Assembly: GCA_030407315.1 (NCBI GenBank)
Contig: JALQPE010001714.1
Coordinates: forward strand, 1-64,000
Length of the DNA stretch: 64,000 nucleotides
Reading direction: 5' to 3'
DNA from: Asparagopsis taxiformis
Taxonomy: Eukaryota > Rhodophyta > Florideophyceae > Bonnemaisoniales > Bonnemaisoniaceae
Shown here in pieces: positions 1-64,000 of the stretch; positions within the stretch are counted from its first letter, which is position 1, and each line of letters begins with the position of its first letter. Under the pieces are notes generated by a model, which was given only the letters and a program-made list of their open reading frames with translations, did not search any database and was not told the DNA's origin. Made by a program: the position numbers and the translations under genes.

Positions 1-189
1 GCGGCATCTGCCTATAAATAGTGCGACAAGATGTCGTGCAAGGGCGAGGAGAGGGCAGAGCGGGAAGCGAGGAGCAACGAGCAAACCCAAGCATCTCCAG
101 AAACCCGGCCTTGTGGCTTCCGTTATCGCCTCTAGTTATTTCCCTCTATTCCTTGGGTGTCCATGTCGACAAAGCCATTTTATTCCACA
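1..189 (+). repeat. 5' LTR of a Ty1/copia element, 3' part only
   Basis: The segment matches 5263-5444 with a few small indels and ends in the same TTCCACA. It is the downstream part of a long terminal repeat; by comparison with the complete 3' copy about 443 bp of this LTR lie before the window. A TATA box (TATAAATA) is at 13-20, so transcription would start inside this segment. The next bases begin GTTATGGGCCC; I do not recognise a standard initiator-Met primer-binding site there. The indels against the 3' LTR show that the insertion is not recent. Confidence 0.85.
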
Positions 190-1433
190 GTTATGGGCCC
201 AGGAGGCATGGCCCCGAAGAAAGCGCTGAGGAAGTGAAACGCAAAAGCCCACTTCACTACAGGATCCACCCCCTCTTCGTCCCGGTCAAGATCGTCCAGA
301 AATGGCGAAGAGATGTCAACTCTTGGATTGCCTATATCACCAGGCGGCGAGCATCTGTTGGTGAGAAAAAGTCACTTGCAACCCAGGCAACGCTGTGTTA
401 CGAGCTGTACAATGCCTTGGACGCAAGTTATCAGAGTGTAATCGATCATGCTAAAATCAACAAGTCAATTTCATTTGATGTTGAGCCGCACCAACAGGAA
501 GAAGCAGTGCTGAAGATTGTATCGCTAATTGGCGCGTGATACATCACTGGAGATTATCGATCGAGCCCTGAATGCTTACAAGAATGTACATATGTGTATA
601 AGATCCAACTCAGAACAGCCTTCCGAATTTGCAACTCGTTTTCGGGGGCTTGTTTCACAGTATATGTCACTTACTGGTATCAGTGTCACTGAGACAGAGT
701 CACAGCTCATGGCAATGATAATGTTGCAGAATTCTCGTCTGCCACATGACACTCAGAACGCAGTGAAGTTACTACTTGTCACTCAAGTGCAACAGAAAAG
801 AGCTTCACAGATAGCTAAGGCAGTGAAGCTATCTGTGCATGATACAGAGAATCTCAAGAATTACGTACAAGACGCAAGTGACATATACGGCAAAGCAGAC
901 AGCATAGAATTTCCAGGCAATAATGGACAGAGTGAACAACGTAGGACGTTGTCTGAAGCAGATCTGTCTAGATTAATTGACATTGCGACAAACATGACGC
1001 ATTTGTTGCAATGGTCACTCGTGAAGGGGACTCTGGCCATGATATATACGTTGATGATGTATTTAACGCACTGCAGTCCTTGGATTCCGATCCATCGCAG
1101 CAAAACCACCACAACAGCACTTCGAAGAGGCCCAGTGGAGATGATTTTCATGCCGCCGTTCAAAAGGCGACAATGATGGCTATTCAAAATCAAAGAGAAT
1201 CCTCTATTGGAGCACTAACTGTGCAACCGCGACGTCAGTCGACGAAACTGACAGAAAGAAAGATGAACAGTCGATGTCATCGCTGTAAGCGTAAAGGACA
1301 TTGGAAGGGTGACGCAGAATGCCCCATGACAAAGCGTCGTAAAATAAGCAAGGTCTCTCCTAAAGACGGAGAGGCTGATGAGGCCATTGAAAAGCCTGTG
1401 GAAAATGAAGACAGCCTACATTTTCAGAAGTAG
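190..1433 (+). pseudogene. gag: copia gag, frameshifted
   Basis: This region encodes a Gag polyprotein that would coat the retrotransposon RNA in virus-like particles. The readable protein runs through three frames. The first covers about 190-539. The second runs from about 530 to 1000 and contains the FATRFRGLVSQYM helix region. The third runs from about 1010 to the TAG at 1431-1433. The last frame contains a CCHC zinc knuckle at about 1275-1322 (C-X2-C-X4-H-X6-C, spacing slightly wider than the usual X4), preceded and followed by lysine/arginine-rich sequence. At least two frameshifts break the gene. A perfect 11-bp hairpin starts exactly at the terminal TAG. The protease follows in another frame. 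Confidence 0.75.
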
Positions 1434-1461
1434 GGTCAGATGAGCTCCGATCTGACCCTAA

Positions 1462-4400
1462 CCCACTGTTAGACAGCGGAGCACCGAACAGCATCGGTGG
1501 CACAGAAAGTGCAGCTGCATTGTGCAATGCTATTGGACTTCGGTTGATACTGAAGCCTCCTGAACAACAATTCATGCATGGGTGGGGGCCGAATATGCTC
1601 GACGCAAAACCAGTATGTTGTTTATGGAGTCTGCCTGTTAGAGACATAGGCGGAATTACAGGGTACATGCATTTCCACTTAGTTGCCGGTACTGAGCCGT
1701 TGTTGATCGGGGATGATGTGCTGAAATGTTCGATGACTGATAACATGTCTGATCGTCTGCATTTATTCCAACCAGATGGCACGCGTCTGACCTACCATAC
1801 ATACTGCAGCCAGGGTGGGAATCGCCGACGCCTGTCAGTTGTACCGCCACCACAGGATTTTGAGCTCGAGTTGTCATCTGACATGCGTTCTTACATGTCT
1901 AGTCATATCAGCTATCTCAATAAGCATGGTCCGATGAAGTTTGCACAGCGGTTACATAACTACTCACATGCGACAAGTGATGACATGAAGCGAATATGCA
2001 AGATGGCAAATATATTAGACAGACGTTTACAGAAATGCATTGACAATGTGTACTCCGCATGTCATGTATGTTGCCGTACCGGCCGACCGAAAACGTCAAG
2101 GAAAGTGTCATTGAGCATATAGCCTCGACGTTTAACCAATCAGTGCAGGTCGATTTCTTTTTCCCAACGATTCGTGGTATACGTCGTACGCTGTTGCACA
2201 TGCGGGATCGCGGCACTGGATATTCAGAGATAGAAGCTTACCGTCACGGGATCTGGATGACGCTGCTGTATCACTTGATCGCACCTGGCTATCCCGTCAT
2301 GGTGCACCTGGCACCATTAGCGGTGATCAAGAGTTCAACAAAGGGCCGTTCAAACGCCTTCTAAAGGCTCATGACATATTATTTGAAGCGCGCCCCGCCC
2401 GTAGACACAACAAGGTTGGCTCTGTTGAAAGAAAAAACGCTGTGCTACGTGTCATACTAGATCGTATTGCGCAAGACTGTGACGAACTCACAGTGTCATC
2501 TGTGATTGCCAGAGCGAGCTTTCTAAGCAATTTGTTCAGTGGTTCCAAGCTGGCCAGCTCATTTGAACAAGCAAGAGGATATACTCCTGGAATTTGTGGC
2601 TTGCGTGGTGCGTTGGTGTCACCTGAATTAATACGCGCTCACGAGGAGAGAGTCGCACAACGTGCACTACACCGTCTACTGTCGTCAAAATCACCCAAAG
2701 TCCTGTCACCCCATATATTACCGAAGGGTACAAAGATATACGCGCTCCTGCAGAAAGGTGACTGGGAACCTCTGACAGTTTTTGAAGCACAGCCACATAT
2801 TGTGCTAGCCCGACGTAATGACCGTGGACCAAACATAGCCGTTGCGTATGAGGACGTTCGCATCGCACCATCACAGGATATAAACAAGTCATTGGTGCAT
2901 ATTGACGTCACGAACACGGACAGATCGGAGGATGAGGGGGGTGATGTGGACTCCGTTGCAAGCTTCGACAAGTCAAATGCAATGTCTGCAGATCATCCTA
3001 CTCCTGTCCAGAAAAATATACCTTCCATGCTTACACATCGTCGAAGTATAGGCGATGCATCGCGAGATGTTGGTCAATACATCGCCACAACCCCTCCTCG
3101 TCCGGGCACGCTTCTGGAGACCAATGAGCAGCAAGTTCTTGAAAAGATCAAATCTGTCATTGGCAATGCACAGGTTACTGTCAGCAAACTCAGCTTTGCA
3201 CCTGAGTGGGCAGTACAGAATGCTTTTAATGCAGAGCTGGAAAACTGGAAGGGAGTCTATAGTGAAATGCCTGAGTCTGAAGTGGCATTGAATGCCAACG
3301 TCATCAGATCACACACGGTGTACAAGATTAAGTCCGATGAGCAAGCAAAACTGAAGCTAAAGGCGCGTATTGTTGCGCATGGAAATGAGGACAAGGACCG
3401 TGATGCAGTCCGAAAAGACTCTGCCGCTGCGCAGTTTGTTATAATTAGGCTGCTGCTTTCTACAGCCGCACTGCGAGGCTTCCGGCTAGGAAAAATTGAC
3501 GTCAAGAAAGCTTACTTACAAAGTGGGCCTATTAAGCGCGAGATATACGTCAGGCCGCCTCGAGAATGGAATTCCGCGTCGGATGCATACCCAAAAAGGG
3601 GTATATTATGGAAGCTTCTGAAGCTTCCATACGGAATTGTAGAGGCTGGCCGCCAGTGGCAACTGGTGGCAGAATCATGGCTACTTGAGCAGATGATGTT
3701 TGAAAGAGTCCCTGGCCTGTCACAGATATTTACTAAGCGTGACAAGAACGGCCATATTACAGTCATGCTGACTAAAGTCATTGATGACTTCCTAGTAGCT
3801 GGCAGTGTGTCAGACATCTCAAGTTTCGTCCAGAGTGCAAAGCAACAGTTTGAGATTGGTTGCGTTGTCATCGATGACAACATCAAGTATAATGGCACAG
3901 AAATCGAGCAAGCATCTACCGGTAGCATTAAGCTATCAATGCATGAGTACTGTGGCCGCATTACACCAATCCCGCTTACCCCATCCAGAAGGAAAAACCG
4001 CAATTCCCCCGCCACGCCTGAAGAGCACACACAGTACCTACGTCTTGCAGGATTGCTCAATTTTTTGGGCAAAGGTGCGCTTCCATGTGCGTCATTTGTA
4101 ACAAGTCATATGTTACAGAAGTCAGGAAGACTGAACGTGGCCGCCATAGTCGAAGCAAATTCGATGCAAAAGGAGATCTCCAAGCTGTCACCCGTCATCT
4201 CATTTGTCGCCCCAGCGTCCAATGACAAAGTGCACCCATTCCTTTGTTCCTTCTCTGATGCATCTTTTAATATCTCCTCAAAGCAATCATATGGTCAGAC
4301 TGGTATTTTCTGTGGTCTTGCCATCCCGCAACGAAATAGTTTTTTACTGCATCCTATTGAATGGTCGTCATCAAAGCAACACAGAGTTACATACTCATCT

Positions 4401-4778
4401 TTTGGCGCTGAAATAATTGCTTGCGCAGCAGCTGATGACCGTGCCTACTACCTACGACAAGGTGTTCGTGCTTTGCTGGATGACAGTTCGATCAAGTCAC
4501 ACATTAACATTGACTCTCGTGGTTTATTCGACACATTGACAACATTGCATGACGGTCGCGACTATCGTTTACGACAAACGGTGCAGAGAATAAGAGACAG
4601 CTTCGATGGTAATGACATTGATGTACTGCGATGGATCCGAGGATCTGACAATGTCGCTGATGCCTTGACCAAAAGAAACATTGTTTTATACCGCTTACTC
4701 AACGATATATGTGTTGATGGCACGTTGCATATAGCTCTCGACCAGGGATACGAACTGGACAGTCATGAATGGAAGTAG
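1462..4778 (+). pseudogene. pol: copia pol: protease, integrase, reverse transcriptase, RNase H
   Basis: Domain order protease, integrase, RT, RNase H identifies a Ty1/copia element. The aspartic protease has LLDSGAPNS (catalytic Asp at 1472) and LLIGDDVL near 1705. An integrase zinc-binding region with CHVCC ends near 2080. The integrase core is in two further frames, with frameshifts near 2100 and 2240: VQVDFF gives the first Asp, GDQEF the second, SVERKN the Glu. From about 2243 the frame stays open to 4778. RT motifs are DVKKAYLQ (Asp at 3498), LPYGIVEAGRQW and VIDDFLVAG (3783, replacing YVDD). RNase H has FSDASF, then EIIACAAADDRAYYLR and, near the end, NVADALTKRN. The long RT-RNase H part has no internal stop, but the element as a whole is dead through frameshifts in gag and integrase. 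Confidence 0.9.
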
Positions 4779-4810
4779 CCAGTTGGCATTCAAATTGTAT
4801 TGTTCATGCC

Positions 4811-4819
4811 AATGGGGGG
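4811..4819 (+). other. polypurine tract of the copia element
   Basis: AATGGGGGG lies directly before the TGTGTG start of the 3' LTR and 32 bp after the pol stop codon. This is the expected position for the plus-strand primer of reverse transcription. It is short, and the role is assigned from position. Confidence 0.6.
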
Positions 4820-5444
4820 TGTGTGCAATAGCTGATCGATCTAGATGTATTGCATGCGCAATAGCTGGTCGATCCAGATGTGCTGCAATCTGGATATTGG
4901 CTTACTGCTATCCAGACGAACAGATTGATGCAGCAGCAGCAAGTGATGGAGGCCAATGATTGGCCGAGCACATACAGTGGAAATAGAGCCATCACAGCGA
5001 AAGTGTATCGAATGATCGATATATGCTATTATATAGCAGCACTGCATTACGTAAGACTGTATTATTAATTATGATACAGAGGCATCCTCATTGGACGAAG
5101 ACATGGATCTTCAGCTTGAGGATAGAGCAAAGTGATGTATTCCATGATGGAAGCATCACAGCTACAGGTTCACTCTGATAGATAGCTTCCACTAGTACGA
5201 TGACTAGGTTAGGGTTAGAGTGGAACCTGTTGTTTGTTGGCACTTTAGAAGTACCTACAGCGTGCGGCATCTGCCTATAAATAGTGCGACAAGATGTCGT
5301 GCAAGGGGAGGAGAGGGCAAGCGAGGAGCAACGAGCAAACCCAAGCATCTCCAGAAACCCGGCCTTTGTGGCTTCCTGTTATCGCCTCTAGTATTTCCCT
5401 CTATTCCTTGGGTGTCCATGTCGACAAAGCCATTTTATTCCACA
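4820..5444 (+). repeat. 3' LTR of the copia element, 625 bp
   Basis: The LTR starts TGTGTG and ends CACA, giving the TG...CA inverted ends, and its last 182 bp match the window start. The TATA box TATAAATA is at 5276-5283. It contains two near-duplicated stretches around the word ATAGCTG(A/G)TCGATC at about 4828 and 4860. The base after the LTR begins ATCGT, a candidate 5-bp target duplication whose left partner is outside the window. The LTR ends only 48 bp from the stop codon of the phosphofructokinase pseudogene on the opposite strand. Confidence 0.85.
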
Positions 5445-5492
5445 ATCGTTACCATCTGTTCTTTAGCAGTTATGCTGACGTCTTCCATCGCA

Positions 5493-8400
5493 CTAGTTAC
5501 AGTCGAATCCTAGGATTCGGAGAAGCTTCTTGTAGGGAGAGACGGCCGAGAGACGTGGTTGATGGGTTGTTGAAATCACACGTTGCCACATTCGGCTTTT
5601 CACATCCACTTTCGTTCGTCCGCGATGGTAAATTTCCTCCATGGGGATGAGAACGAAAAGTGTGTTGATCAATCCAACGGAAACCCTGAAAAGCCGTACG
5701 TGGCACCGTGAACAGCGCTTTGTGCAAGAAGTGAGCAGTGCAAATTGTCGCTGGCATTAGCAGGGACGGAGCGAATTTCGTAGGTAGGATCGATGAGCTT
5801 CAAATTGATCTCCCTTCCACGCTTCTTAAAATCCCCGTTAATCTTATCCTTGAACCACAGACCGACGTCGGGCAAGTGCTTATTCCCTGACGCGTCAAAG
5901 CCAGTGGTGACCTGTTCTTTCTCTACAAGTTCTAGCCCGGCACCTTCGGCAATCCCAATGACCATGTGCCCCTTCGATCGTATCATATCCTCAATGTACT
6001 GGAAAAGACCACACTTACCTTCCAGTTCGAATTTGACCTCAGGAATGAGGCAGCAATCTACATCCCTAGATGCGAGCGTAGAAAACATTGCAATCTGACC
6101 CGAGTGTCTACCCATAAGTTTCACGAGTCCTATTCCGTTAAGTGCACTCCTTGCCTCTGTTTTTGCACACTTGATGCTTCGTTGCGCTTCTTCCACTGCT
6201 GTGTCAAATCCAAAGGACTTGTCTATCAACGCAATGTCATTATCAATTGTTTTCGGGATACCTACTACTGCAGCCAAATAGCGGCGGGCCCTGAGTTCTT
6301 CAAAAATCTTCACAGCACCACGATGGGTACCCCGAAATCAACCTTTCTTCGCCTGAGCTCGGATCCGTTGTCTCAAAGTAATTTTCCACTTTCAACATAT
6401 GACCGGTTGGGTTGAAGAGAAGGAATCGAAGCGGAATAACAGATGTGGGTATGATCCCATTGTTCATGAATGTGGAGACGTTGATCTCTACAACAAATAC
6501 TCGCAGACTGCAGCATCGATTCGCATATCGTTGGAACATTCGACGGCAAAGGGCCTCAATGTCATCAATCTCTACCTTGACAGGCGGAATCACATTGAGG
6601 AAAATATGGTTGAAATCGGTTCTCCGGAATCGACGATCGCAACTTGCCATTTCTACTGCATCTAGAGCCTCGACAAAAGTTCTTTCCGCGTCGGGGATCG
6701 ATACAATGGCACCAGCATTTGAAGAGGCAAAGATATTAGCCAGTCTGATAACAGCTCGGACAAAAAATCTTGCATCGATATCCCGATCAGATCTAGTTGG
6801 TTTCTTCGCATCTGGCATCCCTGGGGCTGGTTTCCCGCTTTGCAAACTATCTGTAGACTCTGCCTTGGATGACCCAGGATACAGATGTTGTCCGGTTCGC
6901 TTCGTACGGGAGCCATCAGAGACACTTTCATTGAGAGGGGGGCGTTTTGCAGATTTCGAAGAATCTTCACTTCTCTTCTTCCGAGTAGTAGACTTGTCCT
7001 GAGCGAAGAACACATGCACAGAACGCGTAGGATAGTCAAAGCGAGTAATCGAAAAGTTGGATAAGCGAGACAACTCAAGCTGGAACGCCATAGGAGGATC
7101 AATATGTCGGAATATAGGGTCCTCATTAAAATTATCCTGTACCCGGAACGTGTAGAATCCAGGATAAGTCACAGATTCACTTGATGGGGTAGGAGCGACA
7201 ATAAAGGATATCGTCTTGAGCCCGGCTCTTGACGACAATTCCATTCGACTGGCCTTTGCGCGACAAAAGGCTGACAAGCTTTGGCTCACCAATACTTCGG
7301 ACGCTAATGGATCACGTAGGGTATCATTACGGCCTGTCTGTTTCCCCTCTTTCGAAGATTCTTTGTACTTTGCTGTATCGGTTGTATTACCCGGCGCACT
7401 TTCATCCCATCGTAACAAGACTGTCATCACATTGACATTCCTGGGCTGAACTGCTTTTGCAGAATTTGCGTGCTGCTCAAGAATCATGTCAAATTCTGCT
7501 TCCATAGATGACCAGTTATCAAATGCTGCCATTAATCCTCTCCTATACGGCTCACTTTCCGACTTATCAGAAATGCCTCCATTTGCATAAGAGAGATTAT
7601 CTGCAGAATCGAAAGACGAGATTCCCTTTGGAACTTGCAGTTGGCCATTACCCGTTCCTTTCATTGATCGTACTACAGACACAGGAGCAGTGTGTTCGGC
7701 TTTCACAAAACGGAACTGCCACTCTGCTGTTAATGCAGAACAGTTGAGCAATCCACTCCCAACTGACATGGTGAGATTGGATACTTCATACGCTCGGTAG
7801 GACCTTAGCAATTGAACTTGAATAGCAGCACGCCTAACTTCAACAGACACAGACTTGGCATCAGGAGGGAGGGCAAAAGCAACCAGGACATCCAAAATAG
7901 ACTCACTCAGGCCGACAATAATGTACATCTGATTGAAGCCCGTGATCTGGATTGAATCGCAAATCATCTTTGTATTATGGCCGCCACGCGAATACCCCAA
8001 TATACTGCCACCATCATGATGAATGGACTGAACCTTATCCTCCGTAAGTGGAATAAGTTTGAGACGGGTCGAATAGAATCCACGATAGCCATATGGAATT
8101 CCAGAAATATTCTGACCGCCATACAACAGCGAAAGCGTAATCACCAGCTCACGAATAACAGAATTGAGGCCAGGACACAAACCGCCGCAGGTGACGATAC
8201 ATGCACGGACCATATTGCGCGGATGAAAAGCGAGCAGCCCTCTGGGACCTGCACGGTAGAATTCGCGACACATGGTAGTGTTCTCCGCATCTGAAATAAT
8301 GTCGACAAGAATGGTTTCATTGGCGCCGACAAAGCTCATGCAGCTCATGCCGAGGTTGCTCTGACCGGAGGGGTCGGATCCTAGCGGGCTGGGGAAGGAG

Positions 8401-8651
8401 CCGACGGTGGCCGAGGAGGAAATGTGCTGCGGTTCGAGACATTGTCTCGGACGTGGGAAGACGATCTTGGAGAATTTAGCAAAGCGAGGGGCAGTTATCT
8501 TGGACGCGTTGTCGTCGTACGTTACCTGTGCATCACGGATAATTTTTGGCAGATCATGAGTCGACTATACATCGTCTTCTGGGGCGAGGTTAACAGTGTC
8601 AAGCGTCTTGGTGCGGACAATGGGCGCGGCTGCTGTCGGAGGACGGGACAT
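5493..8651 (-). pseudogene. PFK: 6-phosphofructokinase (plant-type, ATP-dependent), disrupted
   Basis: Phosphofructokinase phosphorylates fructose 6-phosphate in glycolysis. The ATG at 8651-8649 starts a frame that has an in-frame TAG at codon 29 (8567-8565) and is then open. Family motifs follow in order: FYRAGPR, ACIVTCGGLCPGLNSVIREL, GGSILGYSRGGHNT and MYIIVG. The gene is then cut at about 7911 by foreign sequence. It resumes at about 6331 in another frame with [58 protein letters not shown] and EGAG. A further frameshift near 5670 separates the last piece, which has [23 protein letters not shown] and a stop at 5495-5493. GTHRGA, the remnant of the phosphate-binding loop, points to the ATP-using plant class rather than the PPi class. 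Apart from these lesions both halves look undamaged, so inactivation is fairly recent. Confidence 0.93.
6333..7911 (-). pseudogene. ACC: acetyl-CoA carboxylase central-region fragment inserted in PFK
   Basis: About 526 codons without a stop sit inside the phosphofructokinase frame. They correspond to the central region of eukaryotic single-chain acetyl-CoA carboxylase, between the biotin carrier and carboxyltransferase domains. Recognisable stretches are LLRSYRAYEVSNL, VRSMKGTG, RRGLMAAFDNW, PGFYTFRVQDNFNEDPIFRH, PPMAFQLELSRLSNF, ARFFVRAVIRLANI, RRTDFNHIFLNVIPPV and PIRLF-like PLRFLLFNPTGHML. No biotin site or catalytic domain is included, so the piece cannot make malonyl-CoA. It is in frame with the upstream PFK half and out of frame with the downstream half. 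The bases TCGG occur at both junctions, a possible microhomology. An in-frame PFK-ACC fusion enzyme is unlikely because the PFK nucleotide-binding loop is destroyed. Confidence 0.88.
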
Positions 8652-8783
8652 TTTGACAAACGAACTGGCTTTGGGAACTGCAAGGCTGGCGATGGTGATC
8701 GACTGAGTCTTCTACCGGCATTTCCCAACTGGCGCAATTCATTCAACCACCTTTAATGTCCAGCAAACTTATCGTTTTTTCGC

Positions 8784-9591
8784 CTATGCAGTATGTCGTC
8801 GTGGAGCAGCCAACTTCAAAATCTTATCCCCGATAGTGTAGCTGACTATAACACGATGTAAGTAAGTTGGATGAACCTTCCCAATTCGATGAACACAACC
8901 GACAGCCTGCGCTTCCAGAAATATATTCATACTCGGCTCCACCAACACCACATGACGTGCGTCAGTAAGATTGAGACCAATACCTGCACAACGCAGTGGT
9001 ATTAATAGAACGTTGAAATCTATAAAGATATAGATAAGCATATGCTTGATTTGAACTTGTCCACAATCTTAAGTTTGTGCGAATTTGCAAACACCATGGT
9101 GTTTGCGAAGATTGTGGTTCTATTCATAGAACCTTTCTCTAGCACTCCGTTCAAATGCGTAATACTGTTCATTTCGAGTGCTGTCGAGATCATTTTCAGC
9201 ACGTGCTGCAAAGCGTACGCTTTGCCACTCGGAGAATACCATAACTTTCCGCGTAGCGTCCACTTGCCATATGCCGCGCAGCAATCGGATAATAGCTCTT
9301 GCTTTAGCTCCAACAAATCAGCGCACTGCATCTGTGCTGTCTTAGAAAATTGACATTCGTTCACTGCTAGTCGCCTCCACCTTTTGTCCTTTTCCACTTG
9401 GCGAGATCAAGGCGTCTAATTCTTCTTCTTCTTAAGAAGAGCAATCGCAATTGCGAGCCGGGTGACGGCGGCAGCCCACTACCATCACCTTTTGTTTTTC
9501 CAAGTCCACCAAGAACAGTAAAACTAACTTCATCTGCAGAGCAACATAAACGACACCTCGGACAAGCAATGCTTTGTACTCTCGTTCGCAA
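8784..9591 (-). pseudogene. SHPRH/RAD5-like SNF2 helicase, C-terminal fragment
   Basis: The pieces read in order as the end of a RING finger (ACPRCR, followed by DEVSFTVLG), a linker (KWTLRGKLW...QHVLKMISTALEMNSI) and the end of the helicase C-terminal lobe (NVLLIPLRCAGIGLNLTDARHVVLVEPSMN, then VGCVHRIGKVHPT and TIGDKILKL). SHPRH-family proteins are SNF2 ATPase-ubiquitin ligases acting in DNA damage tolerance. The upstream ATPase lobe is absent. The conserved arginine of the VGRVHRIGQ motif is Cys here and the Gln is Lys. The frame is broken near 9060-9120 exactly where a foldback palindrome lies. This is a degenerate fragment, divergently placed upstream of the PFK start. Confidence 0.75.
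9061..9117. repeat. foldback inverted repeat inside the helicase fragment
   Basis: CCACAATCTT at 9061-9070 pairs with AAGATTGTGG at 9108-9117, enclosing a perfect 20-bp palindrome GCAAACACCATGGTGTTTGC at 9087-9106. It coincides with the loss of the helicase reading frame. Confidence 0.8.
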
Positions 9592-9612
9592 CTCCTTTTT
9601 CTTAATCGATTA

Positions 9613-9686
9613 ATTCCTCATCAGTTCCAACTCTGCGATACCCGCTCACGTGAGCGGGTATCGCAGAGTTGGAACTGATGAGGAAT
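9613..9686. repeat. 74-bp perfect palindrome
   Basis: The 37 bases from 9613 to 9649 are the exact reverse complement of 9650-9686, with no spacer; the centre is CTCACGTGAG. It lies just upstream of the helicase fragment. No target duplication was seen. Confidence 0.95.
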
Positions 9687-10779
9687 AGCGGGCGCATAAG
9701 CGTCGAGTTTTGAAATAGCCTGAGTGCAGTTCATTTTTCGTGCTGGTTGGAATGCGTCTGTAACTCGTTTCAAATTGACAAGATACTGACATTCACGCTA
9801 GTGGGGGATTGGTGAGCCAAAATCTTGCGTGTTTCATGACAATCTGGCTGATATCGCGGTGGTATCGACTTATTCGTGTTATATTATGCTTTGATAGATA
9901 TATCGTTGTCGCGTTATATACATATCTATACGACGAGCTTGGCAACTACAGACACTGTTTCCGACTGTCTGAAACAGTGTCTGTAGACATCAACGAGCGG
10001 TCAGAAAGGGAAGACGGATCTGTATGTGCTGCAGACATTGGCGAAATATAGATATGGACATTTTACAATGGGAAGGATATAAGTGCAGCTGATCGACGAA
10101 TAGGTACAATAGGCATGTTGACTGTGATTCATATTGGAGTTCAATGGAGCAAAAACAATATTGAAGTATGTCATGCTCATCCATTGAGATGGCTACCAAT
10201 GCTGCAGCAATCTCATGAGATTGGAGATCTGGAGGTGGTAGGTGGAAGCGCGGTATTAGGGATGGGGAATATTGGTTTCCTTCTCAATGGGCGAAGAGTA
10301 ATAACTGGTGATAGCTGTGCCGATGCTACGGGGTGAATCTAGTCGACGTATTGGCTTCACGGTGTATTACCGACGCATATAGAATACCGCAACCGCTGTC
10401 CGGCTGATGAACTGAAATCCAGGCACTGATTTCTCGCCTACCGACATTGCAATATTTTAATTACACTACCATCTTTGAGTCGATTCAAGTCAAGTCACAG
10501 CACGGCTGACGTGATAAAACTAGACCAATGGAACTGTCATCGACATAGAGTCTCAGACAGGTGTTAGTTTGGTGTAGGCAAGGCAACAAACCTCGATTAT
10601 TTGGCATTCTAGAGACCTTATTCCCTCCAACTCCGCCATGTACTGGTTGCACGGGTTTGTGCTTCTAATCTATCTCCATGATGCGTTCAATTTCGACATT
10701 GAGTCGGTCAAGTCTAGCCAGGCCTCGGCAGGTTGCTACCATCCTTCACTGACGGTCACTCTATTCCAAATAAGTTACC
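9687..10779. other. anonymous intergenic DNA with one hairpin
   Basis: I see no convincing gene. Open frames are short (under about 80 codons) and match nothing I recognise. A 16-bp perfect inverted repeat (9946-9961 with 9971-9986, 9-nt loop) is present. The base composition is close to balanced. Confidence 0.6.
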
Positions 10780-11450
10780 ATCCTCAGCCGCTCTGCCATT
10801 GGCTGCTGGTCGGCTGGCCGCTTCTGGCCAATGGCATTGCAGCACCTGGACTGGGTAGACCCAGAATAATACCGGGTATAGTTTTGCCGTACCAAGAGCC
10901 AGGTGCAGCAGTGCCATTGGCCGCCGGTAGGCTGGCTGCCTCTGGCCAGTGACAATGCTGCACCTGGACTGGGTAGACCCAAAATAATACCGGGTATTAT
11001 TTTGCCATAGCAGAAGCCAGGTGCAACAAAGCCATTGGCTGGTGGTCGGCTGGCCGCCTCTGGCCAATGGCAGTAGTGCACCTGGATTGGGTAGACCCAG
11101 AATAATACCGGGTATTATTTTGCCATAGCAGAAGCCAGGTGCAGCAGTGCTATTGGCTGGTGGTCGGCTGGCCGCCTCTGGCCAGTGACAATGCTGCACC
11201 TGGACTGGGTAGACCCAAAATAATACCGGGTATTATTTTGCCATAGCAGAAGCCAGGTGCAACACAGCCATTGGCTGGTGGTCGGCTGGCCGCTTCTGGC
11301 CAATGGCAGTAGTGCACCTGGACCTGGTACACCCAAAATAATACCGGGTATAGTTTTGCCATGGCAAAAGCCAGGTGCAACACTACTATTGGCTGTTGTC
11401 GGCTGACCGATTTCTGCCAATGGCACTGCTGCACCTGGACCTGGTGCACA
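10780..11450. repeat. 118-bp palindromic satellite, array 1 (five units)
   Basis: The dyad core AATAATACCGGGTAT(T/A) starts at 10865, 10983, 11101, 11219 and 11337, an exact 118-bp period. Within each unit the core is flanked at about 15 bp by outward inverted arms of the type GCCAATGGC...TGCACCTGG and CCAGGTGCA...GCCATTGGC, so every unit is itself an imperfect palindrome of about 100 bp. Between units lies a GC-rich GGCTGGCCGC linker. Short open frames crossing the array are by-products of the repeat length and base composition. Confidence 0.95.
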
Positions 11451-12319
11451 TCTCGCACGTCCTCTCCACCGATGATAGTCTTTGGACTGGCCATTTGTGC
11501 GCGCTGCTGTGTAGGACGTTGTTTGATTTACGCAGAATAGAAGATATGGATCACCAAGCAAGAAACGATAGTGACATGTTCTGCTTATGTTTTGTTGTGG
11601 TTGGGTTCAAGTGAAGGTAAATGCTATCATCTTTTTGAGGAATTTGGGTGTCATGCGACAAGATTTTTGTTATGTGCACGATGATGTAGCTATCTTTGCG
11701 TCTCGATAGTGGGCTATTGCAGTTGCATAGTGGGCTATTGCAGCTGCAATAGCCACTATCGAGACGCAAAGATAGCTCCATCATCGCTAGCCTAGGCTAT
11801 TTCGCTTTATGGGAGTTGATAGTGATAGGGGAGATTGTATGTTTGGTTGGGAATGTGCCTGTATGTGTCTGCGTGAGTGTGTGTCTGATGAGGAGGATAG
11901 GAATGCAGCCTCAGTTGTTTGTCCTGAAGAACCAAGGTGGTAAATGGACATGTAAAAGTTTGCGTTTGAGTTTGCAAACTGTACATGTTATACATGTATG
12001 GAAGAGAATGGCAATGTGGCAGGCAGAATTGCATTATTAATGACAAGTCTAATTGATTTAAGGTTATGAAGGGATGGTAAAAGACATTGTGGAAACCGTC
12101 ACCAAAAAAAATCATTCGAATGACTATAGCCGTGTCAGGTGTGGGGTGTGTGTTGTGTACGTCGGGACTTGAACCCGAGATGGTGTAATATAGTGCGAGT
12201 AGTGAGACTGGGCCTGTAATCTCTAAAAACCATTGTACCACATGTCCCGTGTGACTTGGTGGCAACTCGAGGATTAGAAAATTTTTCCCACACTCCTTGG
12301 TCGAACAGGAGCCAGCTGA
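11451..12319. other. intergenic DNA with a long imperfect hairpin at 11680-11785
   Basis: No gene is recognised. Positions 11680-11725 and 11741-11785 form an almost perfect inverted repeat of about 45 bp with one single-base gap and two mismatches, and the inner word CATAGTGGGCTATTGCAG is partly duplicated in the loop. A tRNA-like T-arm on the minus strand near 12155 is discussed under rejected items. Confidence 0.6.
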
Positions 12320-12545
12320 TTACGCCTATGAGTGCACTGCACTTGGCCAGTGAAGCCCAAAATCTATACCCGGTATTATTTTCACTTCACCACACCAGGT
12401 GCAATGCACTCATTGGCCACATTGAAGCCAGCTCATCCAGCCTATGAGTGCACTGCACCTGGCCGATGAAACCTAGAATCTATACCCGGTATTATTTTCT
12501 CCTCGCGAAACCAGGCCTGGTTTGGCGAGTTTGTACTTGGTTTCG
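12320..12545. repeat. two diverged units related to the 118-bp satellite
   Basis: The cores CTATACCCGGTATTATTTTC at about 12364 and 12480 are 116 bp apart and carry flanking CCAGGTGCAATGCACTCATTGGC-like arms. They have the same core-and-arm plan as the main array but differ in sequence, so they are an older relative. Confidence 0.8.
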
Positions 12546-12684
12546 TCTGTACCGGTACAATGCACTCAATAACCGGACGAGATGGGACTCCCATTGCACA
12601 TATTGGCCACGCTCTAGGGGGGCCAGTATGCGCAGTGCTAGGGATAATCATAGTTCCGAGTCCATCGTTTTCAGGACCAAGCCT

Positions 12685-13395
12685 GGACTAACCAGACCCA
12701 AAATAATACCGGGTATAGTTTTGCCATGGCAAAAGCCAGGTGCAGCACTGCTATTGGCTACCGGTCGGCTTACCGATTTCTGCCAATGGAACTGCTGCAC
12801 CTGGACTTTGCAGACCCAAAATAATACCGGGTATAGTTTTGCCATGGCAAAATCCAGGTGCAGCACTGCTATTGGCTGGCTGACTGCTGGCCACCTTCAA
12901 CCAATGGCACTGCTGCACCTGGACCTGGTACACCCAAAATAATACCGGGTATAGTTTTGCCATACCAAAAGCCAGGTGCAGCTCTGCCATTGGCTCCCGG
13001 TCGGCTGGCCGCCTCTGGCCAATGACATTACTGCACCTGGGCTTTGCAGACCCAAAATAATACCGGGTATAGTTTTGCCATGGCAAAAGCCAGGTGCAGC
13101 ACTGTCATTGGCTCCCGGTCGGCTGGCCGCCTCTGGCCAATGGCAGTAGTGCACCTGGGCTTTGCAGACCCAAAATAATACCGGGTATTATTTTGCCATA
13201 CGAAAAGCCAGGTGCAGCACTGTCATTGGCTCCCGGTCGGCTGGCCGCCTCTGGCCAATGACATTACTGCACCTGGGCTTTGCAGACCCAAAATAATACC
13301 GGGTATTATTTTGCCATACGAAAAGCCAGGTGCAGCACTGCCATTGACTCCCGGTCGGCTGGCTGTCCCTGGCCAATGGCCGTGTTCCAGGTTAT
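12685..13395. repeat. 118-bp palindromic satellite, array 2 (six units)
   Basis: Cores AATAATACCGGGTAT begin at 12702, 12820, 12938, 13056, 13174 and 13292, again exactly 118 bp apart, in the same orientation as array 1. Variation between units is concentrated in the linkers (TTGCAGACCC versus CTGGTACACCC), while the core and CCAGGTGCA/TGCACCTGG arms are kept. Confidence 0.95.
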
Positions 13396-13481
13396 TTTAA
13401 GTGCAGTCTAGTATTCGAGAAATGTTGAAACTATCCAGCTTGGTTGCATGACGGTCATTGGTTGTAATATCCTGTTCATCT

Positions 13482-13901
13482 TCAAGTAAGATGCGGGTTC
13501 GAAGAGAGAGTCATGTTTTCTCGCTTGGATACTATTTCATTTGGGATTGAAACTTTTACAGTATCCAGAAGGAAAGATGCATTTGTAGCTGGAGACATGT
13601 CGAACTCCAACTCAATCATAGGAACTGTATAGTCCTCCGGAAGCCCATCATTTACTATGAGTATGATTACAGTTCTGGGAGTATGTTCACTATTCATTAT
13701 CTCTATCTCGCCCTCAATGATCCGACCCGTATTAGGGTTGATTTCGGAATAGCTATAGGCGAGAATACTCCCGTTAATGACGTCGACGAGCCTGTAGTCG
13801 ATTTCGCGAATCTCAACATATCTTTTGATCCTGAATGGATCGATATGTAATGGGCTATTGCGTGCCTCTAATGATCTTAAAATCCTCTTAATTACTTTCA
13901 A
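13482..13901 (-). CDS. hypothetical 139-aa protein fragment
   Basis: This open frame starts at ATG 13901 and ends at 13482. The product is acidic in the middle, begins with a basic helix-like stretch (MKVIKRILRSLEARN), and has alternating hydrophobic residues (RTVIILIVNDG) that could be a beta strand. I recognise no domain. There is no neighbouring partner gene and no evidence of translation beyond its length, so it may be a fragment of a decayed gene or a chance frame. Confidence 0.3.
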   Translation of the reverse strand: MKVIKRILRSLEARNSPLHIDPFRIKRYVEIREIDYRLVDVINGSILAYSYSEINPNTGRIIEGEIEIMNSEHTPRTVIILIVNDGLPEDYTVPMIELEFDMSPATNASFLLDTVKVSIPNEIVSKRENMTLSSNPHLT

Positions 13902-15150
13902 TGGGGAGAGGAAAGAGCTATCAATCCACTTTGGAAAATATTACGACCTATGCAGTACTTAACCCCCTCCCATGTCTATATTCACTAAATATACTATTTC
14001 CAAGTTGAAGAAAACACGACAAGATTCTGGGTCCTCTGTCATAATAATTTTGGGGACTCTACCAGACGGTGCTCACGAAGAGTCTGTTTCATCTACAAAG
14101 GCTGTTATCGTGGGGTCCTCTGTATACAGGTAATCTGGAGAAATGAGTAACAACAATCGTTCTGATTCGAGAATCTGAAGAGTAAGACTATGTCAATTAC
14201 AGATATTCTTACTCCTGGACGCTCGCGTCCTTCAAAGTAGAACAATGATGGAGAATTGAGCTGCCGGACAAAACCAATTTCAAGTATTCGGACTCGTTCA
14301 CATTGACATGGAAACCTGTTCAGGGCCCTCTTTCATATAGAACTTTCGAGCGAGTTCCCAGGAACATTTTTTGGGAACCGCATACTTGAACCACCCAGCC
14401 TGCATCTTCAGCGGACACATCATCTGCAGCGAGCTAGACAGAATTGGGCATGATGTTATTGTTGGACAGAGTAGTTCTCCTGTAGACGTACCCCATCCTA
14501 CCGTACACGATGTCACCTCTGAGTAAAACGTTTTACTCAACGTACGTTGTTCTATCTTTTCTAAATGATTCTACAAGACTGTTCAGAATTAGTCAACTTC
14601 GACTACTTCGATGGTATCGATCGATACATGATCCATATCTTTCTTGCCTGTTTCTTCGTCCAGGGACTGTCGGCATTCTGTAACAATGATTGCCCTCCAC
14701 TTGGCAAAATATCCCTGAAAATAATACCGAGTATTATTCTTAGGTTTCGTCCAGGGATCGCCTGTAGTCGGTACCAATGATTGCCCGCCACTTGGCAAAA
14801 TATCCCTCAAAATAATACCCGGTATTATTTTCCCCACTACTCTGCCAGGTGGAGCTACGGCATTGGATAGGACTGTACAGGCCCCGAAGCTACTAGAGGC
14901 GTGCTCAATGACAGGTTAAAACTCTTAACCGTAGTAGACATGACGCTTTCTAGTCGCAGAGTGAGCTGAAAAATAAGAACGATAGCTATTGTTTCCAGTA
15001 CACCATGTAGTACGTAGCATGCTAGGGTGCACCTTTTCCACTCATATCCTAGACAGTTTCATATCTAAAGGTTTTTATTTCTCCCAAGTCTCTCTCGTAG
15101 TAATAGCTGTACTTCAAATGATGTGAAACTTTACATCTACGCTTCCATTA
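13902..15150. other. intergenic DNA with a third small cluster of the palindromic core
   Basis: No gene is recognised; an 80-codon minus-strand frame at 14298-14540 has no recognisable content. At 14690-14870 two copies of the AATAATACC(G/C)(A/G)GTATTATT core lie 91 bp apart with TTGGCAAAATATCCCT arms, a further diverged relative of the 118-bp satellite. Confidence 0.6.
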
Positions 15151-16674
15151 TCAATCTTCCTCATCAAGGAAAACTTCAACGTAGCTTTCACTCCCATCTT
15201 CTTCATTTCCATGTCCGCTATCCTCCTCAAACGCGGTACTACGCTGTTCCAAGTGTTGTTCATCGAATTTTTCGTTAGTAATTGTCAGTACATCTTCGCA
15301 GAGATGCCTCTTACAGATTCGGTCACTCGGCAACATCGCCTTTCCTAATTGTTTGAGCTTGTCTTGTACACTTTCTTCGAAGGTCTGACCTGATTGTACC
15401 TTGAAAATTCCTAGAATCCCGGAAGCGATTGCATAGACAAATCTGAGTGAATTGCAGGAACGTCGCAGGAAAACCGTTCTACTCGTGCATTGAAGGAAAG
15501 CAATTGCAGTGTTCAGGGCTACCTCCAGGATATTGATTCTCCTTCGAATCATCCTTTTGGCCACACATCCCGATATCTCGACTTCGTACTGAATGATGAC
15601 AACCATCTCTTTCCGCTCAGCGATGAATTGTATCAAGATCTCGGAATTCTTGTCATCCACAACTTTCCGTTCCTCAGGCCTTAGATTTCCGTTGGTCACA
15701 CGGGTATCGGGGATAACGTCCATATCTCGAATGAGATCGTGAGTTGGAAACTCGAAAGTGATAGAGGCGTCCGTTTCCAACACTAGAGCGAACCCCAGTT
15801 CGACAAGGAATCGATGGCGCACCTGCTCTCTAGACTTTTTCAGGAAACCGAGCACCTTTGTCAGCGCAACTTTCGTAACAGCCAAAGATATTTCACGATT
15901 GCTCAACTGTCCACCATTTCCATCTGTTTTCCTCCGCTTCCTAGCCCCTCCGTCAATGCTTCCTGCAGGCTGGTTTCGGCCATCGCCAGTGGCACCATAA
16001 ACAACTTCTTCGATTATTTTGTCCGGAATGTACTTGTTCTCCTTCCAGACGTTGAACGCATTCGAATCGCGTCCAGAGCTCGAGCCTTCCACTGTACGGC
16101 CTGTACCCGACTTTTCCTTCTGAATGTTCCGCAGGAGAGACATCACCACTTGGAATCGAAGCTCGATGTTGTTCTTCCCGGTGTTGGATTGGAACACATC
16201 CCTCTTGTCATTGCTCTGCTTCGCAAACATCATTGCAGAGAGCAACCTGCAACCACGGAGGTCGTAGATTCCTTGGTTGGTGTAAATTGTCGCCCCAGCA
16301 TCAATCTTGTCAACCAGCAAAGGTACAACAGTTCCAAATACTGCACACAGAAAATTGTATGAAAACAATAGTTCTGCTGACTGCGAGATGCGCAAACGGT
16401 CCCTGTCCTTGTCAGTCATCCCCTTCTTCGAATTGCCCTGACTCTGCTGTAATAAACCATCACAGATGTCTTTCACACCCTGTAATTCCGTTACTATAAA
16501 CTCGACGCGACTCATCAGCTTTTCGATTTGCTGGCGTTGGGACGTTCGATCATCGTCGATTTCATCCATCCTCTCCCCAATACGACGAACTTCCCCAGCC
16601 ACTGTCCTGAATCCCTCTCGAATAATCCCTGCTAGGCAGTCATTTGGATTTTCCTCACGACGCTGAGATTCCAT
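15151..16674 (-). CDS. unrecognised 507-aa coiled-coil protein
   Basis: A single intronless frame runs from ATG 16674 to 15151. Residues 15-75 are heptad-like (VAGEVRRIGERMDEIDDD...QQIEKLMSRVEFIVTELQGV), suggesting a coiled coil. A KRRK-type basic patch lies near residue 245. The last 40 residues are strongly acidic (ending EVFLDEED). I recognise no catalytic domain. The segment LTKVLGFLKKSREQVRHRFLVELGF loosely resembles KVTQKLSDVMSARKRNARDR followed by LFGSLGY in the accessory protein of element B (47515-49799), and both have an N-terminal coiled coil; this may mean a distant relationship or may be chance. It could be a host gene of a lineage-specific family or a transposon accessory gene. 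Confidence 0.6.
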   Translation of the reverse strand: MESQRREENPNDCLAGIIREGFRTVAGEVRRIGERMDEIDDDRTSQRQQIEKLMSRVEFIVTELQGVKDICDGLLQQSQGNSKKGMTDKDRDRLRISQSAELLFSYNFLCAVFGTVVPLLVDKIDAGATIYTNQGIYDLRGCRLLSAMMFAKQSNDKRDVFQSNTGKNNIELRFQVVMSLLRNIQKEKSGTGRTVEGSSSGRDSNAFNVWKENKYIPDKIIEEVVYGATGDGRNQPAGSIDGGARKRRKTDGNGGQLSNREISLAVTKVALTKVLGFLKKSREQVRHRFLVELGFALVLETDASITFEFPTHDLIRDMDVIPDTRVTNGNLRPEERKVVDDKNSEILIQFIAERKEMVVIIQYEVEISGCVAKRMIRRRINILEVALNTAIAFLQCTSRTVFLRRSCNSLRFVYAIASGILGIFKVQSGQTFEESVQDKLKQLGKAMLPSDRICKRHLCEDVLTITNEKFDEQHLEQRSTAFEEDSGHGNEEDGSESYVEVFLDEED

Positions 16675-16979
16675 CTTCCGTCAAACTTCGCCTTCACCTC
16701 TCGTTCCAATCGCAGAGTGTCACTCCAAACGCTTTTCCTGCAACGAGAATGCTAGCAATAGTAACAAATAATGCGAACTACTCTACTCATATCCTCGGAA
16801 AACGACCGATTTTCTCCTACCTTTTTGTAACGGTCATTTCCATGTGACCAAGTATCCTCTACACTTCTCACTACTAGTAGCTTCAGAATAGTTTCCTCTC
16901 TTCTCTACTTGAACTCACATGCGAACACATTGTACAACCCTATCCTGGACAACTATTGCAACATTGAATCTCAGAAAAT
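16675..16979. other. upstream region of the 507-aa gene
   Basis: There is no gene. This is the presumed promoter side of the minus-strand gene that starts at 16674. No clear TATA box or known motif stands out. Confidence 0.4.
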
Positions 16980-17345
16980 ACCAATCACCAATTACTAACA
17001 AGGCAGTACTTGCAGGCAGTACAATTCACTGCCGGAGCCAGTATATCTTACTGCCTGATTCTAATGCCAGGTCATTTGCCAGGGCAGTACTGTATGGCAG
17101 TACATTCCATTGCAGAAATCATCAAAAATCACTGCATTGCACTACTGCCCTGTGGTACCAGCAAAAATTACTAGAATTTGCTATCGTACAGTACTGAATT
17201 CTGCTACATACCGTACTGCCAGGAAATTTTGTATTTTACTGCCTGCGGCACTAGAACTGAAAAAATTAAAATAGTAATTTTACTGCCTCAGGCACTACAT
17301 TGTTCAGGCAGTGATTTTTACTGCCTCAGGCAGTAAATTTACTAC
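16980..17345. repeat. array of short ACTGCC/GGCAGT palindromes
   Basis: The words TACTGCC and GGCAGTA recur every 15-40 bp in both orientations, several as perfect small palindromes such as ACTGCCTCAGGCAGT near 17320. The array stops directly at the integrase fragment starting near 17360. A similar array precedes the other integrase at 38580-39010. It looks like the subterminal region of an unidentified DNA transposon, but no ends or duplications could be defined. Confidence 0.7.
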
Positions 17346-17350
17346 ATTTT

Positions 17351-18892
17351 TTGATCTCAAACTCAGTAGTGCTCATCCTAAGCCGACCTCCACCGCCATA
17401 TGCGACACACCATTCGGTGAAAAGGAGGGCAACGCCAGACGCGTTCACGAAGCAAGACTTCTTACGCCGTATTACGGATACCATTGATATGGCAGGTAAA
17501 CGCCTTCACAGCGCGCAAGCACGCTACAAGCGTAACTTCGACCGGTCAATCCGGAAGTCTAAACGACTCATCACTGCCGATGATTACGTTTATCTGGATA
17601 ATCCAGAAGTCCGTGAACGGAACAAGCTAACTCCAATAGCTCAAGGTCCCTATAGGGTTATCCGTGCCGGACGGCGAACGGTTTACATCGACCGCGATGG
17701 TATCACCGAAAAGGTTAGTCTCGATAGAGTTGCACTCGCTCCGCGACCAACCGAGGAACCAACCTTGCCACCTAGGCAACATGCCGCTAACGCACAAGCG
17801 TCACCATCAGGTACAGACGCCCTCGCGCCGAATACACAACCACGCCAGCCGCCGGGCGACGGCCAACAATACGCGCCAAACAAATCACCTTCACCAACGC
17901 CTAATCAGGAATACCCCTTCAGGGATCAACTATCGTCTCTACGACAACCTACAATTAGGATAACACCTGAAGGTAGTGGTTTGGGACAAACCACCCTTCA
18001 GGAGGGGGCCCCCGACGCTGTGCGCGTAAGCAAAAATTTTGCAACTCCCTCTCGGGATCAACCTTGTAGTCTTCCACCTTTCGGTAACTCACCCACAATT
18101 GGGAACGATGCACACGACCCAAGTCGTTCACCCACCCAGCAGGTAACTACCAACCGCAATCGCACACAATTGCGAAGAAGTCAACAAAGACGCCATGACA
18201 ACTCTGCCAATGCAGACCAAGACCAAGACGTCAACCCAGACCGGGCTCTTACATCGCACAAGCGAACGTTGCGACAAGACACGACAAATGTCGACGCTGC
18301 TGAAGCCGCCCGAAGACGTTCAAACCGTACAATTGCGACGAGAGGACAACCATCCAGGTCACGCGTACAGACGCCGAGTTCTCCACAACGAGATGTGAAC
18401 CCTCCATCGGGAGCCGAACTTCGCATAGCGAACCAAGCAAGTCAAGCACCCGCCCATTTGGCAAAACCCAAACCGGGTCGATACACTCGCTCAAGTGCGA
18501 AGAAGAAGAAAGCCACGGCAAACCCCGTAAGGTCTTTGGAAGCCACCCCCAATGGGGAACAAGAGAAAGCGCCACAGGGCACGCAGCCGAACTCGGAACG
18601 AGTAGCTCTCCCTGAAGGGACGAAGGAAACCCCAGAGGGAAGTAGCGACGGCGAACGCGCAACCTCAGAGGAGGAATATCCCATCGATGATCTCCTAGAT
18701 TACGTCACTGACGACGATGGGGAACAATGGTTCCTTGTGAAATGGTATGGCTACCGCAAGCCAACATGGACGCAACGTGCAAACGTTCCCCCCGAATGGG
18801 CATCACGGTATTTCCGTCGAACGCAACACCGCGAAGGTGACCGGCAACCACGCCGAGCGCGCACGCGCAAACCCAAGAGAGGGAAGAAGTAG
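17351..18892 (+). CDS. pol: gypsy integrase C-terminal part with chromodomain (5'-truncated)
   Basis: The first about 130 codons match the end of a gypsy integrase: AQARYKRNFDRS, DYVYLDN, GPYRVIRAGRRTVYI, VSLDRVALAPRP. The same blocks occur in the complete integrase at 38922-40865, where the catalytic core is present; here it is lost. A low-complexity Pro/Gln/Arg/Asn-rich region of about 280 residues follows. A chromodomain comes last at about 18677-18815 (IDDLLDYV, QWFLVKWYGYRKPTWTQ, VPPEWASRYF), with aromatic positions suited to binding methylated histone tails. Chromodomains direct chromoviral integration into heterochromatin. The tail is very basic. The annotated ATG is not a true start; the real frame enters from upstream at about 17360. 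Confidence 0.85.
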   Translation: MISNSVVLILSRPPPPYATHHSVKRRATPDAFTKQDFLRRITDTIDMAGKRLHSAQARYKRNFDRSIRKSKRLITADDYVYLDNPEVRERNKLTPIAQGPYRVIRAGRRTVYIDRDGITEKVSLDRVALAPRPTEEPTLPPRQHAANAQASPSGTDALAPNTQPRQPPGDGQQYAPNKSPSPTPNQEYPFRDQLSSLRQPTIRITPEGSGLGQTTLQEGAPDAVRVSKNFATPSRDQPCSLPPFGNSPTIGNDAHDPSRSPTQQVTTNRNRTQLRRSQQRRHDNSANADQDQDVNPDRALTSHKRTLRQDTTNVDAAEAARRRSNRTIATRGQPSRSRVQTPSSPQRDVNPPSGAELRIANQASQAPAHLAKPKPGRYTRSSAKKKKATANPVRSLEATPNGEQEKAPQGTQPNSERVALPEGTKETPEGSSDGERATSEEEYPIDDLLDYVTDDDGEQWFLVKWYGYRKPTWTQRANVPPEWASRYFRRTQHREGDRQPRRARTRKPKRGKK

Positions 18893-19199
18893 AATAACCC
18901 CACAGGGATAAGAACCTAACAAGGTACCCACTGGGTGGAGCTACCAAACCTCGGAGGGTCAAGCCAAAAAGGGCGCACTTTATCACCGCCAACCGGAGCC
19001 ACTGTGGAAATTTAGATTTCAGGAAATGAAAAAATTGACCAAAAAAGGGTTTCAACAAACAAATCCGCACGTCAGCGTGATGATGCATCTTTAATGTACC
19101 TCAGAGGTGCCTCAGGACTACCTGATGAACAATGGCGCAACGCAAAAGCGTGTTCAAACTACCGCTAGAGGTTATTCTCCCAAAGGCAATTGCCAGTCC
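18893..19199. other. spacer between pol and the antisense ORF of copy G1
   Basis: This is 307 bp without a gene, between two converging frames. It contains repeated A-rich and GGGG words only. Termination signals for both transcripts would be expected here but none is diagnostic. Confidence 0.4.
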
Positions 19200-22100
19200 T
19201 TAGCGACGATAATGGCTAGAAGGCCGAGGGCGATGAGAGGCAGACGGTGCCGTAGGGACAGGAGCGCGTACATTCGTCGAAGGACGAGGATGGCGGGGTG
19301 CAACCCTTGCGAAGGTAGGATTACGACGCAAACCGCGTTGCGGAACTGCACTAGAACCCCGACGACGGGCAGGCACAGGGCCATGCGAAGACGCAACCGC
19401 AGAAGCGGATAACCCAACTGCTGGGATGGACGCGGGAGGCGGAGAAACATCTGGCGACTCAGGCGACCCTAACCGGGCATCAAGACGCGCAAGTAAAGGA
19501 TTACTAGCATCCGCAGCACCCACGGGGGAATGAAGACGAGTACGCACGTTGCGTTCGGGAAGACCCTCATCGGGAGACCTAGCGCGACGACGCGAGTAAC
19601 CAGGCTGAACTGCCTCCTCGCCACCCTCTTCGGGAATAACTGCTTGCTGCAGTAGACGCCTGGCGTCCTCCAACTCACCTTCTAATTCCCCAACCCGGGT
19701 TCGCAATTCTGCTGCCTCCAGGCGTGCGGCCTCAACCTCCCTATCCGCTGTGCGGCGACGCTCTCGGGCGATGTTACGCTGTTCGCGTCCTTGCTTATAG
19801 CGAGCAGCTAACGTGATGCACGACAATGCGAGTCCATCCAACGCGGATCTTACGATGTAACGCCCATTGGCAGAGGCAAAAATGGAAGCCACCGTACCAT
19901 CCCCGAGATCATCGGCCAACCGCCGCACATGCGGAATCGATAGCAACTCGCGACTCGACAATTCCCCACGTAGGATATCAACAGCAGGAGGCTGACGCGT
20001 GACTACATCATCACCGTTCACGGATGGCTCAGAGCCTTGGTCGGAGGTTAGAAGCGCCTCCATGGCGGGACCCACTTGGGATGAAGGGGCAGCTGTAGGC
20101 TGAGGGGTTGGCGCGGTAGGCGCGACGGTCATCGGGACCTGACTTTCGTACAAGTCATCAGCACCACTGGGTGGTAAGGAAGAAACAGGAGCGAAGCTCC
20201 GTCCTGCGTAAGGCGAACGCCCAGCTGGGCCTCCCGCCTCGGCGGCCGTCCACCACGGACGCGGCACAAATGCCTCGCCAACAGGCTGATATTTGTAAGA
20301 GTCGGGGTGACCGTCGGAATACCTGTCAGGCTCCACGCCGTAATACCCATCTTCGGTGAACTCACCATCTCTGCGATAAGGCGGCAGCTCTGCGACTGTA
20401 CCATCTCGATGGTTTAACACGTTAATACGTAACGCCCTCACCGGCAAGTCAACAGTCCTGTAGATAACCACCTTCTCCGGTGCCACTCCCGTGATGTTGG
20501 TACTGACCAATTCCTGCGGATAATCATCACCCCCAAGGGCCACCTTCAGCAACCGACGCACTACCGAACCAGGTAACTCCCGACTATAGGGGACCACGTC
20601 CGACACCGGAACCTTCGGGATATCGTACCAAGTACTGCTCACCCTATTGAGGAGTTCCTCCGCCATCACCGGCACAAAGCCCCGCGTCTCGGCGGTACGA
20701 GTCAACTCGATCCCTATAAGGATATCCCTCTCCAACTCGAGGTACGATCGGAACCTGTCCATTCGCCATTCGGGCGCGTCGCGAAGAGCGGAATTGTGGA
20801 AATACACCAGCGACGGAGGGTCGGCAACGGGCAAACACATCGGTGGAGATGACTTGCCTTCCCAAGTGGGATCATCCCATAGCGGGTCCAAAGCTTCCCT
20901 AGCTACCTTCATGGGTCTAGTGGCCGGCTCAGCAGAGCTACCATGACGGTGCGCGAACACGCGATAATCATTCGCCGTCACCTGACGCCCCATCCTTCGG
21001 GAAGTAACCCTAGCGTGCAAACGCATATGATGCTCGTAGCTACCCGTATCGGGACGTGGAGGGTACGCAAACCAGCGTGACCGAACCATCGGTAGATCCG
21101 CTACGGAGCCTTGGAACGATCCCTCTTGGAACAAGCGACGATTCATACGTTCGACGTAAAGCGCATCTCCGGGATGGAGCAGGAAAGTCCTGTCGCTGCA
21201 TAGCGTATGGGGGACACGGAAGTGACGCATAGGGCGACTCGAAGGGAGACGGGCGTAAGCCGACCAACATTCGTTTTGAACCTGATGGTTTTGACCCCGG
21301 AGGGAGCTCATGAGAAGCATATCGCGACGTAACTCGCTTCTCGGGCGATCCGTAAAGTCCCTACGAGGGAGTCGCGCAAACGGGTAGTGTTCCCAAGGAG
21401 CGGCGAGCTCACGCCTAAAAGGCAAGGCTTGCGAGTCGAATACCACCAGTTCATCAGCATTGGCTGGGTAGAATTCTCCCATGGAGCGCCAATTGGCAGT
21501 CGGCTTAGGTGCCCGAGGGGAGTGTCGTGTGACGGAACAGCTGGTGCTGGAGCAGACGCAACCGCGTAAGGGTCAACTAAGGCGGTGCCCGACGGTCTTA
21601 CGCCTACAGAGGCATCGGCGGCAGCCGCACCCGACCCACTTCGGGTAACTCTGCCAGTAGAGGCATATGGGTCTATGACCTTCTCGACAGGTTGAGCATT
21701 AGCCTTTTCGGCTGCAGCCTTCTCGGCTTCTGCTCGAGCAGCCTCGCGGCGCAATTCTTCTTCCCTACGCTTTCGAGCGTCCGCCAGTATCTGTTGGTTG
21801 CGGCGGCCATAGTCCTCATAGGGATTCGCTGAAGCGTCATGACCAGAAGAGGTACGAGCCGCCGGGGCGGAAGGACGAGAAGTAATCGGACGCGAACTTG
21901 GCGAAGGCCTGACGTTCGGCTGCCTTGTTGGCCTGGGCGTAGCGCCTCCCTCGGCGACGACTTCTATCACCTCCTCGGTGTCGGCCGGCATGGCTCCCCT
22001 TGGGGACGGGCCGGCGGCCTTCGATGACTCACCTTCGCGTGACGGCGGATTAACCGATGACGGTTTGACACTTGCCACTGGGGTGGAAGGCTTCGGGGAA

Positions 22101-22465
22101 GCAGGCGATTCAGCCGGAACAGAGTCGCGCTCTTGTGCGCTTGCCCTGGTAGGGGGGACCGTCTCTTCGGAACGTGCTTGCGCACTCACAACCTTGCCAG
22201 CAGGCGACGCTGGATCAGCGGTGCCTTTGGCGGCAGTCGAACGCGTTCGCGTTTGCGATTGAGCCGCGGTGGCTGACGGCACGCGTGGCGCTGAAGTCGA
22301 CGAAGACTTAGCCGGTGTAGGCGGAACCCCGGTGCGGGAGGAGGAAGCCTGGTGGCGAGTCGTGGGACGGCGAACGCTGGAGCGTGTGGTAGGACGGTTG
22401 GGCGAACCCATATTGTCTCCTTCCTCTTCAGAGGATTCGAATTGAATCGGAGCACGAGGGGTCAT
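19200..22465 (-). CDS. large antisense ORF of the gypsy element (about 1,080 aa, one frameshift)
   Basis: The start MTPRAPIQFESSEEEG is at 22465 on the minus strand, and the same start occurs in copy G2 at 37384. The first about 320 residues are Ser/Pro/Thr-rich with an acidic N-terminus and a charged helix near DYGRRNQQILADARKRREEE. A single frameshift near 21480 separates this from the remaining 760 codons. The second part has a folded-looking segment without a domain I recognise, and a clear coiled coil (about 19660-19820: EQRNIARERRRTADREVEAA onwards). It ends in an Arg/Pro/Ser-rich tail. Conservation of the frame between two diverged copies argues that it is translated. It lies opposite to pol, between pol and the 3' LTR. 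Function unknown; a Gag-like or trans-acting accessory role is possible. Confidence 0.7.
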
Positions 22466-22946
22466 CCTAAAAGCCAGTAGAGGCGATGACGGACGTTGAT
22501 AAAAACCCTGAAGCGGGACGAACAAGTGGCCTATTGGCTTAAGTCTCCGGGAGGGAGCTGCGCTATTCAACCCAGGAAGGGGATCGCGAGGCAATGGGCC
22601 GAAACGGCGAATGCAAGCCTCGAATTGGCACCGCTCGTGCGATCACGCGGCTAATTATTTAGCAGATGGACGCAAAAACCCTTTGAGGGATTATGGAAAG
22701 GACGCGAATGCGTGGACGCAGTTGGACACCGAAGGGGTGAATACGCTGTGTTGCGTTAGGACGATGATGAACCTGAAACAGGTATTGATTCCAATAGGAA
22801 ACGGTCGGGCGGAACTCGGGAAGAGTCGGATGGACAACACATTTAGTGTGCACGCGCCGCGCGCGGGAAAATTTTGAATTGCACAATGCAACGGCCACAG
22901 CCAAAAATTGTAATTTTATTTGATCAAATTTTGTCGGGACGACAAA
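22466..22946. other. leader between antisense ORF and polypurine tract (copy G1)
   Basis: No gene is seen. The sequence is shared with 37385-37860 and would be the 5' leader of the antisense transcript and the pre-PPT region of the sense RNA. It contains the near-palindrome TTTTGTCGGGACGACAAA just before the PPT, also present in copy G2. Confidence 0.55.
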
Positions 22947-22964
22947 TCTCTCAGGAGGGGGCCG
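22947..22964 (+). other. polypurine tract of gypsy copy G1
   Basis: CTCTCAGGAGGGGGCCG lies directly before the TGTCGTACC start of the LTR; copy G2 has the same tract at 37859-37876. It is the expected primer site for plus-strand synthesis and fixes this LTR as the 3' one. Confidence 0.8.
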
Positions 22965-23645
22965 TGTCGTACCGCCTGGCGGTCCTCGCTGATCGAGCCG
23001 TGTCGCTTCCCTATTGGGTACCCACTTACGGGATGTGCCAATCAGAAGGCACCAGCCAACTGGCGTGTTTCCTATACTTAGGACAAGCTAAGACTGACAA
23101 ATAACCCCACCCGGGCCTATCGGCCCCGGCCAAGGCCCCACAAGGGGCAAATTTTAACTTAGGCTGATCAGCCATACATTACAATGTAAGCCTATTGGCA
23201 ATGACCTCGCGGGTAGGCGAGCGCCAGTAATTGGGTTCTGATTGGTCACTAACTGGATATTTATTCCTAACCACTAACCCTAGCTTACAGTAGACTTAGT
23301 ATAAAACGGCCACTGGAATAGCCAGTAGGCACGGTTTCGAGAGTAACGTAAACTCAAGTGGAATTACGACCCACAGGAACAGTGTTCGCATACCTATTGT
23401 TCAACCCTCTCCGGGAAAACCTTAGGGTTAGCCAACAGCTCGACGGATTACGTCATCTTGCTCCATTAATACGCATCTCGCGTGAGCGCTATAATCGCAC
23501 AACCCCCTCCGGGTAGCGATCCCTTCTCTCTCACGAGACTACCCGCCGGGTACCTATAAGGTTCATCTGCTCTACCGCTTCCTCTACCGAGGCTCGGGCA
23601 CCTGTCGGGTGGTTTGCCGCTCTAGCGGATTTTCTACCTGCTACA
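22965..23645 (+). repeat. 3' LTR of gypsy copy G1, 681 bp
   Basis: The LTR runs from TGTCGTACCGCC to TGCTACA, with TG...CA ends. It is closely similar along its length to 37877-38559. A TATA box (TATAAAA) is at 23300-23306. The sequences beyond the CA differ completely between the two copies (ATTGTGG here, TCATCCA there), which marks the right element boundary. Confidence 0.88.
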
Positions 23646-23904
23646 ATTGTGGACGCCTGGAATGATCTCGCCACCTGCTCGGTGTACAAGACGCAGAGAC
23701 CTTACTGCAGCCTTACATCCTGTTCGACGAACACGTCAACATGTATACCGTTATAACAGATGCCCGCCCCAGTCACCACCGGAAATATGCACCGCTCCAG
23801 GAGCTCCTCACCATCCTCCACGGCAGAGGAGCCATTCGCGGTTCGCAGTATCCTGCTGCGATCAGCACCTGGGCGCTCCAGCGCAGCGACCTACAAGACA
23901 AGCA
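23646..23904 (+). other. unrecognised fragment between an LTR and element A
   Basis: A plus-strand frame stays open for about 70-90 codons (…YTVITDARPSHHRKYAPLQELL…) and ends where element A begins. I cannot assign it. It may be a piece of a retroelement or of a host gene that was the original target of either insertion. Confidence 0.35.
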
Positions 23905-24026
23905 ACGTCTGTGTTTTCGGAAGTGGACGCGGACGTCCAGTCTCTCTAGTACGGGTCCTAGTCGGCCCCGAGATTTACTAGAACAAATGAACGTCCGCGT
24001 CCAAAAAAAATAAAAAATTTTGGATG

Positions 24027-24210
24027 CGGACGTCCACTTTCTCTAGTACGTTCGGCAGAATACTAGGGCCCGACATCCACTTTCTCTAGTACATATGGCG
24101 GAATACTAGGGCCCGACATCCACTTTCTCTAGTACATATGGCGGAATACTAGGACCCGACATCCACTTTCTCTAGTACGTTTGGCGGAATACTAGGACCC
24201 GACATCCAGT
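24027..24210. repeat. 43-bp subterminal tandem repeats, left end of element A
   Basis: CCCGACATCCACTTTCTCTA starts at 24069, 24112 and 24155, with a terminal partial unit at 24198, exactly 43 bp apart, after a first divergent unit. Each unit contains GGCGGAATACTAGG. Such subterminal repeats are typical transposase-binding arrays. Confidence 0.92.
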
Positions 24211-24354
24211 ATACAATATATCAGCGAAAACCGGGAGGGAAGAAATTACAGCGGATGGTAAATTCAGGGCCCATATCGGACCGTATTTTATTCTCTCATT
24301 TACGAAACTGCTCGTATACAATACGTCTCTCTAGAATAGGAAATAAATACCCGG

Positions 24355-26175
24355 TTAGAATAGGAAATACGTATCCAGCCAGGATACGGAATATATATCC
24401 AGCCAGAATATGAAATACGTATCCAGCCAGAATACAAAATACCTGTCAGCATATCGTCGATCACCCATCTCCCTCACTATCCCGTTCTCCCTACCATCCG
24501 AACGCCATGCACCACCATCCACACATACTTCAAGAACCCTCACGACCTAGACTACAAAAATCCGCTCCTTCCCAATGCCATCCCCGCTTTCCTGGACACC
24601 ACCCCAGCCCATTAAATCATCAAGACTTCAAACACGAACATGGTCAGCAAAATCTTACACCACTGAAACCCACTCTCACTTCTATCGTATGCCCCAAAAT
24701 ATACACATACCAGAAACACCTCACAGCTTCATTCCCCATCTTCCTAGATCCCTTCTTCACTCTCCTTTGAGTCCTGCCGTTCCTGCTTCACCACTCCTGC
24801 ATCACATACAAAACATCAACCCAACAGTCAGATTCAAAAGCGACGCTTACCACGACAGATATCCTAGAAACTCCCTTACTTACCTCTCATCCATCCTACA
24901 CACAATACAAACCATGATGCAAAAACCTTGGAATGAATAATCAAAGTCAGCAGTCCATATCTTCGCAAACACATCCTGGCGCTCAATGAAACTTACCTTC
25001 CGTCATCACCATTCCTGCATCACCTACACAAAATCGAAATCAACAACAACAGTCGGACTCAAAACCCACATGTCCCTCTCAGCATACTCTCAAAACTTCC
25101 GCACTTTCCTTCGCTGGACACAATACACACCATGACTGGATAAGCTTCCAATGAATAAATATCGCATGAACTGCAATAGTCAGATTCGAAACAAACACTT
25201 CCCTCGATGCATACCCTCAGAACTCACTTACCCTCGTTTCATTCTACACACAATACAGACCAAAAGTCGAAAATCTCACAACCAACAATGAAGTCAACAT
25301 TCCACATCTTCGCGCAACTTAACTAGGTGCTCAATGTAACTTACCTTCCGTCATCACCATTCCAGAATCACCTACACAAAATCAACATCAACCACAACAG
25401 TCAGACTCAAAACCCACATTCCACTCACTGCACCCCTTAAATGCTCGCCTACCTCCCCCTTCCACCTTCAGCAAATATGCACCATGACTCACTAAGCTCC
25501 CAATAAATAAATATTGCATAAAAGACGACAGTCAAGTTCAAAACAAACACTTCCCTCGATTCATAACCTCAGAACGCACTTAACCTCTTCATCTCGTTGC
25601 ATTATGCACACAATACAACCAATAAGTCACAAATCGTGCAACGAACAAATGTAGTCAGTATTCCATTTCATCGCGAAACCCGTCTTTAAGCTCAATGAAA
25701 CTTACCTTACTTCATCACTATTCCTGCACCACCTATACAACATCAAAATGAACCAGAACAGTCAGACTAAAAACCAATGCATCCCTTATTGCACACCCGC
25801 GAGCTCACTTACTTACCTGCCTCCCATCGTTCACAACATGCAAACCATGACTCACGAAGCTTCTAATGAATCAATATCGCATCAACGACAACAGTACGAC
25901 TCAAAACACACGCTTTCCTCGCTGCATACTCTCCAAACTGGCATACTCACCGTCGTTCTATCCTGTACACCAAACAAAGGAAACACGGCCAAAGAACCTC
26001 AGTCAGTGACGGTGGAGAAGTGTAACCTGCGGCCTCGACTGGCCAGCTTTCAACGTCAGCTTAAGTCCTGCTGTGCATACTCCATATCATCGCCGGTATT
26101 GAGATTAATAATGGCCCAAGCCATGGTCTCTGAACTCCCGAATGATGAGATCCGGATCGAGAACATCGAAATGGT
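24355..26175 (-). pseudogene. outward-facing microexon gene in the left terminus of element A
   Basis: This is the minus-strand counterpart of the structure described at 34045-36114. Exon 1 (MAWAIINL…GDDMEYAQQDL) lies near 26000-26175, has two TGA stops soon after YAQQDLS, and is followed by repeated 27-nt and 12-nt candidate exons bounded by donor and acceptor consensus sequences. The final open stretch (24543-24355) encodes repeats of WLDTYF from the 24-bp tandem repeats. Shared stops in both arms suggest that the arms are homogenised or were copied as a pair. Confidence 0.5.
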
Positions 26176-26639
26176 ATAATCATATATATCACAATCCATT
26201 TGCTTCCCTATAATATCCACTGTAAAGCACAAACTTATTCCATGAAGTTCGCAATTAATATAATTTTATTATTTTAAATGAATTAATTGAAAATTCATCT
26301 CCTACGGCGGTCATTCGTCCTTCCATGCACACGTTGCCAGAAAAATGTGTGACCTAGCAGTAGGTGATGACTGATCGCTCAGGTACATTCCACCATTGGG
26401 CTGCCAGAAGTGAGCACAAAACTGATACCCACAAAACACGAGAACATTACAAACGAGGTCTCGAACGCACATTTAGAATACAATATAAATACTATACAAA
26501 AAAAACTCTACTCACTATCTCAGACTATGCGGCTCACAAGTGCCGTAGTCCCAATTTTCGTAACGCCTTTCCTGATGCGTAAAAGTAAAAAACACGTCAA
26601 AACGTATATCAGAAATGAGTGCGAGAGTTTTCCTGCACG

Positions 26640-27240
26640 GGAGATGATGGGCCACCAAGTTGACTTTTTAGAAATTTTAGAATTTCTGGGCTGGCCAGCA
26701 ATGCAATTGAGCCGGACATCCACCAGACGTCTATTTGGGTTGTTCGTGTGCTACTCACATCTACGCATTACAGCAACCACGCAGGCGGGTTGACTACTCA
26801 TACAAGGTGCACGGAATATGAGTAACGTGATGGGTGAGTAGTGTTTGTCGTGAGAAAGTGGGGTGGGAGTATGCCGAAACAAGGACCAAAACTTCGCCCT
26901 GGCGTATTGAGCCTGAGCCTGGAATTGACCCTTCGTGAGATGTGGCTTTGCTTACAGTTGGTGCTTACAGAAGCCAGCGATGGCCCCGCTCGGGGCGGCG
27001 GCCGGTTTTGGGACCGTTTGTGGCCAAATTATACCTTGATTTCAATTAGAATTTGGGCTATTCTCAAAAACATGCACATGTGAACATGTTTTTGAGATGG
27101 GTGTGTGCCGTATGGCACTTTCAACCGCCCAAATCGATATAATTTTGCAATTTTTTTTCTGACTGAAATTTTAGAATTTCTGGGCTGGCCAGCAATGCAA
27201 TTGCGCAGGTCATTCACCGGACGTCCATTTCCATTTCAGA
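26640..27240. repeat. palindrome-rich dispersed repeat unit, left arm of element A
   Basis: One unit of the family that is tandem in element B, in reverse orientation. It contains the CATGCACATGTGAACATG hairpin and AGAAATTTTAGAATTTCTGG, flanked by GGACGTCC-type words. The central 14-bp palindrome is mutated here to GTGCCGTATGGCAC. Confidence 0.88.
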
Positions 27241-27360
27241 TCTACTGGTTGCACTAGGCCTGAAAGTGTTTCTGGATAGGGCCGAATAACGACCTGGGCA
27301 TCACGCACTGCGTAAGATGATCTGTGTGATGCAGACTGCAAGGATTGCTATGGTGATTCT

Positions 27361-30300
27361 GTCACCAGAACTTACGGCTAGGAAGTGGACCATGAAGGAG
27401 TTGATGTTTTTCTGGAGTGATTCCGTATGAATGGGAAGTGTGGAATGAATATCATTACTGTTTTCTATCGGCAGAAGCTAGATGAGTGCTGAGATACAAA
27501 TCCGCGGTTTAGCATAGACAACGAAAATGGACATTGCCTGTTTATACGGAGGGTGCAGCGAATGGTGCAGGAAACCGAGTATCAAATAAGAGATGTATTC
27601 AAGGCGCTGCAGCTAATGAGAAGCCTGACTGGAATCGACAATAGTGAGGGAGTGACGAATTGGAAAAGTGTGAAGGACAAGGAGAAACAGAACGTGGTTT
27701 TGAAGATGGTAGCGAAGGCGATTGTAGAGGTTGTTTCCATACGACGGTACATATTTGAATGTAAACCGCAGTGCTGCTACAGGAATACTCGATAACCGAT
27801 GCTAAGGAGTCTGTATGGATCATAGAGGCACCCGATCCACCTGGCCCCAACACTGCCAGCGGATCCTACTCGACCAAAGTCTTCTGACAGAACACCCAAG
27901 TTACAGATCTGAAGGTGTTCTACAAACCACTCAGATGGTCTGCGACAGTAGCCACTTCCATACCATCCAGATATCTGTCCGGAAGTACCCACATTTCCTG
28001 ATTCGTTTCTATCCATACGCTCGCGGTCATTTGTGCTCAAACTAGCATGAACAGAGATACCTGAACCTGTTCTAGCCGAATGTCACTCGGCCAGTGACCA
28101 GAACCTTGCTGGATAGTGAGGCCCGAACTTTGTCGAGCAGCACGACCGGAGATTTGCCGTACCGCAAGTCCAGAACCTCGCCTGAAAGCTTTCAACATTC
28201 GTTCCCAAGACACTAACATATTGCTGATGGGTTCTTCAGGCACTGGATGCGAGATTCTGAATAGCCATTTACGGCGGGACCCTGATCGTCTATAGAATCG
28301 TCTATATGTGCACTGTGCACAGGAGGCGTCACTTCTTCTGCCATCACTTCGCGGACGCGTTAAACTTACTCGTTGGCGGTCGGTGTTGGTGAGATCGAAA
28401 GCGCGTGCGCAGTCGATCGACCGCCATCGATTCCACGAAGCCATGTGCACAGACTTTAATGACGTGCCAGTCGCAAGTGTCTGCCCGATCATGCCACAGA
28501 AAATGGAAAACTTGCCTCTGTCGCAGTGCATAGCGCGCACGGATTGACTACGTATGTAGAGCGTGAAAGCATAGATTGAATGAACTAGACTAATTTAATT
28601 CAGTTTCAGGTTGTTTTCATTGATCGTAAACCTCGCAAAATGATGTATGCTTCCAATTCACTATTCGTTCGCTTGCTCACTCACTCACTAGTTCGCATCG
28701 ATGTACCTAGGTTTTCACGCGAATGATACAGTCATGCTCGAACAAAGATATCTCTTTCATAGCCACAAATTATCAAAAATTAACCGCTAGATATAGGCCC
28801 TTGCTCGTGTGCGTGTGGATATTGAACATATGAGATATCCCATTTCGACCTCAACCATGTTGGAAGAGGTGTAGCGTTGAGTGCAGCTTTCTTCCAGAAC
28901 TTTGCGCAATGATCGCGCGTATAGATGGTGGAGGAGGGAGTCGTGATGCGTTTCCAGTGTCGAAAATCATTTCTGCCTTTCAAGGATCAATCAACAGTAC
29001 TAACAGGGCACTCTTTCTTCATTGCTAACACACACGAAAGTCTCACTCTCTTTTCACACAGTCTCTGTTGTACAAAAATCTGTGAACAAATTGCGGAGCA
29101 GAGCAGAGCAGAGCGATGTCTCAAGAACAAATTTGTTCAGACAGCTGTCTTCAGTGAAGTAGAAACGCATATGCGCTCAAGCGATTGCTGTCTGCTTCAA
29201 ATACCTGAGATATTATTGCCCCACACGACATAAAGTCCCCCAACATGCGACGCCCATCAAACATAAACATTTTCATCCTCTTACTACATTTTAGTCGAAC
29301 ACATACATCCATCTTCAAACAACAAATGTCATTTAAACACCACCAGTCCCGCTTCATCGTACGCCAATACCGCCCAGTCGCCCAGCAGACAAGCTAGCCG
29401 TGCAGAAAATAAGCACCGCCATCTACGACGGAAAGGACTGGATCTCATCATCGCCCTCAGCATTTCCAACAAGCCCAACATGTTTCCCCTACGTCACCCT
29501 GCAAAACGATACCATAGTATACTTCTGCATTCTCCGTCAATTGCATTCATTCAATCTGCGCAATGAATTCTTCAATCTCGAAGCCGGCTGGGTTTTCTGC
29601 CTATCCTGCAATAAGGGCATTGGAGAACGTTCTCTAGCAATGGCCACTAAAGCCTTGATGCAACTACACGGTGCAGATTGCTTCTATCGCTTCCTCAAAT
29701 CTGTCGACGTTTGCAACATACCATCCATCCGACACATTTCCAAACTAAACTAGACTGTTCATTGACAAACTCGTGTGTAGCCCCATTTCGACCACTCACC
29801 ACTGGTATCTGCCGAGTCACCGCGCACTGCCCTGGTGCTCCCTCCTGAATTCGCTTGGGCTGTCTCAATACATTCCGTACTATGCCTATGAAGCAGTCCC
29901 GTTATGGATCAGAGTTCAGCGTGTTCAGCACATCATCCCACGTTACCAGAGCTGCAATTTCTCAGCAGTACGGGTCTCATCAATCCTTAGCACAGATGTG
30001 ATACAGCAGCCGATGCAGGTCAATTTCTAGACTCTTAATTCTGCACTAAAGAAGGGAGATCGGTATGGAAATTGTCCAGGCATAACAAACCGCCTGTCCT
30101 GCTCTCCTACAGAGCAAGCTCCAACAATCCAGTCGATCAGGAACCTGACCACATGTACTCAGCGTTCGTTCCGGACGCGGAAAGGGCAAATTGTTGTGTG
30201 GCGTTTGCAGATTCAGTCGCAACGGGAAGTGATGAAACTTTCCGCATGGCGTTTGACGGCGGTTTATCTGAGACAGACATCGAGCGATCGGCGTTTCCGT

Positions 30301-31798
30301 CCAGATTGAAGCTGGAGATCAATGCCGTATTTGAGCTGATAATTGGAGCAAAGATTTGAAATAAATTTTCTGTGCAAATTTACGACGCGACACGGCGGAG
30401 GGTGGATAACTCAACGTTCGATGTTATTGGTTGAGCCAACCTTACAAGACCGTACCGACGGCACGCGCAATCATTGATTAACCTATTCGCTTATTGCTTG
30501 GGAGCAAAACTGTCCAACGGTCGTACCAAGTTAGACCAACAGACTTTTCCGCAACATCTTGATGGAACGACGTCGGTGCTCACGAAAGCCTGAGAGCTGC
30601 CTTGAGTCGAGGCTTTTGTACGCCGCCTTATCTGTGGTAGTTTCATACTGCGTTGTTTCACCGTTGGACTTGTGCCACGCACACTTGGTTCTCTCTCCAT
30701 ACGTACGTGTAGATAAGCTGCGAATTGAGCTACAATAGCATACCAAACTGGAAACCAGTATCTACATGCTTTGTGAGAATATAATGCCTCTTCCTCTAGA
30801 AAAGGCTTCCTTCGGAATACAAGATTTCATTCAACCATATCCATCCATCTCCCATCGCTTCAGCATGAAATCATCACCTTCCATCCATCGCAACGTGCGT
30901 CTCTATCCAAACACCGCTCTCCACACATCTCCCCGATCTTTCAGTCCGACCGTACCCGGCGGCGGCCGAGAGTGACGTACTGGCCATTGTTAAAAGTATC
31001 TGCGACGGCAATGAGCGCATATATTAAATCCTTCTCTATGTGAACACAGACCCTGATTGCCTCTCGTTTGTGGCAGAAATCAAACAAACACAAAGCGGTA
31101 GGATTTGTCTTGTTCCGACACCTGTCAAACCCCGATGCGCAGCACCAGGTAATCTGAATTGAAGGCGGTCGTATGCGGCCTGGAGCTCGGAGCCACGGTG
31201 CTAAATATGAAACAATACGTTTTGTAACCCCCCTACTGCAACTTGTCCATGCGAGAAGAAAAAGCTACAGATTTTTAGCAAGTATCGATAGCTACAACAA
31301 ACCACTGCAACGTTTATTCCAGACTTGTATACATTTTCATTAGCACTTACATTACCAAACACGAATAGTATTGCATTAAAGATTTTTATGAGAATGACAG
31401 GGGGCAGCGGCCGGGTTCCCTCCAGCTCAGCTTAGCTCACCTCCGGATGCAGATGTGGTGAAGGGAAGAGAGAACAGTCAGATAGTCTACCATGCTCTGA
31501 TTTGATTTGCAATCCGAGAACTTCTTGACTCCCAAATGGTGTAAACAGTATCCCTGCATATTGGCATCGACCAAAAGAACTGCAGCACTAACTCAATTTT
31601 CATTGCAGAGATCAGCACAACGTATTCGTCTTGAGTGTCACAAGTTGCAATTAGATGGCGCTGACTCGAAGCTAGGAGAGTTGGTAGTTGTGGCGAGTCG
31701 GCGTCTTCGGTTTGATCGCTCGTATAAATATCCAAGCAAAATGGCAGGCAAGGAGATACAAAGCCACGCAACAATCAAGCTTACCACATTCCCCAGCC
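27361..31798. other. internal region of element A, no recognised gene
   Basis: About 4.4 kb unique to element A. Open frames are short: a 117-codon plus-strand frame at 29400-29753 (KISTAIYDGKDW…, LSCNKGIGERSLAM) and a 167-codon minus-strand frame at 28540-28037 rich in Arg/Ser are the longest. None shows a known domain. I see no trace of the transposase, methyltransferase or dioxygenase genes of element B. It may be captured host sequence or decayed cargo. Confidence 0.55.
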
Positions 31799-31924
31799 AG
31801 AATCACCATAGCAATCCTTGCAGTCTGCATCACACAGATCATCTTACGCAGTGCGTGCTGCCCAGGTCGTTATTCGGCCCTATCCAGAAACACTTTCAGG
31901 CCTAGTGCAACCAGTAGATCTGAA

Positions 31925-33540
31925 ATGGAAATGGACGTCCGGTGAATGACCTGCGCAATTGCATTGCTGGCCAGCCCAGAAATTCTAAAATTTCAGTCAG
32001 AAAAAAAATTGCAAAATTATATCGATTTGGGCGGTCGAAAGTGCCGTACGGCACACCCCCATCTCAAAAACATGTTCACATGTGCATGTTTTTGAGAATA
32101 GCCCAAAAAATAAAGCAATTCAGGACGTCCGCCGGACATAGGCTTGATTCTAATTTGGCCACAACGGCCCCAGAAGCTACCAAGCACCCCGAGCGGCCCC
32201 TCCCCGCTCACTTACCCACTCACGCCCATCTTGCAGAAACGTTCCTGCTGGCCTCATCCATGCCTTCACATCCACATCATAATCCTCTGCTGAGCTGTTC
32301 AGCTTGGACGCTCACTGGAAGTACTCGTCTTCGACGTCCGCCAATGCAGGACAACACCATGAATACTAAACCCACCGTGGATCTCAGTCATCAACGGTGG
32401 GCGTCCTATAAATGACTGCTATAGAACCATTGCCCCAAGCCCTCCAATTTGGACGCTCAGCCAACAGCGATTGCTGCTGTACCTCCTTGGTCGTTCTCCG
32501 ATGCATGTAAATGCGTCAAAGTACGACCGATGGGGCAGTCCAAACGTTTTGCACCAGTGCACGCCTAGGGATACCACAAGGTTCGTCGTACACACACAAA
32601 CACACAAACAACCACGCACTGCAGCACCCAACTTTCGCATGCGTCAGTGATGTGCTGCTGCAGTGTGTATGCGCCGTGCGGTAGCAAGATTTCCATGCTT
32701 GCAGCGATTGACATCCAGACATCCAGCTGCCGACCAGGGAAGCCGTTTGCAGCCGATTCCCTCTTGTCTGCATGGCATCTCGGTGCTCTCAACACTTCCT
32801 TAGTTCCTGCGATGCGAGCAAATGTGCAGCAATCGCCTAACTTGAAATGGACGTCCACTGGAAGTCCGGCTCGCTTACATTGCTGGTCAGCCCTGAAATT
32901 CTAAAATGTTGGGCTGCGAAATAGCTGCAAAACTGTATCCATGTGCAATATTCGACCAACCTGAAATGGACGTCCGGTGAATGTCCAGCTCAATTGCATT
33001 GCTGGCCAGCCCAGAAATTCTAAAATTTCAGTCAGAAAAAAAATTGCAAAATTATATCGATTTGGGCGGTCGAAAGTGCCGTACGGCACACCCCCATCTC
33101 AAAAACATGTTCACATGTGCATGTTTTTGAGAATGGCTCAAAATTCAATTCAAATCAGGGTGTCTAATCTGGCCACAAAGGCCCCAAAAGAAGCCAGCCG
33201 ACGCCCCGAGTGGGGCCATCGCTGGCTTCTGTAAGCACCAACTGTAAGCAAAGCCACATCTCACGAAGGGTCAATTCCAGGCTCAGGCTCAATACGCCAG
33301 GGCGAAGTTTTGGTCCTTGTTTCGGCATACTCCCACCCCACTTTCTCACGACAAACACTACTCACCCATCATGCTGCACATACTACGTGCACTTCGTATG
33401 AGCAGTGGGCCCGCCTGCGTGGTTGCTGTAATGCGTAGATGTGAGTAGCACACGAACAACCCAAAATAGACGTCTGGTGGATGTCCGGCTCTATTGCATT
33501 GCTGGTCAGCCCAGAAATTCTGAAATTTCTAAAAAGTCAA
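31925..33540. repeat. two palindrome-rich units in the right arm of element A
   Basis: Units at about 31925-32215 and 32945-33540, in the forward orientation, each with GTGCCGTACGGCAC and the CAAAAACATG…CATGTTTTTG hairpin. Between them 32220-32940 has no recognised gene. They are the same repeat family as 55620-56730 and 61260-63180. Confidence 0.88.
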
Positions 33541-34044
33541 CTTGGTGGCCCATCATCTCCCGTGCAGGAAACTCTCACACTCATTTCTGATATACGTTTT
33601 GACGTGTTTTTTACTTTTACGCATCAGGAAAGGCGTTACGGAAAATTGGGACTACGGCACTTGTGAGCCGCAACGTCTGAGATAGTGAGTAGAGTTTTTT
33701 GTATAGTATTTATATTGTATTCTAAATGTGCGTTCGAGACCTCGTTTGTAATGTTCTCGTGGTTTTGTGGGTATCAGTTTTGTGCTCACTTCTGGCAGCC
33801 CAATGGTGGAATGTACCTGAGCGATCAGTCATCACCTACTGCTAGGTCACACATTTTTCTGGCAACGTGTGCATGGAAGGACGAATGACCGCCGTAGGAG
33901 ATGGATTTTCAATTAATTCATTTAAAATAATAAAATTATATTAATTGCGAACTTCATGGAATAAGTTTGTGCTTTACAGTGGATATTACAGGGATCATTT
34001 AAGGGAAGCAAATGGATTGTGATATATATGATTATACCATTTCG

Positions 34045-36114
34045 ATGTTCTCGATCCGGATCTCATCATTCGGGAGTTCAGAGACCATGGCTTGGGCCAT
34101 TATTAATCTCAATACCGGCGATGATATGGAGTATGCACAGCAGGACTTAAGCTGACGTTGAAAGCTGTCCAGTCGAGGCCGCAGGTTACACTTCTCCGCC
34201 GTCACTGACTGAGGTTCTTTGGCCGTGTTTCCTTTGTTTGGTGTAGAGGATAGAACGACGGTGAGTATGCCAGTTTGGAGAGTATGCAGCGAGGAAAGCG
34301 TGTGTTTTGAGTCGTACTGTTGTCGTTGATGCGATATTGATTCATTAGAAGCTTCGTGAGTCATGGTTTGCATGTTGTGAACGATGGGAGGCAGGTAAGT
34401 AAGTGAGTCTCGCGGGTGTGCAATAAGGGATGCATTGGTTTTTAGTCTGACTGTTCTGGTTCATTTTGATGTTGTATAGGTGGTGCAGGAATAGTGATGA
34501 AGGTAAGTTTCATTGAGCTTAAAGACGGGTTTCGCGATGAAATGGAATGCTAACTACATTTGTTCGTTGCACGATTTGTGACTTATTGGTTGTATTGTGT
34601 GCATGATGCAACGAGATGAAGAGGTTAAGTGCGTTCTGAGGGTATGAATCGAGGGAGTGTTTTTGTTTTGAACTTGACTGTCGTCTTTTATGCAATATTT
34701 ATTTATTGGGAGCTTAGTGAGTCATGGTGCATATTTGCTGAAGGGTAGAAGGGAGGTAGGCGAGCATTTAAGGGGTGGAGTGAGTGGAATGTGGGTTTTG
34801 AGTCTGACTGCTGTGGTTGATGTTGATTTTGTGTAGGTGATTCTGGAATGGTGATGACGGAAGGTAAGTTACATTGAGCACCTAGTTAAGTTGCGCGAAG
34901 ATATGGAATGCTGACTACATTTTTTTGTACAATTTTTGACTTATGGTTTCTATTGTGTGCAGGATACAACGAGGGTAAGTGAGTTCTGAGGGTATGCAGC
35001 GAGGGAAGCATGGGTTTTCAGTCCGACTGTTGTTGTTGTTGATTTCGATTTTTTGTAGGTGATGCAGGAATGGTGATGACGGGAGGTAAGTTGTATTGAG
35101 CGCCCAGTCCGGTTGTGCGAAGATGTGGAATGTTGACTTCATTTGTTGGTTGTGAGATTTTCGACTTTTGGTCTGTATTGTGTGTAGAATGAAACGAGGG
35201 TAAGTGAGTTCTGAGGGTATGCATCGAGGGAAGTGTTTGTTTCGAATCTGACTATTGCAGTTGATGCGATATTTATTCATTGGAAGCTTATCCAGTCATG
35301 GTGTGTATTGTGCCCAGCGAAGGAAAGTGCGGAAGTTTTGAGAGTATGCTGAGAGGGACATGTGGGTTTTGAGTCCGACTGTTGTTGTTGATTTCGATTT
35401 TGTGTAGGTGATGCAGGAATGGTGATGACGGAAGGTAAGTTTCATTGAGCGCCAAGACTTGTTTTGCGAAGATATGGACTGCTGACTTTGATTATTCATT
35501 GCAAGGTTTTCGCATCATGGTTTGTATTGTGTGTAGGATGGATGAGAGGTAAGTAAGGGAGTTTCTAGGATATCTGTCGTGGTAAGCGTCGCTTTTGAAT
35601 CTGACTGTTGGGGTTGATGTTTTGTATGTGATGCAGGAGCCTCCTGGTCCTGCCGTTCCTGCTTCACCAATGAGTGGTGAAGCAGGAACGGCAGGACTGA
35701 AGGAGAGTGAAGAAGGGATCTAGGAAGATGAGGAATGAAGCTGTGAGGTGTTTCTGGTATGTGTATCTTTTCGGGCATACGATAGAAGTGAGAGTGGGTT
35801 TCAAGTGGTGTAAGATTTTGCTGACCATGTTCGTGTTTGATGTCTTGATGATTTAATGGGCTGGGGTGGTTTCGAGGAAAGCGGGGATGGTATTGGGAAG
35901 AAGCGGATTTTTTGTAATCAAGGTCGTGAGGGTTCTTGAAGTATGTGCGAATGGTGGTGCATGGCGTTCGGATGGTAGGGAGAACGGGATAGTGAGGGAG
36001 ATGGGTGATCGACGATATGCTGACAGGTATTTTGTATTCTGGCTGGATACGTATTTCATATTCTGGCTGGATATATATTCCGTATCCTGGCTGGATACGT
36101 ATTTCCTATTCTAA
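34045..36114 (+). pseudogene. outward-facing microexon gene in the right terminus of element A
   Basis: Exon 1 starts FSIRISSFGSSETMAWAI at about 34045; two TGA codons follow YAQQDLS. Candidate internal exons lie at 34480-34502, 34837-34863, 34963-34974, 35059-35085, 35188-35199, 35408-35434 and 35537-35548. They are mostly 27 nt or 12 nt and alternate; most are followed by GTAAGT or GTAAG and preceded by TGTGTAG, TGTGCAG or TTGTAG, with CTGAC branch-like words upstream. Deduced introns are 84-208 nt. In the 27-nt exons one frame (…AGM/IVMT/K…) is open in every variant, while the other two contain stops. A terminal open stretch (35866-36114) encodes WLDTYF repeats. Function unknown. The stops and one lost donor (TTAAGT near 34624) mark this copy as decayed. 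Confidence 0.55.
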
Positions 36115-36259
36115 CCGGGTATTTATTTCCTATTCTAGAGAGACGTATTGTATACGAGCAGTTTCGTAAATGAGAGAATAAAATACGGTCCGATATGGGC
36201 CCTGAATTTACCATCCGCTGTAATTTCTTCCCTCCCGGTTTTCGCTGATATATTGTATA

Positions 36260-36350
36260 CTGGATGTCGGGTCCTAGTATTCCGCCATATGTACTAGAGA
36301 AAGTGGATGTCGGGCCCTAGGATTCCGCCATATGTACTAGAGAAAGTGGA
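36260..36350. repeat. 43-bp subterminal repeats, right end of element A
   Basis: Two inverted copies of the 43-bp unit (GGATGTCGGGCCCTAG and relatives, each with CCGCCATATGTACTAGAG) about 125 bp from the element end. Confidence 0.88.
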
Positions 36351-36480
36351 CGTCCGCATCCAAAAAATTTTTATTTTTTTTTGGACGCGGACGTTCATTT
36401 GTTCTAGTAAATCTCGGGGCCGACTAGGACCCGTACTAGAGAGACTGGACGTCCGCGTCCACTTCCGAAAACACAGACGT

Positions 36481-37384
36481 AAGGATCAACTAGGGCGGTG
36501 CCCGACGGCTTCACGCCTGCAGATGCATTAACGGGAATAGAACCGGCCCCACTCCGGGTAACTCCGCCAGAAGCGGCGTACGGGTCTGCAGCCGACTCGG
36601 CAAGCTGAGCATTAGCTCTTTCGGCTTCTGCCTTTTCGGCTTCCGCACGAGCGGCTTCGCGACGCAACTCTTCTTCCCTTCGCTTACGAGCGTCCGCCAA
36701 AATCTGCTGATTACGGCGACCATAGTCCTCGTAAGGATTCGCAGAAGCGTCACGACCAGAAGACGTACGAGCCGCAGGAGCGGAAGGACGAGCCACAGAT
36801 GGCCGGGAATCTGGCGAAGGCCTAACATCCGACTGCCTCGATGGCTTAGGCTTAGGCATAGCGCCCCCTTCAGCAAGGACTTCGACTACCTCTTCGGCGG
36901 CGGCCGACTCTGCTACTTTTGGAGACGGCCCGGTGGCCTTAACAGGTTCGCCTTCACGCGATGGCGGGTTGGCCGATGTCGGCTTGGCGGTAGCCACGGG
37001 TGTGGACGGCTGCGGGGGAGCAGGGGATTCGGCCGGACCGATGTTGCCACCTTGTGCACTTGCCCTAGCGGGAGGAACCGACTTCTCGGAGCGCGAAGGA
37101 GTCCCGACGACTTTGCCAGAAGGCGATGCTGCTTCAGCTGAAGCCTTGGCGGCAGTCGAACGAGTTCGCGTCTGCGGTGGATCCGCGGAGGCGATCGGCG
37201 CACTAGTCGCAGGAGTCGAAGAGTACTTAGCCGGCGTTGGCGTGACCCCAGTGCGGGAAGATGATGCCTGGTGGCGAGTGGTCGGGCGGCGAACGCTTGA
37301 ACGCGTGGTTGGACGGTTGGGCGAGCCCATGTCTTCCCCTTCCTCCTCTGAGGACTCGAATTGAATCGGAGCACGAGGGGTCAT
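36481..37384 (-). pseudogene. gypsy antisense ORF, 5' part (copy G2), cut by element A
   Basis: The minus-strand ATG is at 37384, with MTPRAPIQFESSEEEG identical to copy G1. About 300 codons are readable (RPTTRSSVRRPTTRHQASSS, then NPYEDYGRRNQQILADARKR) up to GTALVDPY, where element A begins. Synonymous and conservative differences from 22465-21560 over the whole length support translation of this frame in an ancestor. The rest of the ORF and pol are absent on this side. Confidence 0.8.
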
Positions 37385-37858
37385 CTTAAAGCCAGTAAAG
37401 GCGACAGAGGATGCTGCGGAAACCCTTAGCGGGATGAGTGAACAGCTTATTGGCTTAAATCTCCAACGGGAGCTGGGGTACACGACCCTGGATGGGATTC
37501 GCAAGGCGATTGGCCGGGATGACGAATTCAAAGCCTCGAGTAGGCACCGCTCACGCGATCGCGCGGTAAATTATCGTGCAGATGGATGCAAAAACCCTTT
37601 GAGGGATGACGGAAGGGACACGAATTTTCGTACACGGTGGACCCCGGGGGGGTGAGTACGCTCTTTCGCGTGGGATCGACAAGAAACCTACAACAGGTGT
37701 TGATTCCGATGGGAAACGGTCGGTGGAATTCTGGAAGAGTCGAATGGACTAAACGAAATTATCGAATACGCGCCGGGCGCGGGAAAATCTGAAGGCAGAA
37801 AATGCAAACGGCCATAGCCCAAAAATTGTAATTTTTCTAATTTTGTCGGGACGACAAA
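37385..37858. other. leader between antisense ORF and polypurine tract (copy G2)
   Basis: No gene; diverged copy of 22466-22946, including TTTTGTCGGGACGACAAA before the tract. Confidence 0.6.
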
Positions 37859-38559
37859 CCTCTCAGGAGGGGGCCATGTCATACCGCCTGGCGGTCCTCT
37901 CAACCAGAGTCGTGTCGCTTCCCTATTGGGTGCCCACTTAAGGGATGTGCCAATCACAAGGCACCAGCCAACTGGGCGTGTTTCCTGTAATTAGGACAAG
38001 CGCAAGGCTGTAGACACCCTATTCGGGCCTATCGGCCCCGGCCAAGACCCCACAAGGGACAAATTTCTAACTTAAGCTAACCAGCTGTACATTATAATGT
38101 AAGCCTAACTGGCAATAACCTCGCGGGTAGGCGAGTGCCGTAACTGGGCTCTGGTTGGTCAATAACTGGATATTTATTCCTAACCACTAACCCTAGCTTA
38201 CAGTAGACTTAGTATAAAACTGCCACTGGAATAGCCAGTAGGCACGGTTTCTAGAGTAACGTAAACTCAAGTGGAATTACGACCCACTGGAACAGTGTTC
38301 GCATACCTATTGTTCAACCCCTCTCCGGGAAAACCTTAGGGTTAGCCAACAGCTCGACGGATTACGTCATTTTGCTCCATTAATACGCATCTCGCGTGAG
38401 CGCTATAATCGCACAACCCCCTCCGGGTAGCGATCCCTTCTCTTTCACGAGACTACCCGTCGGGTACCTATAAGGTTCATCTGCTCTACCACTTCCTCTA
38501 CCGAGGCTCGGGACACCTGTCGGGTGGTTTGCCGCTCCAGCGGATTTCTACCTGCTACA
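37859..38559 (+). repeat. polypurine tract and 3' LTR of gypsy copy G2
   Basis: The tract CTCTCAGGAGGGGGCCA (37859-37876) is followed by a 683-bp LTR (37877-38559) from TGTCATACCGCC to TGCTACA. TATAAAA is at 38213-38219. The LTR is very similar to 22965-23645. The flank TCATCCACC is not shared with copy G1. Confidence 0.88.
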
Positions 38560-38579
38560 TCATCCACCACTCCCAGACA

Positions 38580-39010
38580 CCGAATTTTACTATATCAGGA
38601 CACTACTTTTACTGTCTCCAGGTGCTGCCCAGGGCAGCACAAAGTACTGTCTACAGATGCTGCCCAGGGCAGCACAAAGTACTGTCTACAGGTACTGCCC
38701 AGGACAGTGCAAATCACTGTCTCCAGGTACTGCCCAGGACAATGCACCGTGTTGGTTCCATCTATTGTCCCAGGCAGCGTATTTCACTATCAGGCCATGT
38801 TGCCTTGGCCAATACAAAACACTATCCGCCAACACTGCCCAGTACAGTAAATTACATCATATCCAACTATTGAATAAATCATTAATTTTTACTGTCTCCA
38901 TTCACTGCCTCAGACAGTACGGTGAGACAGTGTTTTTACTGTCTGCAGACAGTGTTCCGTACTGTCTGCCAGACAGTGCAAATCACTGTCTTCAAGTGTG
39001 GCATTAATTT
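38580..39010. repeat. array of short CTGYC/GRCAG palindromes
   Basis: Units of about 40 bp contain CTGCCCAGGGCAG, ACTGTCTGCAGACAGT or related small palindromes, several in near-identical direct tandem (38620-38740). The array ends just before the integrase reading frame. It parallels 16980-17345 in composition and position. Confidence 0.75.
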
Positions 39011-40865
39011 TCATTTGCCGCATAGTGATTTTTACTTTACTTTGAACATCGTCGAACCGCACGCGAACGCATGCGACCGAACCGACGCTGCGCTACTATG
39101 CGACTACGCAGAATACTACCCGAGCTTGGCCTGCGTACTGGCAACTCGGTCGTGTATCGAGCCGCCCGTATCCACTGAGGAGTGGATTCGCGAACAGGCG
39201 ACGGACGAATTCTGCCAGAACGCGAAATGCGACGTCGAAACCGCGCCGCGATCGCGCTTCCATCTGTCCCCCGAGGGGATACTCATGAGGACCGCTCCGC
39301 TCGACGACGCGACGCAGATAGTTGTGCCCGAAGCGATAAAAGGACGTATTCTGCGAGCGAACCATTACGCGGTAACTGCAGGGCACCCGGGCGCGCGACG
39401 CATGTACGACGCAATTCGACGCGCGTATTACTGGCCGATGATGAGCGTAGACGTCTACACCACGGTGAGACAATGCGATGCGTGCGCGCGCAACCGCGTT
39501 ACGCAATATCGCCATACGAACGCCCTGAAGCTATTCCCCGCTACGCGCCCGCTCGAAGACGTCTCTATCGATATTCTGGGACCGCTGCCCGAGACCCCGC
39601 GCCAACGCCGCTTCGTACTCGTAATCGCCGATCGCTACAGCAAGCTCTGTCGACTCATCGCGCTCGGACGCGTATCCGCGCTCGCCGTCGCAAAAGCGTT
39701 TTGCCGAGATTGGGTCTTCGTTTACGGGCCGCCGCGCACGCTACTTTCAGATAACGGACCGCAGTTCCGCTCGAAGCTGTTTCAGGAAACGTGCGCGCTA
39801 ATGGGAACGCGTAACAGCTTCACGACTACCTATCACCCGCAATCGAACGGGCAGGTCGAGCGCATGAACCGCACCATCGTCGCGACGCTGCGCCACTACG
39901 TCGACGAAGAGCGAAAGAATTGGGACGAGCACCTAGACGCGCTGGCGTACGCATACAATCGCGCGATATACCGCTCGACGAATACGTCGCCGTTCGAACT
40001 TACGCTCACGCACTACCCCGTATCGCTGGGGACGGAGCAAGTCGACACGATTCGCAGCACGCCGTTCCTCCGCATGGAGTTTCTCGCGAAGCTATCCGAC
40101 GCGTACGCGCGCGCCGCGAACGCGCTGAAGAAAGCGCAGGCGAGATACAAACGCGACTTCGACCGCGGCGCACGCACGGTGAACAAGAGCATCAAGGTTG
40201 GCGACCAAGTATATCTGGACACTCGCGCGGGAGCGACGACACGAACGCAGCGCGACGACGGAACGCGCCCTTCGAAGTTGGACTATCCCGTGTCGGGACC
40301 CTTCCCGGTCACAAGCTGCCGCGGGCACACTTACGAAATCATAATCGACGGCGTGCCCGAACTCGTCAGCTCCGACCGTATTCGCCTAGCACCGCGCAAC
40401 GCGACGCGCGCGCCGGTTACGCCAAGCGGCGAAGAAGGGGCGACTGACGCGGAGGACACAAACGACGCAGCGCGACGTGACGAACGCGTACTCGATGACG
40501 CACGCAAGGTCAATCCTGAAGCAGGATATGGGACGCGGGAGTTCATGATTGACAGATTGACGGCTGAAGGTGTCGACGACACCGGTGCGCCCGTATTCCG
40601 TGTACGCTGGAAGGGCTTCTCTCCGCGCGACGACACTTGGGAGCCCGAAAGCTCGTTACCCGCGCCCATCGTTGCCCGTTTCCGCCGCGACCGCGGACGC
40701 TCCGCCTCTGAAAACACTGCGCGCAACACCGAGGTTGACGCCACGTCACCGCGCAATCGTAGAAAGCGACCGGCACGCGGCGACGCCCCACGTATAACGC
40801 CGCCTAGCCGCGCGAGCGCACGCATCGCGAGTCGACGAACGCCTTCGCATGCACCGCGCAACTGA
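38922..40865 (+). CDS. pol: gypsy integrase with chromodomain (copy G3), 5'-truncated pol
   Basis: The frame is open through the end of an unrelated leader, then from about 39050 a gypsy integrase. It has a zinc-binding HHCC module (HYAVTAGH near 39363, CDAC near 39475) and a DDE core: Asp in DVSIDILGP (39568), Asp in LLSDNGPQF (39748), Glu in GQVERMNR (39857). It ends with the AQARYKRDFDRG C-terminal region and a chromodomain at about 40535-40690 (FMIDRLTAEG, FRVRWKGFSPRDDTWEP). Integrase joins retrotransposon cDNA to target DNA; the chromodomain would steer it to methylated histones. The catalytic residues are all present, but RT and RNase H are missing upstream. The coding sequence is far more GC-rich than copy G1, so it belongs to a different family. 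The true start is upstream of the break; the first about 40 codons are not pol. Confidence 0.9.
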   Translation: MRQCFYCLQTVFRTVCQTVQITVFKCGINFHLPHSDFYFTLNIVEPHANACDRTDAALLCDYAEYYPSLACVLATRSCIEPPVSTEEWIREQATDEFCQNAKCDVETAPRSRFHLSPEGILMRTAPLDDATQIVVPEAIKGRILRANHYAVTAGHPGARRMYDAIRRAYYWPMMSVDVYTTVRQCDACARNRVTQYRHTNALKLFPATRPLEDVSIDILGPLPETPRQRRFVLVIADRYSKLCRLIALGRVSALAVAKAFCRDWVFVYGPPRTLLSDNGPQFRSKLFQETCALMGTRNSFTTTYHPQSNGQVERMNRTIVATLRHYVDEERKNWDEHLDALAYAYNRAIYRSTNTSPFELTLTHYPVSLGTEQVDTIRSTPFLRMEFLAKLSDAYARAANALKKAQARYKRDFDRGARTVNKSIKVGDQVYLDTRAGATTRTQRDDGTRPSKLDYPVSGPFPVTSCRGHTYEIIIDGVPELVSSDRIRLAPRNATRAPVTPSGEEGATDAEDTNDAARRDERVLDDARKVNPEAGYGTREFMIDRLTAEGVDDTGAPVFRVRWKGFSPRDDTWEPESSLPAPIVARFRRDRGRSASENTARNTEVDATSPRNRRKRPARGDAPRITPPSRASARIASRRTPSHAPRN

Positions 40866-41689
40866 CGCGCGGAACGGGGCTGAACGCGCCAGTTACGCCC
40901 AGCGGAACCGACGCGTAGATAAACACGCGGGCCAAGCCTCCCATCGCCGCTTGTCGTTTTCGCCGCGCGACTGCGCCACCGTTTACCACGCAATCGTTTT
41001 CACCGCGCAACCGTCGCCTGTCGTTGCACGCCGCGCAACTGCGCCATCGCTACTACGCAGCCGTTGTTGCTACGCCCTAGCCGCATGTCGCTCTCGCTAC
41101 GCAATCGTTTCCGTCGTATGCCGCGCAACCGTTCGACGCAACGCGACCGCGCTTGACCGACGCCACGCAATCGCGTTCACCCTTCGCCGCGCAGCCGCAT
41201 CGCCGCTTGTCGCGTAGCCGTTCTCACCGCGCAACCGTCGCATTCCACCGTCCGCCTTCCGCTCCCGCACGAACCTAAACGGCAATCGTAGCCGGGAGTC
41301 CAGGTGCCGTTCGCCTCCCATGCACCATGCTGACAACGCCAGAATCCCCAGGAGTGGGCACGCCCGACAGCGCAATTTCGCGCGAAAAAAGGGAAGCGCG
41401 CACACCGGATTGGTCGTTGCGGAGGAGGGATTGGCCCATACAGCATGGCCATTTACTGTGCTGGAAGATTATAGGCCGAAAAACGAGCCGGGGCCGGGGC
41501 AGGCCAAAAATGGACGGCGCCGATCTGCCCCGACGCCGTGGCGAGATGCTTCCTGATGGCACCCCTGGATTGGCTGTTCACATACGCGCGTACGCGACGA
41601 ACCACACGGGTGGCTGGGAACGACGCAGAATACCAGCAAACGAAAGCCTCCGCTGGAAAGGGGGATGCCACCCACACGCCCGTCCTCGT
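40866..41689. other. GC-rich untranslated region after copy G3
   Basis: No gene is recognised. 40866-41260 is a degenerate repeat of CGCGCAACCGTCGC-like words continuing the base composition of the integrase. From about 41270 composition becomes ordinary. The region ends at the left end of element B. It is presumably the 3' part of copy G3; no LTR could be defined. Confidence 0.5.
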
Positions 41690-41807
41690 CTGTGTTTTCG
41701 GAAGTGGACGCGGACGTCCAGTCTCTCTAGTACGGGTCCTAGTCGGCCCCGAGATTTACTAGAACAAATGAACGTCCGCGTCCGAAAAAAAATAAAATTT
41801 TTTGGAT

Positions 41808-42118
41808 GCGGACGTCCACTTTCTCTAGTACATATGGCGGAATACTAGGGCCCGACATCCACTTTCTCTAGTACATATGGCGGAATACTAGGACCCGACA
41901 TCCACTTTCTCTAGTACATATGGCGGAATACTAGGACCCGACATCCACTTTCTCTAGTACATATGGCGGAATACTAGGACCCGACATCCACTTTCTCTAG
42001 TACATATGGCGGAATACTAGGACCCGACATCCACTTTCTCTAGTACATATGGCGGAATACTAGGACCCGACATCCACTTTCTCTAGTACATATGGCGGAA
42101 TACTAGGACCCGACATCC
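41808..42118. repeat. 43-bp subterminal tandem repeats of element B
   Basis: CCCGACATCC begins at 41851, 41894, 41937, 41980, 42023, 42066 and 42109, exactly 43 bp apart, after a first divergent unit at 41808. Six complete units are nearly identical, each holding CTAGTACATATGGCGGAATA. Confidence 0.95.
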
Positions 42119-42344
42119 AGTATACAATATATCAGCGAAAACCGGGAGGGAAGAAATTACAGCGGATGGTAAATTCAGGGCCCATATCGGACCGTATTTT
42201 ATTCTCTCATTTAGGAAACTGCTCGTATACAATACGTCTCTCTAGAATAGGGAATACATATCTGGTCAGAATAGGAAATAAATACCCGGTTAGAATAGGA
42301 AATAAATACCCGGTTAGAATAGGAAATACGTATCCAGCCAGAAT

Positions 42345-44085
42345 ACAAAATACCTGTCAGCATATCGTCGATCACCCATCTCCCTCACTATCGCGTTCTC
42401 CCTACCATCCGAACGCCATGCACCACCATCCGCACATACTGCAAGAACCCTCACGACCTAGATTACAAAAAATACGCTCCTTCCCAATACCATCCCCGCT
42501 TTCCTCGACACCACCCCAGCCCATTAAATCATCAAGACATCAAACACGAACATGGTCAGCAAAATCTTACACCACTTGAAACGCACTCTCACTTCTATCG
42601 TATGCCCCAAAATATACACATACCAGAAACACCTCACAGCTTCATTCCCCATCTTCCTACATCCCTTCTTCACTCTCCTTCAGTCCTGCCGTTCCTGCTT
42701 CACCACTCCTGCATCACATACACAACATCAGAATCAACCACAACAGTCAGACTCAAAAGCAACGCTTACCACGACAGATATCCTAGAAACTCCCTTACTT
42801 ACCTCTCCGAGAGGATGACTGAATCATCCATCCTACACAAAATACAAACCATGATCCAAAAACCTTGCAATGAATAATCAAAGTCAGCAGTCCATATCTT
42901 CGCAAAACAAGTCTTGGTGCTCAGTAAAACTTACCTTCTGTCATCAACATTCCTGCATCATCTACACAACATCGGAATCAACCACAACAGTCAGACTCAA
43001 AACCAACCTTCCATCACAGCATACTTTCAAAACTCGCACACTTACCTTCGCTCCACACAATACACACCATGACTCAATAGGCTTCCAATGAAAAATATCG
43101 CATCAACGGAAATAGTCAGACTCAAAACCAACCTTCCCTCGCTGCTTACTTTCAAAACTCGCACACTTACTTTACCTGTTCCATCCTGCACACAATAAAA
43201 ACCATAAATCACGTAATCGTGTAGCCAAGAAAAGTAGTCAGCATTCCGCATCTTCGCACAACCGGTCTGGGCGCCCAATGTGACTTACCTTCCGTCATCA
43301 CTATTCCTCCATCACCTACGCAACATCGGATTCAATCGCAACAGTCAGATTGAAAACCAACGTTTCCCTCGCTACATACCCTGAGAACTCGCAAATGTAC
43401 CTCTCATCCATCCTACACACAATACAAACCATGATCCAAAAACCTTGCAATTAACAATAATCATAGTCAGCAGTCCATATCTTCGCAAAGCACATCTTGG
43501 CACTCAATGAAACTTACCTTCCGTCATCAACATTCCTGCATCATCTACACAACATCGGAATCAACCACAACAGTCAGACTCAAAATCAACCTTCCCTCAC
43601 AGCATACTTTCAAAACTTCACGTACCTCTCTTCCATCCTCCGCTCAATACACACCATCAGTCAACAGGCTTCCCATGAAAAATATCGCATCAACGGAAAT
43701 AGTCAGACTCAAAACCCACGCTTCCCTCAACGCATACCCTCGAGGGTAGAGGATGGAACGAAGGTACGTGCGCGAATCTTGATCAAGATTCGCGCACGTA
43801 CAAAGCAAAGTCGGTCAAAGAAGATCAGTCGGTGATGAGGGCGGAGTGGAGCCTGCGGCGTCGACCGGACAGCTTTCTGCGTCCGCTTAAGTCTTGCTGT
43901 GCATACTCGAAATCATCGCCGGCAGTGAGATTGAGTATGGCCCAAGCCATGGTCTCTGATTCCCCGAACAAAGAGATCCGGATCGAGAACAACGAATATA
44001 AACATATAATCATATATATGAGAATCCATTTGCTTTCCTTACATGATCTGTGGCATATCCGCTGTAAAGCACATTCAGATTCCAC
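42345..44085 (-). CDS. outward-facing microexon gene in the terminus of element B
   Basis: The minus-strand first exon (about 44085 or 43950 to 43830) reads FSIRISLFGESET then MAWAILNLTAGDDFEYAQQD and a basic LSGRRKLSGRRRRLH, with no stop where element A has two. Candidate 27-nt exons are at 43518-43544, 43289-43315 and 42935-42961, and a 12-nt exon is at 43401-43412; they are flanked by GTAAGT-type donors and TGTGTAG, TGCGTAG or TGTGCAG acceptors. Introns contain CTGAC branch-like words. Exon lengths are multiples of three, so skipping keeps frame. Two local inverted duplications (43764-43801 and 42803-42829) disturb the series. Function unknown; no known domain. If transcribed, it reads from the element interior towards its end and would be present twice per element. 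Confidence 0.5.
43764..43801. repeat. 38-bp perfect palindrome in the microexon region
   Basis: GTACGTGCGCGAATCTTGA is followed by its exact reverse complement. Compared with the equivalent place in element A, the adjoining exon-donor sequence is inverted here, so the palindrome was made by a local fold-back inversion. Confidence 0.9.
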
Positions 44086-44398
44086 GAAGTTTGGAAATAA
44101 AAAAGTTTATTATTACAAATGAATTAATTGAAAATTCATCTCCCAGGGCAGTCGTTCGTCCTTCCATGCACACGTTGCCAGCACGCAATGTGATGTAACA
44201 GTTGGAAATGATTGAACTCTCGGTTAAATTCCACCGTTGGGATGTCAGCTGGAGTGAGCACAAAACTACTACCCAAAAAACTACGAACACGTTACATTCC
44301 AAGTCTCGAAAGCACCACAAAAATAAAATTGGTCGCATCTGGACGGCACAGTCTCCCCTGTTCAGCTCGCAATCCTCCCTTTTGCGTCAAAACTCGAC

Positions 44399-47300
44399 AT
44401 GGAATGCAAGTATGAAGGGTGCTTCTACTACTGCGTAGATGCTTATGCGCTCGCGCTGCATGAGCGAACGTGTCGCTACCGTTTCAACCCCTCTCCCCAA
44501 CATTTCAACAACGCTCGTGTCCCTGCCGTCACCCATGAGCCTGCTCGAAACGGCGACCATGATTCCCCGCAACCCAGCTCCCCAGACCCAGAATCTGGTC
44601 GTGCTTCCTCCAGCGACTCACCCTGTGACGCTTCACTGCCACCAACCTCAACCCCCTCCCGCGCAGACCTCCTCGTGCAATCCCTCGCCGCCAGTCTCAC
44701 AACCCTCGAGTACAAGGCCGGCGCTGGCCGCGTGAGCGAAGTCATCACCATCCTACAAGACCCCGCATTCTCCCTAGAAAAGTTCAACAGCGCCGTTCGC
44801 ACCGTAGAAGAATGTCGCCACGTTACCGCTTCCATGGTCGAAACACATTTCCGCACCGAAGGTTACAAGAGCCACATCATTCCAGACAAAACTGGTAAGT
44901 ACTCGGCACAGCTGTACCTCCGCGACCCAGTCGACATGCTCCGCAGGCAGTTAGCACTGGCTAACGACCAAAATACTCTCTTCCACCCCTCCCCACAGAC
45001 CGCCCCAGACGGCACCGCAATATTTTCTCATCCCCTACACACAGAATTCGCGAAAACGCTGCACCAGGTTACTAGACAGCGCGTGCAGCTCTCGGAAGAT
45101 CCACAGGTCGTATGGGCAGAGGAAAATGATCCCACCGCTTCCTCCTTTGCCGGCCTCCTCCAAGTGTACTCCGACAAGAGCAGCACAAGCCTCAAGAGCT
45201 CCGCAATCGTCGCATACCCCATACACGTCACACTGCTCAACTTCTCCGCCCCCCTCCGTCGCCACTGCATCCGTACCGGCCTCACCATCGTCGGGTATCT
45301 TCCGTACATTGTTAACCCTTCGTCCAACGCCTTGTTCGGTGATGAAATGCCGACAACCTCTAGTTCTGCTAGTCGCGCTCGCAAAATTGATATTCTTCAT
45401 AAAGCACTCGAAAAAGTGTTTTCGTCCCTATCCACCGCGTTCTCTTCCGGGTTCCCCTGCACAGACTCCACTGCAACTGCCCGCCAATGCTTTCCCATCC
45501 TAGCCAATTATTGCTGCGACTTTCCAGAGGCCAAAGAGCTCTCATGCACTCGCAACAGCACTACCACCACACATCCCTGCCACCGCTGCTACATCCCCGC
45601 CACTCAACTTGAATCCAGCGCGCCACACCAGCCCCGCTCCCTCGATGATACACGCTCTGCACGCCAAGAGAGCGCTCAGGAGCATACAACTGCTCCGCTC
45701 GAAGCTCTCTCCCTCCTCGAACAACACTCTGTCCTCGAATCGACCGCTCTTTTACCCACCAACAGTCCCCTAGACCCCTACAACATTTTCTCCTTCGAGC
45801 CTCTGCACAATCTCCACCTCGGCATCTCAAAGCTCATCAAACAGTGCATTGTCCACCGCCTCAGCTCCCCAGACCTCACCACCACTGCCTCCCATTCCGG
45901 GACACCTCGCACCTTCAAGAAGGTGAAAAAATCCATCCTCGCCGGCTCAAACAGCATTCTGTCCGCTATCGAACGCGACTACTACATCACCGGTCTTCAT
46001 GTCGACTTCTCCAAGGGTGAGAAGGGCACCAATTTGAACGGCCTCTTCACGGAGGACGGCATACGCGGCATGCTCGCAGCCAAAGACTATCACCATGTCG
46101 ACATGGTGTTCCCTTTCATCGCAGCATTCATTGACACATGCTGTGACGAAGTAGATACAGCCCCCCTCACTTCCATCTGCACGCAATACTCTGACCTCGT
46201 CGCATGGGTCATGAAACGCGGTCGCATCAAGCACTGGACTGCCGCCGAACTAGAAAGCCTCCAGAACTCCATTTCCTATTTCAAACAATCAATGCTCTCC
46301 ACCCTCGGCCCATTCCACACCACAGGTCTCAAAACTTTCAAGTTCCATCTTCTAGACCATCTTCCCGGTGACTTGCAGAGATATGGCGCCCTGGAACACA
46401 TTGATGCAGGCCCCTACGAACACTCGCATCTTCTGTTCAAACAGAGTTATAGGAAAACCTCTCGAAGGCGCTCCACAGCCATGGAAGAGACTATTCGCCA
46501 CATGGAATTCTCCTTGGCCACTCCAACTGGTCATACCCCATCGAACACATTGGGAAACGCACGCATGATATCGCCCACAGACGGTGCAGTACTCGTTCGC
46601 GACGGATTCACCGTTGCACTGCACGACTTTGCCTCCCTGCTGCCCGATGCAACCCTCCTCGTTGCAGATATCGACGGACAGCCCGATCCTGCCACTCTTT
46701 TGCCGCTGCACAACTCCTCGTTCCCGTCTGGCACCATAACGCTATTCCAGCAACTCGGTGACACAGCTGCACAAGCGTTCCTCACCCTCGCTAGACTGCG
46801 CGCCACGGCAGAAGGCCCTCCAATACATGACATGGACATTTCCGTCACCGTGGTAAAGTCCGCCTACGTCATGGGAGGGTACGTCCCAGATGCCGACGAC
46901 TTTGACCCGCACAGTGGCATGCTTCGCCCCACAAACGTGTCGAGGCACAAGCAGCAGCGCGTCTTTGCAACTTCATCGTTCGGCCCCGCAAAGAGATCGC
47001 AGTACTCCTTTGTCGTCATCTCCGGAACTGCCGATGACTACAGAACCATATGGGTAGGGCGCGTCCTGGCACTGGTACGCCTGCAGTCTCCAAACCTGTT
47101 TCAACCTGTAGAACTCGCTTTCGTTCAGTATATGACCTGCTTTGCCCCAAAAACCGCTGTGGAAAAATCACTTGGGTGCATTTGTTTAAAGTGGTCCACA
47201 TGGGACCCGGACAACGGATCCGTTGACAGCAATGACACTGCATCCCACAGTGCAGGTGGTCCTTGGTTTGACCTCATTCCTGCATCTACTATATCTGGCA

Positions 47301-47437
47301 CCGTGCACATCGTACGAAGTAACTTTCCAGTCAAGCCATTTACGAAACAAATGCACTGGTCGGACCACCGTTTCTATCTCAACCGCTTCTACACCAACAC
47401 TGATTACCAATTCACAGATGATAATGAAGAAGAATAA
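44399..47437 (+). CDS. KDZ/Plavaka-type transposase with N-terminal zinc finger
   Basis: The 1012-aa product would cut and reinsert the element. Residues 3-25 form a zinc finger (C3, C8, H21, C25). The RNase H-fold core starts with VYSDKSSTS (first catalytic Asp 259), followed by YPIHVTLLNF and IVGYLPYI. Next come TARQCFPILANYCCDFPEAK and CHRCYIP, the second cysteine cluster typical of Plavaka proteins. FEPLHNLHLGISKLI (E467, H470) is at the place where the family usually has D-x-LH; a Glu here is unusual and may affect catalysis. The HSHLLFKQSYRKTSRRRS region near residue 685 carries the final conserved residues. The gene has no intron or frameshift. It starts at the inner edge of the left terminus and converges on the next gene with a 75-bp gap. 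The ATG at 44399 is chosen because the zinc finger starts there. Confidence 0.82.
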   Translation: MECKYEGCFYYCVDAYALALHERTCRYRFNPSPQHFNNARVPAVTHEPARNGDHDSPQPSSPDPESGRASSSDSPCDASLPPTSTPSRADLLVQSLAASLTTLEYKAGAGRVSEVITILQDPAFSLEKFNSAVRTVEECRHVTASMVETHFRTEGYKSHIIPDKTGKYSAQLYLRDPVDMLRRQLALANDQNTLFHPSPQTAPDGTAIFSHPLHTEFAKTLHQVTRQRVQLSEDPQVVWAEENDPTASSFAGLLQVYSDKSSTSLKSSAIVAYPIHVTLLNFSAPLRRHCIRTGLTIVGYLPYIVNPSSNALFGDEMPTTSSSASRARKIDILHKALEKVFSSLSTAFSSGFPCTDSTATARQCFPILANYCCDFPEAKELSCTRNSTTTTHPCHRCYIPATQLESSAPHQPRSLDDTRSARQESAQEHTTAPLEALSLLEQHSVLESTALLPTNSPLDPYNIFSFEPLHNLHLGISKLIKQCIVHRLSSPDLTTTASHSGTPRTFKKVKKSILAGSNSILSAIERDYYITGLHVDFSKGEKGTNLNGLFTEDGIRGMLAAKDYHHVDMVFPFIAAFIDTCCDEVDTAPLTSICTQYSDLVAWVMKRGRIKHWTAAELESLQNSISYFKQSMLSTLGPFHTTGLKTFKFHLLDHLPGDLQRYGALEHIDAGPYEHSHLLFKQSYRKTSRRRSTAMEETIRHMEFSLATPTGHTPSNTLGNARMISPTDGAVLVRDGFTVALHDFASLLPDATLLVADIDGQPDPATLLPLHNSSFPSGTITLFQQLGDTAAQAFLTLARLRATAEGPPIHDMDISVTVVKSAYVMGGYVPDADDFDPHSGMLRPTNVSRHKQQRVFATSSFGPAKRSQYSFVVISGTADDYRTIWVGRVLALVRLQSPNLFQPVELAFVQYMTCFAPKTAVEKSLGCICLKWSTWDPDNGSVDSNDTASHSAGGPWFDLIPASTISGTVHIVRSNFPVKPFTKQMHWSDHRFYLNRFYTNTDYQFTDDNEEE

Positions 47438-47514
47438 ATCTAAATCGCAGCACTCTATTGATAATGTACTACATGATAAACCTTCTAGTCAACGTCACAT
47501 TTACTGCACTAATT

Positions 47515-49799
47515 TCAACCATCCTCCATTACGCCAAAACCGTTATCAGCAGTGGCTGCATGGCGCCGCTCCATGCCCCCATACTGTGGGGCATTGATTT
47601 CGACATTCAGGTTTGCAGTCAGGTGTCCAGCATATGGGTCAACGACGAAAAGTTCTGCGCCAATTAGTCCTTGCGCAATCACACAATCCATTACAGCACC
47701 GAGGTTTGACGTAATATGCGATTGAATCCAATCCTCGGACACTAGAACAAGTGATGAGCAGCGGTTTACATCATCAACGACATGAACAATTCCAGACCCC
47801 TCTCCGCTTTGCCACACTTCAACAGCCTCTCTCGTCACAGTACGGCTTGCAAACACATGCCGTGACTGTGCACTAGTCCGCTGTTCGCTCTCGACAACGT
47901 CCGTTTCTTCCCTTGCTTGCGAGCCTTGGAGACAAGACATGCAGTACACCACCATACCAACTAATTGCTGAAAAGCTACCCCCACATATTGACTGTACCG
48001 CCTTGTAAACTCCTTCTGCCGTGCACCTCCTTTCCCCTTCGGTTCATCCAAACACTCCACAGTAGTCACTAGCCAAGCATCCAGGCGCGCCAGCGTTAGT
48101 ATGCTCGTCTCTATGTCCATTACTTGTTCTGGTCGTATCGAATAACCCCTGAAGATGTCCAGCACATTCACAGCTACTCGGTTGTTAAACCATGCATCAC
48201 CATTCACTTCCATTTCGAAGCTGTCAGGAACCAAGCCTTTGCTGTATCGCAGCTCTGAGAACGGTGCCGTTCGCCACCTCCCCATATCCAAATCACCGTT
48301 ACTTTCCCGTTTCAAAAGCTTCTCAGACGCTTCGCGCTTTTGTTCCTCTCGCTCGTCCATCTCAGCTCGCGTCGTCAGCATCGTGCATCTAGACATTAAT
48401 TTCGTGTACCCCAGCGAACCGAACAATCTGTCCCTCGCATTACGCTTCCGTGCACTCATCACGTCGGACAGTTTCTGCGTCACCTTCACTTTCAATTCCT
48501 TGCTCCCCGCCACAGCCTCTTGACAGCACACACGCTGCTCCTCATCGGAAAACACATCACACCACGGACTTTGACGCAGTACGTGTCGCACCAAGTCATT
48601 CAGCAGATCACTCTCGTCCCTGTACGAAGGTGTATACCACTGCAGATTCTTGATGATATAGCCCGGAGGGGTAGCAATATATCCTACACCGTTTTCGCTC
48701 CAAAGTGCCCCTTCTACCGGCTCTACCTCGATGGTACGTCCAGTCCAACGTCTCTGCGTTTGTTCCGCTATAGGGTCCAGCTCCATAGTCTCGTTCTTGC
48801 ACCACTTTGTCAGGTTTTCCTCAACCGCCCTAAGAACTCCAAGGTATTTCACAGGAATGGCTTTCTGTATTTTCGACTTACCGCCACCGTGATCACTGAT
48901 TCTACCTGTTCTCGCAATTGCAGTAAGGCTGGCATTTTCCGCCTGCAGAGTCTTCACCTTAGCCTCCAACGCAACAATCTCCGTGGTGAGCGCCTTGTTT
49001 GCTATGTCCTGGCTAAACACTTTTTTTTCCAGCTCCGCGATCTTCTTCTTCTGCGCATTGATGCGACTCGCCATTAAATCGATGGATTCCGGCGGATGCA
49101 ACCTCTCTGCCCTCACCGTCCCCCCATCTCCCACGCTATCGGGAATATGATGTCCTCCATCGCCAATAGCCTGACGTCGCGGGGGCGTTACGCGCATATT
49201 TGGCACCAATGACACTCTGTTGTGACGAGGCCCGCACTCCGGCTGCTCTCTCCCCTCAGTACCACCTGACCGCCGATGATAGTTGGCATCCTGTGAACGT
49301 TGCTCAGAAACAACATCCCTTGCCGCTATCCTCGGGTCCCTGACTGCATTACCTGCTGGGGCTGATGTACTCGGCATAGTTGGCGCAGTGGGGGTCACAG
49401 CCTCCAGTGTCTCGGAACCCCCGGCTGGGACTCCGTCTGCAGCACCTCCGCATCTGCCAACCCGGGAGGAACTACCTTTGCCATAGCACTCTGCCGCAAT
49501 TCCAACATGTTTTGAGCCACTATCATGTCATCATCATGATGTTCACTGTCCCTGCGAGCACGCTTGCCTCGGTCAAGCCCCATCTCTCTCCGCGCCGTTC
49601 CTCCTTCCTCACTTTCTCGCTGCGGATCCCCAGTTCTGCGCCGGTCCGTCTTGCGACTACCGGACCGCGGTTCAATGCTGCCGGTAGGCCCAGACCGCTT
49701 CTTCGCACGGGATTGTCGGGCACTCGATACAGCAGCTGCTGACCGGGTTTTCTGGAGGCCCGGAGGCTTTGGAGCTTTCTTCGCAATACGCGGCGGCAT
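47515..49799 (-). CDS. element B accessory protein with coiled coil (one frameshift)
   Basis: The minus-strand start is MPPRIAKKAPKPPG at 49799. The first 134 codons are basic and disordered (KKRSGPTGS, GKRARRDSEHHDDD). A frameshift near 49400-49540 leads into a 627-codon frame to 47515. Residues around ASRINAQKKKIAELEKKVFS to LQAENASL form a long coiled coil (about 49070-48930). A compact region follows (KYLGVLRAVEENLTKW, RRWTGRTIEVEP, WYTPSYRDESDLLNDLVRHV), then a conserved-looking helical part (QKLSDVMSARKRNARDRLFG). No known domain is recognised. The BEN-like or DNA-binding role often played by such partners is only a guess. The convergent position with the transposase suggests a second transposition protein. 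The frameshift may be real decay or a sequencing error. Confidence 0.6.
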
Positions 49800-49984
49800 A
49801 ATGAAGCTTTCCCGGAAGCGATGGAACGATTGAGTTGCACGAGATACAAAAAAGATTGCTGTATAGTGTCGGTAACCACAACGGTCTGCGATGAACGTTC
49901 AGGTCAGGTCAAGTACCGGATAATACGCCAACAGCCCAGATTGTATACGGTAGGCAGTCATCAACAGTATTTAATGAGGTACAA
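49800..49984. other. upstream region of the accessory gene
   Basis: Short presumptive promoter side of the minus-strand gene; no distinct motif. Confidence 0.35.
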
Positions 49985-50590
49985 TTACAGCTGTCGAGCT
50001 AGGCCGCGAGCACCCCTATGTCCGGAAGACGTCCTGATTTGAATTAAAATTTGGGCTATTCTCAAAAACATGCACATGTGAACATGTTTTTGAGATGGGG
50101 GTGTGCCGTACGGCACAATCGACCGCCCAAATCGATGTTTTTTGCAATATTTTTTTGTGCCCGAAATTTTAGAATTTCTGGGCTGGCCAGCAATGCAATC
50201 GAGCTGGACATCCACCGGACGTCCATTTCAGGTTGGTCGTGAGAGAGCGGGGCGGGACCATGATGGAACAAGGACCAAGACCTGTCCCTGGCGTATTGAG
50301 CCTGAAATTGACCCTTCGTCAGACGCCATTTAGCCTTACAGTTGGTGCTTACAGAAGCCAGTGATGACCCCGCTCGGGGCGGCGGTCGGTTCCTGGGGCC
50401 GTTGTGGCCAAATTAGACACCCTGATTTGAATTAAAATTTGGGCTATTCTCAAAAACATGCACATGTGAACATGTTTTTGAAATGGGGGTGTGCCGTACG
50501 GCACAATCGGCCGCCCAAATCAAGGTTTTTTACAATATTTTTGCTGCCCGAAATTCTACAATTTCTGGGCTGGCCAGTAATGCATTAGCT
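49985..50590. repeat. two palindrome-rich units, reverse orientation
   Basis: The GTGCCGTACGGCAC palindromes start at 50103 and 50491, 388 bp apart. Units run opposite to those downstream of the methyltransferase gene. They contain CAAAAACATG…CATGTTTTTG and the CCCCGCTCGGGGCGG motif. Confidence 0.92.
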
Positions 50591-51054
50591 ATGTGCTCTA
50601 AACCGATTCTAACAAGCAGAAAGAATCCTCTCCTTCATGACGATGCTCTCGAATTGAGTGCAATGCAACGGACTCCCTCCAGGAGAACGACAAAGCATCG
50701 TCTTTTGCAAGACATTTTCGTACGAAAAATAATCGAAACACATATTTGACTTTAACCTAACAGCTATCGCGAGCACCGTACTCAGCTAAATTTCCTCTGT
50801 AATTTCCTTCCTCCAACCAATCAATAGCCGCTTGGTCACAGGCTTAAAAGCCTTCCACTATTTGTCCTATCCATCGAAGAGGGTTCGATCCAGGCCTTGA
50901 TGGGTGTGGAACCCGAGAACTTGAAAATGGAACATATTGCGACAGAGATGAGATGTCATTCTCTTTCGTTTACTTTTTTCTAACAAGATTCTAAACGTCT
51001 ACGCAGCGGAACGAACCCAATGTCGTCCGTCCGTTTTCAGCCCGGTGAGATGTT
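50591..51054. other. anonymous DNA between repeats
   Basis: No gene or repeat is recognised in these 464 bp. Confidence 0.5.
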
Positions 51055-51400
51055 TTTGCCATTAACGGAGGTGGAGGCGGCTATGGAGGAAGCCTGCGGT
51101 TCGGGTATTCTTTCCATTAACGGAGGTGGAGGTGGCGGCTTTGGAGGAAGCCTGGAGAACATGTGAGATGTCAGTACCCATGGATCACAAGAAAAACATG
51201 TAGAGGTCCAGTTTGGATATTGTTGCCATTAACGGAGGCGGAGGAGGCGGCTACGGTGGAAGCCTGGAGAGCATGTGAGATGTCAGTACCCATGGATCAC
51301 ATGAAGAACATGTTGAGGTGCGGTTCGGATATTCTTTCCATTAACGGAGGCGGAGGAGGCGGCTACGGTGGAAGCCTGGAGAAGAATAGAATAGTCCTAT
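51055..51400 (+). repeat. 112-bp minisatellite with Gly-coding core
   Basis: CCATTAACGGAGG recurs at 51059, 51114, 51226 and 51338 (one 55-bp and two 112-bp intervals). In one plus frame the core reads SINGGGGGGYGGSLE, but frames change between units and stops occur in the linkers, so a continuous Gly-rich protein is not encoded here. Confidence 0.8.
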
Positions 51401-51679
51401 ACCCATGGATCACAAGTAGACGTAGTTGGGCTCCTTTTCGAAGCCCATTCGTCTCTTGAATAAATTTAGCACCCAAATCATATACGATTGCCGAGTTGAC
51501 ACCCCGTATGTCTCGTTGGTAGAAATAGCAGGGGTTCCACCACTCAGCTGGCGGGAAGTAGTTACTGATTATATGAGATATGGCTTAGCTCCCGCCAAAA
51601 CCGATAGCTCTGGGCTCAGGTTCTCCAAATGTGGTTATACGAATGTGTTCTGACAATGGTAGAAGACGAATATCTGCAT

Positions 51680-51865
51680 CCTGCTTTGAATTAAAATTTG
51701 GGCTATTCTCAAAAACATGCACATGTGAACATGTTTTTGAGATGGGGGTGTGCCGTACGGCACAATCGACCGCCGAAATCGATGTTTTTTGCAATATTTT
51801 TTCTGCCCGAAATTGTAGAATTTCTGGGCTGGCCAGCAATGCATCTGAGTCGGACATCCCCACGT
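51680..51865. repeat. palindrome-rich unit upstream of the methyltransferase gene
   Basis: One partial unit in reverse orientation with the 14-bp palindrome at 51750. With the forward units starting at 55620 it brackets the methyltransferase-SET gene in inverted arrangement. Confidence 0.9.
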
Positions 51866-52194
51866 CCAGTGGCCGTCCGGATGTCGCTCACCTGGTAAGC
51901 GTGAGGCACCTGTGTCAACCTATGTGACTGGCGGCCTTGCAGTACAACACTCAAAGGCAGGGAATCACAATCTTTTTAAAATTTTTTCTCTACCACGTAT
52001 CCGTCACAACTTATTACCTACACCGGTTACGGGTTTCAAGACCTTTCCAGTGCTGTGTACCCGTATACTCTGTTCCGTTCGATATCAACCAGTGTTCCTC
52101 ACGAAAGAGTGCAAACGTCACGAGATACGTCGTCAAATTTGACTGTCTCGCCGAGCGGTCGCCATCCTGTACCGAATTTTCCACTCATTCCATT

Positions 52195-55100
52195 ATGACG
52201 AATAAGCGCAGGCGCAACAGCAATCCGATCGTTGACGACGCAACCGTGCCAATTCTGCGCGAACCCGCTAGCCCTTGGGAGGATTCTAGTGACATGGGTA
52301 CACGTCGAAACGTAGGTCGCGCCGCCCGCGAAACTACTCTCGCTGGCAAAGACTTCCTCCGCCTCTTGCTGGATTTATTCGCCCACTCAAGTTTCGCAGA
52401 CTTGACGGACAAGCCGGGAGGTTTCACATACGCGGACCTTGGCGCTTGGGTTGCGCAGGGCACGGAAGAACAATTTGTGGCGCTGCAAGGTCGACTCAGC
52501 ATGTCCTTCAGCGGTCGTTCGAAGAATGCTGGAGTCGAGGCGGATGTTGCCGAAATCGTCATGGCAGAGATGAACGTTGAGCGAGCCAAGCAGATTGTTC
52601 GTCTGGCATTACCCATTGCCGAGTTTTCAAGACAGGATGAGCGTATCGGGCAATGGGTTGAGCACTGCATCCTTTCTGGGATCGTGCCGCAGACCTTCCT
52701 TATTGGATGTAACATGCTTCCTTCGCCACTACAGGCGCCGCAGCGCGGGGAACCAAGCGCCTTCGTTCTTGCTCCACCGGAAACGTTCGAGGTATTGATG
52801 TATTTCCAAGCGTTGTCTATCATCCGAAATCACAACAAGAACCTGCCGCGTCGCCGAATAGGAGATGCGGCCGAAGAGGGGAACGAAGCCGCACGCGTCC
52901 CAGCCCATCGGAAAAGCACTAATCGAGCTTGTTACGTGGTTCAAGTTTTATACCATGCTTGGACCGATGTGGCCTACGCCGCAAAGTTTTCCAGCTTCGA
53001 AGAGTTGATGGCGCCGTACATCATTTTCGACAGCAGTGAGCATTGGTTTGACGTGCTCGATGAAGGTCTATTCGCACCGATGGAGCAGAAGCTAGATCTC
53101 TACCACAACAAAGCTCCCCTATCTCATCCTGATGGATATGGTGGAAAAGTAGAGACAAGAACCAGTGCGCAGCACAGTGCATTTAGGGACCTTGTGAGGA
53201 AGTTCTTCGACCGGTTGCAGTTTCTTATCGTCAACCCGGACCTGTACACCTGGCCGGAGTCCGACCGCTGGGGGGCACTGGAAATATACTTCTCAAGCGG
53301 AAATCCGGACAAGCTGCCAGCGTATTTTGACACCCTCGACGAAGACGTTATGGCTGTCCTCCGCCCGGCACCACAAGCCGCGGACGCAGAAAAGGTCCCC
53401 AAGCCGGTTGATGACACTCCCACTCGTCGCAACACAGGAGGGAGAGGTTTGGTTCCGTCGACAAGACACACAACCAGGCTTCAACTTGGACCTGGGAGGA
53501 CCAGTCTTACTGCCCAAGGGCCGTCTCCCCCGTCACCGTCACCCCATGCGACAGAAGAGCAGGAAAGTGAAGGGCAGGCTCTCGCAAAGGACTTTCTTTC
53601 GAAAATGAGTCAGTATTGCCGGGTGTACGACGTCCCTTTCGAAGATTTGGTCAGTGCCGACGAGAGCCGAGAACACGTGCCCATCACGGGCAACGTTCAG
53701 CTCATTCTGACTGATCCGCCCTACAATGTTCGTCGTAAGAGGAACGATTCCAACTCTTCGTACGACAGGCTAACTGCAGAAGATATGCAGGCTAGCATCG
53801 AAGTGTTTGACGAGCTGTTGCGCCCCGGTGGCCACGGCATCGTGTTCTGCTCGGTTTTGCAGTTCTACGAATGGTTCCATTACTTGGAAACGTACAAAGG
53901 ACCGCAGTCAGAAGGCCCAACCGATACTGCTGCCAGTGATGACGGGTCGGATGAAGAAGAGGTTACGTCCATGAATTCGGACTCCGAAGCATCGCAGCAC
54001 AGTGGCGAAGAAAGTGCGGATGAGGAGGAGGACGAGGAGGAGGAGGACGTCGTTCGGAATTCAGTTTTCTTCGTTGACGAGGTACCTCTGTTGTTTGTCC
54101 GACTACCTGGGCACCTCTATCAAATGCCGGGGCGGAAGAGGTACCAACGCATGAACATGGCAGAGGTCGCTATCCACTTCTGGAAGCGAGGTGTTCCGTT
54201 CAAGACCGGAAGCGAGATGGTGGCCTATAGGAACCACGGATACATGGACGGCACGTACCCGGCGTGGTGCAACGTCACCATCAATATGCCCGCCATCGAT
54301 TCGAATGAGATGGTGTGGCGAACAAGGAGCACAACCGGTGCTACGGTCAGAGTTCGTGCAGAGCAGAAGAGCGTCGCTCTCATGATGGAGTTGATCAGCC
54401 AGCATTCACAGCCTGGTGATATTGTTGTCGATCCATTCTCTGGCACTTTCGCAACGGGAAAAGCAGCTATGAGCTTGCCTGAGCACCGTGTTTTCGTCGG
54501 CAGTGACATGGACAAATTGTGTGTGGTACGATCGCTTCCAAAGCTGTGTGCAGTCATGTCACGTGTAATTCTTTCAAACAACACTGACATGAGGGTCACG
54601 ACAGAAGCGAAACAGAGTGCTGAGAAGTTCTTGGCGTCCCCCTCTGTCACGATGCGTACGCAGAGGGAACGCAGGATCATCGAACCCCCACCTGGCCTTC
54701 CCCTGTACCAGAGGTTCCCGAAATATATTCGGCAGTACCTCTGGCAGCTGTGCCCAGAGTCGATTGCGTCGCGCGAGCACATGGAGAAACCGGTACATTA
54801 TTGGCCACCTTCCCTGCGCCGCTGGTTGCAAACTGAAAACCCTCGCGTGATGCGGGCACACGATTGTGTTGCGAAAAAATTGAGCGTTCGACCATCGCTG
54901 ATTAAGCATCCAAATGCAGGAAGAGGGCTCTTCGCTGAACAGACATTTAATGTTGGTGACGAAGTATGTGCATACTACGGAACTGTTGTGTACTCTGATA
55001 TGAGCAAGGAGTCGATGAGGTTCGCGTACGGAGAGGGTCACATGGCGATAACGAAGGAAACATTCTTGATGTATGCTATCAAGCTGTATGCAACAGCGGA

Positions 55101-55392
55101 GGACGACGAAAACATCGAGCATCCAATTTGGATTGTTCCGGCTCCGTTCTGTTCGGCGCAGTTCATCAACGACCCGCGGTATTTGCGAGGTGAGGACACT
55201 CCGGCGGAAGACACCAGGCGGATGGCCAACGTCGAGTTTGTCGAGAACTACAGCAGCGGTTCGACGGGGAAGAAGCTCAAGGCGAAGGACCTAGAAAATC
55301 CGAAGATCATTGTAGTACGTGCAATCCGCGATATCCGTCCGGGGCAGGAGCTCTACGTTCATTATGGGACAGCGTTTAGAGCATGGAATTAG
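52195..55392 (+). CDS. DNA amino-methyltransferase fused to a SET domain
   Basis: Predicted 1065 aa. Residues 1-430 have no recognised domain. The methyltransferase has catalytic motif IV first (LILTDPPYNVRRK, DPPY at 507-510), then an acidic low-complexity insert (about 585-621), then the SAM-binding motif DPFSGTFATGK (746-756). This order and the DPPY signature match beta-class N6-adenine/N4-cytosine methyltransferases of bacterial type, unlike the cytosine-C5 enzymes. The C-terminal part is a SET domain: GRGLFA (909-914), AYYGTVV (Y927, Y928), FINDPR (990-995, in place of RFINHSC) and GQELYVHYG (1050-1058). SET domains methylate lysines, usually of histones. ATG 52195 (MTNKRRRN) is preferred; an in-frame start 86 codons earlier gives a leader without domain character. 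Intronless, flanked by inverted palindrome-rich repeats. Which base is methylated cannot be told from sequence; DPPY favours adenine. Confidence 0.88.
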   Translation: MTNKRRRNSNPIVDDATVPILREPASPWEDSSDMGTRRNVGRAARETTLAGKDFLRLLLDLFAHSSFADLTDKPGGFTYADLGAWVAQGTEEQFVALQGRLSMSFSGRSKNAGVEADVAEIVMAEMNVERAKQIVRLALPIAEFSRQDERIGQWVEHCILSGIVPQTFLIGCNMLPSPLQAPQRGEPSAFVLAPPETFEVLMYFQALSIIRNHNKNLPRRRIGDAAEEGNEAARVPAHRKSTNRACYVVQVLYHAWTDVAYAAKFSSFEELMAPYIIFDSSEHWFDVLDEGLFAPMEQKLDLYHNKAPLSHPDGYGGKVETRTSAQHSAFRDLVRKFFDRLQFLIVNPDLYTWPESDRWGALEIYFSSGNPDKLPAYFDTLDEDVMAVLRPAPQAADAEKVPKPVDDTPTRRNTGGRGLVPSTRHTTRLQLGPGRTSLTAQGPSPPSPSPHATEEQESEGQALAKDFLSKMSQYCRVYDVPFEDLVSADESREHVPITGNVQLILTDPPYNVRRKRNDSNSSYDRLTAEDMQASIEVFDELLRPGGHGIVFCSVLQFYEWFHYLETYKGPQSEGPTDTAASDDGSDEEEVTSMNSDSEASQHSGEESADEEEDEEEEDVVRNSVFFVDEVPLLFVRLPGHLYQMPGRKRYQRMNMAEVAIHFWKRGVPFKTGSEMVAYRNHGYMDGTYPAWCNVTINMPAIDSNEMVWRTRSTTGATVRVRAEQKSVALMMELISQHSQPGDIVVDPFSGTFATGKAAMSLPEHRVFVGSDMDKLCVVRSLPKLCAVMSRVILSNNTDMRVTTEAKQSAEKFLASPSVTMRTQRERRIIEPPPGLPLYQRFPKYIRQYLWQLCPESIASREHMEKPVHYWPPSLRRWLQTENPRVMRAHDCVAKKLSVRPSLIKHPNAGRGLFAEQTFNVGDEVCAYYGTVVYSDMSKESMRFAYGEGHMAITKETFLMYAIKLYATAEDDENIEHPIWIVPAPFCSAQFINDPRYLRGEDTPAEDTRRMANVEFVENYSSGSTGKKLKAKDLENPKIIVVRAIRDIRPGQELYVHYGTAFRAWN

Positions 55393-55619
55393 GGTCACGA
55401 AAGATGTTTTCATTTCGACTACAAATAAAGCTACGTTCCAGAGTTGAAGTATATCATATAATGCAGAATGTCCAGCCACCATTAGTCCAGGGTGAAACCT
55501 ATTCGGCAGTACTCGCCTGTCAAAAACCAATCGTTCACACTCTAGGTGCACTTCGTCCGAGCAGTGAACCTGACTGCTTGGTTGCTGTTATGCGTGCAGA
55601 TGCAAAATACAAGACCAAG
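55393..55619. other. 3' flank of the methyltransferase gene
   Basis: Short untranslated stretch containing CAAATAAAGC (a possible AATAAA-like polyadenylation signal at about 55425) soon after the stop. Confidence 0.4.
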
Positions 55620-56730
55620 TTGAAATGGACGCCCGGTGGATGTCCAGCTCAGTTGCATTGCTGTCCAGCCCAGAAATTCTACAATTCAGGGCAGAAAAAA
55701 TATTGCAAAAAACATCGATTTCAGCGGGTCGATTGTGCCGTACGGCACACCCCCATCTCAAAAACATGTTCACATGTGCATGTTTTTGAGAATAGCCCAA
55801 ATTTTAATTCAAATCAGGGTGTCTAATTTGGCCACAACGGCCCCAGGAACCGACCGCCGCCCCGAGTGGGGTTGTCACTGGCTTCTGTAAGCACTAACTG
55901 TAAGGCTAAATGGCGTCTGACAAAGGGTCAATTTCAGGCTCAATACGCCAGGGACAGGTCTTGGTCCTTGTTCCATCATGGTCCCACCCCACTCTCTCAC
56001 GACCAACCTGAAATGCACGTCCGGTGGATGTCCAGCTCGATTGCACTGCTGGCCAGCCCGGAAATTCTAAAATTTCGGGCACAAAAAAATTGTAAAAAAT
56101 CAACGATTTCAGCGGGTCGTTTGTGCCGTACGGCACACCCCCATTTCAAAAACATGTTCACATGTGCATGTTTTTGAGAATAGCCCAAATTTTAATTCAA
56201 ATCAGGGTGTCTAATTTGGCCACAACGGCCCCAGGAACCGGCCGCCGCCCCGAGCGGGGTCATCACTGGCTTCTGTAAGCACTAACTGTGAGGCTAAATG
56301 GCGCCGGAAGATGGGCCGATTGCAGGCTTCAAGCCTAAGTTATGCTAGGGAGAAATCTTCTTCCGTGTTTCATCATGGTCCCGCCTTACTCCCTCAACAG
56401 AAACACTACTCACCCATCACGTTACTCATATTCCGTGCACTTTATATTAGTAGTGAACCCGCCTGCTTAGTTGCTGCAATGCGTGGATGTAGGCAGCACA
56501 CGACCAACCTGAAATGGACGTCCGGTGGATGTCCATCTCAGATGCACTGCTGGCCAGCCCAGAAATTCTAAAATTTCGGGCACAAAAAATCTTGCAAAAA
56601 TCAACGATTTGGGCGGGTCGATTGTGCCGTACGGCACACCCCCATCTCAAAAACATGTTCACATGTGCATGTTTTTGAGAATAGCCCAAATTTTAACTCA
56701 AATCAGGGTGTTCCCCGGATAAAGGGGTGC
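55620..56730. repeat. three tandem palindrome-rich units, forward orientation
   Basis: 14-bp palindromes start at 55735, 56123 and 56624, that is 388 and 501 bp apart, the same two spacings as at 61260-63180. Each unit starts CCTGAAATG(G/C)ACG, passes the GTGCCGTACGGCAC and CATGTTCACATGTGCATG hairpins and ends with CCCCGAGCGGGG-type words. Confidence 0.93.
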
Positions 56731-57055
56731 TCGCAGCCGCCCCAAAAGCCGCCTAGCTTGACAGCTGTAATTTTAACACATTACACATCAAGGACACTGC
56801 CTGCTTCACGCCACCTCGTCAGGTTTCGAGAGCCCGACTCGGGCCCGTTCTGAACGGACACTCACATCTCGATTGCCTGTCTTGCATTCCAGCGGTCACG
56901 ATAGGTGTGTACCTAACAAAATTTCGGTTGTATTGTGTTATTATTTCCAGCGATTGGCGTTCACGACCATTCTTCAACTTAACGTGAAACATACCATCCA
57001 CATCACTCGAATACGTCAACGTCAACCATCTCTTTTCCTTTCCAACTCAACAACC

Positions 57056-60000
57056 ATGGCGGATACGCATTTCAGCAGTTTGTTTTCAACGGTTTGCGGC
57101 GATCAAGTGAGCGCGTCAGCGGAGTCGCGCGGACTCAAGCGCGGCGTCGATGTCGACTTGTTTGCGGACGTGGACGGTGCGGCTGTGCATATTGGGACGG
57201 CTTCGGTGAGCACTGCTGGTGGCGATGTTGGCCTTCCGCGCACGCTGCACAACCACAAGCTGCCGGAAACCGACGAGGCCGACTATATCGTCGTGCGCAA
57301 CATTGCGACTAAGGACAAGTTCAAGGACCTCCCGTTCCCGTACATGTTTGATGGCGCCGAGGGACCGCCGGAGACGATGGGTGGAGCATACGCCGCGGCG
57401 TTTTACCCTTGGGATACTCGGATGATGCGCCCCGCTGCGGAGGATGGCTCTAGCGACATTCGTACCCCTGCTGCAGCGTCAAACTTCAACGCAGCGACGA
57501 ACCAGGCCAGCTCGGGACGGATGCCCAGTACCGGTCCAGCAGGCGAAATCACTGGTTCGGGGGGTACGAAGCATCCAGCACGCTCCGTCCCGGTTTCGGG
57601 AGGCACGAAGCGCCCTGCTCGCTCTGCCAGAGCCTCCAGTGGAGGCACGAAGCACCCTGCTCGCTCCAACGTCACCGAAGCTACTACGCAGGACGTAACC
57701 GAGGTGGACGACGAACCGGAGGTGGCGGAAAGCATTCGTGAGCAGCAGGGGACGCAAATTATGGTGCCCAAGTTTGTGACGTCGGATTACGTCGGAGAAG
57801 GAGCGACTGTGTTGGTGAGGCAGCTAGTGGAACCGGCCGTGACCCTTCGCGATGTCAAAGAAGACCACGTGGAGGACCTGCGCAACAATATGTTGGCGGT
57901 GGGGTATGTGAGCTCTTCGCGTATCACTGTGACGGTGCTGAGGTCGCAGAACACGCATTTGTCCGCCGACACGCGTCTGTTCCAGAATGGCAAATTCCAT
58001 GCCAATGCGAACGTGACCGTGATCGACGGACTGCATCGTCTCAATGCTATGCATAGCATTGCGGATGACTTCACGCGCCTCACCCGTATGCACAGAACCA
58101 AGCTGCCACAGGAGGCAAACCGCTTGCGCTGGGTTACTCAGCCTCTGGATGTGTACTACCTTCGCCGCAAGGACGACAGTGATCTCCAGCCTCATGAGAT
58201 CATCCACAAGAGTGCAGAGTCGAACCATACGACTGGGACGCAACTGACGGAGCGCTCCCTGGTTCGAATCTTGTCGTCCATCCAGCAGTTCATCCGTACG
58301 ATTGCTGTTGCAAACAACGTGGAAAACGCTGGCGACTTGCGTGAGTCTGATGTCATCCGAACATTGTTCGAGGCGCAGTTCATGGGGATGATGAATTCGA
58401 CGAACACGGCTCGGCGGTGGACGCGTTTGGCTATAGCAACGCTGAAGCATCCTGTTCTCGACGACGTGTTGCGTGAGCTGAACAATTCCGAGCGCCGCAA
58501 CGAGATTGGGATAACGCACCTGGACCACAAGATAGTGCGCGAGTTGCTGGAAGAAAACTTTGTCTTCGTCTTGCGTGGTCTTTCGGAGTACTTGAACCCT
58601 GCTCATGGCGGACGTCCGGATGGACGCTTTGACGTGAACGACTTTTATACATACGTCCGTCGCGTGACTGCAATAGCAAATTCTCTGTACGCTGCGTTTG
58701 GGCGCCCAAAGAGTATTATGCGCAAGTCATTTCTGAGCACAGAGATGGCAATTGGGTCGGTTAAGCAGCCGAAGGAGTTGCAATGGCATCTCACCAATGC
58801 CATTGCAATGTATAGAGGGGACGACCGGAGCAGTGAGGTTCGAATGCGACGGAGAACCACGCGTTTACAGGATTTGGAAACGAACTTGAAAGAGTTTTTC
58901 AATCCGACATTGAAGAAGAAGACTAAGGCTCGACGCAAACGCCGCCCTTCTGCTGCCAATGTGAGACTCACTCACAAGAAGCAGCGGAATGTCGAACATG
59001 AGCCTGCTTCGCATGGCATCCGCCGCCGTTCACAGCGACTTCGCTCGACGGGGAGCACACGCCTCGAGGAAGAAGAGCCGGTTGTGGTACAACAATCCGC
59101 CGGGGAAGAAGAGCAGGCCGTTGTTGATAAACCCACCGATCAACAACAAGCCACTGCTTCCGGTGATGAGGTTGACGAAGACTCCGCCCGTTCCCCCGAT
59201 TCTGCCGTTGAGATTGTCCCCCAAGATAACCAACGTGCTGGTGCGACTCCCTCCAACCAAGAATCTGTCCATACCGCTTCGGACGAGGAAGACAAACAGG
59301 GTGCAGACGAGGGCCAAGTCGAAAGCAAGGGGGTCCGCGAAGTGACAATTACATTCACTGTTCCGGAAGGAGTGGAAGTCGATGAAGACGGTTACATCGT
59401 TCGTGACTCTCCTTCTGAAGACGACCTCCTCTTCGACGACCGTATGCCGTCTCTTCCTGACGATTTCGAAGACCGAGCCGAAGGGCATCATCTGGCGCAG
59501 CGTCCCGCGGATGTCATCGCATCGGTGAGGGTTGGCTGTCTGCCCCCGATTGAGCTCAGGTTGTTATTGGAGAGTGTGGAAATCGATGAGGAGGGCAGAG
59601 AGGTGAGGTATTTGAAGCAAGTGGCGATGGACCCTGTGTTTGAGGGGCTGCATATTCCGGAAGAACATCGGGCTCGTGTGCTATTCGAAATCGATCACGT
59701 CTATCCGATGTTCTTCGCAGCGTGGAAGATGGCTGCCAAGGCGATGTGTGAGCCTACATCGACGTTTCTACCCTCGAGGCTGGACTTCGCTCAGGTTGCG
59801 CGAATGTCTACAAGCTGGAAGGATTCGTATGAGGCCGGCACTGGTATGGCGTACTTCCACAATTGCCGAACGGAAATCAACGAGCGAGGGTATACGGTGA
59901 TGCACAATTTCGCGGATGTAAGCTACCTAGATGCGTCGGACAAGTTCCCATTTGACTTGGGTCTCATGGAAGAAATTCCTAACCAGGAATTGTTTCGGTA

Positions 60001-60988
60001 CTTTTTGGGAACGTGGGAGGGGGAGCAGGTGCACAAGGACCCTGGGAACCGGCAGCTGTGGAGTCCCATTGTCAATACGGGGGACGATGAAACAGACGAG
60101 AAGAACCGGAATGAGGGGAGGGCTCGCTTCACGTCTACGCGCCACTGCCTGGTTGACTATGCCGAGAACGATGAGACGCATATCGACCGGTTCAAGTTTG
60201 TGACGCGGCGAGCCCTGCTGGATGTGTGGTTGGGAATCCTTGTCCGGCTGACAGGGCTGGAGGAGTGCGGTTTACCGGGAGAAAAACTTGTCATGCCGGC
60301 ATCTGGGGGACGGTTTTTGATAACGGGAAAGGGGTGTCCTCGGCAGGTCCCACACAATGATTTCCCTGTTCCTCCTCGCGACCGCAAAGATCAACTTCCG
60401 GGTTACTTTGTTATTGCCAACGGAGATGACCCATTCCCTATCTGGGTGTGTCCAGGGTCCCACAAGTACGTCTTTTCCAAAGCGCTGGAATTAGATATGT
60501 ACGCCAAGACGATGAAGCTGAAGAAGGTAATCGTTCCGCCACGTTCAGTCTTCATCGGTCACGGCCATGTACAACATGCCGGGGCAGGGCATGTCGACAG
60601 AGTTGTGTCACACACGACAACGAGGTATCACACGTATTTCAGGAATGCGTCGTATCCGATTCCCGACAATGTTTCGTTTGGTTTCATCAGGCGGTTGGGA
60701 TTCGAAGAAGAAGTCATCGCCAATGCTCCGCGCCGGTCTGCAAGGCAAAGTCAACCGGCACCTGTCAATGTTCGCCACAAGACAGTTGTTCCCATCCCGG
60801 TCAAGAAAGATGGTAGGCCGAAGACAGGGCAGCTCCGAATGATGCGGATGAAGACGACAGAACCTCGCAAGGATGTAATGCACACACCGAGTGTGGCCCC
60901 GGTAGTGCCTCTTCTGCCGGGACAACCTGGATATCTAGTTCACTATCATAGTGAGGACGAAGAGGAAGAACAGTTTTCCGACGGCTAG
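57056..60988 (+). CDS. ParB-like domain fused to a 2-oxoglutarate/Fe(II) dioxygenase
   Basis: Predicted 1310 aa from CAACCATGG at 57056; an earlier in-frame ATG adds 61 leader-like residues. Residues 166-205 hold three SGGTK(H/R)PARS repeats, basic and hook-like. A ParB/sulfiredoxin-fold domain follows, with VIDGLHRLNA at 322-331 (the D-G-x-H-R core). A long helical region leads to a basic stretch (KKKTKARRKRRPSA, about 620-640) and an acidic, disordered linker to about 815. The C-terminal double-stranded beta-helix has H1100-x-D1102 (PHNDF), WVCPGSH as in phytanoyl-CoA-dioxygenase-like folds, and the distal His cluster GHGHVQHAGAGH (H1169, H1171, H1174) with RYHTYF. The iron triad is thus available. 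Such enzymes hydroxylate or oxidise substrates; with a DNA-associated ParB module on the same chain, DNA bases or chromatin proteins are plausible targets, but this is inference. Intronless. Confidence 0.8.
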   Translation: MADTHFSSLFSTVCGDQVSASAESRGLKRGVDVDLFADVDGAAVHIGTASVSTAGGDVGLPRTLHNHKLPETDEADYIVVRNIATKDKFKDLPFPYMFDGAEGPPETMGGAYAAAFYPWDTRMMRPAAEDGSSDIRTPAAASNFNAATNQASSGRMPSTGPAGEITGSGGTKHPARSVPVSGGTKRPARSARASSGGTKHPARSNVTEATTQDVTEVDDEPEVAESIREQQGTQIMVPKFVTSDYVGEGATVLVRQLVEPAVTLRDVKEDHVEDLRNNMLAVGYVSSSRITVTVLRSQNTHLSADTRLFQNGKFHANANVTVIDGLHRLNAMHSIADDFTRLTRMHRTKLPQEANRLRWVTQPLDVYYLRRKDDSDLQPHEIIHKSAESNHTTGTQLTERSLVRILSSIQQFIRTIAVANNVENAGDLRESDVIRTLFEAQFMGMMNSTNTARRWTRLAIATLKHPVLDDVLRELNNSERRNEIGITHLDHKIVRELLEENFVFVLRGLSEYLNPAHGGRPDGRFDVNDFYTYVRRVTAIANSLYAAFGRPKSIMRKSFLSTEMAIGSVKQPKELQWHLTNAIAMYRGDDRSSEVRMRRRTTRLQDLETNLKEFFNPTLKKKTKARRKRRPSAANVRLTHKKQRNVEHEPASHGIRRRSQRLRSTGSTRLEEEEPVVVQQSAGEEEQAVVDKPTDQQQATASGDEVDEDSARSPDSAVEIVPQDNQRAGATPSNQESVHTASDEEDKQGADEGQVESKGVREVTITFTVPEGVEVDEDGYIVRDSPSEDDLLFDDRMPSLPDDFEDRAEGHHLAQRPADVIASVRVGCLPPIELRLLLESVEIDEEGREVRYLKQVAMDPVFEGLHIPEEHRARVLFEIDHVYPMFFAAWKMAAKAMCEPTSTFLPSRLDFAQVARMSTSWKDSYEAGTGMAYFHNCRTEINERGYTVMHNFADVSYLDASDKFPFDLGLMEEIPNQELFRYFLGTWEGEQVHKDPGNRQLWSPIVNTGDDETDEKNRNEGRARFTSTRHCLVDYAENDETHIDRFKFVTRRALLDVWLGILVRLTGLEECGLPGEKLVMPASGGRFLITGKGCPRQVPHNDFPVPPRDRKDQLPGYFVIANGDDPFPIWVCPGSHKYVFSKALELDMYAKTMKLKKVIVPPRSVFIGHGHVQHAGAGHVDRVVSHTTTRYHTYFRNASYPIPDNVSFGFIRRLGFEEEVIANAPRRSARQSQPAPVNVRHKTVVPIPVKKDGRPKTGQLRMMRMKTTEPRKDVMHTPSVAPVVPLLPGQPGYLVHYHSEDEEEEQFSDG

Positions 60989-61259
60989 ATATCTTAACAA
61001 CAACTACTTTAGCAAACAATTATCGAGAATATAATCATCTCCTTTATCACTTTCAATCTATGAACCTACTATAATGCACTTCCGTTCCATGCTTTCAAAC
61101 TAGATTGTCCATTCCCTAGTGGGTTGGAGCATGATTCCAGGACGATTCCCTCACATCTCTAGACTCGATGGTCTATGCTAGAAATAGCAGAACAATTGGG
61201 TTTATACGTGCTTCATCGCCAACTTGCTTCTGGTAATGGCTGGACGTGCACGATACACG

Positions 61260-63180
61260 ATCACCTGAAATGGACGTCCGGTGGATGTCCAACTCAGATG
61301 CATTCCTGGCCGGCCCAGAAATTCTACAATTTCGGGCACAAAAAAATATTGCAAAAAACATCGATTTGGGCGGTCGATTGTGCCGTACGGCACACCCCCA
61401 TCTCAAAAACATGTTCACATGTGCATGTTTTTGAGAATAGCCCAAATTTTAATTCAAATCAGGGTGTCTAATTTGGCCACAACGGCCCCAGGCACCGGAA
61501 CCGCCGCCCCGAGCGGGGTCATCACTGGCTTCTGTAAGCACTAACTGTAAGGCTAAATGGCGCCTAACGATGGGTCGATTCCAGGCTTCAAGCCTAAGTT
61601 ATGCTAGGGTGACATCGTTTCCCCTGTTCCATCATGGTCCTGCCTTACTCCTCCACGACAAACACTACTCACCCATCACGTTACTCGTATTCCGTGCACT
61701 TTGTATGAGTAGTGAACTCGCCTGCTTAGTTGCTGCAATGCGTGGATGTAGGCAGCACACGACCAACCTGAAATGGACGTCCGGTGGATGTCCATCTCAG
61801 ATGCACTGCTGGCCAGCCCAGAAATTCTACAATTTCGGGCACAAAAAATCTTGCAAAAATCAACGATTTGGGCGGGTCGATTGTGCCGTACGGCACACCC
61901 CCATCTCAAAAACATGTTCACATGTGCATGTTTTTGAGAATAGCCCAAATTTTAATTCAAATCAGGGTGTCTAATTTGGCCACAACGGCCCCAGGCACCG
62001 GCCACCGGCCCCGATCGGGGCTATCACTGGCTTCTGTAAGCACCAACTGTAAGGCTAAATGGCGTCTGACGAAGGGTCAATTTCAGGCTCAATACGCCAG
62101 GGACAGGTCTTGGTCCTTGTTCCATCATGGTCCCGCCCCGCTCTCTCACGACCAACCTGAAATGGACGTCCGGTGGATGTCCAGCTCGATTGCATTGCTG
62201 GCCAGCCCAGAAATTCTAAAATTTCGGGCACAGAAAAATATTGCAAAAAACATCGATTTGGGCGGTCGATTGTGCCGTACGGCACACCCCCATCTCAAAA
62301 ACATGTTCACATGTGCATGTTTTTGAGAATAGCCCAAATTTTAATTCAAATCAGGGTGTCTAATTTGGCCACAACGGCCCCAGGAACCGACCGCCGCCCC
62401 GAGCGGGGTCATCACTGGCTTCTGTAAGCACTAACTGTGAGGCTAAATGGCGCCGAAAGATGGGTCGATTCCAGGCTTCAAGCCTAAGTTATGCTAGGTA
62501 CGCATCTTCTTCCGTGTTTCATAATGGTCCCGCCTTACTCCCTCAACACAAACACTACTCACCTATCACGTTACTCATATTCCGTGTACTTTGTATTAGT
62601 AGTGAACCCGCTGGCTTAGTTTCTGCAATGCGTGGATGTAGGCAGCACACGACCAACCTGAAATGGACGTCCGGTGGATGTCCAGCTCAGATGCACTGCT
62701 GGCCAGCCCAGAAATTCTAAAATTTCGGGCACAAAAAATCTTGCAAAAATCAACGATTTGGGCGGTCGATTGTGCCGTACGGCACACCCCCATCTCAAAA
62801 ACATGTTCACATGTGCATGTTTTTGAGAATAGCCCAAATTTTAATTCAAATCAGGGTGTCTAATTTGGCCACAACGGCCCCAGGAACCGACCGCCGGCCC
62901 CGATCGGGGGCTATCACTGGCGTCTGTAAGCACCAACTGTAAGCCGGAGCCGGCTGCCGCCCCGATCGGGGCTATCACTGGCTTCTATTAGCACCAACTG
63001 TAAGCCAAAATCGCGTCTCACGAAGGGTCGATTTCAGGCTCAACACGTCAGGGAAAGGTCTTGGTCCTTGTTTCATCATGGTCCCGCCCCACCCTCTCGC
63101 GACCAACCTGAAATGGACGTCCGGTGGATGTCCAGCTCGATTGCATTGCTGGCCAGCCCAGAAATTCTAAAATTTCCGAA
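61260..63180. repeat. five tandem palindrome-rich units, forward orientation
   Basis: 14-bp palindromes start at 61380, 61883, 62272 and 62772 (spacings 503, 389, 500); a fifth, incomplete unit starts at about 63110 and runs into the right-arm sequence. Long and short units alternate. The long type has an added block of about 110 bp with AACACTACTCACC and TTACTC-rich sequence. Confidence 0.93.
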
Positions 63181-63385
63181 AAATCAATTTGGTGGCCCAG
63201 CATCTCCTGTGCCGAAAATTCCCGCACTCAGTTCTGATATACGTCTAGACGTGTTTCCCACTTGTACGCATCAGGGAAGGCGTCACGGAAGGTTGACACT
63301 ACGCTACTTGTGTACCGCGTCGTCTGAAATAGCGAGTAGTGTTTGTTGTATAGTTGTGGAGTATGCGTCTAGTGGTTTGTAAAGC
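63175..63385. repeat. start of the right arm of element B
   Basis: AAATTTC, GGTGGCCCA, TGATATACGT, TACGCATCAGG and the GAGTAG words occur in the same order as at 33520-33710 of element A's right arm, with about three-quarters identity by eye. The match ends after TTGTATAGT. Confidence 0.75.
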
Positions 63386-64000
63386 TTGCAGAACGGGATA
63401 GGGATGTGGGTGGCCCTATTTTATGAATACATGAGTACCAATATTCAGGGTTGACAAAGCGGAAAGGCATAGGCTCATACATGTTTGAGATTGCATAGTA
63501 GAGAAAATATTTTCATCGAAATTTACATGGAGCTGATGGAGGTTTTAAGGATGAGGTATGAGAGGAAGAAAATTCTTCTGTGGTATGAGGATGTGTTCTG
63601 TGGGGGGATGGAATCTTGGGATGGTACAGGGGGAGGTGGAAATGTACGGAGTGCGGGTTTAGAATGGATTGTGATTCGGAGAGGAGTGCCGACAAGCATA
63701 TTATGGGGATTGGGGAGACGCTGCGGGGTGTTGGGGTAGTGAGGGCGGAGGAGGTGTTTAGGTGGGACCGTAGGAGGGTGCGGTTGAAGGCGCCGAGAGG
63801 AGGGGTTTTTAGGAAAGTGAGGAGAAAGAAGGGGAGGGGGTGGCGTCTGTTCTGGCTGTGGTGAGTGGGGATGTGATGGAGAAGAAGGGGGTTATTGTAT
63901 TTGGGGAGGGAGGGGAGTGGGAGGAAGGGTGCGAAGTGGGGGGTTGATATGTGTTTCAGAGCGGGGAGGTTTCTGGGGATACGGCGGGGGAGCCACCCCG
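63386..64000. other. G-rich region at the window end, no assigned gene
   Basis: The plus strand becomes strongly purine- and G-rich. Two overlapping frames of about 80 codons exist (63485-63739 and 63616-63864); the second contains WKCTECGF followed by DKH, a weak zinc-finger resemblance. I do not consider either a supported gene. The outer right terminus of element B, expected here by analogy with element A, is not found. Confidence 0.45.

Follow-up and report, generated by a model that had tools for sequence, protein, structure and literature searches.

Giant Plavaka repeats have been described before, as have transposons that carry epigenetic enzymes. Plavaka has been placed near EnSpm/CACTA and not in KDZ (Kyakuja/Dileera/Zisupton), with target duplications of 2-3 bp and termini of TGT..ACA (PlavakaA) or CATCA..TGATG (PlavakaB), and TET/JBP oxygenases occur on fungal transposons including Plavaka (Kojima 2025, PMC12730594). 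The available text of that account mentions neither a DNA methyltransferase (MTase)-SET fusion nor a ParB fusion. It cites the HarbingerS and MuDR elements of Phytophthora, which likewise carry a SET histone methyltransferase but belong to other transposase superfamilies, and in the same text no SET-DNA methyltransferase fusion is mentioned. In Amoebidium, giant Plavaka repeats have gene matches reported to red algae and dinoflagellates; their cargo includes many tyrosine recombinases, whilst an MTase-SET or ParB oxygenase is unmentioned in the accessible part of the paper (PMC11244446). Dinoflagellate and charophyte retrotransposons have their own DNA methyltransferase, a C5-cytosine DNMT (PMC5890265). 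In bdelloid rotifers a permuted amino-MTase of bacterial type, N4CMT, is joined to a chromatin domain (PMC8885841).

Here we describe a transposon in the red alga Asparagopsis taxiformis for which these are the closest known systems. It resembles the fungal elements in its Plavaka transposase, terminal repeats and 2-oxoglutarate (2OG) oxygenase cargo, but has different ends and a PhyH-like oxygenase. Unlike the retrotransposons it is a DNA transposon with a bacterial-type amino-MTase, and whereas N4CMT is a host-captured gene with a chromodomain reader, the MTase here is carried by a transposon and joined to a SET writer. Neither of the two fusions (MTase-SET and ParB-oxygenase), nor the pair together, turned up in the open-access literature searched.

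The element is a Plavaka-type DNA transposon of 23,137 bp (~23.1 kb; contig C1593, 41687-64823, + strand). It occupies 41687..64000 of the 64,000-nt stretch analysed (the window) and ends 823 bp beyond it. Terminal inverted repeats of the family are 33 bp and imperfect; the left repeat is CGTCTGTGTTTTCGGAAGTGGACGCGGACGTCC (41687..41719, +), and its counterpart at the right end is CGTCTGTGTTCTCGGAAATGGACGCGGACGTCC when read on the opposite strand. The right boundary was set from the point at which homology between copies stops abruptly, together with this inverted repeat. The right arm of the first-pass annotation was amended accordingly: the element ends at contig position 64823, and the arm's internal repeats begin at ~61.2 kb. 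The element ends, CGTCTGTG..CACAGACG, match the termini of neither PlavakaA nor PlavakaB, so that the element is of Plavaka type but belongs to neither known subgroup. Subterminal tandem repeats of 43 bp (family D3, spacing 43) were identified by repeat comparison at 41811..42119 (+). Internal repeats flank both cargo genes. Those between the MTase and ParB genes (55546..56734; D2, D5, D8, D11) have direct repeats in the right arm (61191..63176; D2, D8, D11), and a third set (50027..50585; I4, I5, I10) is inverted relative to both.

A terminus shared with a neighbouring element A had also been reported, and the same 30 bases were found at 23909 and 41690 (+) and reversed, ending at 36476. Element A (~12.6 kb, 23906..36479) has the left-type terminus at both ends, as judged by terminus matches. 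It holds only two ORFs of at least 150 aa, neither among the four genes described below, and is probably non-autonomous.

The target site was read from flanks. An empty site at C789 fits insertion of copy C436 with a TA duplication, and TA also flanks C503. Duplications of 4 bp (ACGT) and of CG were considered and dropped, as the C789 empty site and paralogues of other targets favour the CGTCTGTG terminus with TA. Flanks were unmatched in five of the seven elements read at both ends (A, C1569, C1565, C1593 and C12), possibly because copies have recombined or because contigs were wrongly joined in an assembly rich in repeats. For the window's copy, a search with the joined flanks gave matches to each of the two halves but no empty site.

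The element encodes four genes, all of them uninterrupted ORFs as originally described. The 1012-aa transposase (44399-47437, +) matched Plavaka PF18759 (E=1.6e-24; 87.2 bits, cut-off 26.3), its sole Pfam family at E<=1. The earlier label of KDZ/Plavaka therefore stands for Plavaka, and KDZ membership was rejected. Its translation contains CHRC (C2C) and HLLDH (H3H), motifs of CMC-like transposases. Convergent with it lies a gene for a coiled-coil accessory protein (47515-49398, -), whose coiled-coil Pfam matches were all under curated cut-offs. In copy C26 this gene has a longer frame of 761 aa.

The third gene (52195-55392, +; frame open from 51937) encodes 1065 aa from its ATG and joins a DNA amino-methyltransferase (N6_N4_Mtase, PF01555; 56.8 bits, cut-off 26.7) to a C-terminal SET domain (PF00856; 29.5 bits, cut-off 22.4). 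The MTase is permuted, with motif IV (DPPYN) near residue 593 and an FxGxG-like motif I (DPFSGTFATG) near residue 832 in the frame of 1151 residues. This is the beta-class order, in agreement with the first-pass reading of a beta-class MTase fused to SET. Its catalytic motifs are kept and its nearest solved sequences are DpnA and CcrM. The SET part matched KMT5A/SETD8 and KMT2 weakly as its nearest solved sequences and retains GRG and YVHYG segments. SET domains usually have an NHSC-like motif; here FINDPRY occupies that position, making SET activity uncertain. All 40 scored genome copies were 100% identical over the query, and protein P0001 was 98% identical to the MTase-SET.

The fourth gene (57056-60988, +; frame open from 56873) encodes 1310 aa with a ParB/sulfiredoxin-fold domain and a PhyH-like 2OG-Fe(II) oxygenase. 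The protein matched no Pfam family at E<=1, and as a whole query it returned no homologues. A search with the oxygenase part alone returned 10, and both domains were supported by the homologue alignment and by AlphaFold models compared with the PDB. An HxD ... H triad and the 2OG arginine (R) are conserved among the homologues, the modelled oxygenase has a double-stranded beta-helix, and the ParB-like part has a ParB-N fold with a DGxHR-type motif. PhyH-type enzymes were on top among the structural matches listed. From these models the protein looks like a PhyH-like oxygenase on a ParB-fold domain. TET/JBP gave no Pfam match at E<=1, no PDB sequence match and none among the Foldseek matches listed, so a TET/JBP identity is unsupported, although absence from so limited a list does not in itself argue against it. 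The closest folds mostly act on small molecules; DNA thus need not be the substrate.

The 141.5 Mb assembly (3,156 contigs) was searched for further copies. Its rDNA (L009) looks red-algal, and a light-harvesting protein (L036) has 7y5e and cryptophyte/red-algal antenna chains among the best matches listed. Exact 30-mers of the ends were found 1,256 (left) and 1,232 (right) times, and exact 31-mers of the transposase, MTase-SET and ParB-oxygenase genes 925, 812 and 211 times. Haplotypes that were assembled separately may raise these counts, and the requirement for exactness may lower them. As a control, all five patterns (two from the termini, three from the genes) read backwards gave 0 matches. 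Four of six fetched copies had the left end, transposase, coiled-coil, MTase-SET and ParB-oxygenase in one order. Genes in the fetched copies were 99-100% identical, save one ParB at 98.9%. BLAST matches were dropped at 300 nt or less in the six-copy comparison, at 250 for a 15.6-kb form, at 600 for the right boundary and at 500 and 150 in the comparison used for repeats.

Neighbourhoods were sampled on contigs up to C191 (49 MTase, 16 ParB and 68 transposase places, 89 left and 97 right ends). A transposase or end pattern lay near 44 MTase places and was absent from five; with 3,413 features spread over 141.5 Mb, we estimate that about half would have such neighbours by chance, so weight is placed on fixed spacings. 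In all 16 cases the ParB gene lay 3.35-4.81 kb from a facing right end. Further spacings came from contigs up to C215 (56 MTase, 18 ParB, 76 transposase and 100 left-end places). An opposite-strand transposase lay at 7,116-7,152 bp from 15 MTase places, and a same-strand transposase lay upstream of others, at ~8.7 kb in five and 8.3 kb in two. Seven ParB genes were 6,292-6,303 bp from a same-strand MTase, whilst nine of 18 had no MTase pattern within 12 kb. The MTase and the oxygenase are found again and again between the ends, and at the sites examined both look element-borne and not like single host genes. Co-occurrence of the genes held in part. The oxygenase is optional, with 211 exact matches against 812 for the MTase and 925 for the transposase; since it is missing from many copies, a write/erase pair is not obligatory. 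Among 24 left-right end pairs (contigs up to C191; those above 25 kb may cover more than one element), 13 were 10-12 kb in size and lacked all three exact gene patterns. Taken together, the ends, the transposase and the many copies bear out a giant transposon with shared cargo. It represents a recently amplified, autonomous-looking Plavaka-type family, with a long form of about 22.5-23.4 kb carrying the transposase, coiled-coil, MTase-SET and, in a subset, ParB-PhyH genes.

It is about an even call whether the cargo of this recently amplified family serves as an epigenetic kit for counter-silencing or self-marking. The MTase-SET would methylate element DNA at N6 of adenine or N4 of cytosine and, in the nucleosomes on that DNA, would also methylate histone lysines. 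The ParB-like domain would load onto element DNA, perhaps at the arm repeat arrays, and recruit the oxygenase, which would oxidise a DNA or protein mark, such that the transposase gene stays readable or the element ends stay recognisable. In favour of this reading are the copy counts with their controls, the shared gene order, the spacing of ParB genes from right ends, the empty site, the low nonsynonymous shares given below, the retained catalytic motifs and the published precedents. Against it stand the optional oxygenase, its small-molecule fold relatives, the atypical SET motif, the unmatched flanks, the relaxed patterns of some diverged copies and CpG, which is not depleted in the element (o/e 0.96), so that the sequence bears no trace of 5mC silencing that would need evading.

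Alternatively, the cargo may be aimed at others. The MTase-SET would silence host genes or competing transposons, or aid host tolerance, with the oxygenase acting on a protein or small molecule and not on DNA. The small-molecule oxygenases among the best PhyH-like matches and the weak similarity of SET to KMT5A/KMT2 are consistent with this, as is the bdelloid enzyme, which marks transposons and is a proposed silencing aid in the available text (PMC8885841). We consider it rather unlikely, as the fusion to a ParB fold points to nucleic acid, every checked ParB gene lies beside an element right end and element features near MTase places exceed the estimated chance level.

A passenger role, in which internal repeats capture and shuffle genes that hitch-hike on a successful transposon without a part in its life cycle, is quite unlikely. 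In the 15.6-kb form the MTase cassette is inverted and the oxygenase cassette absent between repeats, which fits recombination between them, and the short end pairs without gene patterns also favour such a role. With copies this young, intact frames say little by themselves. Substitutions were compared with a site-based neutral expectation of ~3.2-3.4 nonsynonymous per synonymous change, and most compared copies fell below it. Synonymous/nonsynonymous counts were 9/2, 7/2 and 12/1 for ParB in three copies, 12/8 and 14/11 for MTase in two and 9/4 for transposase in one. Some diverged copies showed relaxed patterns nearer neutral (C12 transposase, 17/19; C1565 ParB, 19/19; C12 coiled-coil, 11/21 with a stop). 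These ratios suggest purifying selection on the cargo, with exceptions, and the MTase pattern is nearly as abundant as that of the transposase, both arguing against mere carriage.

An integrated giant-virus or virus-like fragment is highly improbable: the large size and intronless genes, and the coexistence of viral and Plavaka repeats reported in the accessible part of the Amoebidium study (PMC11244446), are outweighed by the transposase, the well-defined inverted repeats at the termini, an empty site that is precise and the position of the other ORFs of at least 150 aa, antisense to the four genes or in arms and repeats. Scans of viral contigs with the MTase-SET and the ParB-oxygenase returned no match.

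The epigenetic reading of the cargo can be taken further, to a transposon with its own epigenetic system in which a single protein links amino-methylation of DNA, of bacterial type, with methylation of histone lysines, a ParB-like DNA clamp with an oxygenase edits the mark and chromatin state is copied along with the DNA. In this full form we regard it as doubtful. The element may affect its own reading or silencing by the cell. If active, the MTase-SET would unite in one natural protein the writers of a DNA mark and of a histone mark, in hundreds of copies, and the element would be a source of non-5mC DNA marks in a eukaryote, with a ParB-type domain steering an oxygenase. It would also make testable whether a transposon can set its own chromatin state. 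Since each end occurs over 1,200 times in 141 Mb, the family could be a notable share of the host genome.

The giant Plavaka-type element, which starts at position 41,687, was delimited by tracing its contig (JALQPE010001714.1, here C1593; other C-numbers are contigs of the same assembly) beyond the window to the contig end at 80,590. Homology to five other copies broke off abruptly at contig position 64,823, at a sequence that repeats the left end imperfectly and in inverted orientation. Five elements with both ends located measured 22,483-23,381 bp, excluding the outermost CG of each side. Exact 30-mers from the left and right ends occurred at 628+628 and 619+613 places in the genome, respectively, and the control, with the pattern read backwards, at none. 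Exact 31-mer counts were 925 for the transposase, 812 for the amino-methyltransferase-SET gene (MTase) and 211 for the ParB-oxygenase gene.

All four genes lay where the first-pass annotation had placed them, each as a long uninterrupted frame. A Pfam scan recovered the Plavaka transposase, amino-methyltransferase and SET domains above cut-off. The MTase motifs are permuted, with DPPYN preceding DPFSGTFATG, and the closest solved sequences are DpnA and CcrM. N6-adenine or N4-cytosine methylation is thus expected, as is general for this family. The SET domain is divergent and by weak match lies nearest to KMT5A/SETD8 and KMT2. For the ParB-oxygenase protein no Pfam family was found at E≤1, and DndB matched three of five scanned relatives, far below the Pfam cut-off. 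Its C-terminal part retrieved 10 relatives (32-36% identity) in a homologue search, seven of which also matched the N-terminal half in the same order by tblastn. Of the remaining three, P0004 and P0008 are shorter proteins, and in P0009 a ParB region emerged from the multiple alignment only. The HND motif, second histidine and arginine of the oxygenase are kept in all 11 aligned sequences. The coiled-coil gene (window 47515-49800) forms a 761-aa frame in C26 (stretches L030/L031); in the window copy its N-terminal segment lies in a different frame from the remainder, and C436 and C1565 are identical to the window there.

The first-pass annotation had called for further copies carrying the same genes, and these exist. 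Six MTase copies were fetched with their surroundings, and four (C503, C436, C1569, C1565) carried the left end, transposase, coiled-coil, MTase-SET and ParB genes in one order. The C1565 ParB gene aligned at 98.9% over 3,999 of 4,116 bases. C749 holds MTase and ParB genes on a contig that stops short of the transposase, and C476 has undergone rearrangement and contains only part of the ParB gene. MTase-transposase spacing is stereotyped: among the 56 MTase places listed, the two lay on opposite strands approximately 7.1 kb apart in 15, and on the same strand with the transposase 8.3-8.7 kb upstream in seven. Among matches listed up to contig C191, a facing right end lay 3,350-4,811 bp from the ParB gene in 16 of 16 cases. 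Five of the 49 MTase places in this range lacked any transposase or end pattern at the distances searched, possibly because contigs stop there or because matches had to be exact. The same matches held 24 facing left-right end pairs under 30 kb. Thirteen spanned 10.0-12.0 kb and contained no exact match to the three gene patterns used (transposase, MTase and ParB); 11 held the transposase, six of these also the MTase, and one of those six also the ParB gene.

Structural variants were also found. The element in C12 has both ends and is 15.6 kb long; its MTase cassette is inverted, its MTase frame is broken into two and it lacks a ParB gene. The cassette is likewise inverted in C26, where the MTase is a single frame (99.1% identity) and the contig stops ahead of any right end. 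Long inverted repeats flank the cassette (window 50140-50512 and 55727-56099, 96% complementary), and direct repeats flank the ParB gene (56242-56541 with 61501-61800 and 62391-62690, 92 and 95%). Judging from the break positions, homologous recombination between the former would invert the cassette and between the latter would delete the ParB gene, which fits the inverted, ParB-free form.

The copies are closely similar. Our query protein was 100% identical to all 40 MTase copies scored (of 4,566 candidates), and DNA identity to five other copies was 99.7-100% over 5.5-6.5 kb in the main alignment. Site counts predict approximately 3.2-3.4 nonsynonymous changes per synonymous change under neutrality. 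Synonymous/nonsynonymous counts were 9/2, 7/2 and 12/1 for ParB in three compared copies, 12/8 (C26) and 14/11 (C12) for the MTase and 9/4 for the C476 transposase. Less favourable were the C12 transposase (17/19) and coiled-coil gene (11/21, one stop) and the C1565 ParB gene (19/19, nine gap columns); in C26 the transposase gave 0/1 and the coiled-coil gene 0/2. Nonsynonymous changes thus often appear scarce where copies differ, in pairs that are non-independent and numbers that are small.

At C436, the joined flanks matched contig C789 from end to end at 98%, with four bases fewer at the junction. C789 is best read as the empty site, with TA duplicated and the terminus CGTCTGTG. A further 36 places matched these flanks end to end (87%, 181 bases versus 200); in the single one read, L038, bases were absent around the junction, so the 36 are taken as related rather than exact empty sites. 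TA lies on both sides of C503. Matching flanks were not seen for element A, C1569, C1565, the window's own copy or C12, and a search with the joined flanks of the window's copy found no empty site. These comparisons thus demonstrate precise insertion for one element, C436, lend support to it for a second, C503, and fail to show it for the other five.

Element A (window 23906-36479) has a left-type terminus at both ends and long inverted arms. It contains no ORF of at least 150 aa resembling any of the four genes, and is probably a non-autonomous or derived relative. The positions of exact patterns alone indicate a palindrome of approximately 10.4 kb at C100:220072-230489, bounded by two left-type ends and containing two transposase patterns that face each other. 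A second, diverged oxygenase fragment of the ParB-oxygenase family lies at contig C1593 75842-76594 (minus strand; L007:1842-2594), with 22-30% identity to P0002, P0003, P0004, P0008 and P0009; such genes may therefore occur in several element families. Elsewhere, minus-strand frames at window 5669-8348 look like rearranged gene fragments, presumably a plant-type phosphofructokinase-like stretch joined to an acetyl-CoA-carboxylase-like one. A 118-bp repeat array forms two blocks at 10787-13395, and a 507-aa frame at 15151-16674 (minus strand) has a coiled-coil-looking N-terminal stretch and a layout resembling the element's accessory protein.

Plavaka elements with oxygenases (PMC12730594), giant clusters of Plavaka genes in Amoebidium, with matches to red algae among their genes (PMC11244446), and other transposons carrying SET genes (PMC12730594) or DNA methyltransferases (PMC5890265) are already described. 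The open-access literature searched yielded no report of an amino-MTase-SET fusion or a ParB-PhyH fusion, nor of a transposon carrying the two together. According to a figure legend in PMC12115072, two methyltransferase genes, labelled 'site-specific' and 'adenine-specific DNA methyltransferase', are drawn close to the bromoform (mbb) locus of Asparagopsis taxiformis; should the host, probably a red alga, belong to this species, they may be copies of the element's MTase-SET.

A point against a counter-silencing role is the CpG observed/expected ratio of the element, 0.96, a lack of depletion that leaves no trace of 5mC-based mutation. For fungal transposon-borne TET/JBP genes, a similar interpretation to ours was offered by their describer (PMC12730594). 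Here, one putative DNA- and histone-methylating protein, with a DNA-clamp-like oxygenase beside it on a very high-copy transposon, suggests that the cargo, with its predicted methylation and oxidation activities, would serve in counter-silencing or self-marking.
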